Positions 1 through 50,201 of a stretch of 50,201 nucleotides of DNA are shown in pieces. How positions within the stretch are numbered: the stretch's first letter is position 1; the number at the start of each line of letters is the position of its first letter. The notes below the pieces were generated by a model. That model did no database searches. It had not been told where the DNA came from and was given only the letters and a program-made list of their open reading frames with translations. The stretch comes from a virus. Made by a program: the position numbers and the translations under genes. The stretch covers positions 1 through 50,201 of IMG/VR virus record IMGVR_UViG_3300037153_000173; one strand, given 5' to 3'.

Positions 1-110
1 GAGACGTGGCCGTGGCTGGAGAAGAACTCCACAGCCACGAGCAGGGCAAGCGTCAGCATGACGCCCGCCGCGAGGATGATGGCAACCATATCCCGGCCGT
101 TCCATTTCAC
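1..110 (-). CDS. holin, 5' part (duplicate cut by contig end)
   Basis: This is the first 36 or so codons of the holin whose full copy is at 49932-50138, cut by the left end of the contig. The start is GTG at 110-108, sharing a GTGA overlap with the endolysin stop (109-107). The one mismatch in the terminal repeat changes codon 22 from Val (full copy) to Ala (this copy). In the closed genome this is one gene, not two. Confidence 0.85.
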   Translation of the reverse strand, partial: MKWNGRDMVAIILAAGVMLTLALLVAVEFFSSHGHV

Positions 111-173
111 TTGGGCGCTGGTGCGAAGCCGACAAACCCGGCCACCTGCTTGCCCTTCTCGCCGCCGTTCCAG
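1..173. repeat. terminal direct repeat, copy 1
   Basis: These 173 bases are repeated at 50029-50201. The only difference I see is G at 46 versus A at 50074. The repeat runs through the start of the holin gene and the 3' end of the endolysin gene, so it is not a special end sequence. The simplest reading is assembly overlap of a circular or circularly permuted genome of about 50,028 bp, with one polymorphic or erroneous base. Confidence 0.95.
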
Positions 174-988
174 CCGTTCTGGCCGGACTTCTGCCAGGTG
201 TAGACCAGGCTGCCGTTCTTCTTCTTGCCGATCAGCGTCAGCGCCCCGCTGGCAGACCGTTCGGCGGAGATGGACACCACGTCCTGAGCAGGGCAGAACC
301 GCGACATACCGGCCGGACCCGAACCCGACTTGCCGCCGTTCCAGCTGGTCTCGCCTTTGTTCTGCCAGGTGTACCAGATCGCGTCGTCATACAGCTCAAA
401 GACGTGGATGGCATCGTTCCAGTTGAGCGCAACCGCCACTTGATCCTCCTCAGATGTTGATGGGGCAGGAGCAGGGCTCCCGCCGCGAGCCATGTCGAGA
501 ACTTGATCCATCGGGAAGCTGGAGCCGCAGTCCCAGTGCCCGCCTCCCCACGATCCAAGGTCTGCGTGTTGACAGACGCCTCGACCGCCGCCCTGGGCTT
601 GGCTGGAGGAGAGCTTGGTGATGGGTATCCCATAGTGCGCCGCCTCCTCCGCGATCCAGGCAGCGCAGTTGGCGAGCATGTTGGGGTGTTTGCTCCACTC
701 ACTGCTCGACCAGGAGGCGAACGCACAAAGCTCGATCTGGACAGCTACCGGATTGGCGTTGGAGGCGGTCCAGGCCTTGTTGTCCCGCTTGACATACTCA
801 CCGACCGTGTTGACCTTGTCATCCGCGCCGGTGTGGCTGGATACCTGACCGCTCCGATTCTGGAACCAACTGCCGAGACTTTCAATGGTTGTCGCGCCCT
901 CCGCCGTGTGGATGACGATCAGCCGGACGCCTGCTCCTCCCCGGCTGGAGTAGTTGGGCGATGGAATCCAGACGCGCTTGAGGGCCAT
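107..988 (-). CDS. endolysin, N-acetylmuramoyl-L-alanine amidase
   Basis: A 293-aa lysis enzyme expected to cut the amide bond between muramic acid and the stem peptide. Residues ~5-165 look like an Amidase_2 (PGRP-type) domain: H27 in IVIHTAEG, E86 in VQIELCAF, H141 in VCQHADLG and C154 in HWDCG are the likely zinc and catalytic set. After a Pro/Ser linker (~170-185), the C-terminal ~105 residues carry repeats of the type (I/V)(W)YTWQ...WNGG, resembling a lectin-like propeller domain that may bind the wall. The start overlaps the upstream stop (TGATG) and the stop overlaps the holin start (GTGA), so it is coupled to both. The fold of the C-terminal domain is inferred from repeat shape only. 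Confidence 0.9.
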   Translation of the reverse strand: MALKRVWIPSPNYSSRGGAGVRLIVIHTAEGATTIESLGSWFQNRSGQVSSHTGADDKVNTVGEYVKRDNKAWTASNANPVAVQIELCAFASWSSSEWSKHPNMLANCAAWIAEEAAHYGIPITKLSSSQAQGGGRGVCQHADLGSWGGGHWDCGSSFPMDQVLDMARGGSPAPAPSTSEEDQVAVALNWNDAIHVFELYDDAIWYTWQNKGETSWNGGKSGSGPAGMSRFCPAQDVVSISAERSASGALTLIGKKKNGSLVYTWQKSGQNGWNGGEKGKQVAGFVGFAPAPK

Positions 989-1167
989 CAGGAGTTCTCC
1001 CTCAGGCTCTCCAGGAACCCGGGTCCACGCCGCTGCTCGACCTCGATCCGCCGCGGGTCCGCTGGGTCCAGGTTGATCGCATCCTCGTCCCGGTCGAGCG
1101 GCATCACGTGAGCGTCCGCCGGGTCCTCTGCGGGCTCCGGAGCAGGTGTTGGGTCAGATGCTTCCAT
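988..1167 (-). CDS. small acidic protein in lysis cassette
   Basis: A 59-aa hydrophilic protein rich in Asp, Glu and Pro, with no membrane segment and no family I recognise. The chosen ATG at 1167 follows an AAGGAGG ribosome site about 12 bases upstream; a CTG three bases... one codon earlier is also in frame. Its stop overlaps the endolysin ATG (TGATG), and it sits between the collagen-like protein and the endolysin, so it is made with the lysis proteins. A regulatory or chaperone role in lysis is possible, but nothing in the sequence shows it. Confidence 0.6.
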   Translation of the reverse strand: MEASDPTPAPEPAEDPADAHVMPLDRDEDAINLDPADPRRIEVEQRRGPGFLESLRENS

Positions 1168-1184
1168 CAGCTGTTCAAGCCTCC

Positions 1185-1784
1185 TTACGGTACACTGGCG
1201 ATGAGGCACACGACAACCGTCGCTGTTGCCTCAGGGTTACGCTGGTGTACGTCGATTGTGGTCCGCGTCGAGCCGGGCGGACAGTTGAACCCCTGACCAT
1301 TATCACCGGGAGGTCCAGTGGCCCCCACCGGACCTCGCGGGCCAGTGGCTCCAGGCGGTCCCACCGGCCCAGCCGCTCCAGTTGCGCCTGTAGCGCCAGT
1401 TGCTCCCGTCGCACCCTGCTTGCCCTGCTCGCCCTGCTTGCCTTGTCGGCCGCGAGGACCACGACTCCCGCGAGCACCATGAGCCCCTTGTTCACCCTTG
1501 GCTCCTCTCGCACCAGTAGCGCCAACACTCCCGGCCGTTCCAGGTAGCCCCTGTAGTCCCGCCTGGCCTGTGGGTCCGGTCGCGCCCTGCTGGCCGGGAG
1601 AGCCCTGGACACCGCGAGCCCCCAGTCCACCCCGGGGACCCGCGGTGCCGACTGCGCCTGGTGGACCGGGTACGCCTGGTGGTCCAGCGGGAGCACCATT
1701 GAGCCCCACCATGAGACCAGTGAGGCCACTGAGCGTTCCGACCAGAGCGCAATACAAGATGACAAGCCATAAGTTACGAGTCAC
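1185..1784 (-). CDS. membrane-anchored collagen-like protein
   Basis: A 199-aa protein whose N-terminal ~28 residues form one hydrophobic segment (start MTRNLWLVILYC), followed by about 40 consecutive Gly-X-Y triplets (~residues 30-165, many GPPG, GATG, GKQG) and a short C-terminal domain containing NCPPGST and a lone CLIASVP end. Collagen triplets normally trimerise. With an uncleaved N-terminal anchor, the product would be a stalk on the cell membrane rather than a virion fibre, unless the N-terminus is a cleaved signal. It starts with GTG inside the end of the upstream gene and lies between terminase and endolysin, an unusual place for a collagen-like gene. The two-strand homopurine bias of the repeats makes long false ORFs on other frames. 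Confidence 0.8.
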   Translation of the reverse strand: MTRNLWLVILYCALVGTLSGLTGLMVGLNGAPAGPPGVPGPPGAVGTAGPRGGLGARGVQGSPGQQGATGPTGQAGLQGLPGTAGSVGATGARGAKGEQGAHGARGSRGPRGRQGKQGEQGKQGATGATGATGATGAAGPVGPPGATGPRGPVGATGPPGDNGQGFNCPPGSTRTTIDVHQRNPEATATVVVCLIASVP

Positions 1785-1998
1785 CGCCTCGACACCTGGC
1801 TAGCTCTCTGCGGCAATCGTCCAAGGCTCCTCGCGTCTCCTCCCAGAGGTCATGCTGAATCTCGATGGATTGAGAAATCTGACCGCGGCTGAGCTTGGCC
1901 CCTGCTCGGACGGCTCCGGCTACTCCGACCAGGAACGTCAGTGAGCCCAGCAGGACCAAGAATGGGTCCTTGCCAGATGAGGCTGCGGCCGCGATCAC
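1774..1998 (-). CDS. small membrane protein with coiled-coil tail
   Basis: A 74-aa protein with one strongly hydrophobic segment (~residues 12-33, FLVLLGSLTFLVGVAGAV), then a charged helical tail with a regular heptad-like pattern (~40-70, ISQSIEIQHDLWEETRGALD). The GTG start at 1998 forms a GTGA overlap with the large-terminase stop. Its position just upstream of the lysis genes and its membrane topology suit an accessory lysis protein (antiholin or spanin-like), but no diagnostic motif is present. Confidence 0.65.
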   Translation of the reverse strand: MIAAAASSGKDPFLVLLGSLTFLVGVAGAVRAGAKLSRGQISQSIEIQHDLWEETRGALDDCRRELARCRGGDS

Positions 1999-3509
1999 CA
2001 CTTCTTCTCCAGGAGGTCGCCGGTGATCGAGCCCTCGTCAACGCCACGTTCATCCGTCCGCCGCGCCTTGGGCAGGAAGAATCCACCAACCCCCGCACAC
2101 GTGGACTGCATGACCGCGTCCGCCCGGTCCGGAGATGGGAGCCCGCGAGACTCCATCTCCTCCTTGGACTCGATGAGAATGCGGCCATCGGACCGGATGC
2201 GATACTTGATCGACAACAACTGGCTGATGAGCGTATCGTCCTCGCCATCTGGTGGGAGGTCATACAACCCCTGCTCCAGCCCCTCGCGGAAGCTCCACCA
2301 CTGCTCTGCTCGACGGTTGACGAACCGCTTCTGGGCATGAGGCGTGGTTGGCTTCTCACTCGCAACAAATGGAATCACCGGGAACCCCTGCTCACGCAGC
2401 CTGTCGTACACGCCGCCGCCGACGCCCACGGTGTCGATGTGCGCCGGAGCGTACCCAAACGTCTCGTTGAGAGCTTGCGCCATCCTCCCAGATGTGACCA
2501 TCGTGTCCTGCTTGTTGGCGGTCCACTCCTTGCGGATCATCCCAGCCCGGTTCCGGTAACACGCCGTCTCGTTGGTACCGGTCCGCGCCACGTCGAGCCC
2601 GAACGTCCCCGGTTCGCCCATCGCAAACCCGGACAGGTCCTGCTCTTGCGCCGTGCGTACCCAGGATGGGTAGATCAGCGTCTCCTCGCTGACCTCCGGG
2701 AACTCCGCCAAGACCTTGGCGATGTACAGAGGCGAGCCCACACCCCAAGATCGCCCCACCTCCTCGACCCACTCAGGGGACACCAAGCGGTCCAGGACAT
2801 CCTGTGGGCAGGGCTCGCCAGTGAATGCGGGTGTGTCAAACGCGCTGATGGTGATGACGTTCCAGCCGCTCGACGGCCGACAGACGCGCTCAAACTCGCT
2901 CGATGGGTCATCCGGGTTCCCAATCGCGAGGACCCGGTTGGTAGGGCTCGTGAGCAGCGTCGTCACGGCCGTCCACAGCCACTTGGGGACGCCGCACGCC
3001 TCATCTAGCAACACCAGGACGTACTTGGCGTGGATGCCCTGGAACGCAGTCGCCGCCTCCTCCTGGTTGCGGAGGTCCTGAGGCTTGCGACCATATGCGA
3101 CCAGCGTCCCGTCCCACTTCCACTCTGGTGTGTCGCTCTCCGTGATGTAGCCCGGGAGCCCCGCCTTGCGATGGGCAACGCGGATGTACCTCCAGAGGAT
3201 CGCCTTCACCTGGTTGGTGGACGGAGCCGTGGTCACCACGAACACGTCGTCAATGGGGTGGGTGTCCAGCCACCAGGCGACTGCTCGACTTGCGATGTGG
3301 GACTTCCCGGTGGAGTGAGCGGACTTGACGGCCGTCTTGCGATTGTCGCGGATGGAGTCCATGATCACGTCCTGTCGTGACCATGTGTGCTCGTGGAGGC
3401 GAGCAGACACCCACGCCGGTCCGCGGCTCGCCATCGGGTCCGGCTGAGGGTCGAGCCCGTCCGCGATGCGGCCCAGGAACCGACGCTCATCAGCCGCAAA
3501 CACCGTCAT
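1995..3509 (-). CDS. terminase large subunit
   Basis: A 504-aa DNA-packaging motor and headful/cos nuclease. The ATPase half carries a Walker A-like loop (SAHSTGKS, residues 63-70), a Walker B end with the acidic pair D169-E170 (VLVLLDEACG) and a coupling motif GNPDDP near 197-202. The C-terminal half has an RNase H-like nuclease pattern: GLDVARTGTNE, then HIDTVGVGGGVYD, then a late DRADAV. I chose ATG 3509, which forms an ATGA overlap with the upstream zinc-ribbon gene; the open frame extends further up to 3824, but that part is a shadow of the upstream genes. The length is normal for a TerL. Confidence 0.93.
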   Translation of the reverse strand: MTVFAADERRFLGRIADGLDPQPDPMASRGPAWVSARLHEHTWSRQDVIMDSIRDNRKTAVKSAHSTGKSHIASRAVAWWLDTHPIDDVFVVTTAPSTNQVKAILWRYIRVAHRKAGLPGYITESDTPEWKWDGTLVAYGRKPQDLRNQEEAATAFQGIHAKYVLVLLDEACGVPKWLWTAVTTLLTSPTNRVLAIGNPDDPSSEFERVCRPSSGWNVITISAFDTPAFTGEPCPQDVLDRLVSPEWVEEVGRSWGVGSPLYIAKVLAEFPEVSEETLIYPSWVRTAQEQDLSGFAMGEPGTFGLDVARTGTNETACYRNRAGMIRKEWTANKQDTMVTSGRMAQALNETFGYAPAHIDTVGVGGGVYDRLREQGFPVIPFVASEKPTTPHAQKRFVNRRAEQWWSFREGLEQGLYDLPPDGEDDTLISQLLSIKYRIRSDGRILIESKEEMESRGLPSPDRADAVMQSTCAGVGGFFLPKARRTDERGVDEGSITGDLLEKKW

Positions 3510-3730
3510 GACCGGGTGTCCAGGAAGTAGTCCGCCAGCTGCTCCACCGTGATGACCACACCGTGACCTACCGGACAGCTGTACTCGTCCCGTTGGAAGG
3601 AGTACACAGAGCGGCGCAGACAGTGTGGGCAGAGGATCGGCTGTGTCTGCTCGACGGGCGGCTCCATCAGCGACACCTTGACGATGTTGACATGTTGGGC
3701 ATATGGCGAAAGCCGGACGTACAGCCTCAT
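3506..3730 (-). CDS. small zinc-ribbon protein
   Basis: A 74-aa protein with a CPHC...CPVGH arrangement (residues ~34-56) that could bind one zinc ion. The N-terminal part is a short amphipathic stretch. It is wedged between the small- and large-terminase genes with four-base ATGA overlaps on both sides, so it is translationally coupled to both and probably made in similar amounts. A role in packaging is suggested by position only. I do not recognise the family. Confidence 0.7.
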   Translation of the reverse strand: MRLYVRLSPYAQHVNIVKVSLMEPPVEQTQPILCPHCLRRSVYSFQRDEYSCPVGHGVVITVEQLADYFLDTRS

Positions 3731-4227
3731 GCAGCGACCTCTGGGAGAGCCGTACCCTCAACCAACCGCCTCCGAATTCCCTCACCCAACAGCCTGACCT
3801 GCTCGTTGTCCAGCCCGGCGTCATTGGCCGCTGCTCGGATCGCCGCCAACACCCAGGTTGCCTTCTGCTCCTCGATGGCGACCTGGCGCTCAGCGATCCC
3901 TAGCCGCGCCATGTCGTTGGCGATGCCATGGACCTCGCCCCGCAGAGCCTGCTCCAGCTTCCACCACTTGTTCGGCTCGACCCGGATGTTGCCCTGGGCG
4001 TCCCAGAACTTGACCCAGAACTCATCAACGGGGATGTCGTCAGCGAAGGTCGCCGCTACATACAGGTGCCCCATGGCCCGGTCGAGCACCAGCTGGAGAG
4101 CTTGAGTCACGCTGCTCCGTTGTTCAGCCCACTTGGGGTCCTCTCCACACAACTCACTCGCCTCAGCCCACAACACCCGGCGGACGGTCATGCGCCGCTT
4201 GCGGGCTCGCCGCTCGCTCTTGCGCAT
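3727..4227 (-). CDS. probable terminase small subunit
   Basis: A 166-aa, largely helical, basic N-terminal protein (KSERRARKRR near the start) immediately upstream of the terminase large subunit, the classical place for TerS. The N-terminus could bind DNA and the middle (~55-135) is rich in Glu/Ala helices suited to oligomerisation. I prefer ATG 4227, which has an AAGGGG site just before it; a GTG at 4251 would add eight residues. There is no sequence-level proof of TerS identity, only order, size and charge. Confidence 0.6.
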   Translation of the reverse strand: MRKSERRARKRRMTVRRVLWAEASELCGEDPKWAEQRSSVTQALQLVLDRAMGHLYVAATFADDIPVDEFWVKFWDAQGNIRVEPNKWWKLEQALRGEVHGIANDMARLGIAERQVAIEEQKATWVLAAIRAAANDAGLDNEQVRLLGEGIRRRLVEGTALPEVAA

Positions 4228-4269
4228 CGTCCCCTTGTCGTGGCCAGGCACGGCCGGGATCGTACCCGC

Positions 4270-4305
4270 CGCGGCGTTGGGCGGTCAAATGGGTCAAACG
4301 CCGCG
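4270..4305. other. strong hairpin with GGTCAAA repeats before terS
   Basis: A nine-base perfect stem (CGCGGCGTT / AACGCCGCG) encloses two direct copies of GGTCAAA nine bases apart (4283 and 4292). It lies in the ~180-bp gap between the 157-aa gene and the small-terminase candidate. It could be a packaging (pac/cos-like) site, a protein-binding site or an mRNA structure controlling terminase synthesis; it lacks a T-tract, so a simple intrinsic terminator is less likely. Confidence 0.5.
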
Positions 4306-4409
4306 AGCGGGGAACCGCGCGCCCGCGAGCCGCTGGGCCGCTCCCGGCGGCTACGCGGTCCGGAGAGGAGCCCGGAGCCCGATGCCCGCCCTTGCGAGGC
4401 ATCACGCCC

Positions 4410-4883
4410 TCAGTCGGATCGAGGAGCCCCAGGCCAGGACGCCCGGGGATGGTTCTCCAACACCTCAACCCTCCACCCGGTCGGTGACCTCGTGAACACC
4501 CTCCTCCCCCAATGCTCCTCCGCCTCGTACACAGGCCACAACTTGGTCGCGACAACCTCGCGGAACCGGCCGCCAAGCACAATCGCCACATGACTCCGCC
4601 CTCCCACACCCAACGGAGCAGTCGGCAAGTCAACAGCCGGAACGGGCACGAGATGGACCCAACTTGATGACCACCCTTCCTCCGCTAACCCCACCCAACT
4701 CCTGAGCCACTCGGTGGTTCCCATCGCACGAGTCCGCTGGAGCCGCTTGTACCCCAACCACGCCCAGAATCCCAACTCGGCGTTGACCAGCGAATTGTCA
4801 ATTTCTAGAGTCACATGACTGATCAAAATCCCACCATTTCCCTCTCTACACACAATGCCACTTCTAAGCCACCTCTCTGCCAT
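4410..4883 (-). CDS. hypothetical protein, first gene after element A
   Basis: A 157-aa protein with no recognised domain. It has a hydrophobic-aromatic N-terminal half (AELGFWAWLGYKRLQR) and a Pro/Val-rich middle. The frame opens at ATG 4883 inside the repeated motif GAATGGCAGAGAGGTGGC of element A, so that start may be part of the regulatory sequence; a later GTG or TTG (around residues 19-25) is possible, and the first ~20 codons are AT-richer than the rest. It is the first gene of the terminase-lysis operon. Confidence 0.55.
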   Translation of the reverse strand: MAERWLRSGIVCREGNGGILISHVTLEIDNSLVNAELGFWAWLGYKRLQRTRAMGTTEWLRSWVGLAEEGWSSSWVHLVPVPAVDLPTAPLGVGGRSHVAIVLGGRFREVVATKLWPVYEAEEHWGRRVFTRSPTGWRVEVLENHPRASWPGAPRSD

Positions 4884-5010
4884 TCTAACGGCAATTCACA
4901 CCGCATCCATATAAGCGGACAGGTACCCCCTGACGGGTTTTGTTAGCGTCAAAATGCCCTGCTATTTGCCAGGTAATTTTCACACCAAAATCAAATGTCT
5001 GAAACATTAC
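4862..5010 (-). promoter_or_regulatory. element A, conserved AT-rich regulatory element
   Basis: Read on the minus strand, this holds a 91-base block (5010-4920), a 34-base variable spacer, and a 24-base block with GAATGGCAGAGAGGTGGC (4885-4862). An inverted copy with the same spacing is at 29976-30125; I count 77 of 91 matches without gaps in the long block. Conserved words are AATGTTTCAGACATT (a dyad), AAAATTACC, TTTTGACGCTAACAAAA (TTTTG/CAAAA dyad around a TTGACG) and AGGGGGTACCTG. The sequence is AT-rich against a GC-rich genome and sits just upstream of the terminase operon, so it is probably the late promoter or an operator/origin-type site. TTGACG is -35-like, but I see no normal -10 at 16-18 bases. 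Confidence 0.75.
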
Positions 5011-5060
5011 AGTGGTTTTGATTCAGACACACCGGAAACCATTCCCGGAAACCATTCCGG

Positions 5061-5750
5061 TTAGCCACCCGAACCCGCAGCCCGCCGACCAGAAGGAGCC
5101 CGTAAATCGGCCACCCAATCCCGGAACTCGGAGGCCAACTCCCACGCCTGAATTCGGGGGTCGCCCTCCACCACCCAAGCCTCCATCCCCGGTCCTCCGG
5201 CGTACGTTGTCAGCACGTCTCCGACATAGCCGCCGGAGCCGCCCATCCACCCCTCGTCCGCGTGAAGGATGCGAGCGACTCGCAGCGCCATATGACGCAC
5301 CGCGTCTGCTCGATGGTCACCCTTGCCGAGAGCCCGCCCCTTGCGTTTCGCGTGCGCCACCCTCCACAGCCCCCACTCCTTCAACCGCGCATCGGTCGCG
5401 TACTTCTTGGCGTCAGCCGGAGTCTGCTCGACGACAGTCACACCAAGCGCATACCGACTCTCAGGCGATGAACGACCCACACAGTCTAAACGACCATCCA
5501 GCCCCGCGGACCGCGGCACGAGCAGACACCTGAGCCCCGCCGCGACCTCGACGCCCGTCAGATCCACGTTCACCTGTCGCAGGGCAAAGGACTCAATCAC
5601 CAACCAAATCCTGAACCCCTCCTCAACGCCATACGCCCGGCCCACCCGCTCGCCGCCCAATCGCTTCTCCAACGTCGTGTCCGCCCAGAACAACCCCCTT
5701 GCCACGCCGGTCGCCCGTCCAGGGTCGATTGCCATCACAGCGAATCTCAC
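5061..5750 (-). CDS. RuvC-like Holliday junction resolvase
   Basis: A 229-aa protein with the RNase H-fold resolvase pattern. The N-terminus MAIDPGRATG gives D9, LVIESF gives E53, and KGDHRADAVRHM gives H146 and D149, the expected two-metal active site for cutting branched DNA before packaging. In between lies the QTPADAKKYATDARL segment typical of RuvC relatives. The GTG start at 5750 overlaps the upstream stop (GTGA) after a GGGAGGG site. It is the last gene before element A, closing the replication module. The C-terminal ~60 residues are Gly/Pro-rich and not obviously part of the fold. Confidence 0.8.
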   Translation of the reverse strand: MRFAVMAIDPGRATGVARGLFWADTTLEKRLGGERVGRAYGVEEGFRIWLVIESFALRQVNVDLTGVEVAAGLRCLLVPRSAGLDGRLDCVGRSSPESRYALGVTVVEQTPADAKKYATDARLKEWGLWRVAHAKRKGRALGKGDHRADAVRHMALRVARILHADEGWMGGSGGYVGDVLTTYAGGPGMEAWVVEGDPRIQAWELASEFRDWVADLRAPSGRRAAGSGG

Positions 5751-5980
5751 GAGCCCTCCCGCTTGATCAACTGAGGCTCAATGAGCTGATACAAGAAGTC
5801 AGTGACCTCGTACGAGGCAGCCAGCCGTCGCGAGTCACAACGGACCTTGTGGACGATGACCGGCTCGTTGGGCTGCTCTCCGCCGGTAAACAACGCGATG
5901 CCCTCGTCCACACAGATAGGCTTCAGACACGTATCGCAGAGCAGGATCAGTTCACCCGCCTTGTTAGTGCTGATTCGCAA
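5747..5980 (-). CDS. small protein with CDTC motif
   Basis: A 77-aa protein with CDTCLKPIC near residues 15-23 and a later Cys, suggesting a partial zinc knuckle. The predicted start is TTG at 5980, preceded by AAGGGAGA; no ATG or GTG is available upstream in frame. Its stop overlaps the start of the RuvC-like gene (GTGA). It follows a strong terminator, so it probably begins a two-gene unit with the resolvase. Function unknown. Confidence 0.6.
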   Translation of the reverse strand: MRISTNKAGELILLCDTCLKPICVDEGIALFTGGEQPNEPVIVHKVRCDSRRLAASYEVTDFLYQLIEPQLIKREGS

Positions 5981-6039
5981 GTGTCCCAGTCTCCCTTCTC
6001 AATCGTTTACAACATCCGCTAGCACCGGTGGGCCTGTCC

Positions 6040-6079
6040 GGTGTCGTGTCCCAGGGTCCCGTCTAGGGACCCGGACACC
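6040..6079 (-). terminator. nested hairpin after primase-helicase gene
   Basis: The seven-base stem GGGTCCC/GGGACCC with loop GTCTA is nested in an outer stem GGTGTC/GACACC. It lies 50-90 bases past the stop of the primase-helicase gene on the minus strand. There is no U-tract, as is common for GC-rich actinobacterial hairpin terminators. The 148-base gap 5981-6128 contains nothing else I can identify apart from a weaker TGACCC/GGGTCA pair next to the stop. Confidence 0.6.
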
Positions 6080-6128
6080 ACCACTGCCCCACAAGGTGTC
6101 CCAACCAGTGACCCACCCGCACACTGGG

Positions 6129-7742
6129 TCACCGCCGCCGGTACATGATCGACCGGTTTGGACCATCCCACGAGATCACTCGCTCATCATCGAGCAGGAC
6201 CCGGAGAGCCCGCTTCACCCGTGTTTCCTTCCCGCCCAGGTTCCGGATGATCGAACTCTGACTCATCTCCCCGCTCAACGATCCATAGACCTCCTCGATG
6301 AACAGCGCGTCCCGCTGCTCCGCCGCCTCTGCTCGACCAGCTTCTCGCTTCGACAGCTTCTCCTTGGCGAACTGTTCAGGCAGGTATTCATCACCCTTCA
6401 TCCCGCGGGTAGGATCAAAGACCATCCCAGGTCCTACCTGAACCCGATCCATTCGCATCGCCTTGAGATGGCCGTGACGGTTCTTTACGTCATGGAACAT
6501 CCCAACCTCCGTCGAGCCCATCTGTTCCATCTTGATGATCGCTTCGCACCAGTCGATCAGGTGCCCAGTCCCTCGCGGCTGACCCATCGCGTTGGTGTGC
6601 TGTAGAACGATCACCGCGATGTCGAGCGTGATCGCCAGAGCCCGACATGCACGAGCTAGCATGGCCGTATCTTCCACGCCGTCCCGATTCTTGATACTGT
6701 ACAGCCCGGCGGAGTCAATGATGACCACCCTCGCCTCTCGCTGTAGGACACGCAAGGCGAGCCGGGCGAGTCCCGCCGGAGAGCCAACATCCCAAGTTGT
6801 CTGTGTGTAGTAGCCGGGCTCTGCCCCGTTCAGATCGCCCCGGCGGGAACGCAGAGCGGCATTCACATTCCTCAGCTGACGAGTCCCCTCGCCCTCTAAC
6901 ACGATCACCGTTCCAGACATCACCCGGTAACCATTCCATTCCATTCCACGTTTCACGGCGTCTGCTACATCGGATGCCATGATGGTCTTACCCGTCCCAC
7001 GATCCGCGTAGACCACCGTGTATCCGCCAAACGGGATCCAATCCTCAACCAGCCAGCGCGGAGGGGGCTGATTCAAGATGTCCTCGTCCGTCAGATACTC
7101 GTCCCTGGGCTCTCCACCTGCGAACATCTCCAACACCTGCTCGATCCGGTCCCGGTGCTCACCCGCCTCCTCAAGCCAGAGATCAACCGCTTCCCGCTCC
7201 GCGTAGCTATCCGTGGCCGCCTCCGCGACTGTGGGCGGGTCCTCCTTGATCAGCTGCTCGACTGATAAGCCATTAGTCAGATGGTCAGAGAAGTCTTTCC
7301 CACGAGCCGCCCTCCAACACTCGACCGTGGCTCCAACGGCATCGAGAGCATCCATAGCCCATCGAGCCCGCCGCGCCCCGTCATCGTCCCGGTCCCAGAT
7401 CAGCATCACGTCAGCGTACTTGAGCGGCCGGGCGAGTCCCGCTGGCCATTTCCCGTTCTGTGGTGCTGTCGTGGCAACCCCTGCCCCGCTTTTGACGAAC
7501 TTGTCCGCATCCTTCTCGCCCTCGACCAGCGTCACCGTGAGCCCGGACTTGACCGCCGCTCGGACCTCCGGGAGCCGGTACAGGACATCAGGCGCATTCC
7601 CGTATCCATCCTGCCAACCGCTCTCTGTGAGACACTCCCAAGCGAACCCCTTGGGGTCAAACCTGCTCTTGCGGCGAACGGGCTCCCCGCTCGCGTCGAT
7701 GTACGTGTAGATGGCGATTACCCGCCCGCTAGCCTTCGCCAT
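6129..7742 (-). CDS. TOPRIM primase / RecA-like helicase
   Basis: A 537-aa replicative protein combining a primase TOPRIM core and a RecA-fold helicase. TOPRIM: VTLVEGEKDADK (E74) and MLIWDRDDDG (117-122). Helicase: Walker A ADRGTGKT (246-253), Walker B-like VVIIDSAG, sensor-type VIVLQHTN and a C-terminal winged-helix-like end. I use ATG 7742, directly after the repeated motif TTGGCAGAGAAC; the open frame extends ten codons up through that motif to a GTG. A zinc-binding N-terminal primase domain is absent. It lies downstream of thyX and is isolated by hairpins on both sides, so it probably has its own promoter or control site. Confidence 0.8.
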   Translation of the reverse strand: MAKASGRVIAIYTYIDASGEPVRRKSRFDPKGFAWECLTESGWQDGYGNAPDVLYRLPEVRAAVKSGLTVTLVEGEKDADKFVKSGAGVATTAPQNGKWPAGLARPLKYADVMLIWDRDDDGARRARWAMDALDAVGATVECWRAARGKDFSDHLTNGLSVEQLIKEDPPTVAEAATDSYAEREAVDLWLEEAGEHRDRIEQVLEMFAGGEPRDEYLTDEDILNQPPPRWLVEDWIPFGGYTVVYADRGTGKTIMASDVADAVKRGMEWNGYRVMSGTVIVLEGEGTRQLRNVNAALRSRRGDLNGAEPGYYTQTTWDVGSPAGLARLALRVLQREARVVIIDSAGLYSIKNRDGVEDTAMLARACRALAITLDIAVIVLQHTNAMGQPRGTGHLIDWCEAIIKMEQMGSTEVGMFHDVKNRHGHLKAMRMDRVQVGPGMVFDPTRGMKGDEYLPEQFAKEKLSKREAGRAEAAEQRDALFIEEVYGSLSGEMSQSSIIRNLGGKETRVKRALRVLLDDERVISWDGPNRSIMYRRR

Positions 7743-7763
7743 GTTCTCTGCCAATCTCTGGTC
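7740..7763 (-). promoter_or_regulatory. start-associated repeat before primase-helicase
   Basis: The minus strand reads GACCAGAGATTGGCAGAGAAC then ATG of the primase-helicase gene. The core CAGAGATTGGCAGAGAACATG is identical at 31375-31395 before the gpJ gene. Its fixed abutment to start codons, and the absence of another good ribosome site, suggest translation or transcription-start control. Confidence 0.65.
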
Positions 7764-7772
7764 GAGAACCAT

Positions 7773-7798
7773 CTACCCTGGACCGTACCCCAGGGTAG
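7773..7798 (-). terminator. hairpin after thyX
   Basis: A nine-base perfect stem CTACCCTGG/CCAGGGTAG around an eight-base loop, in the 147-base gap between thyX and the primase-helicase gene and just upstream of the start-associated repeat. It may end the thyX transcript. The rest of the gap shows no gene I trust. Confidence 0.55.
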
Positions 7799-7889
7799 TC
7801 CCAGAATTCATGCGAGAGTGGGGCTACGCATTGCCTGGCAAGCGTCCCTGCTCCGGCCGGATAGCCGAAACGGTGGCCCACGACTCTAC

Positions 7890-8768
7890 TCAGCGGACCC
7901 AACCAGCCGTCGGATCGGCCATCCATTCTCGGACCTCGATCTGGTCGAACCGCTCCTCATCGACCCGGCCGCGGATCGTACAGCCCCGGTCAAACTCCGC
8001 CGTGAATGGACACCGGCCCATTGCGAAGCAGACTGGCCGGAACAGCGGGCTCGCGGCGATGTATTCAAACTGCCACCCACTCCCCCAGCCATCTACATCC
8101 TGAGACTGACCGGGAATGTGTGGCGGCCGGTAGTCTGCGAGAGCCTTGATGATCTGGGCTCCGACTAGCCGCCACTCAAACTGCGCCTGTGTACAGAGCC
8201 GGTTGCCCAGGTGCTCGATCAGGTTCCGGAGGTTGGTCTTGTAGTTCAGCCGGGTCAAGGTGTCGTGAGGCAGGAGTCCTCTTGCCTCCTCCGCCGGGAC
8301 GCCGTTAGCGATCAGCCACTGATACGCCTGCCAGATCGCCTCGATCCCCTTGGACCAGACTTCCTGTGTCTGGCGATTCGCGCTAATGATCGGTCCGCCT
8401 CTCGCCGCGATCTGGTCCTTGACCGCGAAGCGCATCGACTCCTGAGCGTACACGGCCGTCCGCTGGCGAACCATCTGATGTGTGAACGCCCGGGTGACGT
8501 TCTCGACCATGAAGTGAAGGTCAACAGCCTCCAACGGAGCCTTGAGATGGGTTGCGTTAGCCTGTTCCCACGCCCACGTTCGGTCCTCGTCCGTTAGCTC
8601 GCTCAAACTGCGAATCACCCGTCCCTTGTACATGTACACGAATGCCGCTATGGCCCCTAGCGGGTCCGGCGTCGCGGAGAGCAGCGTCACCTGGGGGAAC
8701 CCCTGGCCCACCGCCGGTTCCGCCGGGTACATCGCCTTGTCCACGTATGTGCTGACTTTGTTGTCCAT
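7890..8768 (-). CDS. thyX: flavin-dependent thymidylate synthase ThyX
   Basis: A 292-aa enzyme that methylates dUMP to dTMP with FAD and methylenetetrahydrofolate. The ThyX signature is RQRTAVYAQESMRF (101-114), a variant of RHRxxSxxxxSxR with the first Ser replaced by Val-Tyr. It is followed by the conserved C-terminal YKTNLRNLIEHLGNRL and RLVGAQI segments. The N-terminal PLGAIAAFVYMY resembles family members. ATG 8768 has an AAGGGGA site. The upstream zinc/HTH frame runs 212 bases into this gene. Phage ThyX supplies dTMP for replication; with MazG- and Nmad1-like genes nearby it may also feed a modified-nucleotide pathway (inference). Confidence 0.9.
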   Translation of the reverse strand: MDNKVSTYVDKAMYPAEPAVGQGFPQVTLLSATPDPLGAIAAFVYMYKGRVIRSLSELTDEDRTWAWEQANATHLKAPLEAVDLHFMVENVTRAFTHQMVRQRTAVYAQESMRFAVKDQIAARGGPIISANRQTQEVWSKGIEAIWQAYQWLIANGVPAEEARGLLPHDTLTRLNYKTNLRNLIEHLGNRLCTQAQFEWRLVGAQIIKALADYRPPHIPGQSQDVDGWGSGWQFEYIAASPLFRPVCFAMGRCPFTAEFDRGCTIRGRVDEERFDQIEVREWMADPTAGWVR

Positions 8769-9237
8769 CTGTCCCCTTCATTCGTTCAAACCTCTCAGCG
8801 AGATGTCCCCTGACCTGTCTGATCGGATACAGCCGATCATTGATGACACGGTACCCGCGGTGGAGATCGATGATTGTCTGACGACTGAGACCAAGGTCCA
8901 GCTGTAGCTGCTCCAGCGTAGTTCCGGCCGCGACCCATCGCAGCAGCTTCTCGCGGACCGGCCAGGCGTCCACTCTCAACTGACTCCCAATCCGGTTGAG
9001 ATATGACTCCCGGTTGTACTGCTTGCGATCCTTGTTCGCGTACCACGCCCGGCGTCGAGCCCGCGCACAGGCGTAGCACTCCGGCCGGATGTAGTACACG
9101 TTCCGGCCGCGGTGGTAGATGTATGGGAACTCGTGAATGTGCTTCCAGCGGGTACAGCGTGAACAGTTCCGCCGCCCGCAGATCAACCGCGAGGAGGTAA
9201 CCAGTCCGTCTGCTCGCCTGTGTGCTCTCGCAGTCAT
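8557..9237 (-). CDS. zinc-binding helix-turn-helix protein
   Basis: A 226-aa reading frame. Residues ~15-70 carry CGRRNCSRCTRWKHI and RPECYACARARRR, two Cys pairs like an HNH or zinc-finger domain. Residues ~95-140 contain an HTH (TLEQLQLDLGLSRQTIIDLH). The last ~70 residues overlap thyX out of frame and are low-complexity, which suggests that the functional protein ends near the thyX start or that a frameshift has extended it. The start overlaps the polymerase stop (TAATG). Either a small DNA-binding regulator or a homing-type endonuclease relative; I favour the regulator. Confidence 0.6.
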   Translation of the reverse strand: MTARAHRRADGLVTSSRLICGRRNCSRCTRWKHIHEFPYIYHRGRNVYYIRPECYACARARRRAWYANKDRKQYNRESYLNRIGSQLRVDAWPVREKLLRWVAAGTTLEQLQLDLGLSRQTIIDLHRGYRVINDRLYPIRQVRGHLAERFERMKGTDGQQSQHIRGQGDVPGGTGGGPGVPPGDAALRDAGPARGHSGIRVHVQGTGDSQFERANGRGPNVGVGTG

Positions 9238-12200
9238 TACGGCGTCACAACCCAGAGTCTCTTGACGTTCAGCTTCCGGACCGCCGACCGCGCTGGCTTG
9301 GTCGCCTCGACTAACAACAAATCCGAACCGGTGTTGAACTCCATGATGTGATCCCTGTAGACCGGGAACCGCCAGCGGTCCACCGTGATGAGGAGTTGAT
9401 CGGTGTCGTCCTCGCCCGTCAGCAGCGCCCACTCCCGCAGGTGCGGATCCTTGAGCTTGGCCGGGTCCAGTTCAATCCCACGAGCCCGGTTCTGTTCAAA
9501 GATGTCTCTGATGTTGAGCTTGAGGAACGTCCCCAGCCACACGCAGCGGACCGCTTTGCCAACCAGAGACTCCGCCGCGAGGTCTGTAGCGGTGTGGGTG
9601 GGGACGGGTAGCCCCATCCCATCACTCCCGCTCTCAAGCCACTCCCGGCTCAGCGCAATGTTCCGGTCGAGCAGGAAGGCGTTGAACGGGTCCTCGTCCG
9701 CGAGCCACGCCTTGATCTTCTCCGCTGTCTTGGGTCCAAACCCTTTCAGCTCAACGATCTGGTCCCAGGAGGTTGGATGGCGACTGCGAGCCCACTCCGT
9801 CACGACCGCCGCCGTCTTGGGTCCGATCCCGTTGATGGCTCGGAACCCGGCTCTGATCCCGCCGTGCCTTCCCACCGGCGTCCAGCCTTCCTCCGACTTA
9901 GCCAGAGACGGACGCCGGACCCGGATTCCATGCTTGTTCGCGTCCCGGAGTAGGTTGCGAGTGCGCTCCGGGTCGCTCGACGCCTCCGTCAGGCTAGCGG
10001 CATAGAACACATTGGTGTGGTGCTGCTTGAACCACTGTGTGTAGTAGCTGATCAGCGCGTACGCGGCGCAGTGAGCAGCGTTGAAGGCGTACGCTCCGCT
10101 GGTAACCATGTTCCCCCAAATTCGGTCCGCAAGCTCGACGGGCATTACCCGCTCCGCCCCGGCCAGGAACTCCTCGCGCCTGGCTTGGAACTTCTGCTCG
10201 CCCTTCTTGAGCGCGATGATCTTGCGAATCTCTGCGACTCCGGCGGGCGGGAACCCTCCTATCTCGCGAGCCACCTGAAGTATCTGTTCCTGGTACACCA
10301 TCTGGTATTGAGTCGGCTTGGTGATGGCGTCATACGCCGGATGGACCCGCTCCGGCTCGCGGAGCCCCGCCTTGATCTCTGCGTACTCGCGGGCGGCTCC
10401 GTTGTGGAGCGGTCCCGGGCGGCAGAGGGCGATACAGTCCATCAACTCGCTGAACCGCTCCGGCTGAATCCCGGCCGTGACGTACCGGGTAGCTCGACCC
10501 TCAAACTGGAAGATGCCCGTCAGGTCGCCCGCCCTGAACGCCTCATACACGACAGGGTCATCGAGGTCCAGCGCGTACAACTCCGCCGCCGTCAGCCCGA
10601 TCCTCTTGCAGGCGTCCCAGAGCATCGACATTGTGTTGAGACCCAGGAAGTCCATCTTGACGAGCCCCTGTCGCTCCGCGTCCGGCTTGTCGAGGGCGAC
10701 CACCTGGAGGATGTTCCCGGAGCCCTTGGGGACCTCCCGCTCAGCCACGGTCGTGACGCTGGTGATCGGCTCGTTGGACAGCACGAGCCCCGCGGCGTGA
10801 ACACCGAACCCCTTGACATTCCCCTCTAGCCAAGCTCCCTTGGCCAGGTCCGGGTTCCGGTCCCAGACTGCTCGCGCCTGAGGGAACTGCTCGATGGTGT
10901 CCTCAATTGTCGAGCTAGCGCGGAGGTCGCCGCTCGACCGCTCGATGAGGAACTTCTTCAACTCCTCGACCTCCCACTTGGGGATGCGGAACACCCGGGC
11001 GATGTCGTCCAGCGAGTTGCGCCCCTTGAACTGGATGTACGTTCCGATGTTGTTGACGCAGCCGGGTCCCATCAGGTTCTCATAGAACCGGCGGAGGATC
11101 GGCCGCGCCTCACTAGGGAAGTCCAGGTCAATGTCTGGCAGGTCCTCCCTCGTCACATCGATGAACCTCTCAAAGCGGAGCAGACCTTCAAACTCGCGTC
11201 GCAATGGGTCAACCTCCGTGATCTCCAGCAACCACGCCGCTATGCTGGCCGCCGCCGACCCACGAGCCGGGCCAACTGGGATGCCAAGACTCTTGATGTG
11301 ACGTACGCCCGCAGCGACCAGTAGAAAATAGTCCACAAAATCTTTGCCTTCAATGAGCGCCATCTCATGCCTGAGCTGGGCGCTGTATCGCTCCTTCTCC
11401 TCGTCCGGGAGCCGGTGGAGCCCGCGAGCCCGCCAACCCGCCTTGAGGAGGGCACGCCAATACCGGACCGTGTCGCCCTCGCCCGCCGGTAGCGGGTACC
11501 GGACCATGGGGAGCCGCGGGAGCCGGGCTGAACACTCCTGGGCAATCTCCTCTGTTGTGACAATCGCCTCAACTGCTTCCTCCTTACTCAAGCCAGTAGC
11601 TCTCAGCTTCCGGTACACCGTCGCATCGTTTGGTGGTGGGCAGAGTGGGACGTTGTATCCCCACTCACGAGCCTGCTCCTCTAGTGTTCGCTTCTCACCT
11701 GGCCGGAGGTTGTGGAGTATCTGTTGAACCTCTGCTTCCTCCAGCATCGTGTAGTGGCAGTCGAGCGTAGCCGCGAGCCGCGAGCCGATAGCCCGGGCGA
11801 GCCGCCCCGCGAGAGCGTTGAACCGCCGTGTGGCTTCCAACTCCGGGAACGCCTGGACCTCGATCAAGTAGTTGGAGCCAAACGTCTCCCGGAACAGCTG
11901 CGCTATCCGCAGCCCTCTGGCGTAGCTCGCCCGCTCCTGGGGGATACCCTTCCCACCGACCGTCGCACATGAGAGGAGGCTGCCCTGACAGCCGGACAAC
12001 ACAAGGAGTCCCGCTCGCCGCAGGCATAGCTGCTCCCACGTGACCGTTGGCTCGTAATAGAAGTGGTGCCAAGCTCCTGTCACCAAAGCGAGCAGGTTGG
12101 CATAGCCTTCCGCGTCCTTGGCGATCAACGTCAAGTGATGTTTGCGCTGAGTCTCCGTTCCGTCCCGCCGCCAGAACCGGCCGACAGGCATATAGACCTC

Positions 12201-12512
12201 GCAGCCGAACAGCGGCTTGATGCCCGCCTGCTCCGCCGCCAACTCGAACTTGACATGGGAGTCGATGTTGCCATGCTCGGTGAGGGAGAGAGCCCCCATC
12301 CCCAACTCCGCCGCCCGGCGGACGTGAGCCTCAGGCATCCCGTAGCCGTCCAGGTAGCTCAGCGTGGAGTGGTGATGTAGCGAGACAAACTTCATCGGCT
12401 TGATGTTCCCGTTCACGTGTCCTCGCGTACGCATTGCGAGTCCCGCGGACGAATGTTCACCGCCGACCTTCACTTCATGGGCCGCGAAGTCACCCAGTCT
12501 GGCTGGACTCAT
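9237..12512 (-). CDS. DNA polymerase III alpha subunit (DnaE-type)
   Basis: A 1091-aa replicative C-family polymerase. The N-terminal PHP domain begins at FVSLHHHSTLSYLDGYG (~43-58). The catalytic Asp cluster is PDIDLDF (~455-461) and a later KMDFLGLN (~617); the GPARGSAAAS loop lies before it. Tandem helix-hairpin-helix signals INGIGPKTAA and LKGFGPKTAEKI are near the end. It is slightly shorter than cellular DnaE at the C-terminus, so clamp-binding and tau-binding parts may be reduced. ATG 12512 follows GAGGAGAACCACA; M40 would be an alternative if the first 39 residues are not conserved. It is the core of the replication block with thyX, primase-helicase and SSB. Confidence 0.95.
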   Translation of the reverse strand: MSPARLGDFAAHEVKVGGEHSSAGLAMRTRGHVNGNIKPMKFVSLHHHSTLSYLDGYGMPEAHVRRAAELGMGALSLTEHGNIDSHVKFELAAEQAGIKPLFGCEVYMPVGRFWRRDGTETQRKHHLTLIAKDAEGYANLLALVTGAWHHFYYEPTVTWEQLCLRRAGLLVLSGCQGSLLSCATVGGKGIPQERASYARGLRIAQLFRETFGSNYLIEVQAFPELEATRRFNALAGRLARAIGSRLAATLDCHYTMLEEAEVQQILHNLRPGEKRTLEEQAREWGYNVPLCPPPNDATVYRKLRATGLSKEEAVEAIVTTEEIAQECSARLPRLPMVRYPLPAGEGDTVRYWRALLKAGWRARGLHRLPDEEKERYSAQLRHEMALIEGKDFVDYFLLVAAGVRHIKSLGIPVGPARGSAAASIAAWLLEITEVDPLRREFEGLLRFERFIDVTREDLPDIDLDFPSEARPILRRFYENLMGPGCVNNIGTYIQFKGRNSLDDIARVFRIPKWEVEELKKFLIERSSGDLRASSTIEDTIEQFPQARAVWDRNPDLAKGAWLEGNVKGFGVHAAGLVLSNEPITSVTTVAEREVPKGSGNILQVVALDKPDAERQGLVKMDFLGLNTMSMLWDACKRIGLTAAELYALDLDDPVVYEAFRAGDLTGIFQFEGRATRYVTAGIQPERFSELMDCIALCRPGPLHNGAAREYAEIKAGLREPERVHPAYDAITKPTQYQMVYQEQILQVAREIGGFPPAGVAEIRKIIALKKGEQKFQARREEFLAGAERVMPVELADRIWGNMVTSGAYAFNAAHCAAYALISYYTQWFKQHHTNVFYAASLTEASSDPERTRNLLRDANKHGIRVRRPSLAKSEEGWTPVGRHGGIRAGFRAINGIGPKTAAVVTEWARSRHPTSWDQIVELKGFGPKTAEKIKAWLADEDPFNAFLLDRNIALSREWLESGSDGMGLPVPTHTATDLAAESLVGKAVRCVWLGTFLKLNIRDIFEQNRARGIELDPAKLKDPHLREWALLTGEDDTDQLLITVDRWRFPVYRDHIMEFNTGSDLLLVEATKPARSAVRKLNVKRLWVVTP

Positions 12513-12681
12513 TGTGGTTCTCCTCGACTAGGTTGGCCCCCATGAACCGTCCGTCAATCCCGGACGGGAACCCCTCGATCAGGACGGCCGTGACCGGCTG
12601 CTCGCCCAACAGTCCCTGCAGCCGGGACACGCCGTCCTCCGTTATGTATGCATCGATCAGCAGTCTGATCCTCATCGTCAT
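12490..12681 (-). CDS. small hypothetical protein before polymerase
   Basis: A 63-aa protein (MTMRIRLLIDAYITED...), start coupled by an ATGA overlap to the upstream gene, and 3' end overlapping the polymerase start by 23 bases. It has an alternating hydrophobic pattern suggesting a small alpha/beta fold. No family recognised. The tight overlaps make it likely to be translated. Confidence 0.6.
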   Translation of the reverse strand: MTMRIRLLIDAYITEDGVSRLQGLLGEQPVTAVLIEGFPSGIDGRFMGANLVEENHNESSQTG

Positions 12682-13013
12682 GTCCACCACTCTCCATCTC
12701 GTGTCGTCTCGCCCTCGATTGCCCTGACCAGGAAGGCAGCGAAATTGATCAGGTCAATCGCGTCATCAACAGGACCGGGACCGTATGGAATCCCGCCGGG
12801 CCACATCGCGTCCCAGAGCCGGTCGGATCGCTCGCGGATACGAACAACCACACCCTTCCAGCCGCTCCTCCGCCAGTTGTCCTGATACTGCTCGTTGCGC
12901 TCCGCGTAGAGGTCCAGAGCCCGGAGCAGGATCGCCGCCTGTCGGGTGACGTCTGCTCGACCGTGGTAGCCCATCACACGGACGCACCGCCGGACTTTGG
13001 AGTCAGTCAACAT
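12678..13013 (-). CDS. Nmad1/DUF1599-like nucleotide-associated protein
   Basis: A 111-aa all-helical protein with RNEQYQDNWRRSGWKGVVVRIRERSDRLWD and a late VDDAIDLINFAAFLVRA. This Y-x-D-W / RI-x-x-x-x-RL / D-x-x-D-x-x-N-y pattern fits the DUF1599 (Nmad1) family, related to MazG-type pyrophosphohydrolases and found in phages with modified nucleotides. ATG 13013 overlaps the end of the VOC-like gene by 11 bases. It sits between redox/phosphatase-type enzymes and the polymerase, consistent with acting on a nucleotide pool. The family assignment is by eye. Confidence 0.6.
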   Translation of the reverse strand: MLTDSKVRRCVRVMGYHGRADVTRQAAILLRALDLYAERNEQYQDNWRRSGWKGVVVRIRERSDRLWDAMWPGGIPYGPGPVDDAIDLINFAAFLVRAIEGETTRDGEWWT

Positions 13014-13338
13014 ACGGCCGGACCTCGACCCGGAGCCCGAATGCCTCCAACCAGATACGGCCGGAGCCGGAGTCGCGAGCGCACCAATCGCTCTCCCGGA
13101 GCCCGTCATAGACCTCCTGAGCGACCTCGACACAGAAGTGGCCTAGCCCCATTTCTACGGCGTTGCGCCCCACCAGGTGGACGTAGATGTGGTCGGCACT
13201 ACGGAACCAGCGGAGAGGCCACTCAGCGGGCTCTCGGGGCGTGACCTCGCGGAACCCCAGCACCAGCATGAACTGTTTGATGCGTGGATCGCGAATCTCA
13301 TCCGCCGCGACCTCGTATGTCAAGTGCGCGAAGCTCAT
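13003..13338 (-). CDS. VOC (glyoxalase)-fold-like protein
   Basis: A 111-aa protein with HLTYEVAADE, then FMLVLGFREVTP, a GHFCVEV strand and a terminal IWLEAFGLRVEVRPYV. This order of strands and the length resemble a single-module VOC/glyoxalase protein, which can bind metals or small ligands. Metal ligands cannot be assigned with confidence. ATG 13338 follows the SDR stop by a few bases, so the two are co-translated. It could alternatively be an unrelated small alpha/beta protein. Confidence 0.5.
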   Translation of the reverse strand: MSFAHLTYEVAADEIRDPRIKQFMLVLGFREVTPREPAEWPLRWFRSADHIYVHLVGRNAVEMGLGHFCVEVAQEVYDGLRESDWCARDSGSGRIWLEAFGLRVEVRPYVD

Positions 13339-13340
13339 GA

Positions 13341-14018
13341 CTACCTGCTTCCACCGTACAGGTTGATCCCAGAGCCCGCCGTCCATTTGGCGGCCGGTTC
13401 GGAGAGCAGCCAGAACACGACCTCTGCGACCTCGCCCGGCGTTAGATGGTCGTTCATCTTCAAGTCCTTGCGCTGGTACTGCTCCGCCTCTGCCCGGGTG
13501 AACCCACGGGCTCTCAGCCCCTTCAGGACCTCCTGGCCCATGGGCGTATCGGGAACGTGGTAGGGGTGAACAGTGTGAAAGTAGAACCCGCTCGCGGTCA
13601 ACTCCCAGGCGAGTTCCCGGACCGCCGCCGCGAGCCCCGCCTTGGCTGCGCAGTACGCCGCTCCGTGCGTCAGTGCGTGATCGTGGGCATACGAGCCAAT
13701 TAGGACCACGCTCCCGCCTAGTCCGCCCCTGTCCTGGACGTACGCCTTGGCTGCCATGAGCGGGAGTGTTAGACAGGCTCGTATCACTTCTGCGATGTCG
13801 TCCTCGTCCGCGTCCTGAAAGGGCACCATTCGGGTAGCGCCCAGCGTGACGACCATCGCATCGTGGTCCAGGAACCGGAGGTTGGGGATTCGATACACCC
13901 CATCCTCATCCCGACAGTCACTCGTTCTCACTCCCCACCCGTTGTGACTCAACTCGTCCCTCACTGCTGATCCGATGTTCTCCTGCTCCTCGCTCGCTCC
14001 AAGCACTACCGCATTCAT
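13341..14018 (-). CDS. short-chain dehydrogenase/reductase
   Basis: A 225-aa SDR-family oxidoreductase. The N-terminus VVLGASEEQENIG is a variant of the TGxxxGIG dinucleotide loop, GSYAHD supplies S109 and YCAAK gives Y122 and K126, the catalytic triad. The C-terminal LSEPAAKWTAGSGINLYGG is typical of the family. ATG 14018 has a good GAGGAGA site. It overlaps the upstream HAD gene by 101 bases. The substrate is unknown; the neighbourhood (FAD enzyme, HAD, VOC-like, Nmad1-like) suggests a small-molecule or nucleotide pathway. Confidence 0.8.
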   Translation of the reverse strand: MNAVVLGASEEQENIGSAVRDELSHNGWGVRTSDCRDEDGVYRIPNLRFLDHDAMVVTLGATRMVPFQDADEDDIAEVIRACLTLPLMAAKAYVQDRGGLGGSVVLIGSYAHDHALTHGAAYCAAKAGLAAAVRELAWELTASGFYFHTVHPYHVPDTPMGQEVLKGLRARGFTRAEAEQYQRKDLKMNDHLTPGEVAEVVFWLLSEPAAKWTAGSGINLYGGSR

Positions 14019-14658
14019 TGTGTCTCCTCATCAGGTCTAGTAGTCCATCAGCCGCGTCACTGAGATGGTCATACTCCATTCCATCCCACAAGGTGTCCTC
14101 GTTGTACTGCGTTCGCCGGAGGACCGGTGTGCCCAACCGCTCGATCTGAGCTTGTTCCAGCACCCACGGCAGATCATCGAGGACCGCCACGACTCGCCGT
14201 GGGTCGATCCGCCGGGCTAGCTCCATCATCTTGTTCTCCCCGAACAACAGCCCATCGAACTCGATGTGGTTACGCCGGGTCCATTCAACCGTGTCCGGGT
14301 CGATCCGGTCATACCGGTCGTGAGGGCGAGTCGTGGTCAGCCAGACCTCTGCTCCGGCGGACCGGAGCCGATTCACGAGCGGAGCCGCGTACGGGTAGGT
14401 GCCCATCGTCCGCTTGAGACCGCCCTGTCTGTACGCCAGCTTGATCGCCCGGAACGTCGAGAGGTCGATGTTGTACACGTCGCACATCCACTCGCGGAAC
14501 CGCGGCTGACCGGTGTACCCCTCGCGACCAAGCGGCTCGTACCCCAACCAGCTGCTCGCGAACTCGATGAACCGCGGGTGATAGGGGGCCAGGGTGCCGT
14601 CGATGTCGATGGCGACCACCGGCTTTATGGGCTCTGAGCATCTTGAGCACAGCATCAT
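13918..14658 (-). CDS. HAD-superfamily hydrolase
   Basis: A 246-aa protein starting with a CSRC pair, then the HAD motif I AIDIDGTLAP (D18, D20). WLTTTRPHDRYD supplies motif II (Thr) and VVAVLDDLPW motif III/IV acids. This is the pattern of phosphatases or polynucleotide kinase 3'-phosphatase relatives. ATG 14658 overlaps the FAD gene stop (ATGA); a second ATG lies one codon later. The C-terminal ~33 residues overlap the SDR gene and are not needed for the fold. Substrate unknown. Confidence 0.75.
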   Translation of the reverse strand: MMLCSRCSEPIKPVVAIDIDGTLAPYHPRFIEFASSWLGYEPLGREGYTGQPRFREWMCDVYNIDLSTFRAIKLAYRQGGLKRTMGTYPYAAPLVNRLRSAGAEVWLTTTRPHDRYDRIDPDTVEWTRRNHIEFDGLLFGENKMMELARRIDPRRVVAVLDDLPWVLEQAQIERLGTPVLRRTQYNEDTLWDGMEYDHLSDAADGLLDLMRRHNECGSAWSERGAGEHRISSEGRVESQRVGSENE

Positions 14659-15407
14659 GTAACGTTCTCCATCAACTCCTCCACACGTTGATATGACTGG
14701 TGTAGCAGGACTCCCGGCTTCCAGGTCCCGAACCTGCCGTTGCGCATGATCTTGGGATGGCAGTCGCAGTCCGTCTGCGTCACCTTGTAGCCCTTCCTGG
14801 ACCCACACTTTTGGTCGGGAGCTTGCGCATACTCCGTGACTCGGTAGCCGAACAGGTCCTGCGCCCGGTACCACTTGTCCTGCTCCAGCCCGTTGTACAC
14901 CACGTTGTTCTCGCGGACCTCCGCCGGTGCTCCTTCAACGAGCCAGATGTCCGCCGACTCAAAGTGGTGACCGCCCTCGCACAGCGCCCACGCCGGAGCC
15001 GTATTGATCACAAGGGGGTACTTCCTCACCAGGTCCCTGGCCACTCCCGCATTGACTCGCACCCTCTGAACACGGTCCCCATACCGTCCCCACAGCGCGG
15101 CGTACGCGGGTGCGAGAGCCCACGCCGGGCGGAGCCCTACCTCATAGCGGTCCCAGGAGGTCGAGCGGACCTCTCCATACACCTTCCGCGAGTACATCTC
15201 ACCGGTGCCGACCTTCTGGAAGATCAGGTAAGCATCCGGGAGCCGGTGGGTGATCCCCGGGATGGCGTCATGGAGGAATACTCCTTGGGCCATTGGAGAC
15301 TGAACCGGCTGTTCGGAGAGGATGTCCACCCGGAGCCCTGCTCGCTCGACTGCGTGAGCAGAGAGGAGTCCGGCCGGTCCACAGCCGATCACGGCTACGT
15401 CAGCCAT
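14655..15407 (-). CDS. FAD/NAD(P)-binding oxidoreductase
   Basis: A 250-aa protein opening with a Rossmann loop VAVIGCGPAGLLSAHAVERAG (residues ~4-24) and a later VINTAP, as in FAD-dependent oxidoreductases. The C-terminal part has QKCGSR and TDCDCHP cysteines that may form a metal site or redox pair. It is shorter than most FAD monooxygenases. It overlaps the upstream 95-aa gene by 8 bases and the HAD gene by 4. Such genes are uncommon in phages. The reaction is unknown; modification of a nucleobase, or detoxification, are both possible. Confidence 0.7.
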   Translation of the reverse strand: MADVAVIGCGPAGLLSAHAVERAGLRVDILSEQPVQSPMAQGVFLHDAIPGITHRLPDAYLIFQKVGTGEMYSRKVYGEVRSTSWDRYEVGLRPAWALAPAYAALWGRYGDRVQRVRVNAGVARDLVRKYPLVINTAPAWALCEGGHHFESADIWLVEGAPAEVRENNVVYNGLEQDKWYRAQDLFGYRVTEYAQAPDQKCGSRKGYKVTQTDCDCHPKIMRNGRFGTWKPGVLLHQSYQRVEELMENVT

Positions 15408-15687
15408 CGTCGCTCTCCATGTAGCCCAGGAACCGGTGTAGCTCGTTGCGGGCTACCCGGATCGCCCTCGCGTACCGTTTGGGCTCGACCTCCGCCTCAC
15501 CACTCCGGTACTCCGTCACCAGGTTGTGGAAACGGGGACCAGCGCTAAACACCCACTCAACCTCCTCCTTGTTTGTGGCTGGGTCCTCGATGACCTCCAT
15601 GGTCATGTGCCGCATCCCCTTCATCATCAGGAACGCGGCCAGCGGGAGGTCGCCTGTTCTGAATACTTCCTCAGTGTGTTCCGTCAT
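15400..15687 (-). CDS. hypothetical protein before FAD enzyme
   Basis: A 95-aa protein with a Met-rich stretch (AFLMMKGMRHMTMEV) followed by VEWVFSAGPRFHNLV and a basic helical end. The N-terminal region resembles short DUF5659-type phage proteins, but I cannot confirm this. ATG 15687 follows GGGAGAATGAG. It opens the enzyme block downstream of a strong hairpin. Confidence 0.6.
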   Translation of the reverse strand: MTEHTEEVFRTGDLPLAAFLMMKGMRHMTMEVIEDPATNKEEVEWVFSAGPRFHNLVTEYRSGEAEVEPKRYARAIRVARNELHRFLGYMESDDG

Positions 15688-15704
15688 CTCATTCTCCCGG
15701 AGGA

Positions 15705-15739
15705 GCCCCGGGACTCTCCGCCAAGTAGAGCCCCGGGGC
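15705..15739 (-). terminator. hairpin after SSB-like gene
   Basis: A long interrupted stem GCCCCGGG-a-CTCT / AGAG-c-CCCGGGGC around a nine-base loop, in the 62-base gap between the SSB-like gene and the enzyme block. It probably ends or attenuates the recombination transcript before the metabolic genes. Confidence 0.6.
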
Positions 15740-15749
15740 AGCTTGTGGA

Positions 15750-16547
15750 CTAGAACGGCTCGCCGCTGTCGTCCTTCCGGAGCCGCTGGACCAGGACCGC
15801 TCGTGCCCCATTGGTGGGCAGTTCACGCTCCTTCAACTCCGCCTTCAGCTCAGCAACGGACAGACCGTCATAGTTGTCGTCCGGCTCCGCCTGCTCCTCG
15901 TCCTCGTCCTCCTCGTCCTCGTCCTCCTCCTCGTCCTCGTCTGGTTCCTCCTCGTCCTCAGGCATCGCCTCGACGATGGCCGCCCGGATGTCATCATCTG
16001 ACATCGACTTCTTGACGGAGATGTCCAACTCCTCGTCCTTGATGAACTTCTTGAGTTCAGTCCGGTTAAGGCTGTCGAGGTCCACGCCCTCGTCCTCCTC
16101 GTCCTCGCCCGCCTCGTCCTCGTCCGGCTCCTCCGCCTCGTCCGGCTGCTCGACCTTCATGAGCTTGGCGATCCGCGGCCGGTAGTCACCGTCCTGGTCG
16201 GTGTCGGACTTGAGCCGGGCGAGCACCTTCATGCCCTCTGCCTTGTCGGTGTCGAGGGTGCCCTTGGGCGGGAGCCCTAGCGACAGGAAGAACGCCTTGG
16301 TGCGAGCTTGAACGAACGGGGAGTCATGCTCCAGCAGGGGGTACTCCCAGATGGGTGCGTACTCCTCCTTGAGCCGGTGGCCCTGAGTGTCGTGGGTGGG
16401 CCTGAACCGGACCTCCAACATTGCGTTCCCGTTGGAGGACGGCTTGGGACCGTCGATGTCCTCGACCGTCAGGATGTACGTCCCAACGGGAGCATGGTTG
16501 TCACTGACATCCGAGAACTGCGTTACGTCATACTTCACCTTTGGCAT
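15750..16547 (-). CDS. SSB-like protein with SAP-type C-terminal domains
   Basis: A 265-aa protein. Residues 1-~130 (VKYDVTQFSDVSDNHAPVGTY, MLEVRFRPTHDTQG, FFLSLGLPPKG) resemble DUF669-type phage single-strand-binding proteins that accompany Sak4/RecA-like recombinases. Then come a long Asp/Glu tract, a helical LNRTELKKFIKDEELDI segment, a second acidic tract (~197-222), and a SAP-like LSVAELKAELKERELPTNG...RL. Two DNA-binding mini-domains on acidic tethers are unusual for an SSB. It lies directly downstream of the Sak4-like gene with a GAGGAG site in the junction. Confidence 0.65.
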   Translation of the reverse strand: MPKVKYDVTQFSDVSDNHAPVGTYILTVEDIDGPKPSSNGNAMLEVRFRPTHDTQGHRLKEEYAPIWEYPLLEHDSPFVQARTKAFFLSLGLPPKGTLDTDKAEGMKVLARLKSDTDQDGDYRPRIAKLMKVEQPDEAEEPDEDEAGEDEEDEGVDLDSLNRTELKKFIKDEELDISVKKSMSDDDIRAAIVEAMPEDEEEPDEDEEEDEDEEDEDEEQAEPDDNYDGLSVAELKAELKERELPTNGARAVLVQRLRKDDSGEPF

Positions 16548-16550
16548 TGC

Positions 16551-17432
16551 TTAGCTCCTCTTGGTTTTGACGACACGGCCAGCAGCGTGTTTGGCGCTGA
16601 TGTTCCGGACCGCTTGTCGCGCTTCTGATCGGCGGGCTCTCGTGGTCCCGCCCCGGTTGTTGGTTCTCGCCCTCGCGGGCTCGCCCAGGGGGACGCCGCG
16701 GGACTTCTCAACGAGTTCGATGATCTTGGGCATCGTGGGGTCCACGACCCGGTGCGTCTTGACGTCCATATCGAACTGGTCCTTGGCGTAGTACCGTTCT
16801 GTTGCGTGAGTGCGTATGACTCTGCGATCCTCTTGACCTCCGATCTTGGTGACCTCCATGAACAGGACCTGATTCATGTAGCCGCAGAACTTGGGGCTCA
16901 TGTTCTTGCCCTGAATCCAGGGCATCAGCTTCTTGTCTTCCGCCGGGTCCTGCGACGGGAGCAGCTGCGAGCAGTGCGCAGTGAAGCCGAAATTGAAGGT
17001 GTCGGGTCCCACCATGTGACGCATCCAGCGCGACAGCCGGGCCATGTTGATCCCATACTCGCCCTGGTCCACGTCATACCGGGCTCGTGATGGCTTCTCG
17101 CGGACGGCCGTGTCCCAGACATCATCGAGCAGGTGATCCTGGAGCAGGGAAGCAGAGTCAACCCAACACCAATCGAAGTCATCGCCCATCTCGTGACGAC
17201 CGTACTCTAGGATGTTGTTCATGTCATCCCAGTCGTCTGCTTTCCACCGCTCGACCCGCCGCCGGTCCGCCGCGAGCATCGCATCCTGGTGATCGGTCGG
17301 AGGGTGGATGAGGAGGACCCGGCCGGGCGTAGTTCCCACGAGCCGCGTCTTGCCAACGCCCGGGTCCGCGTACACACAGATGCGGGCATGCTTGGATTCG
17401 ATGATGGGCTTGATCTCTTTGGGCTTGGTCAC
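16551..17432 (-). CDS. Sak4-like RecA-fold ATPase
   Basis: A 293-aa NTP-binding protein with an N-terminal Walker A YADPGVGKT (21-29), a Walker B-like FDWCWVDSAS (~85-94), and the later arrangement and length of Sak4/AAA_24 phage recombinases that anneal single strands. The C-terminal ~45 residues are strongly basic (RARTNNRGGTTRARR). It starts with GTG in a GTGA overlap. Flanked by an SSB-like gene and a PD-(D/E)XK nuclease, it fits a recombination operon. Confidence 0.8.
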   Translation of the reverse strand: MTKPKEIKPIIESKHARICVYADPGVGKTRLVGTTPGRVLLIHPPTDHQDAMLAADRRRVERWKADDWDDMNNILEYGRHEMGDDFDWCWVDSASLLQDHLLDDVWDTAVREKPSRARYDVDQGEYGINMARLSRWMRHMVGPDTFNFGFTAHCSQLLPSQDPAEDKKLMPWIQGKNMSPKFCGYMNQVLFMEVTKIGGQEDRRVIRTHATERYYAKDQFDMDVKTHRVVDPTMPKIIELVEKSRGVPLGEPARARTNNRGGTTRARRSEARQAVRNISAKHAAGRVVKTKRS

Positions 17433-17773
17433 TGCATCCTCGCGTTCTCGCGGGTCCGCTGGACACGGTGCTCAGGGCACTCGCACTCCTCCCAGACCCA
17501 GATGTACTCCCACACCGCGTTCACAGCCGCGTCGAGCGCCACCGCCGCTCCCCGCTCCGCCGTCCGGAGCGCATCAACCAGTTCGTGGTGCTCCGGCCGG
17601 TCGCCGCCGCGGGCCTGACAAATCTCCTCCGCCAGCTTCTTGACCTCCAGGCCGGACTTGTACAGGTACGCCGCCAGGATCAAGTGCGCAAATGGGACGG
17701 GAGCCCTGTACATGAACTCGTCTAGCTCGCCGCTCAGCGCCTGCCTTCTGATCTGCTCTCTTGAAATGCTCAT
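17429..17773 (-). CDS. helical hypothetical protein
   Basis: A 114-aa largely helical protein with CECPEH near the end and a central acidic-basic mix (LEVKKLAEEICQARGGD). It has ATGA overlaps at its start and a GTGA overlap at its stop, so it is coupled to the Sak4-like gene. No family recognised; position suggests a recombination accessory. Confidence 0.65.
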   Translation of the reverse strand: MSISREQIRRQALSGELDEFMYRAPVPFAHLILAAYLYKSGLEVKKLAEEICQARGGDRPEHHELVDALRTAERGAAVALDAAVNAVWEYIWVWEECECPEHRVQRTRENARMQ

Positions 17774-17976
17774 CCTTGACCTCGATCATCCTTGTACATC
17801 TCCGCAGGGAGGGCAACCTTGGCCACTTCAAGGGAATACTCCAGAAGTGCGACCACCTTCTCCGGCTCGCCCCGGAACACAATGTAGAAGTCGCGAGGAG
17901 TTTCCCTTGGATTGCCAATGGATATCCGCGTCTCGGCTATGGGGTCGTCAGGTTCCCTGACAATATGAACTCTCAT
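17770..17976 (-). CDS. small hypothetical protein
   Basis: A 68-aa protein (MRVHIVREPDDPIAETRISIG...) with beta-strand-like N-terminal half and a helical second half. Four-base ATGA overlaps on both sides link it to the nuclease and the 114-aa gene. No family recognised. Confidence 0.65.
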   Translation of the reverse strand: MRVHIVREPDDPIAETRISIGNPRETPRDFYIVFRGEPEKVVALLEYSLEVAKVALPAEMYKDDRGQG

Positions 17977-18992
17977 CGTCTCTCTGCTAGCTCGTGCGCC
18001 TCGTATCCGTTCCAAGGCACTGTTATCTGGTCCAGCACACTCATCCAGTCGCCTCCCGACTCGTGGACCTCGCATGACTCGCGGACGGGACACCCGCGAC
18101 AGTTCGGGAAAGCGAGTGTCCCCGGGTTCTTGTAGACCATCGGGGGTATCTCACCGTTCCAATCCACCGTCCTTGCCGCCCCAATTACGTACATGTCTGC
18201 TGCCTCTGCTCGGAGACGGTCATAGAACCGCTGCTTGTCAGCCCGGTCCCGGTACACAGGCACCCGAGCGAAGTACGCCGCCGACTGCCGCTTGGACACG
18301 GAACCGTCCTTGTTCAGCCGCCGCCCCTCATCGTCAAAGCGGTCATCCGGGTTCGGGACCGCCTTGCGAAGGAACGTGTACAGGATGTGGTCGATGTCCT
18401 CGCCCTCGCGGAGGATGCCTTGACGCCGGAGCCAGCGCGGTCCGAACGTCCAGTACATGCTCGCCTGCTCGTCTAGAGCCAGCGCATCCGTCGAGATAGC
18501 CGTGGCTGTCTTGAACTCCTTGAATATCAATCGTTTGGTGGGGAGATGTCTCCACACCCCATCCAAGGTCCCGACTGCTTTGAACCGGAACGCCGCAGGC
18601 ATCCCCTGGTACACCGGAACCTGGAACACCTGCTCACTGCTGATGACCTCGTACTCCGCATCATCTGGTGCGTACTCCTCGACGTACCGGGTCAACATTC
18701 CGCGGCCCAGGTCGAGCGCATCGACCCACGCCTCATCCGAGAACACGTTGAACCCATGCTCCTCCTGTAGCTCGCGAGCCTGCTCCTCGTACAGCCTAGC
18801 GAACGTGTCCGCCGGAGCAGGACCACGCTTGCGACCCGGGATGTAGTACGCCGCGAGCGCACGGTGAGCCAAGTCTCCGAACCGGAGAGCAGTTGGTTGT
18901 GAGATGGCCTGGCGCCCAAGCACCCAAGTCAGCCACCACCTGTGACGGCACTGTAGGAACGTTGAACGCTCCGAATTGCGAACCAGCCTCAT
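17973..18992 (-). CDS. PD-(D/E)XK nuclease, Cas4/RecB-like
   Basis: A 339-aa nuclease. FLQCRHRWWLTWVLG near the N-terminus, FGDLAHRALAAYY (His of the fold), GTLDGVW with the following LIFKEFKTA (the D...ExK core), and a C-terminal GCPVRESCEVH cysteine set like the iron-sulfur cluster ligands of Cas4/AddB-type exonucleases. C22-type early Cys plus three late Cys would complete four ligands. ATG 18992 or 18995 follows GGAAGGG. It is expected to resect DNA ends for Sak4/SSB-driven recombination. Confidence 0.8.
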   Translation of the reverse strand: MRLVRNSERSTFLQCRHRWWLTWVLGRQAISQPTALRFGDLAHRALAAYYIPGRKRGPAPADTFARLYEEQARELQEEHGFNVFSDEAWVDALDLGRGMLTRYVEEYAPDDAEYEVISSEQVFQVPVYQGMPAAFRFKAVGTLDGVWRHLPTKRLIFKEFKTATAISTDALALDEQASMYWTFGPRWLRRQGILREGEDIDHILYTFLRKAVPNPDDRFDDEGRRLNKDGSVSKRQSAAYFARVPVYRDRADKQRFYDRLRAEAADMYVIGAARTVDWNGEIPPMVYKNPGTLAFPNCRGCPVRESCEVHESGGDWMSVLDQITVPWNGYEAHELAERR

Positions 18993-19068
18993 CATATCCC
19001 TTCCGCGTCTATTGATCAGCGAGGACTCCGCCGGAGCCCCGCCGGGGACCGTACCCGATCCGGCCGGT

Positions 19069-19100
19069 GAGCGGGCGGCTCCTCGCGAAGTCGCCCGCTC
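19069..19100 (-). terminator. hairpin between Rpf-like gene and nuclease
   Basis: A nine-base perfect stem GAGCGGGCG/CGCCCGCTC with a 14-base loop, in the 119-base gap 18993-19114. It may separate the Rpf-like transcript from the recombination operon. A second GC-rich pair, CCCCGCCGGGG, follows; the gap holds no gene. Confidence 0.5.
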
Positions 19101-19114
19101 GCTCCGGGAATTTC

Positions 19115-19507
19115 CTAGACGTACCCGCAGTGAGGCCACGGCCGGTAGCCCCGCCGGTGGATCAAGATAACCGCCCTGTACTTCTGCTCTAGCTCGCTGT
19201 TGAGATCAGGTCGGCTCCGCCCTCCGACACCCCACCATGTTGGGAGGTCGAACTGGAGCCCACCATAGAACCCGTTGCCCGTATTCAGGTGCCAACGGCT
19301 TGTTGACTCGCAGTACGCCATCCGGTCCAGCTTGGCGTTGTACGGCCGGACCACCACGATTCGGTGGTCTACCGGTCGCCGCCGGTGCCGCCGCCGCTTA
19401 GGAGCCCGTCTAACAATCGGCGGCGGTGGGGGCTGGACCGTTACCCACGTGGAGTCACCGGAGCCCGGGAGAATGGCAGAGAGTGTGGCGAGAAGAATAG
19501 TCGTCAT
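19115..19507 (-). CDS. Rpf-like (resuscitation-promoting factor) muralytic protein
   Basis: A 130-aa protein. The C-terminal ~75 residues match the Rpf/transglycosylase pattern: MAYCESTSRWHLNTGNGF with catalytic E67, followed by YGGLQFDLPTWW and a terminal WPHCGYV. The N-terminus MTTILLATLSAILPG looks like a short signal or anchor, then a Pro/Arg-rich linker. Rpf domains cleave actinobacterial peptidoglycan. It lies among early replication genes, not with lysis or tail genes. ATG 19507 has a strong AGGAGG site. It implies an actinobacterial host. Confidence 0.8.
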   Translation of the reverse strand: MTTILLATLSAILPGSGDSTWVTVQPPPPPIVRRAPKRRRHRRRPVDHRIVVVRPYNAKLDRMAYCESTSRWHLNTGNGFYGGLQFDLPTWWGVGGRSRPDLNSELEQKYRAVILIHRRGYRPWPHCGYV

Positions 19508-19519
19508 GGGTGCGACCTC

Positions 19520-19873
19520 CTAGATTGCGCCGTAGCCAGCGACTAGGCGAAGTTCCTGGCGAGTCCGCCGGTAGTGGTCGATGCCGTGAGTGCTCATGTG
19601 CTCCGCGGCTCCCTGCTCGATCAGCCGGTTCAGAGCCCGGGTGGTAGCGGGCTGCGAGAGCTTTCCAGCACGGTCCCGGACCGCCGTCTTGGCGGCCCAG
19701 TCGCTGGTCAGGACCTCGCGGACCCGCTCGGTGTTCTGCTCCGCTGCCGTCCGGCGGGTGAGGGGTGGCGGTGGCTCCCAAATGAGGAGTTGGTCGTTGA
19801 TGAGCGAGAGGTCTGCCATGAGTCCTGCTCGCCGCTCCTTCAGTGCCTTGATGATCTTCTGCTCCAGCGTCAT
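19520..19873 (-). CDS. winged-helix-like protein
   Basis: A 117-aa protein with a helical N-terminus (MTLEQKIIKALKERRAG) and a C-terminal segment TAVRDRAGKLSQPATTRALNRLIEQGAAEH that looks like a wing-HTH recognition region. Likely a DNA-binding regulator or adaptor. The start overlaps the upstream membrane micro-protein (TAATG) after an AGGAACG site. Confidence 0.55.
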   Translation of the reverse strand: MTLEQKIIKALKERRAGLMADLSLINDQLLIWEPPPPLTRRTAAEQNTERVREVLTSDWAAKTAVRDRAGKLSQPATTRALNRLIEQGAAEHMSTHGIDHYRRTRQELRLVAGYGAI

Positions 19874-19983
19874 TAGAACGTTCCTGTCAGTATTCGGATT
19901 GCATTGATTGCTATCACGATGATCGTACAGATCACGACCACCCACATCATTCGCTTGATGGACTGGTAATCGTCCTCACTCAT
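19873..19983 (-). CDS. 36-aa membrane micro-protein
   Basis: A short protein, MSEDDYQSIKRMM then one strongly hydrophobic segment WVVVICTIIVIAINAI. The ATG overlaps the preceding gene by 8 bases and its TAA overlaps the next ATG. The base use is AT-richer than in the neighbours. A single-pass inner-membrane peptide; possible superinfection exclusion or lysis-timing role, but unproven. Confidence 0.6.
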   Translation of the reverse strand: MSEDDYQSIKRMMWVVVICTIIVIAINAIRILTGTF

Positions 19984-20437
19984 TGTGCCACTGTGGATGG
20001 GCCGGGTGATTGGAGCTGACCTCGCCCTCGCGGGCGACTGGCCCGTCATAGCCGGACTCCTCGTTGGGGTTCTCCATCTCCACCACCCGCTCCGCCGCCG
20101 CCCGCTCCTGCGCAGTCTCGTGCCACAGGTTGAGTTGGTTGCGAATCGCAGTGACCTGATCCTCGTCTAGGTGGGCGATGTGATTGATGACCTCCTCGAC
20201 GTGTTTGGGGTCATCCGTCGCGGAATTGATCCCGGAGAACTCCTCCACTGCTCGTCCCAAGAGCCGGGCTCGCACGTTCCGGAGCCGGTCCACGTAGTTC
20301 CTCGCGGCCCAGGCCACTTCATCCGCGAGGTCCGCCCGTCCCACCTTGCGTAGCCGCTCGCACGCCTCCGGAGCAGGACCCGGATCCAACAGCCGGTTCT
20401 CGATGTACTCCTGGTCCCTGATACCCATCTTGTTCAT
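19976..20437 (-). CDS. hypothetical protein
   Basis: A 153-aa helical, charged protein (RDQEYIENRLLDPGPAPEAC near the start, long acidic C-terminus). ATG 20437 follows AAAGGAGGGCG and overlaps the MazG-like stop (ATGA). No domain recognised. Confidence 0.65.
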   Translation of the reverse strand: MNKMGIRDQEYIENRLLDPGPAPEACERLRKVGRADLADEVAWAARNYVDRLRNVRARLLGRAVEEFSGINSATDDPKHVEEVINHIAHLDEDQVTAIRNQLNLWHETAQERAAAERVVEMENPNEESGYDGPVAREGEVSSNHPAHPQWHNE

Positions 20438-20754
20438 GCTCGCCCTCCTTTGATCAGTCTCTCCATCCAGGCTACGGACAACGCCGCGATCTGTGATAGC
20501 TCTTTTACCAACGCCGCGTCCGATATGTCGATGTCGTCCGTGGCTAGCCCTGCTCGGACGAGACAGGCACGTGAGACCTCGCCCATCTCCTCGACCAGGC
20601 ACGCCGCGGAGACGAACTCATCCATCTCCGGGTCCGACAGGGTGTACTTGAACTTGCCCTGTTCCTTGAGCACCAGCTGTCGCCGCCGCTCTTTGCCGAC
20701 CATGGTCAGCGCTATCTCCAGAATCGTCCCGACTTCCAGGTCAGGATCGTACAT
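20434..20754 (-). CDS. MazG-like nucleotide pyrophosphohydrolase
   Basis: A 106-aa helical protein with VEEMGEVSRACL and KELSQIAALSVAWMERL, the E-x-x-E...E/D-x-x-Q pattern of small MazG-like or dUTPase-type (all-alpha NTP-PPase) proteins that hydrolyse nucleoside triphosphates. ATG overlaps the upstream stop (TGATG). Together with ThyX it suggests control of nucleotide pools. Metal ligands are assigned by pattern only. Confidence 0.6.
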   Translation of the reverse strand: MYDPDLEVGTILEIALTMVGKERRRQLVLKEQGKFKYTLSDPEMDEFVSAACLVEEMGEVSRACLVRAGLATDDIDISDAALVKELSQIAALSVAWMERLIKGGRA

Positions 20755-21173
20755 CAGTCCACCTCCCTCTCTAGTTGATCTGCTTTGGCGTTGAACGCCG
20801 CCGCCTCCTCCGGCGTACGCCCGGTGTTGTTGCGCAGTAGCTCGATTCGCCTGCGCCTGGTTAGGTCCGGTCCGCGTAGATGGTCAATCTCCTCCCGGAG
20901 CAGAGCGGCCCAACGCTCGACCTCCTCAACGAACCAGCTGAGCCGCTCCAGGTCATATTCCCTCATCTCCATATCCCGAGTCCGGCGGATGAGGCTGATC
21001 GCCCTGCTGATGTGGCGGCGCATCGGCGTCCACGCCTTCTTCGCGTCGTCAATCGCATGCCAAGCGAACACCGCCCGCGAGGGCAGTTGAACGTACGGGA
21101 GCCCGCTGTCCATCTCGTGGAACTCGTCCGGGTCCCCTGCTCGCCGCCCTAGCCGCGGGCGTGATCTAGACAT
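20754..21173 (-). CDS. hypothetical helical protein
   Basis: A 139-aa protein, Arg-rich at the N-terminus (MSRSRPRLGRRAGD) and otherwise long charged helices (LSWFVEEVERWAALLREEID). I start it at ATG 21173, which overlaps the 58-aa gene by 8 bases, rather than at the 5' end of the open frame. No family recognised. Confidence 0.6.
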   Translation of the reverse strand: MSRSRPRLGRRAGDPDEFHEMDSGLPYVQLPSRAVFAWHAIDDAKKAWTPMRRHISRAISLIRRTRDMEMREYDLERLSWFVEEVERWAALLREEIDHLRGPDLTRRRRIELLRNNTGRTPEEAAAFNAKADQLEREVD

Positions 21174-21342
21174 CAACAACCTCCCACTCCACCGTCTCAT
21201 AGATGCCGCCGTTCTCGCCATCCAGCTGTCCCGGGTCCGCCTGCTCCAGGCAGTCCCTGATCTGCTCGCCCATGTCGTCCCGGGAGGCGAACTTACCCTC
21301 ACTCCGCTCGACCTGAACGGTCACTGTGTATATAAATCTCAT
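21166..21342 (-). CDS. 58-aa hypothetical protein
   Basis: A short protein starting MRFIYTVTVQVERSEG and ending in VEWEVVDV, with a two-strand/one-helix pattern. The start ATG at 21342 directly follows the repeated motif (GGCAGAGAACAACAGAGAG...GCTTAGA), which marks it as the first gene of its operon after a strong terminator. Confidence 0.65.
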   Translation of the reverse strand: MRFIYTVTVQVERSEGKFASRDDMGEQIRDCLEQADPGQLDGENGGIYETVEWEVVDV

Positions 21343-21373
21343 TCTAAGCCATCTCTCTGTTGTTCTCTGCCAA
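21341..21373 (-). promoter_or_regulatory. start-associated repeat before 58-aa gene
   Basis: The minus strand reads TTGGCAGAGAAC, then AACAGAGAG, then ATGGCTTAGAATG, ending at the start codon. The first part equals the motif at 7.74 and 31.38 kb; the second part equals the end of elements A and B (GTGGCTTAGAA, GTGGCTCTAATG). This copy therefore links the two motif forms. Confidence 0.6.
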
Positions 21374-21405
21374 CGCGGCAGTCTGGTCTGTATCCTAATG
21401 TGGCT

Positions 21406-21445
21406 GGGTCCCGTCTCGCCCAGAGACGGGCGGAGAGCGGGACCC
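21406..21445 (-). terminator. large double hairpin
   Basis: An outer eight-base stem GGGTCCCG/CGGGACCC encloses an inner stem CCCGTCTC/GAGACGGG. It lies between the 28-aa membrane peptide and the 58-aa gene, in a 139-base gap, and should end the SNF2 operon. The same GGGTCCC/GGGACCC sequence is used at 6054-6072. Confidence 0.7.
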
Positions 21446-21481
21446 TAGCGCGTCCGGCGATTAGACAGCGGGCTCCCTCCT

Positions 21482-21568
21482 TTAGAAGGTCCAGCTGTTC
21501 TGGTAGTACAGGATGGCGAACGCCATCAGCCCGACGATGAACATCATCATCCATTTCTCGCGTGTCAT
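21482..21568 (-). CDS. 28-aa membrane micro-protein
   Basis: MTREKWMMMFIVG followed by LMAFAILYYQNSWTF: a short N-terminal charge then one membrane segment. The ATG overlaps the upstream stop (TGATG), and the terminator follows. Probably a real inner-membrane peptide; function unknown. Confidence 0.5.
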   Translation of the reverse strand: MTREKWMMMFIVGLMAFAILYYQNSWTF

Positions 21569-21762
21569 CAGTCCCACCACTCGTCGCCGCAGTGGTCGCA
21601 GACGAACTGCTCGACCGATTGGACGCACGTGACTGCTGTGTAGTGGTGCTTCCCGTCCGGGGACTTGGGGCACTTGCCATATGGCTCTAGCTTGCGCCCC
21701 TCGCCCATGCTCATCCCGGCCCAGGAGGAGCCGTACGGCTGCCCGAATTTGTCGAGAGTCAT
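21568..21762 (-). CDS. small zinc-knuckle protein
   Basis: A 64-aa protein with GKCPKSPDGKHHY, TCVQS and a late VCDHCGDEWWD; four Cys/His sites could bind zinc. Overlapping stop/start junctions (TGATG) on both sides couple it to its neighbours. No family recognised. Confidence 0.6.
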   Translation of the reverse strand: MTLDKFGQPYGSSWAGMSMGEGRKLEPYGKCPKSPDGKHHYTAVTCVQSVEQFVCDHCGDEWWD

Positions 21763-21971
21763 CACGCCACCTGCTCGCCCCGGCGGGCGAGTTCCGCCCG
21801 GAGTGACCGGACTGACACCTGTCCGATCCCGCTGAGGTGTACGAGCCCTGCAAGCGGATAGCGCGGGTCACCCGGCTCCGCACGCTCCTGGTCCGCCAAT
21901 GTGTTGAGGATGGTCCGGAGAGCATCCGTGTTCATCTTCTTGATCGCTTCGCTCTTCTGTGTAGGGTTCAT
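21762..21971 (-). CDS. small helical protein
   Basis: A 69-aa protein starting MNPTQKSEAIKKM. The last 25 residues (LSGIGQVSVRSLRAELARRG) look like an HTH or small DNA-binding helix pair. ATG 21971 overlaps the preceding 32-aa frame (ATGA) and has a GAGGAG site within it. Confidence 0.55.
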   Translation of the reverse strand: MNPTQKSEAIKKMNTDALRTILNTLADQERAEPGDPRYPLAGLVHLSGIGQVSVRSLRAELARRGEQVA

Positions 21972-22066
21972 CGCTGCTCCTCTGTTGCGTGGTCGATTAG
22001 ATCCTGGGCCAGCCCCTCCGTCCACCGGCGGATTCGCTTGGCACGATACCGGTCCACGCCGTACAT
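21968..22066 (-). CDS. 32-aa micro-protein
   Basis: MYGVDRYRAKRIRRWTEGL... then an acidic helix. It has a CAGGG site seven bases upstream and its stop overlaps the next ATG (ATGA), the standard junction in this genome. No homologue recognised; basic N-terminus could contact nucleic acid. Confidence 0.45.
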   Translation of the reverse strand: MYGVDRYRAKRIRRWTEGLAQDLIDHATEEQR

Positions 22067-22081
22067 CGCGCCCTGCGGCTT

Positions 22082-22153
22082 TCAGCCCCGGTGTCCGGCC
22101 AGGTAGGCGAGATACGCCCGGAAGTAGCGTAACTCGCCCTGGCTCATTTTCAT
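22082..22153 (-). CDS. 23-aa micro-protein (uncertain)
   Basis: MKMSQGELRYFRAYLAYLAG with an AGAGGA site five bases upstream; an ATG five codons further up (22168) gives 28 residues. It fills the gap after the SNF2 helicase. It is short enough to be chance; ribosome-site quality and packing favour translation. Confidence 0.3.
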   Translation of the reverse strand: MKMSQGELRYFRAYLAYLAGHRG

Positions 22154-22172
22154 GTTTCCTCTATCCATCTTC

Positions 22173-23996
22173 TCACTGCTCCTTCTTCTTGGTCATGCGC
22201 TCCCGAATCTTCAGGATCGCGTCGTTGTTGATCTGCTTGCCCTGCGTGACCTCCCAGATGTACTCCTGGATGCTGTCTTCCGTCCGGTAGTACAGGATGT
22301 TCAAGCTCGTGGTCCGGTTCCGCATCCCGCGGTCCTCCAGCTGCTCCTGATCGTCCGGGTTCCACGTCTCATCGAGGATGTGGATGGAGCCGGTCATTCC
22401 CAGGTTGAGCCCGACGCCGCCGGTCTGGGTGGTCATCACGAGTGTGCGAGCCTCGTCCGTCTGCTCCTTGTACCAGTCGAGAACCGCGTTGCGCTTAGCG
22501 CCGGTCACGGAGCCGTCGAGCCGCTTGACCGCGAGCCCGGTCCGGCGCAGAACATCCTCGACCATCTCGACCATCCGCTGAGACTCGCTCGCGACGATGG
22601 CCTTGGCACCCGGCTCCGCGTCCTCCGGCCGGACGCCGTACGTGTCGAGCCGGTCGAGCAGGACCGGGAGCTTGCCCGAATCCGGCGTGGGAGTGACGGT
22701 CCCGTCCGCCGCGACCTCGCAACGGGCGTTGGCCAGCTGCTTGAGCCGGGCGAACTCCGCGAGGACGCCGTCAGCAGCGATCACGCCGCCCTCGACCGCG
22801 ACCTCAGCCGCCCGCTCAAAGCGAGCGTACACCCTCCGCTGGCTCGCGGTCATCGGAGTCGGGACGTTGATCACGACCTTGGGGGGTAGCCCAGGCAGAG
22901 CCGTCGCGCGGTCCCGGCGGATCATATGACCGCGGTGAGCCGCCCAGAACGCCTCCTCACGGCCGGGCATCAGCTTACCGATTCCGGTGCCCGCTCCCGG
23001 GTCAACGGGTCCGGTCCCGTCCGCGTTCATCAACCACCGCTGAGCCCACTTCCACTTGCCAGGGTACTTCTCCGGCTCGATGAAGTGAAGGACACCCCAG
23101 AGGCGAACCGGCTTGCCGCCCATCGGCGTCCCACTCAGCGCGTACTTGCGCTTGGCGTTCCGGCCCAGAGCATCGACGCCGCGAGCGAACAGGGTGTTGC
23201 GATCCGCGCCCAGACCGTACTTGTGGAACTCATCGAGCGTCAGGGACGCCCAGCTGACATCGAACAGGCGAGCCTGCTCGTCATCCTTAGCCCGGTACTC
23301 CCGCCCCTTGTGGTCCCGCGAGAGAACCCGGCCGGAGCCCGCGTCCCGCGCTACCCGGACCATCTCCGGGTTCACGATCAGCCATACGTCCTGCTCGCCC
23401 GCCTCGATCGCTGCGAGAGCATCGGTGACCGCCTGCTTCCGCTCCTTGACGGACTCGCCCCAGAACACCCGGGCGTTGGGAGCGTGAGCCGCCAACTCAT
23501 CAGCCCAGGGGTCCTTGTGAAGGGTGATCGGGGCCACCACCAGATTCGGACCGGTCAGCCCGGACTCCTCGACCGCGAAGATGACCTCCACCGTCTTGCC
23601 GACGCCGGGCTGGTTGGCGTTCAGCACGTTCTTGATCGCCATCATCGCTACGTCCGCCCGCTGGTACGGCCGGAGCCACGCCGCCGCGTCCCCGTTCACC
23701 CTGCTGAGCTTGGCGTCATCAGCGTCCGCGACGACACCTAGCCGCCGCTCCGTCTTGACCTGCTCGCGACCCCAGGCCTTGATCGCGTCCCCAAGCTGGA
23801 GCCCGGGACCGAACGTGTCCCGGAGAGCCCTGGCGGAGTCCAGGTCGAGCGGGACGGTCCAGAACGGTCCGCCGTCCTCCCGCGGGACGAACTTGCGACC
23901 CTGAATCGCCTTGACGCCCTCGACCGCGGCCGGATCGTACTTGAAGTGGACGTTGATCCGGTTGCCCTTCTCGTTGATTTCAGCGAATGCCTTCAT
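22173..23996 (-). CDS. SNF2-family DNA helicase/translocase
   Basis: A 607-aa superfamily 2 ATPase. N-terminal ~100 residues are a HARP/substrate-type domain, then a Q-motif region (RPYQRADVAMM), Walker A NQPGVGKT (128-135), motif Ia (LVVAPITLH), DEFH box (255-258), motif III SGTPM (288-292), and C-terminal motifs V/VI (TQTGGVGLNL, QLEDRGMRN). ATG 23996 has a perfect GGAGG at eight bases; the open frame above it is not used. It probably remodels replication or recombination intermediates. Confidence 0.88.
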   Translation of the reverse strand: MKAFAEINEKGNRINVHFKYDPAAVEGVKAIQGRKFVPREDGGPFWTVPLDLDSARALRDTFGPGLQLGDAIKAWGREQVKTERRLGVVADADDAKLSRVNGDAAAWLRPYQRADVAMMAIKNVLNANQPGVGKTVEVIFAVEESGLTGPNLVVAPITLHKDPWADELAAHAPNARVFWGESVKERKQAVTDALAAIEAGEQDVWLIVNPEMVRVARDAGSGRVLSRDHKGREYRAKDDEQARLFDVSWASLTLDEFHKYGLGADRNTLFARGVDALGRNAKRKYALSGTPMGGKPVRLWGVLHFIEPEKYPGKWKWAQRWLMNADGTGPVDPGAGTGIGKLMPGREEAFWAAHRGHMIRRDRATALPGLPPKVVINVPTPMTASQRRVYARFERAAEVAVEGGVIAADGVLAEFARLKQLANARCEVAADGTVTPTPDSGKLPVLLDRLDTYGVRPEDAEPGAKAIVASESQRMVEMVEDVLRRTGLAVKRLDGSVTGAKRNAVLDWYKEQTDEARTLVMTTQTGGVGLNLGMTGSIHILDETWNPDDQEQLEDRGMRNRTTSLNILYYRTEDSIQEYIWEVTQGKQINNDAILKIRERMTKKKEQ

Positions 23997-23998
23997 GA

Positions 23999-24280
23999 TT
24001 ACGCCTCCACCACCTTCCGAGGACACATCTTCGCACAGTAAATGAAGTGCGCTAGGTCCTGTTCACTCCACGCCGGAATTGCGTATCGCTCGGTCATCTC
24101 GACCAGGGTGGCTGCTCCCTGCTCGTCCAGCAGGGGCTCGCGGGAGAGGAGCCTCACCATCTCGCCCGCCGTTTTGGCGGTCGCCACGACCATCGTCCCA
24201 TCGTAGAAACGCATGTCGCGCTCGTGGAGGAGGGTCAGGGCCTGGTCCTTCAGTTCGGTGGTCTGCTTCGTGGTCATCAT
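23999..24280 (-). CDS. hypothetical protein before SNF2 helicase
   Basis: A 93-aa protein, MMTTKQTTELKDQALTLLHE..., helical with two late Cys (CAKMC). ATG 24280 or 24277 follows AAGGAGA. It is the first gene after the promoter at 24344-24372 and lies only two bases from the helicase start region, so the two are made together. Function unknown. Confidence 0.65.
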   Translation of the reverse strand: MMTTKQTTELKDQALTLLHERDMRFYDGTMVVATAKTAGEMVRLLSREPLLDEQGAATLVEMTERYAIPAWSEQDLAHFIYCAKMCPRKVVEA

Positions 24281-24297
24281 CAGTCTCCTTCTGGTTC

Positions 24298-24612
24298 TCA
24301 AGTCTGGGGTTCGCGCCCAGCCGCGTCCTTCGCACTACGTGCGAGTATACCCGATCCGTGAACAAAGGTTACGCTCCGGCGTCCGACAGCCAGTAGCTCC
24401 CGGACCCGCTCGATGGACGCCACGACCTCGCACTCAAACTGGTCGTCCACAAACGCCCGGACCAGAATCACGCCCTTGCCCCCGGGTGAGTACTGGATGA
24501 GCCGGTGAGGGTGGATGTTGAACTCCCTCACGTTCTCGCCGCGCTGGCGTAGCTCGACGCCAAGAGCTTGCGCATCCCGGTCGAGCCGGGCGATGGTCTC
24601 ATTCAGAGACAC
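24298..24612 (-). CDS. hypothetical protein
   Basis: A 104-aa protein with IARLDRDAQALGVELRQRGEN and a beta-rich centre (RLIQYSPGGKGVILVRAFVD). GTG start 24612, after GGTGG, overlaps the winged-helix gene by 14 bases. Its 3' third overlaps the next promoter, so coding sequence and promoter share the same bases. No family recognised. Confidence 0.6.
   Translation of the reverse strand: MSLNETIARLDRDAQALGVELRQRGENVREFNIHPHRLIQYSPGGKGVILVRAFVDDQFECEVVASIERVRELLAVGRRSVTFVHGSGILARSAKDAAGREPQT
24344..24372 (-). promoter_or_regulatory. early promoter before SNF2 operon
   Basis: The minus strand has GTAACC (24372-24367), exactly 17 bases, then TATACT (24349-24344). The same GCGTAACC-N17-GGGTATACTC arrangement is at 26827-26855. 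A small hairpin, GCACGTAGTGC, begins just past the -10 and would lie at the 5' end of the RNA. Confidence 0.65.
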
Positions 24613-24784
24613 GTCGAACCACCACCCATCCTAGCTCAGATCGCTTGATCCTTCCCTCCTGGCGGAGAGCAGACATCAGTTGCCAGACTGCTCCCGGACT
24701 GAACCCTGTCCGCTCACTCAGCTGGAGCATGGTCACGCCGGGCTCCCGCTCGATGGCGTTGAGTAGCAGTGCCTTGGGGGTCAT
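24599..24784 (-). CDS. winged-helix DNA-binding protein
   Basis: A 61-aa protein, MTPKALLLNAIEREPGVTML... with QLSERTGFSPGAVWQLMSAL as the HTH and a terminal wing (GRIKRSELGWVVV). It is minimal-size for a MarR/winged-helix regulator. ATG overlaps the upstream stop (ATGA). Confidence 0.7.
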   Translation of the reverse strand: MTPKALLLNAIEREPGVTMLQLSERTGFSPGAVWQLMSALRQEGRIKRSELGWVVVRRVSE

Positions 24785-25032
24785 AGCTCCTCCCTGATCT
24801 CGTCTGGAATGGTCGCCGCCTTGAAACAGTACGTACACGGCCGGGTCCGGTACCCGCCGACCGGCCAAGCCTTGTCAACGAGCAGACGCCGCCCGCAGTC
24901 CCGGCGGGGACAGGTGATGATGTACCCGCCCGCTACCCGCTCAGCCGCCCAGAAGGGAAGCACCCACTTGGAGGAGGAGGGGACGCCTCCCACGTCCCCA
25001 CCACCCTTCATCGTTCTCTGTGTCTCTCGCAT
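24781..25032 (-). CDS. zinc-ribbon protein
   Basis: An 83-aa protein whose second half has CPRRDCGRR and a later CTYC, a four-cysteine ribbon. ATG 25032 is preceded by GGTGACGATC; an in-frame GTG lies three codons earlier and an ATG (MKGGG) eight codons later. It follows a hairpin after the DUF2786 gene. Confidence 0.55.
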   Translation of the reverse strand: MRETQRTMKGGGDVGGVPSSSKWVLPFWAAERVAGGYIITCPRRDCGRRLLVDKAWPVGGYRTRPCTYCFKAATIPDEIREEL

Positions 25033-25047
25033 GATCGTCACCGTTAC

Positions 25048-25065
25048 CCTGGGGTCTAGCCCAGG
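25048..25065 (-). terminator. hairpin after DUF2786-like gene
   Basis: A six-base stem CCTGGG/CCCAGG with loop GTCTAG, immediately past the TAG of the 345-aa gene. It is short and without a T-tract, so termination may be partial. Confidence 0.45.
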
Positions 25066-25066
25066 C

Positions 25067-26104
25067 CTATCGGTCTAGCTCCTTCCGCTGGCCGATACGC
25101 TGTCCAGGCGAGTTGTGGATCTGAGCCTCGCGCCCGGCGTCCCGGCCGTGGTTGGCTGCCTCATACGAGAACGCCCGCTTGTCGGTCAGTGACTTGCCCT
25201 TCCGCGCCTTGCCCGTCTGCTCCGGAGCGGGCCACATCTCCTCGTACAGGGTGACCGCGTTCTGGTAGATGTCGCGGAGGACGATGGCGGTGGAGCCGGT
25301 GTCCCCGCTCCCCTCGTCCTGGCGCATCGCCCGGAGCCGCCGATCAATCTCATCCACGAACCCCTCCGCGTAGCTCCGCTGGTACACCGCGGGCGCAACG
25401 TAGTTCCGCGGGAGCCCGTTGGCCTTCACGTACGCCCGGTTCAGGTTCGCCAGGTTGTTCTTGACGCCGGTCCAGTACTCCTCCGGGAGCTTGTCGAACG
25501 GCGTGTCGAGCGTAATGGCTTCCGCTTCGCCAGTGGCGTAGTTCCAGATCATGGTTCCGCCCAGCCGTCCGCGGAGCAGCTTGACCTGACCTGCATCCCA
25601 CATCCGGCGGGTGATCTCCTTCCAGCCCATCCCGGCCATCCGCATCGTGTACACGTTCTTCCCGGGCTCCGCCTGCTCGTCAAGCTCCGGCGTCAGCCGC
25701 TTGCTCATCTGGAGCATCAAGCTCGTGAACAGCATGTCGAACCAGTCGAGGTCGGAGGAGAGCCCGATCACGGGCATCCGCCGGTAGTTCCCGTCAGAGC
25801 CGTGGCCGCGGAGAGCGACCTTGCAGCGGCAGTGACGAGCTACGTCATTGAACATCCACCAGAGCTTGCTCCCCTGGGAGTGTGCGTACCACCACTCAAA
25901 GTTGAAGTACCGGACCTCCGGCTTGGGCCGCTCCGTCGAGCCCTTCTGGGCCGCTTCCACCTGCCACTGCTCGATCGCGTACGCCGCCATCAACTGATCC
26001 GCCTTGGCGCGGAACGAATCCGCCTCGCCCTCAAACTCCGTGGAGTCCGCCTTGGCGATCAACGCGCGGACCTTCTCCAGCATCTGCTCAGTCTTGGTGC
26101 TCAC
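25067..26104 (-). CDS. DUF2786-domain protein
   Basis: A 345-aa protein. The N-terminal KVRALIAKADSTEFEGEADSF and RAKADQLMAAYAI segment is the DUF2786 pattern, seen in phage and actinobacterial proteins. The rest (SDLDWFDMLFTSLMLQM, AYVKANGLPRNYV, a basic C-terminus) is typical of its longer members. GTG 26104 follows GGAGATTCAG; the open frame extends further up but overlaps the upstream gene. Function unknown. Confidence 0.7.
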   Translation of the reverse strand: MSTKTEQMLEKVRALIAKADSTEFEGEADSFRAKADQLMAAYAIEQWQVEAAQKGSTERPKPEVRYFNFEWWYAHSQGSKLWWMFNDVARHCRCKVALRGHGSDGNYRRMPVIGLSSDLDWFDMLFTSLMLQMSKRLTPELDEQAEPGKNVYTMRMAGMGWKEITRRMWDAGQVKLLRGRLGGTMIWNYATGEAEAITLDTPFDKLPEEYWTGVKNNLANLNRAYVKANGLPRNYVAPAVYQRSYAEGFVDEIDRRLRAMRQDEGSGDTGSTAIVLRDIYQNAVTLYEEMWPAPEQTGKARKGKSLTDKRAFSYEAANHGRDAGREAQIHNSPGQRIGQRKELDR

Positions 26105-26135
26105 GGTTCTGAATCTCCGTTCAGTCGGTAGTTGA

Positions 26136-26765
26136 TTAGTGGAAACGCCGGGCGCAGACGGGACCGATCCCGCGAGCCCTGCTTTCATCGTTCGTCAGGC
26201 CGCGGCCACAGATACCACACCGGCCATACTCGTGGCCGAACAGCGTCATCGCCGCCTCCGGGTCCGCCGCGATCTTGTCCAGCACCTTCAGCTGGAGCGG
26301 GAACCCGATCTTGTACTTGTCGTCGGAGACGTACATCCGGATGTTCCAGCCGCCGCGGTCCCCGATCCACAGCTGGAAGAACGTCGTGTCATTGGTGAAA
26401 TCGTCGCCCGGCGTCTCGACGCCGTACGAGCCCGCGTACACCTCACGGCCGTCCGCGAGCAGGAGGACGCCGGTGCGCTTGCGCCCCTTGTCCGTCTCCT
26501 CCTCCCGATACTCGACCCGCGGCCGGTCAATCGAGCCGGAGCCCGCCTTGCGGGGAAGGCTCTTGAGGAAGTCGATGACCTCGCTCGCCTTGCCGATGGT
26601 GAACTCGCCGCGGTCCATCAGTTCCGCGATCCGGGCGTCAAACGCCTCCCGGCGGGCGGGCGTCATTTCCTTCTGCTCCAGGAGGCTGGTGATGTAGCCC
26701 AGCTGGGGGTCGGTAGCTCCGCCGTGGTCGGTGAATTCGGCGGGGACTGCGCTTCGCTTGCTCAT
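26136..26765 (-). CDS. DUF6011-like protein with C-terminal zinc knuckle
   Basis: A 209-aa protein. The C-terminus RCGICGRGLTNDESRARGIGPVC is the small Cys-containing module (CxxCgr.L.d..S...GiGp.C) of DUF6011-type proteins. The middle has beta-rich VYAGSYGVETPGDD and WIGDRGGWNIRMYV. ATG 26765 has AAGGAGA. It is the first gene after the promoter at 26827-26855. Role unknown, probably nucleic-acid binding. Confidence 0.7.
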   Translation of the reverse strand: MSKRSAVPAEFTDHGGATDPQLGYITSLLEQKEMTPARREAFDARIAELMDRGEFTIGKASEVIDFLKSLPRKAGSGSIDRPRVEYREEETDKGRKRTGVLLLADGREVYAGSYGVETPGDDFTNDTTFFQLWIGDRGGWNIRMYVSDDKYKIGFPLQLKVLDKIAADPEAAMTLFGHEYGRCGICGRGLTNDESRARGIGPVCARRFH

Positions 26766-26784
26766 GTGAATCTCCTTCTGGTAT

Positions 26785-26808
26785 TCCCGGGTTCCGGCCG
26801 GGTCCGGT
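26785..26808 (-). repeat. 24-bp leader repeat, copy 1
   Basis: The 24 bases are identical to 29163-29186. Both copies lie between an early promoter and the ribosome site of the first gene, so they are transcribed as 5' leader. The sequence is almost pure G/C and contains CCGGCCGG, so it could fold or bind a protein. Confidence 0.7.
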
Positions 26809-26826
26809 TACTTCCAACTCCGTTGG

Positions 26827-26855
26827 AGTATACCCGACGGCTCACGCGAGGTTAC
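26827..26855 (-). promoter_or_regulatory. early promoter before DUF6011-like gene
   Basis: Minus strand GTAACC (26855-26850), 17 bases, TATACT (26832-26827), followed by a CCAACGGAGTTGG hairpin at the expected RNA start. The same architecture occurs at 24344-24372. Confidence 0.65.
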
Positions 26856-26868
26856 GCCGCCGGGTATC

Positions 26869-27120
26869 TCACAGGGCGATCAAGTCATCGACCGAACAGG
26901 TGCGGATGCCGCCGTGTCGAGCGATGAACTGGACCAACGTATGCTTGCGGGACCCCTGACCGTCCGCGGTGGGACCGGCGGGAAGCCATTTCACGAGCTT
27001 GACAACCAAGTGGTCCTGCTCGATGGTGGTGGCTCCGTCTCCGCCGTCCCGCCGCGGGAGGCGAGTGATCTGGTGTACTCGCCTCCCGGTCAGGAGTTCC
27101 GCCCGCTGTTCAAACGTCAG
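26869..27120 (-). CDS. hypothetical protein, possible CTG start
   Basis: An 83-aa protein (LTFEQRAELLTGRRV... DHLVVKLVKWLP ... CSVDDLIAL) with coherent amphipathic structure. There is no ATG, GTG or TTG near its 5' end; the only start that gives the usual four-base overlap with the upstream stop is CTG at 27120 (CTGA). If that is wrong, it is either read by frameshift from the upstream gene or begins within it. No family recognised. Confidence 0.5.
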   Translation of the reverse strand: MTFEQRAELLTGRRVHQITRLPRRDGGDGATTIEQDHLVVKLVKWLPAGPTADGQGSRKHTLVQFIARHGGIRTCSVDDLIAL

Positions 27121-28013
27121 CCCTTCTGCGAAGGGTTTGCCTTGGCACCACGCTTGACGGTGGTCTTGGCACCCTTCTTCGCGGTGGTCTTGGGCTGTGC
27201 GCCCTCCTCCTTGTCCGCCGCGTCCTCCTTGGCGACTGCCTTCCGTCCGCCGGTACCGGCCGGAGCGGAGTCCCCCACCACTTCCCGTAGCTCGCTCTCC
27301 GGCTTGCCCGTCATCAGGGCGAGCATGTACCACGCCGTACCCTCGTTGCGCTCCTTGACGAGCCGGTTCTTGAGCTTGGCGCCGGTGAGTCCGCTGATGT
27401 CCTCGTATTCAAGCTCCTCGCCCTTGGAGTTGAATCCGGCTCGCGCCAGCGCCTCGCGGAGAGGCACGTCACTGCTGACGCTGTACTTCTGCTTGAGGCT
27501 CTGCATCGTCTCGCCTGCCTGACGAGCCTCCCTGATCTCGTTGACAAGCCCGTCCCAGTCCTCCGCGGTCCGGCGTCCGTTGGTCGCCGCCGCCTTGGTG
27601 GTTGTCTTGCTCTTGGTGCTGCTCTTGGTGCTGCCCTTGCTGCGTGTGACCTTGGCCATGGTGGCCTCCTTCTTGTTGGTGTTGTTCGTGTGTCCCTGCT
27701 CGCGGAGCAGACGGGCGTACAGCCTCGCCTTCTCCGCCGTGTTGGTGCTTGAACGGGTTCCCGCGTAGTTGGGACCTCCGTTCAATCCACCGCCCTCGCT
27801 GAGCCCGATGGTGATAGCATCGAGCCACTCAGCCAGGTCCTCCAGCGCCGGAGCAGTCAGATAGACCGTCCCGCCGCCGGAGCCGACCCGGTGTAGCTCG
27901 CCCGCGAGGAGCGGGCTGTACCCGGAGTCGGTGTTGGGGTTGCTGATATCGCTCCCGCTCGCCTCAACCGCGATGAAGCGGGTGATCTTGAAAGGCTTGG
28001 TCGGCTCGATCAT
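27117..28013 (-). CDS. Lys/Ser-rich protein with internal start
   Basis: A 298-aa frame. Residues 1-~118 form a globular domain (FKITRFIAVEASGSDIS, YLTAPALEDLAEWLDAI). From ~119 comes a Lys/Ser/Thr-rich tail with MAKVTRSKGSTKSSTKSKTT, then a helical domain and a second Lys/Ala tail. A strong ribosome site (AAGGAGG, 5 bases before ATG 27659) lies inside, so a 180-aa shorter form is probably also made. The basic, histone-like tails suggest DNA binding. ATG 28013 overlaps the upstream stop (ATGA). Confidence 0.65.
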   Translation of the reverse strand: MIEPTKPFKITRFIAVEASGSDISNPNTDSGYSPLLAGELHRVGSGGGTVYLTAPALEDLAEWLDAITIGLSEGGGLNGGPNYAGTRSSTNTAEKARLYARLLREQGHTNNTNKKEATMAKVTRSKGSTKSSTKSKTTTKAAATNGRRTAEDWDGLVNEIREARQAGETMQSLKQKYSVSSDVPLREALARAGFNSKGEELEYEDISGLTGAKLKNRLVKERNEGTAWYMLALMTGKPESELREVVGDSAPAGTGGRKAVAKEDAADKEEGAQPKTTAKKGAKTTVKRGAKANPSQKG

Positions 28014-28246
28014 CGGTCCTCCCAGCTCAAGCCGTGAGGGTTGATGATCTGCTCCGCGGAGCACATGAAGCAGAAACGGAGCCCGTTGTCATGCTCTCCG
28101 TCCGGACCCGTAGCGTGCGGCTGCCCTCTGCGAGCCCGGCCACACCCGTCACACCGGTATGTGACCGTCGAGTGATGGCCGCGATGATCCTGGTCTAGGG
28201 TACAGGTCCCGCCGCCGCGGACCGGAGACTGGCAGAGATTGCTCAT
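28010..28246 (-). CDS. zinc-ribbon protein
   Basis: A 78-aa protein with CQSPVRGGGTC, then CDGCGRARRG and a late CFMC: enough cysteines for two zinc sites. The first part resembles the short C-x-x-P...GGxC knuckles of phage early proteins. ATGA overlaps at both ends. Function unknown. Confidence 0.65.
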   Translation of the reverse strand: MSNLCQSPVRGGGTCTLDQDHRGHHSTVTYRCDGCGRARRGQPHATGPDGEHDNGLRFCFMCSAEQIINPHGLSWEDR

Positions 28247-28599
28247 CGCTGTAGCTCCATCCGGATGGCTTCCGCCGCCGCTAGCTCGCGGGTGGGATAG
28301 GGGTCATCCTCCCCAACCCAATCCCCGGTCCAGGTGTCGACCACAAACCAGCGGTCCTCCCCGAACTCGTCCCTGGTGTGCTCCATCCCGTAACGCGGGT
28401 CCGGCTGCTCGTCAGGCTCCGGCTCGTACACCTCAGGGTCGCCCCAGCCCTCAAAGCGGTCCAGGTCCCCGTGAGTGGCGTCGTCTGCTCGCTCCTGCTC
28501 CGGGCTGTAGTAGTGGTCGGAGTTCGGGCAGATGTGGTAGCATCCACTACCCATCGGCGTCATCCCGCAGCTAGGGCACGTTTGCTCGGTGTTCATCAT
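28243..28599 (-). CDS. zinc-ribbon protein with acidic middle
   Basis: A 118-aa protein with CPSCGMTPMGSGCYHIC (residues ~8-24, ribbon-like) then a very acidic middle (EPEPDEQPD) and a C-terminal FVVDTWTGDWVGE segment. ATG 28599/28596 follows AGGAG. Likely a small regulatory protein of the early operon. Confidence 0.65.
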   Translation of the reverse strand: MMNTEQTCPSCGMTPMGSGCYHICPNSDHYYSPEQERADDATHGDLDRFEGWGDPEVYEPEPDEQPDPRYGMEHTRDEFGEDRWFVVDTWTGDWVGEDDPYPTRELAAAEAIRMELQR

Positions 28600-28623
28600 C
28601 GTTCTCCTGTCCCCAAGGGGCGG

Positions 28624-29136
28624 CTACGCCGCCGCCCGCTTGGTCGAGGACTTCCGGGACCGCTTGGCCGACTCGCGCTGCGCCTCGCGGTGGCGAAGCG
28701 TCTTGGCGAGATACGCCGTGGCCTTGATTCCGAGAGCCGCGCCGATGGCCTTGAAGGTCGAGCCGTCCGCCTTCATCTGCTCCGCCTTGGTCAGCTGCTC
28801 CTCCGTGTAGCGGGGACCCGTCGCGCCGGTCCCGCCGGTCCGCCCGGGAGTGACCGTCTCGCCCTTGGGGAACGCCTTGTCGAAGTCCTTGATGGCGTCC
28901 GTGCGCTTCTCCCCGTTCTGGACATCGTAGTAGCTCTGCCAGATCAGGGTCGGCTCACCGTTGACGTGGTCGCCCACGATCAGGCCGCGGCGCTCAAGGC
29001 GGCGGAGGAGGCTCGTGGCCGTCTTGACGTCCTGCTTGATCCCCTTCGCGACATCGGCCGCGTCCACGGCCCAGTTGTCAACAACGTACAGGTAGGACTT
29101 GCGGAGGGCGGGGCGGAGGTTAGTGGTGGTGCTCAT
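28624..29136 (-). CDS. DNA-binding protein, first early gene
   Basis: A 170-aa protein with a winged-helix-like N-terminus (AADVAKGIKQDVKTATSLLR, then a GLIVGDHVNGE wing) and a second HTH-like segment (KADGSTFKAIGAALGIKATAY) followed by a basic tail. ATG 29136 follows AAAGGA. It is the first gene after the promoter at 29199-29227, so it is a good candidate for an early regulator of host or phage transcription. Confidence 0.65.
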   Translation of the reverse strand: MSTTTNLRPALRKSYLYVVDNWAVDAADVAKGIKQDVKTATSLLRRLERRGLIVGDHVNGEPTLIWQSYYDVQNGEKRTDAIKDFDKAFPKGETVTPGRTGGTGATGPRYTEEQLTKAEQMKADGSTFKAIGAALGIKATAYLAKTLRHREAQRESAKRSRKSSTKRAAA

Positions 29137-29162
29137 CAGAGTGTTTCCTTTCAGTTCTGCTC

Positions 29163-29186
29163 TCCCGGGTTCCGGCCGGGTCCGGT
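29163..29186 (-). repeat. 24-bp leader repeat, copy 2
   Basis: Identical to 26785-26808. It lies between the -10 at 29199 and the ribosome site of the first early gene. See that entry for interpretation. Confidence 0.7.
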
Positions 29187-29198
29187 CCAACGCCGGGA

Positions 29199-29227
29199 AC
29201 TATAGCGGCCAGTCAAGCGCCGCACAA
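29199..29227 (-). promoter_or_regulatory. leading early promoter
   Basis: Minus strand TTGTGC (29227-29222), 17-base spacer, TATAGT (29204-29199): the best sigma70-like promoter I found. It precedes the first early gene, just downstream of the last tail gene. Confidence 0.7.
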
Positions 29228-29300
29228 CCCGGTCCTGCTTCGCCAGTTATCGGCGGAGGTCAGGTCGAGCTTTAGCCCGGTCCCCTCGCCCCGCCGCCGC

Positions 29301-29312
29301 CCGCGTACGCGG
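29301..29312 (-). terminator. palindrome after last tail gene
   Basis: The 12-base perfect palindrome CCGCGTACGCGG lies in a GC-rich stretch just past the gpI stop, before the early promoter. It may help end the late transcript. The rest of the 182-base gap 29137-29318 holds the promoter and leader repeat. Confidence 0.35.
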
Positions 29313-29318
29313 ACGGGA

Positions 29319-29948
29319 TCAGCCGGGCGTGTTCTCGCGAAGGTCCGCGTACGTGCTGTACGCCGCCGACTGAGCCGCGTACGTCCCGCCCTGATCCGTC
29401 ATGGCCTGGTAGTCCCAACCATCAGCGGTCCGGTAGGTCAGGACGAGTCCGCCTGGCTTGGCGGCCGTCGCCGCCGCGAGCGTGAGCGCCGGGTCCGGTG
29501 TCTCCGCGGCTAGCGTCACGACCTCCAGCCGGTACGCGGAGCCCTCTCGCTCACGGAAGTACACGGTGGCCGGAGTCGGAGGGTGAGCAGATACGAGTGT
29601 GGATCGGATCGCTGACATCATCGCCGCGACCGTCCCCGCTTTGTGACCTGCCGAGTTGACGATGAGCTCACGTGCATCCGCGTCCGACATCCCCGCCGGG
29701 ATGCGAACTCCGACCGCTTGAGCCAGCCAAGGCAGTGCCCACGATGGGCACACGTTGACGTCAAACAGGGGACCCCAAGGTGGGTACGGCTCCGGCGGGT
29801 CGATGAGTTCAGCGACCTGTTCGTACGGCCGGGCGAGTGCCTCGCAGAGGATGCCGTGAACCCAGCCGTACTGCTCGTCATCGGGCTGGAGCGGCTGCGT
29901 GCGCTCCTGGAGCCGGAGAGCCCATCGAGACAACACCGGTTCAGCCAC
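29319..29948 (-). CDS. baseplate protein gpI-like (P2 I family)
   Basis: A 209-aa tail protein with WALPWLAQAVGVRIPAGMSD near residues 68-88 and a long middle containing AGHKAGTVAAMMSAI, the pattern of P2 gpI-type baseplate proteins that link wedge to fibres. GTG 29948 follows a GGAGG. It is separated from the gpJ gene by the inverted element B, unusual because J and I normally abut. Confidence 0.75.
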   Translation of the reverse strand: MAEPVLSRWALRLQERTQPLQPDDEQYGWVHGILCEALARPYEQVAELIDPPEPYPPWGPLFDVNVCPSWALPWLAQAVGVRIPAGMSDADARELIVNSAGHKAGTVAAMMSAIRSTLVSAHPPTPATVYFREREGSAYRLEVVTLAAETPDPALTLAAATAAKPGGLVLTYRTADGWDYQAMTDQGGTYAAQSAAYSTYADLRENTPG

Positions 29949-29975
29949 GATCCGCCTCCAGTTCGCAAAATAGGT

Positions 29976-30125
29976 GTAATGTTTCAGACATTTGATTTTG
30001 TGGCAAAAATTACCCCCAAATTACCAGGGGCTTTTGACGCTAACAAAATCCGTGAGGGGGTACCTGCATAACGGGCCAGCTGAATGGTCCAAACACGGGA
30101 GAATGGCAGAGAAGTGGCTCTAATG
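29976..30125 (+). promoter_or_regulatory. element B, inverted copy of element A
   Basis: Read on the plus strand: a 91-base block (29976-30066), 34 bases, then GAATGGCAGAGAAGTGGCTC (30101-30120), matching element A on the minus strand with the same spacing. Shared words include the AATGTTTCAGACATT dyad, TTTTGACGCTAACAAAA and AGGGGGTACCTG. It points toward the gpJ gene in antisense. Directly after it the plus strand has a possible 11-codon ORF (30123-30158, ATGAACAATCTG... TAA) that overlaps the gpJ stop. The gap 29949-30144 has no other content. Confidence 0.75.
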
Positions 30126-30144
30126 AACAATCTGTACAAACCCT

Positions 30145-31377
30145 CTAAACCACAGTAAACGTCATGTTCGGACCTGGGCTCGGCATGGGAACCGCGCCAC
30201 TCAAAATGATGTCCCCGGCCGTCCAAGTCGGGTCACTCGACTTCTTGAGGAACACGTTCTGGACCCAGTGAATTCCGCTCGCCCGATTGAGCCAGTCGAC
30301 AGCCTCGTACAGACGCACCCGGTCGTCAACTGCCCAGTCAGTATTTGACGTGGTCCCGGGTACGAGCCCCCACTGTTCAGGTGACAACCAGAGGTTCATT
30401 TGATCGATGGCCTGCTGGATCGCGTCCTCGTCCGTGATCCCCGGGTAGGGGTGAATCTCCGCCTTGACGTCGATGTCCGTGTACACGCCGTCCTGTCCTG
30501 GTGAGATCACATACTCCAGGAAGTTCACCTCACGATGCGAGTCCAGATCGTTGTACACCTCAAGGAGCAGATCATCCGGCGGAGCCGCCCCGCCCTCCGC
30601 TGTGATGACGGTCGTGACGCACCGCTCGACGCCGGTGTGACTGGCTCCGTCCCGCGGGAGCCCGTAGCCACCCTCAGCCGTCGATGGCTGATAGAGGTCG
30701 ATGGCCGTAGCTCGCCCAACGCGAGGGTTCAGCAGGGCACGCTGTGAGTGGTTGATCGGGAGGATCGGACAGGCGTTCAAGACGGACAGGTACGTCGAGA
30801 ACCGGCCCAGGTAGTCCAGCGGGTCCTCCGGGTCCTGTCCGCCGGTTGTAGTGGACACCGTGACCCGGACCACCCCGTCATACGCCTCCTGGAAGTCTCC
30901 GTCACCAAAGCAACCGTTCTGGGCGGAGCCCGTCTCGCTGGCGACCACATTGGAACCAGCCACGTTCCCGCCGCCCTCCGGAGCGTACACGTCCCGGTCC
31001 AGCTCAAACAGGTAGCTCGCCCCGCTGGGGTGGAGTAGCGCAACCTCTGCTCCCTCAGGCACCAACGTGGCCGGAGTGTCCACCGCGAACTCAATGGTGG
31101 CCGCTCCCGTAGCCGATGCCCCGTCAATCATCGGGAGCCCATAGATGGTCGTGCCCAAGTACGTCATCGCCTCGTCCGGGACACTGCTCGCCTGCTCCAC
31201 AACCTCGCTGGCCATCTGGCCGTTGGCTTCCATCATGATGGTCTCAGGACCGCCCGGCCGGGACACCCATCCCGGGATCGCCGCCTCCATGTACTCGATG
31301 CTGTACAGCGTCAGTTGGTCGCTGTCCATCATCAGGTCGAGAGACGTGTACTCAGTGGTATCCGTCATGTCGGTCAT
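30145..31377 (-). CDS. baseplate protein gpJ-like
   Basis: A 410-aa contractile-tail wedge protein. The N-terminal EYTSLDLMMDSDQLTLYSIE and ATIEFAVDTPATLVPEGAEV and C-terminal VFLKKSSDPTWTAGD (strand) match the Baseplate_J layout. I choose ATG 31377, which directly follows the TTGGCAGAGAAC motif; the frame opens four codons earlier at a TTG within the motif. The J-like gene lies downstream of the gp25-like gene, as in P2- and Mu-type tails. Confidence 0.8.
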   Translation of the reverse strand: MTDMTDTTEYTSLDLMMDSDQLTLYSIEYMEAAIPGWVSRPGGPETIMMEANGQMASEVVEQASSVPDEAMTYLGTTIYGLPMIDGASATGAATIEFAVDTPATLVPEGAEVALLHPSGASYLFELDRDVYAPEGGGNVAGSNVVASETGSAQNGCFGDGDFQEAYDGVVRVTVSTTTGGQDPEDPLDYLGRFSTYLSVLNACPILPINHSQRALLNPRVGRATAIDLYQPSTAEGGYGLPRDGASHTGVERCVTTVITAEGGAAPPDDLLLEVYNDLDSHREVNFLEYVISPGQDGVYTDIDVKAEIHPYPGITDEDAIQQAIDQMNLWLSPEQWGLVPGTTSNTDWAVDDRVRLYEAVDWLNRASGIHWVQNVFLKKSSDPTWTAGDIILSGAVPMPSPGPNMTFTVV

Positions 31378-31397
31378 GTTCTCTGCCAATCTCTGGG
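31375..31397 (-). promoter_or_regulatory. start-associated repeat before gpJ
   Basis: The minus strand reads CCCAGAGATTGGCAGAGAAC then ATG of the gpJ gene; 21 bases are identical to the site at 7740. A GC hairpin (31407-31427, TGGG-TC/GA-CCCA with a bulge) lies just upstream in the 90-base gap after the gp25 gene. Confidence 0.65.
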
Positions 31398-31467
31398 TTG
31401 CGAGTGTGGGGTCTGGACTAGGACCCAGGGGAGCCCCGCGCGTTGGCAGAGGCAGTGCCGTACGTGG

Positions 31468-31845
31468 TCAGGCCCCACCACTTCCTCCTCCCGTCCCGCT
31501 CAGACTGACGTTCTCGTCAGAGGAGTCCTCCGACGTGGGGATCGTGACCTCCAGGCGGACGTTGACCGTTCCGTCTGGCGCAATCTCCTGGTAGATGTCC
31601 ACCTGCGCCCGGTCCTCGTACGTCTCCAGCGCGGTGGAGATGTCTTCAGTGTCGATGGGCATCGTCGTGAACGTGGGATCGTTGATTCCAAAGTCCGGGT
31701 CCTCGATGCGGAACCCGCGCTCAAAGGCGCAAATGTTCCGGACACACTGAGCAACCTCGTCATCGGTGTCCTGCTCGACCGTCACAAACTGGCCGTTGAT
31801 GACCTGGAGCGGGACAGCTAGGTGGGGGATGTACTGCTCAGCCAT
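31468..31845 (-). CDS. gp25-like baseplate wedge protein
   Basis: A 125-aa protein with CAFERGFRIEDPDFGINDPTF and ISTALETYEDRAQVDI, the pattern of GpW/gp25-type wedge lysozyme-like proteins that attach gpJ to the baseplate. ATG 31845 follows the collar gene stop by one base. The long open frame above 31845 is a shadow. Confidence 0.75.
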   Translation of the reverse strand: MAEQYIPHLAVPLQVINGQFVTVEQDTDDEVAQCVRNICAFERGFRIEDPDFGINDPTFTTMPIDTEDISTALETYEDRAQVDIYQEIAPDGTVNVRLEVTIPTSEDSSDENVSLSGTGGGSGGA

Positions 31846-31846
31846 C

Positions 31847-32599
31847 TCACCGCCCCGCGTAGATGCAGACCAGGAGAGCGATGCTGGGTGGGAGGTTGTT
31901 GTGTCCACCCCCGCCGCCCTGAGCCGCGATGGACAGCCCCGGGATCGTGTGGTTGTGTCGAGCAGACGCACCGCCGGTCCCGAATGAGTGCGTGTGTCGT
32001 GCGCTCGCTCCGCCTGTCTGGGTAGAGCCAGATGACGAATAGAACCCAGCTGGACCCGCTGTACAACTCGACGCGAAGATGCCAGTGGTGGAGTGCGAGT
32101 GGTCAGGCGAATCGACGCCAGTGGTACCGGAGTGAGTGTGGTCAGGCGAGTCCGTCCCGGTCGTGCCGCCACCGGTAGCTCCGCCGTGGTTGTGGTTCGG
32201 TATCTCCGTCAGCGCCAGCGCCACCGTCTCGGCTCCCCACCGGTCCGCGACTGCTCTGGCCGTTAGCCCGGACCCGGCTCCGGACCCCACGATGGACCGT
32301 CCAGAGACGGCCGGGAGCCGGAACTGAGTTGGCGACTCGCCGCCGGTGTTGAATCGCCCTCCCAGAGCCGCGTACAACTCCGGATATGCCGCCTGCTCGA
32401 CCGCGGACCCGTCGCACGTCAGCCAGCGAGCCGGAGCAGCTGCGAGCCCAAACGTCCGGACCTCTCCGATGATGATGGCGCTTGCGTTGGGGTCGATGGC
32501 CCTGGCCAACGCCTCCATGTCCCGCGGAACATCAACATCATCGTCTTGTGTCGGGAATGGATAGCCGCCGTTGGGGGTTGATCCACTGGGTCCAGTCAT
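31847..32599 (-). CDS. tail collar-domain fibre protein
   Basis: A 250-aa protein with the tail-collar module (GEVRTFGLAAAPARWLTCDG...YPELYAALGGRFNTGGE...FRLPAVSGR, residues ~40-105), then a His/Ser/Gly-rich repeat region (DSPDHTHSGTTGVDSPDHSHS) and a terminal PSIALLVCIYAGR. It forms part of a receptor-binding fibre or its collar, made just before the wedge proteins. ATG 32599 follows the upstream stop by four bases. Confidence 0.8.
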   Translation of the reverse strand: MTGPSGSTPNGGYPFPTQDDDVDVPRDMEALARAIDPNASAIIIGEVRTFGLAAAPARWLTCDGSAVEQAAYPELYAALGGRFNTGGESPTQFRLPAVSGRSIVGSGAGSGLTARAVADRWGAETVALALTEIPNHNHGGATGGGTTGTDSPDHTHSGTTGVDSPDHSHSTTGIFASSCTAGPAGFYSSSGSTQTGGASARHTHSFGTGGASARHNHTIPGLSIAAQGGGGGHNNLPPSIALLVCIYAGR

Positions 32600-32603
32600 G
32601 TCG

Positions 32604-32858
32604 TTACTCCGTCGCGGGTTCTGGCGGAAGCTCCGGCGCAGGCTCCGCCGCGGGCTCCGGCGGCTCCGGCGGAAGCAATGGCTCACCGTCGCTGATCAGT
32701 CCGTCCGCGTTGACGACCACCGGCGCAGTCTCGGAGGAGACGATGCCTGTGAGCGACTGAAGAACGGTACCGGCCGTGACCGTCCACGACATCACCAACT
32801 GCTCCGCCTCCTCCAGTGACGCCGCCTCGATTGTGAAACTAGCTGAGAACTGTGACAT
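32604..32858 (-). CDS. small tail-fibre-associated protein
   Basis: An 84-aa protein with a globular N-terminus (MSQFSASFTIEAASLEEAEQ) and a Pro/Glu-rich tail (PPEPPEPAAEPAPELPPEPA) like an extended tether. ATG 32858 has AAGGAGGG. It lies between fibre genes and is probably a fibre chaperone or minor component. Confidence 0.55.
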   Translation of the reverse strand: MSQFSASFTIEAASLEEAEQLVMSWTVTAGTVLQSLTGIVSSETAPVVVNADGLISDGEPLLPPEPPEPAAEPAPELPPEPATE

Positions 32859-32867
32859 CAACCCTCC

Positions 32868-33083
32868 TTATGTTGGTTCCCCGATACCCACTGGCGGATC
32901 AGGACCAGGCGGAGCCGGGACAGGATCAGGCATCGGAGGCGGAGGAGCCTGAAGACTGGCTGTCGCCTCAACATTGATCGAAGTAACATTGAGCCCATTG
33001 GGCAACGCCTCCAGAAGCGTAACAACCGCCGCGGGTTCAGGTGGGACATCGGCTGTCCCCACAATCAAGATTCGCACATCCAT
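32868..33083 (-). CDS. small protein with proline tail
   Basis: A 71-aa protein with N-terminal VRILIVGTADVPPEPAAVVT strand/helix pattern and a Pro-rich C-terminus (PPPPMPDPVPAPPGPDPPV). It resembles the neighbouring 84-aa protein in design: short globular head plus proline tail. ATG 33083 follows GGAGG. Probably a fibre partner; family unknown. Confidence 0.5.
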   Translation of the reverse strand: MDVRILIVGTADVPPEPAAVVTLLEALPNGLNVTSINVEATASLQAPPPPMPDPVPAPPGPDPPVGIGEPT

Positions 33084-33091
33084 TCAGCCTC

Positions 33092-34606
33092 CTATCCGAT
33101 TCGTTGAAACGTTGACCACGTTGCCCACACCCCGCCCTGCAGGTTTTGACCGAGACCACCGGCGACGCTACACCAAATCGTCGGGTTGACGCCCGCACCG
33201 GCCCCAAGGTTCATTTCATAGATGGAAGTGATCCCAAAGTAATAACTGTTTCCCAATGCCTGCCGAACGTTGTAGTTGCCGCTATTCCACCCAAGTGCGT
33301 ATTCAGACACTCCACCTGTAGCGTTTTGAACAAGCACAGCAAACACAAGCCGCCACAAACCTGCCGCGTTAGTCACCCACTGACCCTGCCAAAGATTTTC
33401 AGCGTTTGACCCGTCGAGCCCTTGCACGTCCCACGCGATGCCCTGCCACCCGGCTGCGAGCGCGTATGTAGCTGAACGATAGACACCATAAGGTCTGCCA
33501 TAAGTAAGTGCTGCTGACCCTGACTGCCTGACGCGAGGAACCGCCAGTGTGGGGTTCGGGTACGTTCCCGCGAGGTCGCCGCCTGCTGCGCCTTGAGGAG
33601 TCCCCGGAATCAGTATCTGGCTGCGGGCATTCGCGGCGTCATCGCTAGCAGTGACGCCCGCTCCCACGAAGTTGAGCTTGGACTGGACGGCCAGCGCCAC
33701 GCCCTCGTCCTGAATCAAGTTGATCGGACCGGCCGGACCCGTTGGGCCGGTGTTCCCAATGGGGCCTGTTGGACCGGCCGGACCTGCCGCCCCGGTGTCG
33801 CCCTTGACTCCCTGAGGACCGGTTGCGCCTGTGTCACCTTTGACGCCTTGGGGACCCGTTGGACCAGTAGGACCGGCCGCGCCCGCTGCTCCCGTTGCGC
33901 CTGTCGGACCTATCGGGCCAATAGGACCTGTTGCACCAGTTGGCCCGACGGGACCCGTTGGACCCGGAGGACCTGTAGCGCCAATGGGACCCGGAGGACC
34001 CTGAGCACCTTGAGAGCCAGCCCCCTGGAACGCAACCACCATCGGCCGGTTATTGGAAGGAAGTCCACCACTGCTCGCGGAGAGCGTCACAGGGAAACTG
34101 TAGTATGCGCCGTGGTCAACTCCGGGTCCGTTGATGGTGTAACGTGCGTAGTTCGTCGCATCAGCCGACTGCTGGATGTAGACCTCGTCACCGTCCTTGA
34201 TCTTGGACAGCGCGTTTGAGGCGTCATTCCCAGGGTTCGTCTGCTTGGCGATGTTGACAATCGTCGCCGCCGCCCAGCTGACTGCGGAGTCGAGCCCGAT
34301 CCGTCCGGCTGCAGCGCCGGTGATTGATGTCGTCCAGTTCCACGTCCCTGTCACTACGGCTCCGCCTCCGCCGCCTGCTCCGGCGGGCCACACTACGTAT
34401 AGGGTGCCAAGCTGGGACACCGCTACGCACACCCTATCACCCTTCAGGGCTGTGGTAGTGTTCTGGATCGGACCCCACAGGGAGTTCGACCCATCAACCT
34501 TCAGATACCAGTCACCGTTTTGTTGAGCCAGGGTCCCCTCGATGACCTGTCGGTCGCCTGCTCCGGGGATCGCATACGGCTGCGGATTGGCAACTGGCAT
34601 CGTCAC
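33092..34606 (-). CDS. collagen-repeat tail fibre
   Basis: A 504-aa fibre. An N-terminal beta-rich head (~1-190), then ~40 Gly-X-Y triplets (~195-320; [30 protein letters not shown]), then a C-terminal globular domain with a repeated YLxxW/SWGxNxGN-type pattern. Collagen triplets trimerise the shaft. GTG 34606 makes a GTGA overlap with the hub stop. The C-terminal domain is the likely receptor binder. Confidence 0.8.
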
Positions 34607-36684
34607 GTTCCTGGCCAGTGTCTAGGCGAGAATCCCGCAGTGGACCGGCTCTCCGCCCGGTAGCGCGGACCGGCTCCGCCACCGGGACCGCCTGTGTCGA
34701 ACCGGCCGCTGAACTGTCCCCTGAATATCGTGAACACGTGACCGCCATTGTACCACACCGTCTCGCTCTCGCCCTCCCCGGCTACGCCCCAGCTAGCGAA
34801 GTCACCCGACACCCGGGCGGTCGAGCGGCTATCCCACATCCCCGCCTTGTACAGCGCCAGCGATGTTGAGGAGGAGCAGTCCAGCCGGTCCCCCACACCC
34901 AGAGATGACAACGCCGGACCGTGGCCGCCGCCGTACAGATACGAGCCGGTGAACTTCTTGGCCCAGGCGATCATGTCGCCAACTTTGCTCCCGGAGTCCG
35001 GAGCCCCGCTCTGGGTTCCGCCAGGCGTCGTGATCGTCCTCGATGCCTTCTCCTCCGCGGGCTCCAGAGCCGCCTTGCCTGGCTGGCTGAGCGTGACCTC
35101 CGCTATCGGCTTGAACCAGTCTCTTCTGATGCTGGTGATGAGCCATCGGCCGTCCGGAACCTCCCAGCCCTCAAGCACCACGACCGCGCCCGGCGGCGCA
35201 CCCCAACGGTCGAGCGCAACTGTGACCACGCATTCGCTGACCGGCTTGCCCCAGTCCGCGTCAAATGTCAGGTCCAGCACGGCATTGTCACCCGGCCGGA
35301 ACGTGTAGCGGACCCGCCGGTTGAACAGCTGCTCCTCCGACATGTAGTACACAGCCTCGCCAACGGGGAAGAACTTCCAGTTGACATCGTCTGCGAGCCG
35401 CTTGATTGATGTGTACGCGGATTCGTTCTTGTCGCGGGCAAACTGGTACGCTCGGTTGTATGAGACCTCGTATGAGGACGCCGTGCCCTCTGCGGAGCCG
35501 CCTGCTCCTCCCCACTGGCGGAGCAGCTCAACCGCGGCTGGCTTGGTCTTGTCATACCGGGACGGGTACGCGGAGCCCTGGATGGTCTGGGCGATCTTGC
35601 CCTCACTCCAGGACGGGAACGCCTTGGCTAGGTCGATGGCTCCCTTGCCGCCGTACGCGCCCGTCCAGGATGGCCCTTTGAGAAACCGATCAACACACCA
35701 CTCGATGTTCGTGGCGTTGGAGCCGTGAATGCCGACCCGGACCTGAAGAATGCCCTCACTGTCCGCGTCTCCCATCGCCGCGTTAGACCAGTGGTTCTCG
35801 ACGTTGCATGCCTCAACCAGCGCGAGCCGCGGCTTGAGAGAGCCGGTGATCTTGTCCGCCTCCGTCAACACCCGCTCGCAGTTCCGGCGGAGGTCGCCGC
35901 TGATGGGATAGCGAGCCCCGGTGTGATCCATCCCGAACAGCTTGGCATTGGGGCTGAATCCGGCGTCCCCGCCGGAGCCGCCGCCGGAGGATCGCTTGGT
36001 TGTCGCAGAACCCGTCGTGTCCTGCTTGTCGATGGGCTGCTTGACGAGCAGTTCGGGACAGATGAATGGCGGCTTGATCGTCTTGATCTCCCGCAGCTGG
36101 GAGAGGATGAACTGCGCCCTCGTCACCTTCCGTCTGCTCGCCCGCCGCTCGCCACGCTTGCGCTTGAGCAGGTAGACAATCAGGTCCTCAAACACCAGAC
36201 TGGCGCTGTCCTCCGCGTAGCTGTAGCTGACCTTCACGAGCCGGAACCGCGCCCCTTGTAGCTTGACTTCGCACGCCTGACCGCGGAGGTCCGGCGGGAG
36301 CATGGGCTCCCAACCCTCATCAACCTCCGCCGCCTTGAACTTGTGGAGCTTGGCCGCTCGCCGCTCCTTGGGCGTAAGGATGTGTGGGATGTAACGTTTG
36401 GCCGCCTGGCTGAAGATGTGACTGAACGGGTCCAGGACCTCGATGGTGAGGGTAGAGGCTCCGTCGATGGTCCGCTCCATGGTAACCGCGCGAGTCGCTC
36501 CGATGATGTCGAGCCCTCTCACCCGCGGGTCCGCCCACTGGATGTCGAGGTCGTGGAGCGTCATGACCGGCTTGAGTCCAACGTTCTCCCAGATGCGCCA
36601 CTGCTGCGCTCGCTTCCAGGTCGTGTCGCGCCACTTGTACTCGTCATCCTTCCGGTCTTTGCGGGCGGGAGCAGTCTTGGGCAT
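34603..36684 (-). CDS. tail hub / baseplate protein with two muralytic domains
   Basis: A 693-aa protein. The N-terminal ~250 residues are a gpD-like hub domain ([20 protein letters not shown]). Near residues 260-400 is a lysozyme/transglycosylase-like segment ([36 protein letters not shown]). The C-terminus has an NlpC/P60-type domain: [15 protein letters not shown], catalytic DCSS (~600) and GGHVF (~648). It thus combines hub, glycan cleavage and peptide cleavage at the tail tip. TGATG overlap with the upstream gene. Confidence 0.85.
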
Positions 36685-37421
36685 CAGCGCTTACCAGACT
36701 GCTTCTTGGGAGCCTTGCGAGGACTCATCACCGGGACCATGATCTGAATCCCCGCCTTGAGCTTCTGGTTCGCAGACTTGATGACGCCTCGCTTGTTCAG
36801 GAGCTTGAGCGCAGTCCACTTGCAACGCCGCCCGCGAGCGATCTTGGCCGGAGTGTCGCCATGCTTGACCTTGTAGATCACCGTCTTGGGCCGTGGCTTC
36901 TGAAGGGCTCCCTTGCGTAGCGTCTCGTACTGTGGCGGCTCGTACTCCACGAGATGGATGGTCACGTCCTGACGAATGCGCCTCATCGCCCGGTCCCTGA
37001 TCAGGAGTTCCCCGAACGACAGGTTGCCGATGATCCAGCGGTCCGTTGGGAGGCTCGCAATCCCATCCAACCAAACTACGCCGGGCTCTGAGCGAGCGGT
37101 CCCGCGGGCCACGTCGATCAACTGCTGAATCTGTTGCTCCACGCCGTCTGGATCGTTGTACAGGATGTGAAGGTCACCCTCCTGAGGCGGGACGCCGGAC
37201 CAAGTGGTCATCCCGACTGCTCGCGGACGGCCGGTCACGTCCCAACCGCCGGGTACATCGCTCGGCTTCCAACCCTCCGGTCCCAGCCGGACCCGCTGGT
37301 TGAGCGGCGGCATGTGACACATCAAGTGGATCCAGCCCGGCGTATGGTTGTGATGGAGCCGCCGGACCCGCTGAGACTGACGACCGGCCCCACCGTAGCC
37401 GCGGACATTGATCGTCGCCAT
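36684..37421 (-). CDS. LysM-containing tail protein
   Basis: A 245-aa protein. The C-terminal VIYKVKHGDTPAKIARGRRC and WTALKLLNKRG is a LysM motif (~175-220), as in gp53-type or 'tail-tip LysM' proteins that anchor the hub. The N-terminal half is beta-rich. ATG 37421 overlaps the tape-measure stop (TGATG). It lies between tape measure and hub, the usual place for this protein in contractile tails. Confidence 0.8.
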   Translation of the reverse strand: MATINVRGYGGAGRQSQRVRRLHHNHTPGWIHLMCHMPPLNQRVRLGPEGWKPSDVPGGWDVTGRPRAVGMTTWSGVPPQEGDLHILYNDPDGVEQQIQQLIDVARGTARSEPGVVWLDGIASLPTDRWIIGNLSFGELLIRDRAMRRIRQDVTIHLVEYEPPQYETLRKGALQKPRPKTVIYKVKHGDTPAKIARGRRCKWTALKLLNKRGVIKSANQKLKAGIQIMVPVMSPRKAPKKQSGKR

Positions 37422-39058
37422 CAAGCCACCTTGCCCTTCCTCGCCGCCTCATCGGAGTTCCACTCGTTGACCGCGAGCCCGATCTGTCGCCGCTCCAGAT
37501 ACACCGGCGTCGTGATCGTGACGTGCGTTGTGCCCGCGGCCGGAAGCGGCATGACCGCTGCTCCGGCTGGGAGGTTGACTAGCTCCGGTCCCTGCTCGCC
37601 CACGAGTGCGGTCCCGGTCCGGCGGATGATTCCGCCCTCCGCCAGCGCCGGGATTCTGAAGTGGACCGGTCCCACGTGGACCTCGTCACCGAACGGCGTG
37701 TTGGCGTTCAACCAGTTGGCAACTCCCCGGCCGATCCCGGCCGCGATCCCGGTAGCTCCGGTGAAGATGGTCTTGATGATCCCCGGTATCTTGCCGAACG
37801 TGGTCCTGACGGAGTTGAACACGGAGGACGCCGCCGATTTGATCTTGTCGAAGTTCTTGATGATCAGCACGATGGCGAGCCCGAACGGTCCGGTGAGGAT
37901 GCCCAAGAGGAGCGGCCAGTGAGTCTTGATCCAATTGAACGCATCGGTCACCGCGTTGTGGAACCAACCGACCTTCTTGTACGCAAGGAAGATGGCCGCC
38001 CCTAGCGCGATGACGAGCCCGATGACGAGAGCGATGGGGTTGGCAGTCATCGCCGCGTTGAGGAGCCACTGAGCTGCCGCCCATGCCTTGGTCGCCGCCG
38101 CCGTTGCAATCTCGGCAGTCTTTTGCGCGATGGTGGCATTCTTCAAGAGGTCGATGGCAGCCGTTATCTTGCCAATGACGAGCAGACCGATGAGCGCGGC
38201 TCCTAGCGCCAGCACGGCGTACGTCAACGCCTTGGAGTGAGACATCCAGCTTGCGAACGTCCCGACTATTGGCGACACTATCGACGCCAGTGACGAGAGG
38301 ATGGGGATCAGAGCCGTCCCCACCGCCACATTGAGGCCCAACATCGCTGACTTGAGTTCGCGCTGCTTCTTCGCAAGCTCCAGAGCCTTCTTGCCTGACG
38401 CCCCCAGTGGTGGAACCAGCTTGTTAGCCGTGTCCAGCTGCTCTTGAATGCCCTTAGCTCCGGAGTTGAGGATGGGGAGCATCGCCCGCCCGGACCGGCC
38501 GAACAGCTTCTGGGCCAACGCCGCCTTGTTGACGCCGTCCGGGAGAGCCTTGAAGGAGTCCGCGATCATCCCCATCCGAATGTTCATCGGGAGAGCCGCC
38601 AATTGAGCTGACGTCAGCCCCAGCTGCGCTAGTGCCTTGTCGGACGCTGCGGCCGGTCCTCCAAGACCACCAATCGTCCGGCCCAAGGTCGCCATCCCCA
38701 TCTGTAGCTGCTGAGCAGAGATGCCCCGCTCCTTGGTCACCACGACCCAACTCTGAGCTGTCTTCTCGTCCAGCCCCGTTACCCGCTGGAGAGCTTTGGT
38801 GCTCTTGGCGAGTTCCATCGTGGTGCTAACCGATCCCTTGAGTGCCTGCCAACCCTTGTACGTCAGCCCCGCAGCTGCGGCCGTCCGCAACATGCTCCCC
38901 ATCATGCCCTTCGCGGACTTTTTGGTCTTGGCCTCCGTGTCCTGAGCGGACTTCCCGATGCCCTCAACGTCCTTGGATGCCGTCTTGGCACCCTGGCTGA
39001 ACTGGCGCTGGCCGTCGAGCCGGAGCCGGGCTGCGATGACGTCACTGCCGCTAGCCAC
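37421..39058 (-). CDS. tape measure protein
   Basis: A 545-aa protein. Long helical N-terminus (GAKTASKDVEGIGKSAQDTE), a run of hydrophobic segments (~265-400; VLALGAALIGLLVIGKITAA, ANPIALVIGLVIALGAAIFL) and a C-terminal GGIIRRTGTALVGEQGPELV motif common in tape measures. GTG 39058 follows AGGGG. Tail length scales with this protein; 545 residues suit a tail near 80 nm. It is preceded by the two chaperone frames. Confidence 0.88.
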   Translation of the reverse strand: MASGSDVIAARLRLDGQRQFSQGAKTASKDVEGIGKSAQDTEAKTKKSAKGMMGSMLRTAAAAGLTYKGWQALKGSVSTTMELAKSTKALQRVTGLDEKTAQSWVVVTKERGISAQQLQMGMATLGRTIGGLGGPAAASDKALAQLGLTSAQLAALPMNIRMGMIADSFKALPDGVNKAALAQKLFGRSGRAMLPILNSGAKGIQEQLDTANKLVPPLGASGKKALELAKKQRELKSAMLGLNVAVGTALIPILSSLASIVSPIVGTFASWMSHSKALTYAVLALGAALIGLLVIGKITAAIDLLKNATIAQKTAEIATAAATKAWAAAQWLLNAAMTANPIALVIGLVIALGAAIFLAYKKVGWFHNAVTDAFNWIKTHWPLLLGILTGPFGLAIVLIIKNFDKIKSAASSVFNSVRTTFGKIPGIIKTIFTGATGIAAGIGRGVANWLNANTPFGDEVHVGPVHFRIPALAEGGIIRRTGTALVGEQGPELVNLPAGAAVMPLPAAGTTHVTITTPVYLERRQIGLAVNEWNSDEAARKGKVA

Positions 39059-39191
39059 GACTGGACCCCTGCTTCTTGTTCGCGTCCTTCATCAGCTTGT
39101 GCGCCTGCTCCGCGACCTCGATCAATAGCTCGCGGTCCTCCGGTCCGGCGTTGATGACCCCATTGGGGTCAATGCCTGCTAGTGCGCACAT
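39051..39191 (-). CDS. tail assembly chaperone, second frame
   Basis: A 46-aa frame (MCALAGIDPNGVIN ... EVAEQAHKLMKDANKK) between the 188-aa gene and the tape measure. It is in the -1 frame relative to the 188-aa gene, and the -1 frame is open back through the run GGGGGAA (about 39225-39231), so a -1 ribosomal slip would give a fusion. It also has its own ATG. This matches the G/G-T type chaperone pair that precedes tape measures. Confidence 0.6.
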   Translation of the reverse strand: MCALAGIDPNGVINAGPEDRELLIEVAEQAHKLMKDANKKQGSSRG

Positions 39192-39202
39192 GGCTAGCGT
39201 TC

Positions 39203-39769
39203 TTATCCAGCCACGTCCAAGGGTTCCCCCGGCGTCTGGTTCTCCCTGTCCTCGTCCTCGCCGGTCATCCAGGCGGTCAGCTTGTCTCCGTGGCTGGTGA
39301 TCGCTGCTCCGTTCCGGCCGAACAGCCGGGTGATGACCTCGTGGGACGTCAGCACCGGCTCGTCAGGTGAGCGGAGGTCGAGCAGACGCGCCAGCCGGTC
39401 CTCCAGCTTGACCGGTCCGTGTTCGTCCTCCAAGACCTCCTCCTCACCATCGAACCGGCCGATCAGACAGACACAGGCGCGAGCCATCATGTCCATCGTG
39501 GCGGACGTAGCGGAGATGTCCCTGATTTTGACCCCCTGACGGACAGCGACGAACCGGTCCATCTCGTCCGGAGAGAGGACGCCGTATTTGATGAACAGCC
39601 GGTCCCCGAACTCGCCGCCCACCGGTATCTCCTCGTATCGCGTTGCCTGCTGGGCTCTCGCACGTTCTCTGAGCCTCGCGACAATGCTCCCAGGGGTAGG
39701 GCTGGGAGCCGCCGTCGGCAGCGGCTCCGGTCCGTCCGTCGTGTGTAGTTGAACTCGCCCGCTGCTCAT
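39203..39769 (-). CDS. tail assembly chaperone, first frame
   Basis: A 188-aa protein (PVGGEFGDRLFIKYGVLSPD, RLARLLDLRSPDE) immediately before the tape measure pair, where the long-tailed-phage chaperone gene lies. Its last codons contain GGG GAA CCC, a possible slip site into the 46-aa frame. ATGA overlap with the tube gene. Confidence 0.7.
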   Translation of the reverse strand: MSSGRVQLHTTDGPEPLPTAAPSPTPGSIVARLRERARAQQATRYEEIPVGGEFGDRLFIKYGVLSPDEMDRFVAVRQGVKIRDISATSATMDMMARACVCLIGRFDGEEEVLEDEHGPVKLEDRLARLLDLRSPDEPVLTSHEVITRLFGRNGAAITSHGDKLTAWMTGEDEDRENQTPGEPLDVAG

Positions 39770-40182
39770 GAGATGGTGTCGATCGTGAACTCCATCTCGA
39801 TGCGTGCCTCATCGGAGCCGGTGGAGTCCGGTTCGGGTGGAAGACACCGCTTGAACGTCCCACTCATCACGAGTGGCTTGCCTTGCGGGTTCTTGTGGAT
39901 GTCTCCCGGCTGCTGGCCGATGGTTCCACGGACGGAACCGGCCATGTTCAACCAGCCCGGGACCTTGGGCCAGTCGCGAGCCCAGTCGCAGTAGCGGCTG
40001 ATGGTAACGTTCCCGTACGTCTTGCGACCGCCCATGCTGATCTCGTCCACCATCCCGCCGGGCGGGTACTTCAACTCCTCAGAGTCCGCCTCGCCGCCCT
40101 CCTTCTTGTCCCAGATGCCCTCGTCCACTCCGTTGAGATTGAGGGACACGATCCAGGTGTCTTCTCTTGTCGGGTTTGCCAT
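39766..40182 (-). CDS. tail tube protein
   Basis: A 138-aa protein, MANPTREDTWIVSLNLNG..., with GGMVDEISMGGRKTYGNVTIS and RIEMEFTIDTIS, the beta-barrel pattern of contractile tail tubes. ATG 40182 has AAGGAGG. Directly after the sheath gene, as expected. Confidence 0.85.
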   Translation of the reverse strand: MANPTREDTWIVSLNLNGVDEGIWDKKEGGEADSEELKYPPGGMVDEISMGGRKTYGNVTISRYCDWARDWPKVPGWLNMAGSVRGTIGQQPGDIHKNPQGKPLVMSGTFKRCLPPEPDSTGSDEARIEMEFTIDTIS

Positions 40183-40211
40183 GATGTTCGCCTCCTTCCG
40201 TTACGCTGCCG

Positions 40212-41645
40212 TTACGCTGCGATTGACCGCTGGAGCGGGACCTTGACGATGTCGAGGGCGATCCACTCCGCGATGCGAGAGGTCCGGAGCAGGACCTGGG
40301 CGTGAATCTCCCCGGCGGCCACCGTCTCGACTGTGTTGATTCCCGGGTAGCTCGTGTCCACCCGGAACGCCTCCTGGGGTGTCTCCCCGAACAAGGCGTT
40401 GGCCTGCCAGTACTTCTGACAGATGCCAGTGAGTGCGACGTTGACCCGGCCGAATATCTTGCCCCGGCCGTCAATGGTCTTGAGGACAAAGTCCTCCAGC
40501 GCCGCGTCGCACTCGTGAGCGACCGCCATGACCACCCTGCTCTCCTGGAAGAACACCCAGTTGGTCTCCTCCAAACCGGCTGACGTCCTGTAGCCGTACG
40601 TCCGGACCTGGTTGTTGACCACCTTGGCAAGCGTCACGCCCTGGTAGTTGAGCGTCTCCCGCTCGTCATCGGTGAAATCCCGTTTGGGACCGATGGCCAG
40701 CCGGGAGTAGCCCAAGCTACCCGCCGCGACCTGCGAGGGATCGTTGAGCCCGTCCACCCGGGCGATGATACCCATCTGGACGCCGCTGTACGGGACCTCC
40801 CAGATGGCCGGAGCGACCTCGCCCGGATAGTCGAGCCGCTGACCCAGCGACAGGATCTGCCGCCCCTTGCCCTGGAGTTCAGAGACAGCATCGACTGCTG
40901 CGCTCAGGTCGAGCGGGTCCGCCGAATCAGGGAGGTCGAAACAAGCCACCCGATGGTTAGCATCGCAATGGGCGTCGAGCAGACCGGCCGTGTCTACATC
41001 GGAGTTACCCGGGATCGCCACCTGAGCAGGACCCAACTCATACCGGAGAGTGGTGAGAGCCGCCTCCAGTTCGGTTGTGCTCGGAGCCGGTCCATCCGTC
41101 CCACCGGCCAGCGACACGTTGACGGTCGGAGCATCGCCCACCGGGTATGTCGGTGGATCTATCTCCGTCATGGTCACCAGGCTCGATTTGAACCCGGGGA
41201 CCGCCGCCGCCTCCAGCGGCAGGGACTTCTCGACGGGTGTCCCATTCTCGCTGACCGTCACCACGTACATGACCGGGACCGCGAGCCCCTGAGGGTCGAT
41301 GTCAACCTCCACACTGTTACCCCAGGCTCCAGGACTCGTGGCCGTGACATCAAGCCAGTTTGGAGCCGACCCGGTAGCAGCGTCAGCCGTAGCGGACACT
41401 GCTCGCACGACCCACAGATACAACCCACCCTCGTTGAAGAAGGTGTACGCCGCCTTGTACATGTCGGGTCCGCCGGAGAGCCCGCCGAACGTGTCCTTGT
41501 ACTTGCGGAACGATGTGATCTGAACGGGAGTCCCCGCTGGCCCCTTCTCCGTGGTGCCAACGATCATTCCCGTCCCGGTGTTGAGTGCTGGCCCCGCCGG
41601 GGCGAAGTCCTCCAGCACCTGAGTTGTGACCCCTGGTCTGGGCAT
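40212..41645 (-). CDS. tail sheath protein
   Basis: A 477-aa contractile sheath (P2 FI / T4 gp18 family). N-terminal VLEDFAPAGPAL and VGTTEKGPAGTPVQITSFRK; middle VACFDLPDSADP and KTPAIWEVPYSGVQMG-type residues; C-terminal NWVFFQESRVVMAVAHECDA and GRVNVALTGIC, then QVLLRTSRIAEWIALDIVKVP, the last strand that binds the tube. ATG 41645 is coupled to the upstream stop. The stop lies within a tandem duplication (see findings). Confidence 0.92.
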   Translation of the reverse strand: MPRPGVTTQVLEDFAPAGPALNTGTGMIVGTTEKGPAGTPVQITSFRKYKDTFGGLSGGPDMYKAAYTFFNEGGLYLWVVRAVSATADAATGSAPNWLDVTATSPGAWGNSVEVDIDPQGLAVPVMYVVTVSENGTPVEKSLPLEAAAVPGFKSSLVTMTEIDPPTYPVGDAPTVNVSLAGGTDGPAPSTTELEAALTTLRYELGPAQVAIPGNSDVDTAGLLDAHCDANHRVACFDLPDSADPLDLSAAVDAVSELQGKGRQILSLGQRLDYPGEVAPAIWEVPYSGVQMGIIARVDGLNDPSQVAAGSLGYSRLAIGPKRDFTDDERETLNYQGVTLAKVVNNQVRTYGYRTSAGLEETNWVFFQESRVVMAVAHECDAALEDFVLKTIDGRGKIFGRVNVALTGICQKYWQANALFGETPQEAFRVDTSYPGINTVETVAAGEIHAQVLLRTSRIAEWIALDIVKVPLQRSIAA

Positions 41646-42328
41646 CAGTCCTCCTGGTAGTGTTGTACATCGGCGTCAACTGGGACCTTGTCCACATCGA
41701 GGTCCCAACCAACGACCACCGGCCACTCCGGCCGGTTCTCATCGACAGGATCAACCTCCGGTTCAAGAGGACCCTCACCCCACTCCGCCCAGTCAGTAGA
41801 CTGGACGCTGAAGGACCCGACACAGAGGCAAGTTGTCCGGTCATCCTCGACGGACAGCGTGGAACTCGGAGCCTCAGTGAGGGGGTCAACCATCCCCATC
41901 ACTCCATCATCGTCGCGCTGCTGAATCATCACCAGCCGGATCGCGAGACTGTACATCCTCGCGAGCGTCAGAGCCCGCGGAGCCGCGTTGACCTTCTGGC
42001 CTTTGGCGACTGCGTGAATGCCGATCTGGACGACCCAGTACGCCATGAACATCGATGCACCATCATCGGAGTTGTACTTGCGAGGAGGCTCCGGAACTCC
42101 CTGGTTCACGAGTATGACTCCAGGCAGCTGATCCTCCGGGTATCGCTCCATGTCAGTCGCGACCCGCCACGACCTGATCGGCTGAAGGTGCTGAGGCTCC
42201 AGCCCTGCTTCCCGGCTGACCTCGTACTGATAGGACGGGAGCCACTTCCAGAGTGTGCTCAGGATCGCCGCCTCAAGATGGTGGGCTCCGACGAACTCCC
42301 CATACACATGCTTCCGGACCGCGCTCAC
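41645..42328 (-). CDS. tail-terminator/completion-type structural protein
   Basis: A 227-aa protein with VGAHHLEAAILSTLWKWLPS, PEDQLPGVILVNQG and MAYWVVQIGIHAVAKG, beta-rich as in gp neck or tail-terminator proteins. GTG 42328 makes a GTGA overlap with the upstream gene. It lies just before the sheath, where tail-terminator genes usually sit. No precise family assignment. Confidence 0.6.
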   Translation of the reverse strand: MSAVRKHVYGEFVGAHHLEAAILSTLWKWLPSYQYEVSREAGLEPQHLQPIRSWRVATDMERYPEDQLPGVILVNQGVPEPPRKYNSDDGASMFMAYWVVQIGIHAVAKGQKVNAAPRALTLARMYSLAIRLVMIQQRDDDGVMGMVDPLTEAPSSTLSVEDDRTTCLCVGSFSVQSTDWAEWGEGPLEPEVDPVDENRPEWPVVVGWDLDVDKVPVDADVQHYQED

Positions 42329-42777
42329 TGGTAGTACCCCTCGATCAACGTGCGTTGAATGATCTTGATGACCTCCCGCTTCTCGCCCTCGCGGAGCCGG
42401 AGCGGTCGAGCAGGCATGTTGTTCCTGGGAGCCCCCTTCTGATGGTACAGCCCCGGGACCTTGGGCGCGAGCAGGATCAACTCACCCGGATTCTTGTGAG
42501 ACTGAAGATTGACCGTCATCGCGGTCCGGTACTCCCGGGACCTCGTCAGGATCGGTCCGGGCGCATAGCCCGCCGCGATCCGGGAGCGGATGGTGGATGG
42601 CTTGAGCTGAGCCCAGCCCGATCCCTGTTGAGCGAAGTTCCGTTCAAACGCCTTCTTGAACTCGTCCGTCACGTCATTCCAGGCGGGAGTCATGTCCAGC
42701 GCCCGGTCAGCGAATCGCAGGAGCTTGCGGGCAACGAGCTTGTCCCCAAAGACCTCGATGGTCATCTGGTAGGGCAT
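42325..42777 (-). CDS. virion morphogenesis protein (Mu gpG / HK97 gp10-like)
   Basis: A 150-aa protein with FGDKLVARKLLRFADRALDM, DEFKKAFERNFAQQGSGWAQL and MPARPLRLREGEKREVIKII, the phage_tail_S/gpG pattern of tail-completion proteins. ATG 42777 follows the motif ATGGCAGAGAACTGGGAGGGCC; here the repeat lies ~10-25 bases before the start and GGGAGG acts as ribosome site. Confidence 0.75.
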   Translation of the reverse strand: MPYQMTIEVFGDKLVARKLLRFADRALDMTPAWNDVTDEFKKAFERNFAQQGSGWAQLKPSTIRSRIAAGYAPGPILTRSREYRTAMTVNLQSHKNPGELILLAPKVPGLYHQKGAPRNNMPARPLRLREGEKREVIKIIQRTLIEGYYQ

Positions 42778-42785
42778 GGCCCTCC

Positions 42786-42880
42786 CAGTTCTCTGCCATT
42801 CTCTGGTCGGGAGCGAGCCACCCTGACCCGTAGCCCAGGTGGAGAGCCGCGAGCCTCAGAGAATTGGCGAGAATGGTGCC
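42786..42880. promoter_or_regulatory. inverted pair of start-associated repeats
   Basis: At 42786-42808 the minus strand reads GACCAGAGAATGGCAGAGAAC. At 42857-42880 the plus strand reads CAGAGAATTGGCGAGAATGG. The two form an imperfect inverted repeat of ~17 bases around a 48-base loop that holds a weak stem CCACC/GGTGG (42818-42842). The 166-base gap 42778-42943 has no gene I trust. A control site within the head operon. Confidence 0.55.
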
Positions 42881-42943
42881 GTATGACACATCCGCGGCGT
42901 CTCCGCCGGTAGCATCGCACCTGCCAGACAGCGAACCCAGCGC

Positions 42944-43474
42944 TCACCATCGGGTCTGCCACCCCACCATTCCGCCCGCATCAACGGGGAACGCCCAGCT
43001 GGGCTTGGGGACTGCTGCCCCATCCGTTCCCGGGTCCGGCTCGACGCCGCCGCTGGCGCACTCCGAGACGGCCGACACGAGAGCCCCGATCAGACCCGAC
43101 TTGCCGTCAGGACCCCAGAAGAGTTCTTTGTACTGCTCGTATGCCGACCGTGTGGACTGAACCTGCTCCGGGAAGTAGCTCAACTCCACCAGCATCGCCG
43201 CGAGCAGAGCTACACAGGTCGCCGCCTGCGTCATGACGTCATCCGCTGTGTCGCAGATCAGAACCTCCGGCGTCAGCGGACCCGTCTGTCCCAGGATGAT
43301 GGACTGGGCCATCTCGATCAGCCGGTTGACCTCGTCCAACGTGGGCCGGGTATCGGCTGTCCAAGAGCCGACCTCCACGTCTGTGTTGTCCTGGGTCCGC
43401 GCCCGGAGGAGAGCGGCAACGTCGTCAGGCGTCGCAGGCCAGGTAACAAGAGTGGAGGTCGGCTCCTCGCTCAT
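42944..43474 (-). CDS. head-tail connector protein
   Basis: A 176-aa helical protein (PATPDDVAALLRARTQDNTD, LDEVNRLIEMAQSIILGQTG) in the pattern of gp6/gp15-type head-tail adaptors. ATG overlaps the upstream stop (TGATG). It lies between capsid and tail-completion genes, the usual place for the connector. Confidence 0.65.
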   Translation of the reverse strand: MSEEPTSTLVTWPATPDDVAALLRARTQDNTDVEVGSWTADTRPTLDEVNRLIEMAQSIILGQTGPLTPEVLICDTADDVMTQAATCVALLAAMLVELSYFPEQVQSTRSAYEQYKELFWGPDGKSGLIGALVSAVSECASGGVEPDPGTDGAAVPKPSWAFPVDAGGMVGWQTRW

Positions 43475-43905
43475 CAGTCCTCCTCGTCCGACTTGATGAT
43501 CCGATTCAGCCCGGTGGTCACGCCCTTCCGCGGCTGTCCGCCGGACGCCTCATTCTCCGCCGCGAGCAACATCTGGGCCTTGTCAGGGTTCCCGTCCGCG
43601 GCTGAGATGACCGTCGTGACGGTGGGCTGCTCGTCCTTGAACCAACCCACCAGTGCGTCATAGTCGGAGAACTGGAGCCCGGTGGTGGTCTGCTCCTCCA
43701 CCGCCGGGCTCTCCTGCTCGACTTCAAACGCCCCGGCTCGCTCACCCCGTTCAACGTCCTCGTCTCGCGGGATGTTTACCGTGTCCCCATGCAGCGCATG
43801 CCGAACGGACAGGACCTCCTCCTCAGCCCCGTCCTTCAGCTTGCGTACCACGCCTGTCGGGACGTAGTACATGAACTGCGCCGCACGTATCGTCTTGCGA
43901 GCCAT
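43474..43905 (-). CDS. head protein with acidic C-terminus
   Basis: A 143-aa protein (MARKTIRAAQFMYYVPTG... then long acidic stretches). The start ATG 43905 follows the capsid stop; the open frame above is a shadow. It may be a head-fibre or adaptor; residues ~15-50 look like a short beta-rich module with HALHGDTVNIPRDED. Confidence 0.6.
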   Translation of the reverse strand: MARKTIRAAQFMYYVPTGVVRKLKDGAEEEVLSVRHALHGDTVNIPRDEDVERGERAGAFEVEQESPAVEEQTTTGLQFSDYDALVGWFKDEQPTVTTVISAADGNPDKAQMLLAAENEASGGQPRKGVTTGLNRIIKSDEED

Positions 43906-43910
43906 AGCGA

Positions 43911-44888
43911 TCAGCCAGCCAGACCGGTGAACCGGAGGATCGCGAACTTGTTGTCCACGAACCAGAGCGGCCGGACCGATGACTGGACCCAGGTGCGCTC
44001 TGTCTTCTGCTCGCGCCACGTCTCCGTGCCCAGTGGCTTCTCGATGCGCATCTGTCCCACCTGGCGTTCCGCGACCGCCAGTGCCGTACCCGCGGCCTGA
44101 CGTGGTGTGGAGTAGATCGAGGGCATCCCCGGCCCAGAGGGGTTCGGACCGTAGATGGCGGTGAGCGCCAACGCCTCCTGCGGATTGACGATCCACAGGT
44201 TGTAGTCGGTGCCCATCTCCTCGTTCTCTGCCTGCATCTGCGCCTTGCCGAAGTCATAGGCGGGCGACTTGCTTGGCGGGTCCGTCTCCGGGTTGTAGGT
44301 TGACCAGTTGTTCCCGACCACGTTGCGGGAGCCGTCCGCGAGAGCGGCATTGACTTCCGCGAGAGCCCGCTGGTTGAGCTTGCGGGTGACGGTGTTCCCC
44401 AGCTGACGCATCAGCTTGGTGAACCCGGCGGTGTCGTTCCGGTCACGAGCCTCGTCCGTGACGAACGTCTTGCCACCCCACTTCTCGACCTCTGCGACCT
44501 TGGGAGCCAGCTGCTCGCTGGTCACCAGGGGGAACTCCGCCGCCGGAGCGATCTGCTCGACGTCACGATTGGTGTACAGCTCATTCTCCTGAGCCTCATC
44601 GTACACCACAGCCCCGCCAGTGACGCCGCCGCCGGATGCGAACAACCGGTCTGCGACGAACCGCTCCTGGGTGATATCCATGATCATCCGGGTGATGCGG
44701 GTCGGCTGGTTGAGCATGGTCTCAACCGTGATCGTCGTGCCGCTGACGGACGGTGGTCCCAGCGGGTGAGTCGTGGGCATCGGGTACGTCGTGACGGCTG
44801 CGTGGATACGAGCCTCACAGGCGATGATCCCATGCCTGAGGACGTGCCTGTAGTGAGAGGCACGCTTGTATGCGCTTGTGGTTGTCAT
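43911..44888 (-). CDS. major capsid protein
   Basis: A 325-aa protein with LNQPTRITRMIMDITQERFV, LYTNRDVEQIAPAAEFPLVT, TFVTDEARDRNDTAGFTKLM and C-terminal SVRPLWFVDNKFAILRFTGL: the Mu gpT / HK97-fold major-head pattern. ATG 44888 has a near-perfect GGGGGTGATC ribosome site, consistent with the most abundant virion protein; an upstream GTG (44897) overlaps that site and is not chosen. Confidence 0.85.
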   Translation of the reverse strand: MTTTSAYKRASHYRHVLRHGIIACEARIHAAVTTYPMPTTHPLGPPSVSGTTITVETMLNQPTRITRMIMDITQERFVADRLFASGGGVTGGAVVYDEAQENELYTNRDVEQIAPAAEFPLVTSEQLAPKVAEVEKWGGKTFVTDEARDRNDTAGFTKLMRQLGNTVTRKLNQRALAEVNAALADGSRNVVGNNWSTYNPETDPPSKSPAYDFGKAQMQAENEEMGTDYNLWIVNPQEALALTAIYGPNPSGPGMPSIYSTPRQAAGTALAVAERQVGQMRIEKPLGTETWREQKTERTWVQSSVRPLWFVDNKFAILRFTGLAG

Positions 44889-44903
44889 CTCGATCACCCC
44901 CTT

Positions 44904-45329
44904 TCAGAACAACCTGACGATGGCGTCGGCACCCACTGCGGCGTCCGCGAGAGCGATCCCCCGGGCGTGGGCAAGGTCAGCAGCGACCGCTGCCTGTCCG
45001 CCCGCGCCGGAGTTGATCAAGTTCCCCGCGACGATGGCAACGCCCGCCGTGATTGGGACGGTGAACCCACCACAGAGAACCGCGGTGGTCTTACCGATGG
45101 CGGCGTCATGCTCCGCCACGCCCAGTGTCTTGTCGTCTGCTGCTGCAGACGGAGCGATCAGGATGTTGCCGCCCGTCGCACCCGGGTCGAGCCCCTGACT
45201 GCCAGGGTCCTTCTTGCCGGCAACGGAGACGAACCGCTTGCCGATCACTGCTGCCCCGAACGCACGGCCGGTGATGCGACTGCTCGGCTCGTAATACGGG
45301 ACACAGAGGTTGGTTGTGTTGCTACCCAC
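44904..45329 (-). CDS. capsid decoration protein (DUF2190-like)
   Basis: A 141-aa beta-rich protein (NTTNLCVPYYEPSSRITGRA, AGVAIVAGNLINSGAGGQAAV, ADLAHARGIALADAAVGA), the pattern of small decoration/stabilisation proteins that bind assembled heads. GTG 45329 follows AGGAGG. It precedes the major capsid gene. Confidence 0.7.
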   Translation of the reverse strand: MGSNTTNLCVPYYEPSSRITGRAFGAAVIGKRFVSVAGKKDPGSQGLDPGATGGNILIAPSAAADDKTLGVAEHDAAIGKTTAVLCGGFTVPITAGVAIVAGNLINSGAGGQAAVAADLAHARGIALADAAVGADAIVRLF

Positions 45330-45335
45330 GGTGGC

Positions 45336-46991
45336 TCAGCCTCCTCTCTTGATCTCCGGCAGCCACTCCGCCGGGTATGCCTCGATGTTGGTTGACTCCA
45401 GCGGGTTCTCCGCACCCCTGGCCTGGACAGGCACGAGCCCTTTGGCGAGCCCGCCCTTGTCCTCCGCAGCCGTGAGCAGCGTCCGTGTGCCCTCCGGGTC
45501 CCGCTCCATGAGCCCGGACCAGTGCGCCCGGCGGGAGGGCGGAATGCGCCCCTCCTCGATGGCCGCGTTGAGGACCCGCTCCCGGTCCTCGCCCGCCTGG
45601 CGCGCAAACGCCTGCGAGCCCTCCGCGGCTTGACGCCGCGTCTCCTCCCACGTCGCACGGTCCACCGTGACCGTACTGCTCGCGGTGACGGGAGGCTCCA
45701 CCGCGCCTGCGCCCGTCTCGCTGGCAGGAGAGCCACTCTCCGGCTGAGCTACAGCCGGGTCTGTAGGACCGGCTGGGGCTGTGTTGTCAGGACCGCCCGG
45801 CGTGTGCTCTACTGTCGCACTCGTCCCAGGCTGCTCCGCGGCCGGAGCCCGGCCGTTGTCGTCGCCGCCCGTTGACTGTCCGGGCGGAGTGATGATGCCT
45901 GCGGACGCCAACGCGGTCCGGACCTCCTCGTCACTGGCGTCCTCCGCCAGTCCAAGCGAGTTCCGGAGGGCGATGGGGTCCACATCCGTGGTAACACCCA
46001 CGTCTGATCCCTCCTGTCCAGGGCGGCTCTCCGCCCGGTTTGCGAAGACAGCTAGGCGGTGCCCCAACGGTGGAACCGGGACCTCCCAGGCTGCTTCCTG
46101 CTTGTCAGGTTGTTGATTCGCGGGCTTGTCCTTGTAGACCACCTTGACGGCTACAGGATCGGAGAAGGTGACCGTGTCGCCCTTGGACTCAAACGGAACC
46201 CTGTAGAGGTCGCCGGTGTCCTCGTCCTCCACGATCAGTTCGTTGGGGTCAACGAACATCGACCTGATCCACCACCAGAACTGATCCGACGCCAACTGGT
46301 TGTAGTACTGTCGGCGGATGTCCTCCGCGTCCACCTGAGCGCGGACCTTGCCCCGCGCCGGACGGGCCATAGCGTCAACCTCCTCCTTTGTTGTGAGGAC
46401 CTGGACATTGTCCGGTCCCTGCTCGCTGTACAGAGCTTGGATGTCATCGAGGGTTCCGACGCCGGGCCAGACCACCCCCAACAGCGCGAGGTCGGTCAGC
46501 ACGAGCCGCCAAGTGTGGCCGGTGTTCGTCTCAACGCCCCACACCGCCTCGATGGAGCGGGACGGGTACGCGGACGGCAGGACCTCTGCTAGCCAAGTGG
46601 GGATACCGACATAGTCACCAACCACCAGGTGGCCGTCCTGCTCCAGCCGGAGGTTGCCCAGCGTCCCGATGGCTGGCTGACCGTCCTCCATCAGCCCAAT
46701 GTCGGCCGTGTGACCCAGCTTGAGTCGCGGAGCCTTGATGGCCGGGTCGCCCTGACTCTCCACCAGGTCACTCAGGTCCTCCGTCGTGAACGTGGCTGGA
46801 CCGGTGCTCAGCGGGTACTCGATGCCCGTCTGGACAATCTCCACGTCCTTGACGGTCGTGGTGTTGGGCGTGGCGAGCGCAGACGCGCGGAGGAGAGACA
46901 TGGGCCGCAGGTCTAGCCATTCAACGCGGGTGCCTCGCGGGTCGCCACGCACCACCGGCGTCTCTCCTCCATTGTTCGTACGAACAGTCAT
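45336..46991 (-). CDS. prohead protease-scaffold fusion
   Basis: A 551-aa protein. N-terminal ~60-200 (EIVQTGIEYPLSTGPATFTT, APRLKLGHTADIG, DGHLVVGDYVGIPTWLAEV) resembles Mu gpI-type proteases (His in LKLGHT and Ser in PSRSIEA as candidate catalytic residues). The C-terminal ~250 residues are low-complexity, acidic, Ala/Pro/Thr-rich, then a helical scaffold-like end (ATWEETRRQAAEGSQAF). ATG 46991 follows the upstream stop. The long open frame above it is a shadow. Confidence 0.8.
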   Translation of the reverse strand: MTVRTNNGGETPVVRGDPRGTRVEWLDLRPMSLLRASALATPNTTTVKDVEIVQTGIEYPLSTGPATFTTEDLSDLVESQGDPAIKAPRLKLGHTADIGLMEDGQPAIGTLGNLRLEQDGHLVVGDYVGIPTWLAEVLPSAYPSRSIEAVWGVETNTGHTWRLVLTDLALLGVVWPGVGTLDDIQALYSEQGPDNVQVLTTKEEVDAMARPARGKVRAQVDAEDIRRQYYNQLASDQFWWWIRSMFVDPNELIVEDEDTGDLYRVPFESKGDTVTFSDPVAVKVVYKDKPANQQPDKQEAAWEVPVPPLGHRLAVFANRAESRPGQEGSDVGVTTDVDPIALRNSLGLAEDASDEEVRTALASAGIITPPGQSTGGDDNGRAPAAEQPGTSATVEHTPGGPDNTAPAGPTDPAVAQPESGSPASETGAGAVEPPVTASSTVTVDRATWEETRRQAAEGSQAFARQAGEDRERVLNAAIEEGRIPPSRRAHWSGLMERDPEGTRTLLTAAEDKGGLAKGLVPVQARGAENPLESTNIEAYPAEWLPEIKRGG

Positions 46992-46995
46992 AGCC

Positions 46996-47400
46996 CTAGC
47001 CGATGTGCGACCGGACTCCCAACATCTGCTGCGCCTGACGCCGGGACCGCGCCTGACGAGCACCGGGCTGGTTGTCGGCGATGGCGTCCGGGTCCCAAGC
47101 GGGCGTGTCCCCGGCCGTCCACACCTTGTGAACCCGGAGGGTGTCTGTCTCCACCACGACCTCGTGCGGTCCCTCGCTCGTGAACGTGTAGTTGGCCGTG
47201 AACGTCCCGGGCACGTTACCGGCCGGAGCCGTACTCACGGTCATCAACGTCGCAGGCTGATCAGGGTCCGGCCTGAAGCTGGGCGTCTTGTAGCCCCACG
47301 CCGTGATCGACACCTGCATGGCGCTCATCTTCTGAATCGCCATGCTCAGCCCGTACTGACCCAGTGCGGCCGCAGCCGTTAGGTCATCAACAATGGTCAT
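46996..47400 (-). CDS. hypothetical head protein
   Basis: A 134-aa protein between portal and protease. N-terminal LTAAAALGQYGLSMAIQKMS is hydrophobic-helical; the middle is beta-rich (TAPAGNVPGTFTANYTFTSE) and the C-terminus basic. It may be a head-assembly or head-tail protein. ATG 47400 with GAGGAG. No family recognised. Confidence 0.6.
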   Translation of the reverse strand: MTIVDDLTAAAALGQYGLSMAIQKMSAMQVSITAWGYKTPSFRPDPDQPATLMTVSTAPAGNVPGTFTANYTFTSEGPHEVVVETDTLRVHKVWTAGDTPAWDPDAIADNQPGARQARSRRQAQQMLGVRSHIG

Positions 47401-47403
47401 CTG

Positions 47404-49620
47404 CTAGCTCCTCTCGCCTTCATACACGGCCACAACAGTTCCACGGCATCGACCTCCGCCCTCACAGTCGATGTAGCCTCCTCCGGCGTACAACGCAAAG
47501 GCGTCCTCCTGGGAGAGCCCCTCACCATCAATGTCAAGGCAAGGTCCGCACGTATTGCTGTCGAGCAGTTCGCTGGCGTACATGCTGATCCGGTTCCCGT
47601 CGTTGTCCGCGTCCGTGAACACTTCAGTCCGTGCGGCGTTGACCGCCGTGTTGATCATCCCCTTGATCTGGTCGCTGGCGAACACGTCCTGTCGGGCGAG
47701 CATGTCGTTGTACACCCGGTTCGCGAGGTCATCCATCTTGGCATAGGCGTCCTTGACACGAGCCGCGAGCCGCTCACTGTTCCCAGTCAGACTGGCCCGC
47801 AAGGAGATCATGTGATCCTGCGCAAGCTCGCGCCCCTTCTCGCCTACGATCAACTTGGTGGATCCACCGTAGTGGACTGCTCGGAGGAGCCCCTGCTTGA
47901 CCAATTCCTCGCGAGCCCGGCCGGTCGCAACGTGAGCAGTGGACGCGATCACCTTGTTGAACGCCTCCTCCGCGGCTGCTGCCGCTGCAGGCGTACCCGT
48001 TCCCGCCTCAGCCATTGCTGCTGCCGCCTCTGTTGCTGCATCTGCTCCCGCTTTAGCAACAACCTCCACCACGTTAGACGGCTTGGCAGCTGCGATCGCA
48101 TCCCGAATCCTTGTCATCATGGCCGCCCGCTCCGCGTTCCAAGCAGCTTCAGCGTCAACTTGGCCCGCCTGGGCGTCCTCGTCTAGGCCAGCGAAATCCA
48201 CCCCGGCGGCTATCTCCTGGGGGTAAGGCTGTCTGCGTAGCTTCCGGGCTGGGAGACGTGGCGCAGGCATGGCAGACGGGCTCACGGTGGGGTCCACCCC
48301 GGTAGGGTCCGCCTCTCCCGCGATATGTGGAGAGGGCGACTGGCCACGCCGCCCTCTCCGGGCGGAGGTCTGGGGCGTTGGACCGCTCTCCGACGGAGCG
48401 GTGTTGACCTCCGGCGGAAGCTGGGCGCCAGCGAAGTCCTGCAGCGTCGGCTTCGCCTGCTCATCCCGGACGTAACCCAGCGTGGGGGTCCGAACAGCTG
48501 CTGGGTCAACGTTCCAGTTCCACCAGTCCTCGATGACGTACTGGACGGTGGTTGCGACTACCCAGTCCGCAATGAACGTCTGTTGCTCCGCGAACCAGTC
48601 AATGAAAGACTGGCCCAGAGCCCGCGAGCCCGTCTCCGTCTGGCCCAGCTGCATGAACATCATCAGCATGGACCTCGCCATCTCCTCATTCTGGAAGCGA
48701 ATGGAGCCAATGGTGTCTGGGATCGAGCCCTCTGTCCCCACCAACCTAAGCTTGGTCTGATACGGGACGGCTCCACCGCCCCGCTCGCCCACCTTGTACT
48801 CCTGAGCCATGTTGTCTAGCTCCTGGATGTCGGCGGGAGTCGCGCCCGGCGGAGCCTCAACAATCGGCATCCCGACGCCGTTGCGCTCATGCTTGATCGC
48901 ATCCACTCTCAGAAGCCGGTCCTTGACCAGGTAGTTCCGGTACATCGGCCGGTAGATTGAACGGCCCACCCAGTTCCCCGGCTCCTGGTCCCAGATGTAC
49001 GCAACGAGCCGGTCCACCGGTATCTTGGGTGGTGGCTTCCCTGCTTGACCGAACCCCTGTGTGATGGACGACAGCCCGCCGTCGTCAGCCACGTCAATCT
49101 CGGTGAGCGTCCGCGGGTGACGTGGCCCCAGCTTCCGGAGACGCCACACCTGAGAGCCGTTGGGTCCGTCCTTGGTGATGTCGCCAACCTGCTCAAAGTA
49201 GTAATGGCCATAGATCATCGCCTTCAAGCAGGTGCCCAGATGCCTGTACCAGCCGAACCGCCCCTGTGAACGCAGGTGCGCAGACTTGGACCCGGACGCG
49301 AGAGCGGCTTTGGCTGCCTCCTCCCCCACGACCAGGTTCAAGTCTGCTGCCAGGAGGTCGGTGTAGAACGGGTCGCACTCGTTGGGGTCGATGTACCAGC
49401 CATAGCGCATTAGCGCCGCGGTCGCGCCCAGGTACAGCCCCTGGCACTGGGCGTCATTCCGCATCTGGTCATACCACTCGATTGAACGTGGCCACTGGAG
49501 TTCGGGAGCCTTCTCCGCGTCGTCCATGAACTGGCTCCAAGGGAGGACCCCTGTCCAGTTGTAGACCGTCGAGACGGCCGTGCCGCGTTCAGTCGTGGGT
49601 GCGTTCCCGTTCACCGCCAT
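47404..49620 (-). CDS. portal protein fused to MuF-type minor head domain
   Basis: A 738-aa fusion. Residues 1-~430 resemble DUF935/Mu gp29-type portals (SIEWYDQMRNDAQCQGLYLG, NYLVKDRLLRVDAIKHERNG, EMARSMLMMFMQLGQ, QQTFIADWVVATTVQYVIED). After a Pro/Ser linker and helices, residues ~650-735 show a MuF module (MINTAVNAARTEVFTDADND, ELLDSNTCGPCLDIDGEG, YIDCEGGGRCRGT). Portal and MuF are usually separate genes; here they are one frame. ATG 49620 has GGAG. Confidence 0.85.
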   Translation of the reverse strand: MAVNGNAPTTERGTAVSTVYNWTGVLPWSQFMDDAEKAPELQWPRSIEWYDQMRNDAQCQGLYLGATAALMRYGWYIDPNECDPFYTDLLAADLNLVVGEEAAKAALASGSKSAHLRSQGRFGWYRHLGTCLKAMIYGHYYFEQVGDITKDGPNGSQVWRLRKLGPRHPRTLTEIDVADDGGLSSITQGFGQAGKPPPKIPVDRLVAYIWDQEPGNWVGRSIYRPMYRNYLVKDRLLRVDAIKHERNGVGMPIVEAPPGATPADIQELDNMAQEYKVGERGGGAVPYQTKLRLVGTEGSIPDTIGSIRFQNEEMARSMLMMFMQLGQTETGSRALGQSFIDWFAEQQTFIADWVVATTVQYVIEDWWNWNVDPAAVRTPTLGYVRDEQAKPTLQDFAGAQLPPEVNTAPSESGPTPQTSARRGRRGQSPSPHIAGEADPTGVDPTVSPSAMPAPRLPARKLRRQPYPQEIAAGVDFAGLDEDAQAGQVDAEAAWNAERAAMMTRIRDAIAAAKPSNVVEVVAKAGADAATEAAAAMAEAGTGTPAAAAAAEEAFNKVIASTAHVATGRAREELVKQGLLRAVHYGGSTKLIVGEKGRELAQDHMISLRASLTGNSERLAARVKDAYAKMDDLANRVYNDMLARQDVFASDQIKGMINTAVNAARTEVFTDADNDGNRISMYASELLDSNTCGPCLDIDGEGLSQEDAFALYAGGGYIDCEGGGRCRGTVVAVYEGERS

Positions 49621-49623
49621 GAG

Positions 49624-49797
49624 CTACTCCGCTGCGGGCTCTGCGTCGCCGCCCTCTGCGGGCTCCTCACCCGCCTCGCCGCCCTCCGCCTCCTCAGGCG
49701 TAGACAGCTTGCGCTCCTGCTCGACCCGCTCACGCTCTGTTGATTGCTGCTCCGGAGCGTCAGGGTCCAGAGTGGGGTCCTGCTCCTCACCGTTCAC
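49624..49797 (-). CDS. small acidic protein before portal
   Basis: A 57-aa highly acidic protein (ERERVEQERKLSTPEEAEGG and Glu/Ala-rich ends). GTG 49797 overlaps the 45-aa gene's stop (GTGA). Possibly a packaging or portal chaperone; no family. Confidence 0.55.
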   Translation of the reverse strand: MNGEEQDPTLDPDAPEQQSTERERVEQERKLSTPEEAEGGEAGEEPAEGGDAEPAAE

Positions 49798-49931
49798 TTG
49801 CGCCTCCTTGTGCGCTTGGTTTTTGCCTTCTTGGGTAGCTTCCCCTTGTTGTTGAAGTGATGGGCCTTGACCCACGCCCCTCCGAACTTGTGATACAGGA
49901 ACGCCCGCTGGGCTTGGCTCTTGGCAGGCAT
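49794..49931 (-). CDS. 45-aa basic protein (MPAKSQAQ type)
   Basis: A small basic protein starting MPAKSQAQRAFLYHKFGGAW and ending in a Lys/Arg cluster. This MP(A/S)KSxxQxxF opening is typical of a widespread family of tiny phage proteins near terminase and portal genes. Its ATG abuts the holin stop (TAG-ATG). It was long overlooked because of its length. Role unknown, probably nucleic-acid binding. Confidence 0.65.
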   Translation of the reverse strand: MPAKSQAQRAFLYHKFGGAWVKAHHFNNKGKLPKKAKTKRTRRRK

Positions 49932-50138
49932 CTAGTCGTCACCGTCCTTCCGTCCAACTCCGAGATACGTTGCCAGGGCTCCGACCGCCGCCCCCAACGC
50001 GGTCGACAACACCCCCGCCTCCTGATCGGAGACGTGGCCGTGGCTGGAGAAGAACTCCACAGCCACGAGCAGGACAAGCGTCAGCATGACGCCCGCCGCG
50101 AGGATGATGGCAACCATATCCCGGCCGTTCCATTTCAC
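49932..50138 (-). CDS. holin
   Basis: A 68-aa membrane protein with two hydrophobic segments (~8-30, MVAIILAAGVMLTLVLLVAV; ~41-60, AGVLSTALGAAVGALATYLG) and a short charged tail (RKDGDD), the class II holin layout. GTG 50138 overlaps the endolysin stop in the closed genome (GTGA), so the lysis genes are contiguous across the contig join. Confidence 0.8.
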   Translation of the reverse strand: MKWNGRDMVAIILAAGVMLTLVLLVAVEFFSSHGHVSDQEAGVLSTALGAAVGALATYLGVGRKDGDD

Positions 50139-50201
50139 TTGGGCGCTGGTGCGAAGCCGACAAACCCGGCCACCTGCTTGCCCTTCTCGCCGCCGTTCCA
50201 G
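50029..50201. repeat. terminal direct repeat, copy 2
   Basis: Copy of 1-173, one mismatch (A at 50074 versus G at 46). See copy 1. Confidence 0.95.
50135..50201 (-). CDS. endolysin, 3' fragment (duplicate cut by contig end)
   Basis: The last 21 or so codons and stop of the endolysin (full copy 107-988), truncated by the right end of the contig. It overlaps the holin start. Present twice only because the contig ends overlap. Confidence 0.85.
   Translation of the reverse strand, partial: WNGGEKGKQVAGFVGFAPAPK

Follow-up and report, generated by a model that had tools for sequence, protein, structure and literature searches.

Genomic context of two inverted AT-rich elements

The window, by which we mean the whole 50,201-nt stretch of viral DNA that was analyzed, probably corresponds to a complete genome assembled as a circle or with terminal repeats, because the two ends of the contig overlap by 173 bases (positions 1–173 vs. 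50029–50201, 172/173 identical). The minus strand carries every one of the 70 called genes, among the products of which are a tail sheath, baseplate proteins, a major head protein, a portal, TerL, and an endolysin, as well as a DnaE-type polymerase, ThyX, a primase/helicase, a Sak4-like annealing protein, and an exonuclease, a gene content that identifies the source as a contractile-tailed phage (myovirus). No integrase, recombinase, or immunity repressor was recognized among the genes scanned, a set covering part of the small genes. Nine-base periodic repeats at 1306–1541 and 33738–34018 resemble, on the minus strand, collagen-like Gly-X-Y stretches in two genes.

Two AT-rich elements of opposite orientation, A (minus strand, about 5020–4862) and B (plus strand, about 29966–30131), provide the two most AT-rich 80-bp windows of this genome (64% vs. 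a mean of 36.5%). A separates the replication genes from the late block, and the late genes (terminase, endolysin, portal, capsid, and tail) are found 3′ of it on the minus strand, around the circle. B is located between a baseplate-J-like gene (30145–31377) and a Tail_P2_I gene (29319–29948), that is to say within the late block, one tail gene (Tail_P2_I) ahead of the early block and of its first early-type promoter. The picture given in the first-pass annotation, in which the two copies bracket the early half, therefore needs adjusting at B, which is not situated at the early/late border.

Two complete IMG/VR genomes, G001 and G002, match the gene order of the window from one end of their sequence to the other, with full collinearity. 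Both of them, as well as a fragment of a third phage (L030), carry B at the equivalent position and with unchanged orientation. The two ends of G001 share an exact 123-base repeat, and this genome is opened near A. No similar DNA was found among 50,697 phage records, in which the nearest proteins are ~42–47% identical. Profile searches with the terminase and baseplate-J proteins recovered the same two genomes only, plus a distant contig at 24% identity, and the terminase had no match in bacterial genomes.

Composition of elements A and B

The predicted parts of the two elements are the following:

4920–5010, minus: AT-rich block of 91 bp in element A, common with B (77/91 identity to B; incomplete at the syntenic locus in both relatives covering A)
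4991–5011, minus: O1 palindrome AATGT-TTCAG-ACATT in A (the same 21-mer in A and in B of four phages)
4938–4954, minus: TTTTG-ACGCTAA-CAAAA dyad of A, containing TTGACGC (both relatives have TTGACGC at this element as well)
4871–4926, minus: core module of A in degenerate form (CTG retained but no CAG, arm TTAGAATGGCAGAGA at the same distance; 5 mismatches to the core)
29976–30066, plus: AT-rich block of 91 bp in element B (same site in G001, G002, and L030)
29975–29995, plus: O1 palindrome AATGT-TTCAG-ACATT in B (invariant in four phages)
30032–30048, plus: TTTTG-ACGCTAA-CAAAA dyad in B (window, G001, and G002; L030 lacks the left half)
30060–30115, plus: core module of B, CCTG-N10-CAG-N16-CGGGAGAATGGCAGAGA (exact pattern match at 30064, 0 expected; jackknife 38.6 bits vs. 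a null maximum of 9.3)
30114–30131, plus: tail GTGGCTCTAATGAACAAT (common to B and to A of the relatives)
30018–30046, minus: possible sense promoter in B, TTGTTA-N17-TAATTT, toward the Tail_P2_I gene (spacing constant in four phages, by inspection)

In a repeat search, A and B formed the best inverted pair of the genome (101 nt, 82%), and the alignment of A (5010–4920, minus) with B (29976–30066, plus) exactly reproduced the previously reported count of 77 identical bases out of 91. A 17-mer within this block occurs at these two sites only (0.01 expected). The 34-nt spacer that follows had been described as invariant; its length is indeed the same in each copy, but its sequence has diverged to the level of chance (9/34 identical), and it is not mere filler either, as the spacer of B holds half of a conserved dyad. 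Directly after it, the announced motif, GAATGGCAGAGA-GTGGCT, was found at both A and B. Each element can be described as having two parts: an AT-rich one upstream, which bears an invariant palindrome (AATGT-N5-ACATT), and a core downstream. The 21-mer of the O1 palindrome has no further site in the three complete genomes at up to 5 mismatches. Across the block, A of the window matches its own B at 78/92 positions and B of G002 at 74/92, with some variants in common with the former and some with the latter; from this comparison, A does not appear to be an obvious fresh copy of its own B.

A rigid core module dispersed in the genome

The core is a rigid module, CCTG-N10-CAG-N16-CCAGAGAnTGGCAGAGA, to which the 34-base "spacer" itself belongs, and the aligned cores yield the consensus CCTGG..CCAG..CCAGAGAnTGGCAGAGA. 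The pattern searched, CCTG-N10-CAG-N16-CCRGAGAnTGGCAGAGA, was taken from an alignment of intergenic sites reached via the arm motif. It has five exact matches in the window (7745 −, 28190 +, 30064 +, which is B, 31380 −, and 42790 −), where none is expected. The predicted core loci outside A and B are:

7745–7793, minus: core module immediately 5′ of the primase/helicase gene (with orthologs in G001 and G002)
21388–21436, plus: degenerate core module with 4 mismatches (intact at the corresponding place of G001, 15659–15707, no mismatch)
28190–28238, plus: core module situated between minus-strand genes and reversed relative to them (with orthologs in G001 and G002)
31380–31428, minus: core module immediately 5′ of the baseplate-J-like gene (with orthologs in G001, G002, and L030)
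42790–42838, minus: two-armed core module, 5′ of the neck (tail completion) gene (with orthologs in G001 and G002)

As the core sites had been picked by eye before model building, we trust leave-one-locus-out scores over full-model scores; these range from 14 to 48 bits across the core loci, against maxima of ~9–14 bits in a null of 0.3 Mb of Markov-random sequence scanned on both strands. A of the window reaches a weak 3.8 bits in this jackknife, and we thus regard its core as a degenerate copy, recognized by its place and by its better relatives, since the A loci of the two related genomes are good cores (32 and 14 bits).

When the pattern was searched over all viral contigs, it retrieved the known relatives and L047, a 13-kb contig with distantly related structural genes (portal 41% identical). 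There, the core is a full two-armed dyad, situated in frame within a variable portal linker (5538–5620). The AT-richest window of this contig (6440–6720), between the portal and the next gene, contains repeats (TTGGTAGACTTGGTT twice) and an antisense TTAGAATGGCAGAGA, and may be a B-like region at another place, with a centre that fits poorly. The single match obtained in bacterial and archaeal genomes, in an archaeal MAG, shares no common context and was judged to be due to chance. Other queries were discarded: the 17-mer TTTTGACGCTAACAAAA gave 14 stretches in viral contigs, of which only those of the two relatives have the same context and the other twelve look like chance, and the arm pattern alone returned mostly chance matches.

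Three core loci (primase, baseplate-J, and neck) end directly before start codons in sense orientation; the core of A lies farther upstream of a start, and the cores of B and of the 28.2-kb locus are reversed, against all genes. Left arms are present at the baseplate-J, neck, G001 15659, and L047 loci, and the right-hand spacing is constant. The CAG boxes are spaced 20 and 10 bases apart, which would place them on one face of the helix. Two of the loci have further features beside them: a strong GC-rich hairpin (21340–21480) adjoins the decayed module, and a palindrome, GTCACA-CCGGTA-TGTGAC, mostly kept in the relatives, lies beside the reversed core (28100–28240).

Conservation in related phages

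Between phages, B is identical at 76–80 of 92 positions in the block and at 57–60 of 66 downstream (83–91%), whereas the fourfold sites of the flanking genes J and I are 64–66% identical in the same phage pairs. Because its identity exceeds that of the fourfold sites of its neighbor genes, B is under purifying selection. Along with the recurrence of the same spacing in the five exact window copies and in the relatives, this agrees with the proposal made from the window alone that selection acts on geometry. The complete 91+34+24 arrangement expected in related phages is present at B in three of them; at A, all that remains of it is the downstream module and, upstream, a stretch of ~20 bp.

Indeed, the A locus of G001 and G002 is a shorter region devoid of the O1 palindrome, of the TAACAAAA-to-GGTACC stretch, and of most of the 91-base block, in which one finds AATAGCAGGG-N4/5-TTGACGC, a good core, and the tail GGCTCTAATGAACAAT. 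The long inverted repeat is thus a feature of the window genome, whereas the A and B loci look control-like in all three genomes. B is the most AT-rich window in the three complete genomes and in L030, and A is among the next.

Predicted early-type promoters and candidate regulators

A family of predicted early-type promoters is found on the minus strand, composed of GTAACC-N17-TATACT, then the palindrome CTCGCACGTAGTGCGAAG, and, at most copies, the GC-rich trailer CCGGACCCGGCCGGAACCCGGG. The spacing equals 17 in the eight copies that fit the pattern (window, two relatives, and L030). In the window, the corresponding features, along with a candidate regulator, are:

24344–24372, minus: predicted early-type promoter, then palindrome CTCGCACGTAGTGCGAAG (regular-expression match)
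26827–26855, minus: predicted early-type promoter, second copy (regular-expression match)
29199–29227, minus: predicted early-type promoter in diverged form, heading the early block (G002 has it intact, and G001 nearly so, with GTAACG as the −35-like hexamer)
24599–24784, minus: small winged-helix protein of 61 aa (HTH_24), candidate regulator (Pfam 40.6 bits, cut-off 21.9)

These promoters would delimit an early block extending from about 29.2 to 5.1 kb. A further possible regulator is a weakly MarR-like protein encoded at 19520–19873.

A and B as probable control regions

Taken together, we consider it probable that A and B, the direction of B being left aside, are cis-regulatory DNA combining a promoter with operator sites, because A is positioned where the replication genes give way to the late block; because B is kept in place and orientation in four phages and is under purifying selection; because the core has five exact window matches and high leave-one-out scores, and retrieves the relatives and L047; because three core loci end at start codons in sense; and because AT content peaks at the A and B loci in each of the three complete genomes. 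Among the options raised in the first-pass annotation, a promoter/operator role thereby remains the best reading, given a geometry under selection and a recurrent module. Most likely, a sequence-specific DNA-binding protein, of phage or host origin, reads the core and times gene expression, since copies of the core are dispersed along the genome, often immediately before start codons. A would be the control region of a late operon that starts there and spans the terminase, capsid, and tail genes, and the earlier suggestion of a late promoter at A fits the map. B would be a conserved copy between tail genes J and I.

Given that three modules end right before start codons, the order CTG-to-CAGAGA would be the direction of expression at these loci, and, if this rule is extended, A would drive the late block and B would read the baseplate-J gene in antisense. 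B may regulate gene I via a weak promoter in sense orientation, direct an RNA antisense to gene J, or possibly do both, bidirectionally. With regard to the former, the minus strand of B carries TTGTTA-N17-TA(A/T)TT(T/G) in four phages (TAATTT, TATTTT, TAATTT, and TATTTG), including L030, which lacks the plus-strand TTGACG; this lead, below scan threshold, would drive Tail_P2_I in sense, with O1 just downstream as operator. A consensus promoter scan gave nothing above threshold in B and nothing in A itself, and TTGACG, which is lost in L030, has no partner hexamer at a fixed 16–18 bp across copies. Other features of the map speak against a promoter/operator role: the cores of B and of the 28.2-kb locus are oriented against all genes, and the L047 core, inside the portal reading frame, is oddly placed for a promoter. 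A more ambitious scheme, which we consider improbable, is that B sends an antisense transcript back into the final part of the 25-kb late operon and answers to the regulator that also turns on A, so that one protein would both start this operon and set its far boundary on the circular map, the shared core being the site of a new class of phage regulator.

Several details of the elements were also considered and rejected. A short ORF arising from the motif (MAEKWL-stop) is not retained as a peptide, its start and length varying between phages, by inspection; a LexA-like reading of CTG-N10-CAG meets inner bases that are G+C-rich and variable; and GGGTAC, seen in several cores, has no −35 partner at a fixed distance as would a SigB/SigF-like −10.

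As an alternative to a protein-binding regulatory site, the core could be a mobile or selfish DNA of small size and palindromic form (MITE-like) that spread in these genomes, and of which A and B merely carry copies. The near-perfect dyad of the full core form, the in-frame copy within the variable portal linker of L047, and the 21.4-kb copy, intact in G001 and decayed in the window, are what such an element would predict; we nevertheless find it unlikely, as four loci share place, orientation, and spacing in three or four phages, three of these four kept loci lie right before start codons, and no recently spread identical copies are seen. That A and B give rise to a structured RNA (a leader, antitermination, or processing site) is very unlikely. 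Long arms can pair in some members, and we take GGCTCTAATGAACAAT to be faintly boxA-like, but this fit needs an insertion, and both B and the 28.2-kb copy are antisense. Moreover, CTG and CAG at the core centre are kept in 18–20 of 20 copies with the ten bases between them unpaired, folding the four B copies on either strand gave two compensatory pairs only, hence almost no covariation, and Rfam had no match within the window, all of which favors a protein-binding DNA site over an RNA structure.

Two further proposals of the first-pass annotation concerned replication and recombination. If B, and perhaps A, were a replication origin, the AT-rich part would melt while the palindrome and boxes bind an initiator, and both the AT-richness ranking of B and A and the presence of an invariant palindrome are in line with this. 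Yet the elements hold no iteron array, the skew at fourfold sites does not switch at A or B, the core also adjoins ordinary genes, and the palindrome is absent at A of both relatives covering A; paired origins have no positive evidence beyond AT-richness, and we deem an origin improbable. Inverted repeats identical at 77/91 bases could in principle let the 25-kb early segment flip by recombination, an idea that we abandon as extremely unlikely: neither complete relative departs from collinearity anywhere in the genome or has the long repeat at A, the early genes are on the same strand in all three genomes, and the genes scanned include no recognized recombinase.

Comparison with known phage systems

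The view that A and B are control regions invites comparison with known phage regulatory sites. P2-type late promoters depend on the activator Ogr, have no good −35 box, and carry a dyad TGT-N12-ACA near −55; the putative control region at A is similar in that a dyad would lie upstream of a possible late promoter without a good −35 box, but the dyad here is TGT-N5-ACA, and no Ogr-like protein was found. Stoperators are asymmetric 13-bp repressor-binding sites dispersed in intergenic gaps of actinobacteriophage. The core module resembles them as a short site dispersed in intergenic gaps and differs from them as a composite of ~50 bp in a phage in which neither an integrase nor an immunity repressor was recognized among the genes scanned.

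A closer parallel is offered by the SAS/ESAS of Cluster K mycobacteriophages, group-specific repeats found in larger intergenic gaps, many of them just before start codons and mostly in one orientation, and described alongside a mention of the stoperators of Cluster A mycobacteriophages (PMC3203893). The 13-bp SAS consensus is GGGATAGGAGCCC, SAS are restricted to the non-structural halves of the genomes, and the ESAS spacer varies (PMC3203893). Some of these repeats come with imperfect inverted repeats, they are conserved by gene, and they have been proposed to bind DNA-binding proteins, a function that is unproven (PMC3203893, PMC12699233). The core module likewise consists of phage-group-specific dispersed repeats, three of which (primase, baseplate-J, and neck) stand right before start codons, with A farther upstream and the B and 28.2-kb copies reversed. 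However, a comparison of the aligned cores shows their consensus to be unrelated to GGGATAGGAGCCC, the core spacing is rigid (N10, N16) where that of ESAS is variable, core copies are also found at structural genes, and two core sites here (A and B) bear an extra AT-rich block. We infer that the core module is of the same kind as SAS/ESAS without being a member, and that it would form a new sequence family, its presumed function being deduced from sequence. For an uncultured group of contractile-tailed phages, the resulting transcription map, with its early promoter set, late control region, and dispersed module of fixed spacing, can be tested, and if the module does bind a phage protein, SAS/ESAS-like systems would have arisen more than once and could also control structural genes.

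Follow-up and report, generated by a model that had tools for sequence, protein, structure and literature searches.

The enzyme-like genes clustered ahead of a DNA polymerase gene in the virus record IMGVR_UViG_3300037153_000173 are, as judged by sequence comparison, not a local arrangement but a conserved set common to hundreds of phages whose bacterial hosts differ widely. The whole stretch of DNA that was analysed (50,201 nucleotides) is referred to as the window. The conserved core consists of an FAD flavoprotein, a HAD phosphatase, an Nmad1-like protein, ThyX and DnaE, and an SDR and a VOC-like protein form an optional pair; this division had not been seen in the preliminary description. 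The linkage itself is demonstrated here; the chemistry and the presence of modified DNA are inferred. On balance we lean towards the view that the block, ThyX and DnaE together form a phage pathway for making a modified pyrimidine deoxynucleotide, which would be incorporated by the phage polymerase and would shield the DNA from restriction.

All genes of the block and the flanking genes described here lie on the minus strand. A 95-aa DUF5659-like protein (15400–15687; Pfam PF18903, 2.3e-5) stands upstream. It is kept in a related contig (L009, 78% identical), where an ORF ends similarly, and its membership in the block was seen in that contig only. Between this gene and the flavoprotein gene (14655–15407) there is an overlap of 8 bp, and the stop codon of the latter shares the sequence ATGA with the start of the HAD gene (13918–14658). 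The SDR gene (13341–14018) starts inside the HAD gene, with an overlap of 101 bp. The VOC-like gene (13003–13338) lies directly behind the SDR gene and overlaps the Nmad1-like gene (12678–13013) by 11 bp. For the VOC-like protein the start at 13338 was used, the listed ORF start (13386) being too far upstream; for the Nmad1-like protein 13013 was used, as the listed GTG start (13133) is probably too long. Between the block and the polymerase lies a gene for a 66-aa protein with no assigned function (12490–12690; L009 copy 59% identical). The DnaE-type DNA polymerase III alpha gene (9237–about 12395; PF07733, 8.4e-54) was taken to start at about 12395, its listed ORF running to 12512. The existence of five translationally coupled enzyme-like genes ahead of a polymerase, as previously described, is thus borne out by the overlaps, profiles and conservation. 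The same description had placed the block between an SSB gene and the polymerase. DnaE was indeed found downstream, but the supposed SSB (15750–16547) matched only a SAP domain in Pfam.

When the region was compared with phages by megablast, no match was obtained, and viral contigs scanned with the flavoprotein as a single sequence likewise gave none. An alignment-based flavoprotein scan of viral contigs yielded 80 loci, of which 67 were informative. The flavoprotein and DnaE were present in all 67, the HAD protein in 66, the Nmad1-like protein in 56, the SDR in 30 and the VOC-like protein in nine. L009 carries the five block genes in the same order, at 73–90% identity. The association of the genes goes beyond chance, because this order is kept in L009 and the FAD-HAD-DnaE linkage is found in 66/67 informative loci. 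Relatives of the flavoprotein were found in 120 sequenced actinophages, with the block linkage in named phages from six actinobacterial genera. The set has a homologous counterpart in proteobacterial phages, about 350 in number (PB1-like phages and E. coli Wifcevirus), where the HAD and Nmad1 parts form one fused protein, as seen in coliphages and Pseudomonas phages. The co-occurrence check proposed earlier therefore came out positive, also in very distant phages. When the genomes of 84,980 species of bacteria and archaea were scanned with one conserved peptide of the flavoprotein, a search that distant relatives could escape, no relative was found among the 44 pattern matches, which leaves an origin in host metabolism unsupported.

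The flavoprotein (250 aa) is the most constant gene of the block. It clearly has an FAD Rossmann fold (phrog_8720, 2e-41). The best structural match of the predicted structure (pLDDT 96.6), which appears to have a UGM-like (GR2) fold, was UDP-galactopyranose mutase (UGM; Z 14.4 over 242 residues; Foldseek 8e-9). The likeness to the mutase is one of fold only: the mutases have 360–510 residues, identity is 8–17%, and other flavoproteins score nearly alike, hydroxylases reaching Z 13.2. The thymidine-modification flavoenzyme of phage PaMx11 (NGTO) also appeared in the list of fold matches, in 48th place. The fold of the block flavoprotein is of a general type, which counts against the modification pathway proposed below. 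Searches of PDB sequences with the flavoprotein, HAD and Nmad1-like proteins were uninformative past the Rossmann N-terminus.

The HAD assignment (NT5C/PNKP-like; phrog_415, 2.7e-13) is clear from motifs and homologues: all four HAD motifs are present (DIDGT, TTTR, K and DD), and the four positions (DxDGT, T/S, Lys and the acidic motif IV) are conserved in the alignment. The homologue from phage Hawkeye matched PF06941 at 2.4e-10, above the cut-off. The coliphage and PB1 fusions matched HAD_PNKP (5e-8 and 3e-10) and are annotated as polynucleotide kinase, although those that were scanned showed no kinase domain. The identity of the FabG-like SDR is, at the level of sequence, certain (PF13561, 7e-17), with the Y and K of the catalytic YxxxK invariant across the alignment. 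In 11/11 Ajin58-type loci, and also in coliphages, the SDR is followed by the VOC protein. The VOC-like protein of the window had no match in Pfam and was assigned by position and inspection (L009 copy 81% identical). VOC proteins stand at the matching position in Ajin, F13 and Bas99; against Glyoxalase_4 (PF13669), positional homologues scored 0.0025 (F13 gp82) and 0.019, both below the cut-off.

The earlier identification of the Nmad1/DUF1599-like helical protein was supported at the level of the family, although the protein of the window itself found no match in Pfam. It was recovered by the family profile (4.6e-27 after iteration), and PF07659 (DUF1599, the Pfam family 'nucleotide modification associated domain 1') matched 9/36 family members, at best with 1.6e-6, exceeding the curated cut-off in 2/27 genomes. 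The model (pLDDT 86) gave Foldseek matches of E 1.2 or worse. We do not call the protein a pyrophosphatase, because its likeness to the MazG fold is weak and at most suggestive, and an ExxE motif of the MazG type is not conserved.

ThyX was reported to lie further down, and it was confirmed at 7890–8768 (PF02511, 3e-29). It was present in 35/36 block-bearing genomes. In the window the sequence VRQR replaces the RHR of the canonical signature RHR(x)7S, and all 37 block-linked ThyX proteins had R[QSTN]R, the signature histidine being missing. RHR was kept in the ThyX of three comparison viruses, which were picked from among the hits and are known here by this protein, their whole genomes lying outside the block search. 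A TS-type hydroxymethylase (PF00303) was found in 0/44 genomes (0/36 and 0/8), with 9/14 controls positive. Eleven loci also had a dCTP deaminase gene within this region, and none was found in the window region; UDG genes were found in 17 loci, and pyrimidine dimer glycosylase genes also lie nearby in some loci. It may be noted that ThyX and DnaE may merely serve replication, which counts against a role in modification.

The block resembles the systems of phages M6, PaMx11, ViI and W-14, which hypermodify thymidine by way of 5-hmdU and likewise encode, close to the polymerase, a flavoenzyme and nucleotide enzymes together with a TS-like enzyme; the NGTO fold is related to that of the block flavoprotein. 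Those pathways start from a TS-type dUMP hydroxymethylase, whereas the block phages lack PF00303 and have ThyX in its place. A general Pfam scan of the window proteins revealed neither a 5-hmdU DNA kinase nor an aGPT-PPlase transferase. With the dU-DNA phages (PBS1, DSS3_VP1 and PhiR1-37) the block phages share dCTP deaminase, here in 11 loci, and an NT5C-like HAD protein, that of PBS1 being a dTMP phosphatase (PMC12697855); the dU-DNA phages differ in having no described counterpart of the flavoprotein, SDR, VOC or Nmad1 proteins. The combination typical of dU-DNA, namely dCTP deaminase with a dTMP/dTTP degrader and no net thymidylate incorporation, was not found, and the retention of ThyX together with UDG makes full uracil DNA a poor fit. 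Annotations of actinophage clusters AE, BN, D, DG, DV and EF list an oxidoreductase, a phosphatase, a FabG-like protein and ThyX in the same region (PMC11385102), but do not join them into a system, assign them a function or tie them to Nmad1 and VOC proteins or to phages of proteobacteria.

The Wifcevirus phages Bas98–101 are insensitive to all tested RM systems but EcoP1_I, which still strongly restricts them, and no protection mechanism is known (PMC11990801). Block genes were present in Bas98, Bas99 and Bas101, and the block could lie behind the unexplained restriction resistance of some carriers. In Bas99, EcoRV sites were depleted (4 vs 19.1), while sites for EcoRI, presumably a member of the BASEL RM panel, were at expectation. 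Avoidance could thus account for EcoRV but not for EcoRI, and site avoidance was set aside as the source of the resistance. The strong restriction by EcoP1_I speaks against protection by the block, and another gene, for example one for an anti-restriction protein, might instead confer the resistance. DNA of phage JG024 is cut by SacII (PMC3008698), and active McrA, McrBC and Mrr in the host do not prevent growth of Wifcevirus; both observations point away from C or G. With PF00303 also missing, cytosine hydroxymethylation is disfavoured. A modified pyrimidine made by the block would probably be a T derivative, produced at the mononucleotide level. We found no nucleoside analysis of block-carrying phages in the literature. 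Ordinary library methods sufficed to sequence their genomes (e.g., PMC11385102), which counts against modified DNA.

In the proposed pathway, the altered ThyX would add a substituent at C5 of dUMP. This substituent would be oxidised, reduced or rearranged by the UGM-like flavoenzyme and, where present, by the SDR and after it the VOC protein, and the HAD nucleotidase and Nmad1-like protein might purge the competing canonical nucleotide or process an intermediate. DnaE would polymerise the product into DNA that restriction enzymes cut poorly. The fuller version, that the committed C5-modified dUMP comes from a repurposed ThyX and not from a TS-type hydroxymethylase, for elaboration by the flavoenzyme, SDR and VOC in about 480 actinobacterial and proteobacterial phages, and that this explains the Wifcevirus resistance, we put forward only tentatively. 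If true, ThyX would join the families of enzymes known to initiate the modification of DNA bases, and an unnoticed DNA-modification family would exist in hundreds of sequenced phages, including well-studied mycobacteriophages and the Pbunavirus phages of Pseudomonas, which have wide use in personalised therapy. The published Wifcevirus resistance would then be linked to specific genes, testable in E. coli K-12 derivatives.

The linkage to DnaE and ThyX argues against a detoxification or host-metabolite role, offered earlier as an alternative. The co-occurrence in distant phages, the HAD-Nmad1 fusion, the joint travel with ThyX and the polymerase, and the resistant coliphage carriers all make the undescribed modification pathway first suggested the more probable reading. 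It is also conceivable, though we think it unlikely, that the genes serve ordinary dTMP supply, with ThyX making dTMP, the flavoprotein as its redox partner, HAD, Nmad1 and SDR proteins tuning the pools, and the DNA unmodified. The near-constant pairing of ThyX with the flavoprotein, the dCTP deaminase genes and the invariable downstream DnaE would suit such a role. However, a dNMP phosphatase would oppose dTMP supply, and the ThyX motif change, the SDR and VOC pair and the Wifcevirus resistance would go unexplained. ThyX, to our knowledge, does not require a separate flavoprotein reductase.

Less probable still is that the product or target of the block is a soluble nucleotide rather than a DNA base, either an immune signal or a guard against dNTP-depleting defence. 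Wifcevirus isolates are insensitive to nearly all defences tested, beyond RM (PMC11990801), and Nmad domains also occur in bacterial defence systems, predicted or validated (PMC13092281), as would suit this idea; yet a soluble nucleotide should not give resistance to restriction enzymes, and the tight polymerase linkage suggests DNA synthesis. We give very little credence to a function in DNA repair or end processing, in which the HAD protein would be a polynucleotide-kinase-type DNA 3′-phosphatase acting with the replisome and the other genes passengers. The HAD_PNKP matches of the fusions and the nearby UDG and pyrimidine dimer glycosylase genes agree with it, but no kinase domain turned up in the scanned fusions and the flavoprotein, the most constant neighbour, has no evident repair role. 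The recurrent SDR-VOC order, moreover, indicates that these two genes are not random passengers.

In the window, which is the entire 50,201-bp IMG/VR virus record, the block lies on the minus strand. First in the direction of transcription is a 95-aa DUF5659-like gene, followed by the genes for the flavoprotein (14655-15407), the HAD phosphatase (13918-14658), the SDR (13341-14018), the VOC-like protein (13003-13338) and the Nmad1-like protein (12678-13013), then by a 66-aa gene and DnaE; ThyX (7890-8768) is encoded downstream of DnaE. Starts and stops within the run overlap or almost abut, so that translational coupling is apparent. The HAD and SDR genes share 101 bp (13918-14018), read in different frames, and the 78%-identical contig L009 has the same overlap (7399-7499); for a conserved overlap this is unusually long. 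The coordinates and gene calls of the preliminary description were correct overall, apart from over-long starts for the VOC and Nmad1 genes. Its 'SSB' label (15750-16547) was not supported: a SAP domain was the sole match found for this protein, which also carries a long acidic stretch and matched no SSB profile. A collagen-like repeat protein (1185-1784; PF01391, 1e-21) is encoded next to an amidase endolysin gene.

The enzyme run itself was confirmed, and it extends far beyond the window, to 67 informative loci, named actinophages and proteobacterial phages. Relatives of the flavoprotein were found in 120 sequenced phages, all actinobacterial and each below 60% identity; a search with one conserved peptide found none among 84,980 species genomes of bacteria and archaea. 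In the annotated neighborhoods of Microbacterium Ajin, Streptomyces Yara and Gordonia Xenia2, the flavoprotein is accompanied by other block genes and DnaE, and ThyX lies downstream; the same holds for Mycobacterium Hawkeye and Onyinye, Nocardia P3.1 and Arthrobacter Wollypog. The five-gene order of Ajin is exactly that of the window. Profile searches were run on 87 loci (80 metagenomic viral, 7 named phages), of which the 67 that extend 4.5 kb or more downstream were taken as informative. Among these, DnaE was detected in 67, HAD in 66, Nmad1-like in 56, SDR in 30 and an Ajin58-type VOC in 9; all 11 VOC genes of this type that were found lie directly behind an SDR gene, as in the window. One 129,757-bp contig (IMGVR_UViG_3300046533_000294; L011 and L018) carries two block copies, with flavoproteins each 36% identical to that of the window, and perhaps represents two joined phages or a duplication. 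Six loci (L056, L057, L060, L070, L071, L072) have, between flavoprotein and HAD, a PP-loop/asparagine-synthase-like gene that might add a further decorating step. In one subgroup (L020, L021, L023, L047, L062, L074 and others), the block region includes genes for uracil-DNA glycosylase (at 17 loci) and dCTP deaminase (at 11 loci).

Of 36 block-bearing genomes, 35 have ThyX (PF02511); the single miss is a 19.6-kb fragment. TS/hydroxymethylase (PF00303) was found in none of the 36, nor in any of 8 proteobacterial carriers. Tallied per organism name rather than matched record by record, phage records with block-type ThyX numbered 46 for Gordonia, 36 for Microbacterium, 26 for Mycobacterium and 9 for Streptomyces, and flavoprotein counts were identical. 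The block genes are linked in the genomes.

Pseudomonas PB1-like and E. coli Wifcevirus phages also emerged from the ThyX search. Coliphage F13 has the order flavoprotein (gp87), ThyX (gp85), HAD-Nmad1 fusion (gp84), SDR (gp83), VOC (gp82), exonuclease and DnaE; its SDR and VOC matched our profiles at 8e-48 and 1e-30. By annotation and alignment, this order recurs in Bas99, Pantoea Kyle, Serratia MyoSmar and Xanthomonas Carpasina. SDR and VOC are absent from the block region of PB1. Homology between the two flavoprotein types (window/actinophage and proteobacterial-phage) runs the length of the proteins (HHalign E 6.4e-11 over 241 columns), and likewise for the HADs (7e-10); Nmad1 is connected less strongly, at 7e-4 with HHalign and 2.4e-5 with a profile. 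Counts of flavoprotein, HAD-Nmad1 and ThyX agree for Pseudomonas (291/292/290), Escherichia (27/27/27) and Serratia (9/9/9). This fusion independently supports a joint action of HAD and Nmad1. In Cronobacter phage Ss1 (L114, 10561-11241), HAD is fused to DUF3310, not Nmad1, and DUF3310 may therefore have the same role.

The structure model of the flavoprotein was excellent (pLDDT 96.6). Its top PDB matches were UDP-galactopyranose mutases (Foldseek 8e-9 and Z 14.4), and hydroxylases scored nearly as high (Z 13.2); the model thus points to a small GR2-type flavoprotein, a fold that alone gives no substrate. PaMx11 glycinyl-thymidine lyase NGTO ranked 48 among the Foldseek matches. For the Nmad1-like protein, the model shows four helices; its nearest match is the uncharacterised AF_0060 (Z 9.9), followed by MazG/dCTPase folds (Z ~5.5), and since the protein is helical, the latter resemblance is only suggestive.

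Most likely, the block makes a modified pyrimidine nucleotide that goes into the DNA of the phage itself; we infer both the base and the chemistry. The main rival is a simple dTMP-supply module. In the dU-DNA phage PBS1, an NT5C-like HAD is a proven dTMP phosphatase (PMC12697855). Every one of the 37 block-linked ThyX examined (35 distinct) has R[Q,S,T,N]R at the canonical RHR(x)7S signature, which suggests from sequence a changed chemistry; RHR was retained in three comparison viral ThyX (Thermus P23-45, Staphylococcus MVC, Acidianus ARV1). Synthesis of a modified pyrimidine nucleotide would start from this altered ThyX. The Xenia2 paper gave the cluster distribution of the oxidoreductase, phosphatase and FabG-like genes without a pathway, FabG being placed under 'DNA modification', a broad class that includes helicase and polymerase (PMC11385102).

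The block may also be the cause of the restriction resistance of Wifcevirus Bas98-101, which extends to every RM system tested except EcoP1_I (PMC11990801). Flavoproteins of Bas98 and Bas101 are 98.8% and 97.6% identical to that of F13, and Bas99 has the whole block. Wifcevirus is able to grow on a host in which McrA, McrBC and Mrr are active, and SacII cuts the DNA of PB1-like JG024 at a G/C-only site (PMC3008698); each of these observations argues against fully modified C or G. In Bas99 (PQ850618), EcoRI sites are at expectation (19 vs 19.1 expected) and EcoRV sites are strongly depleted (4 vs 19.1 expected). CAGCAG is over-represented (70 vs 28; PQ850618 of Bas99, L116-L118).
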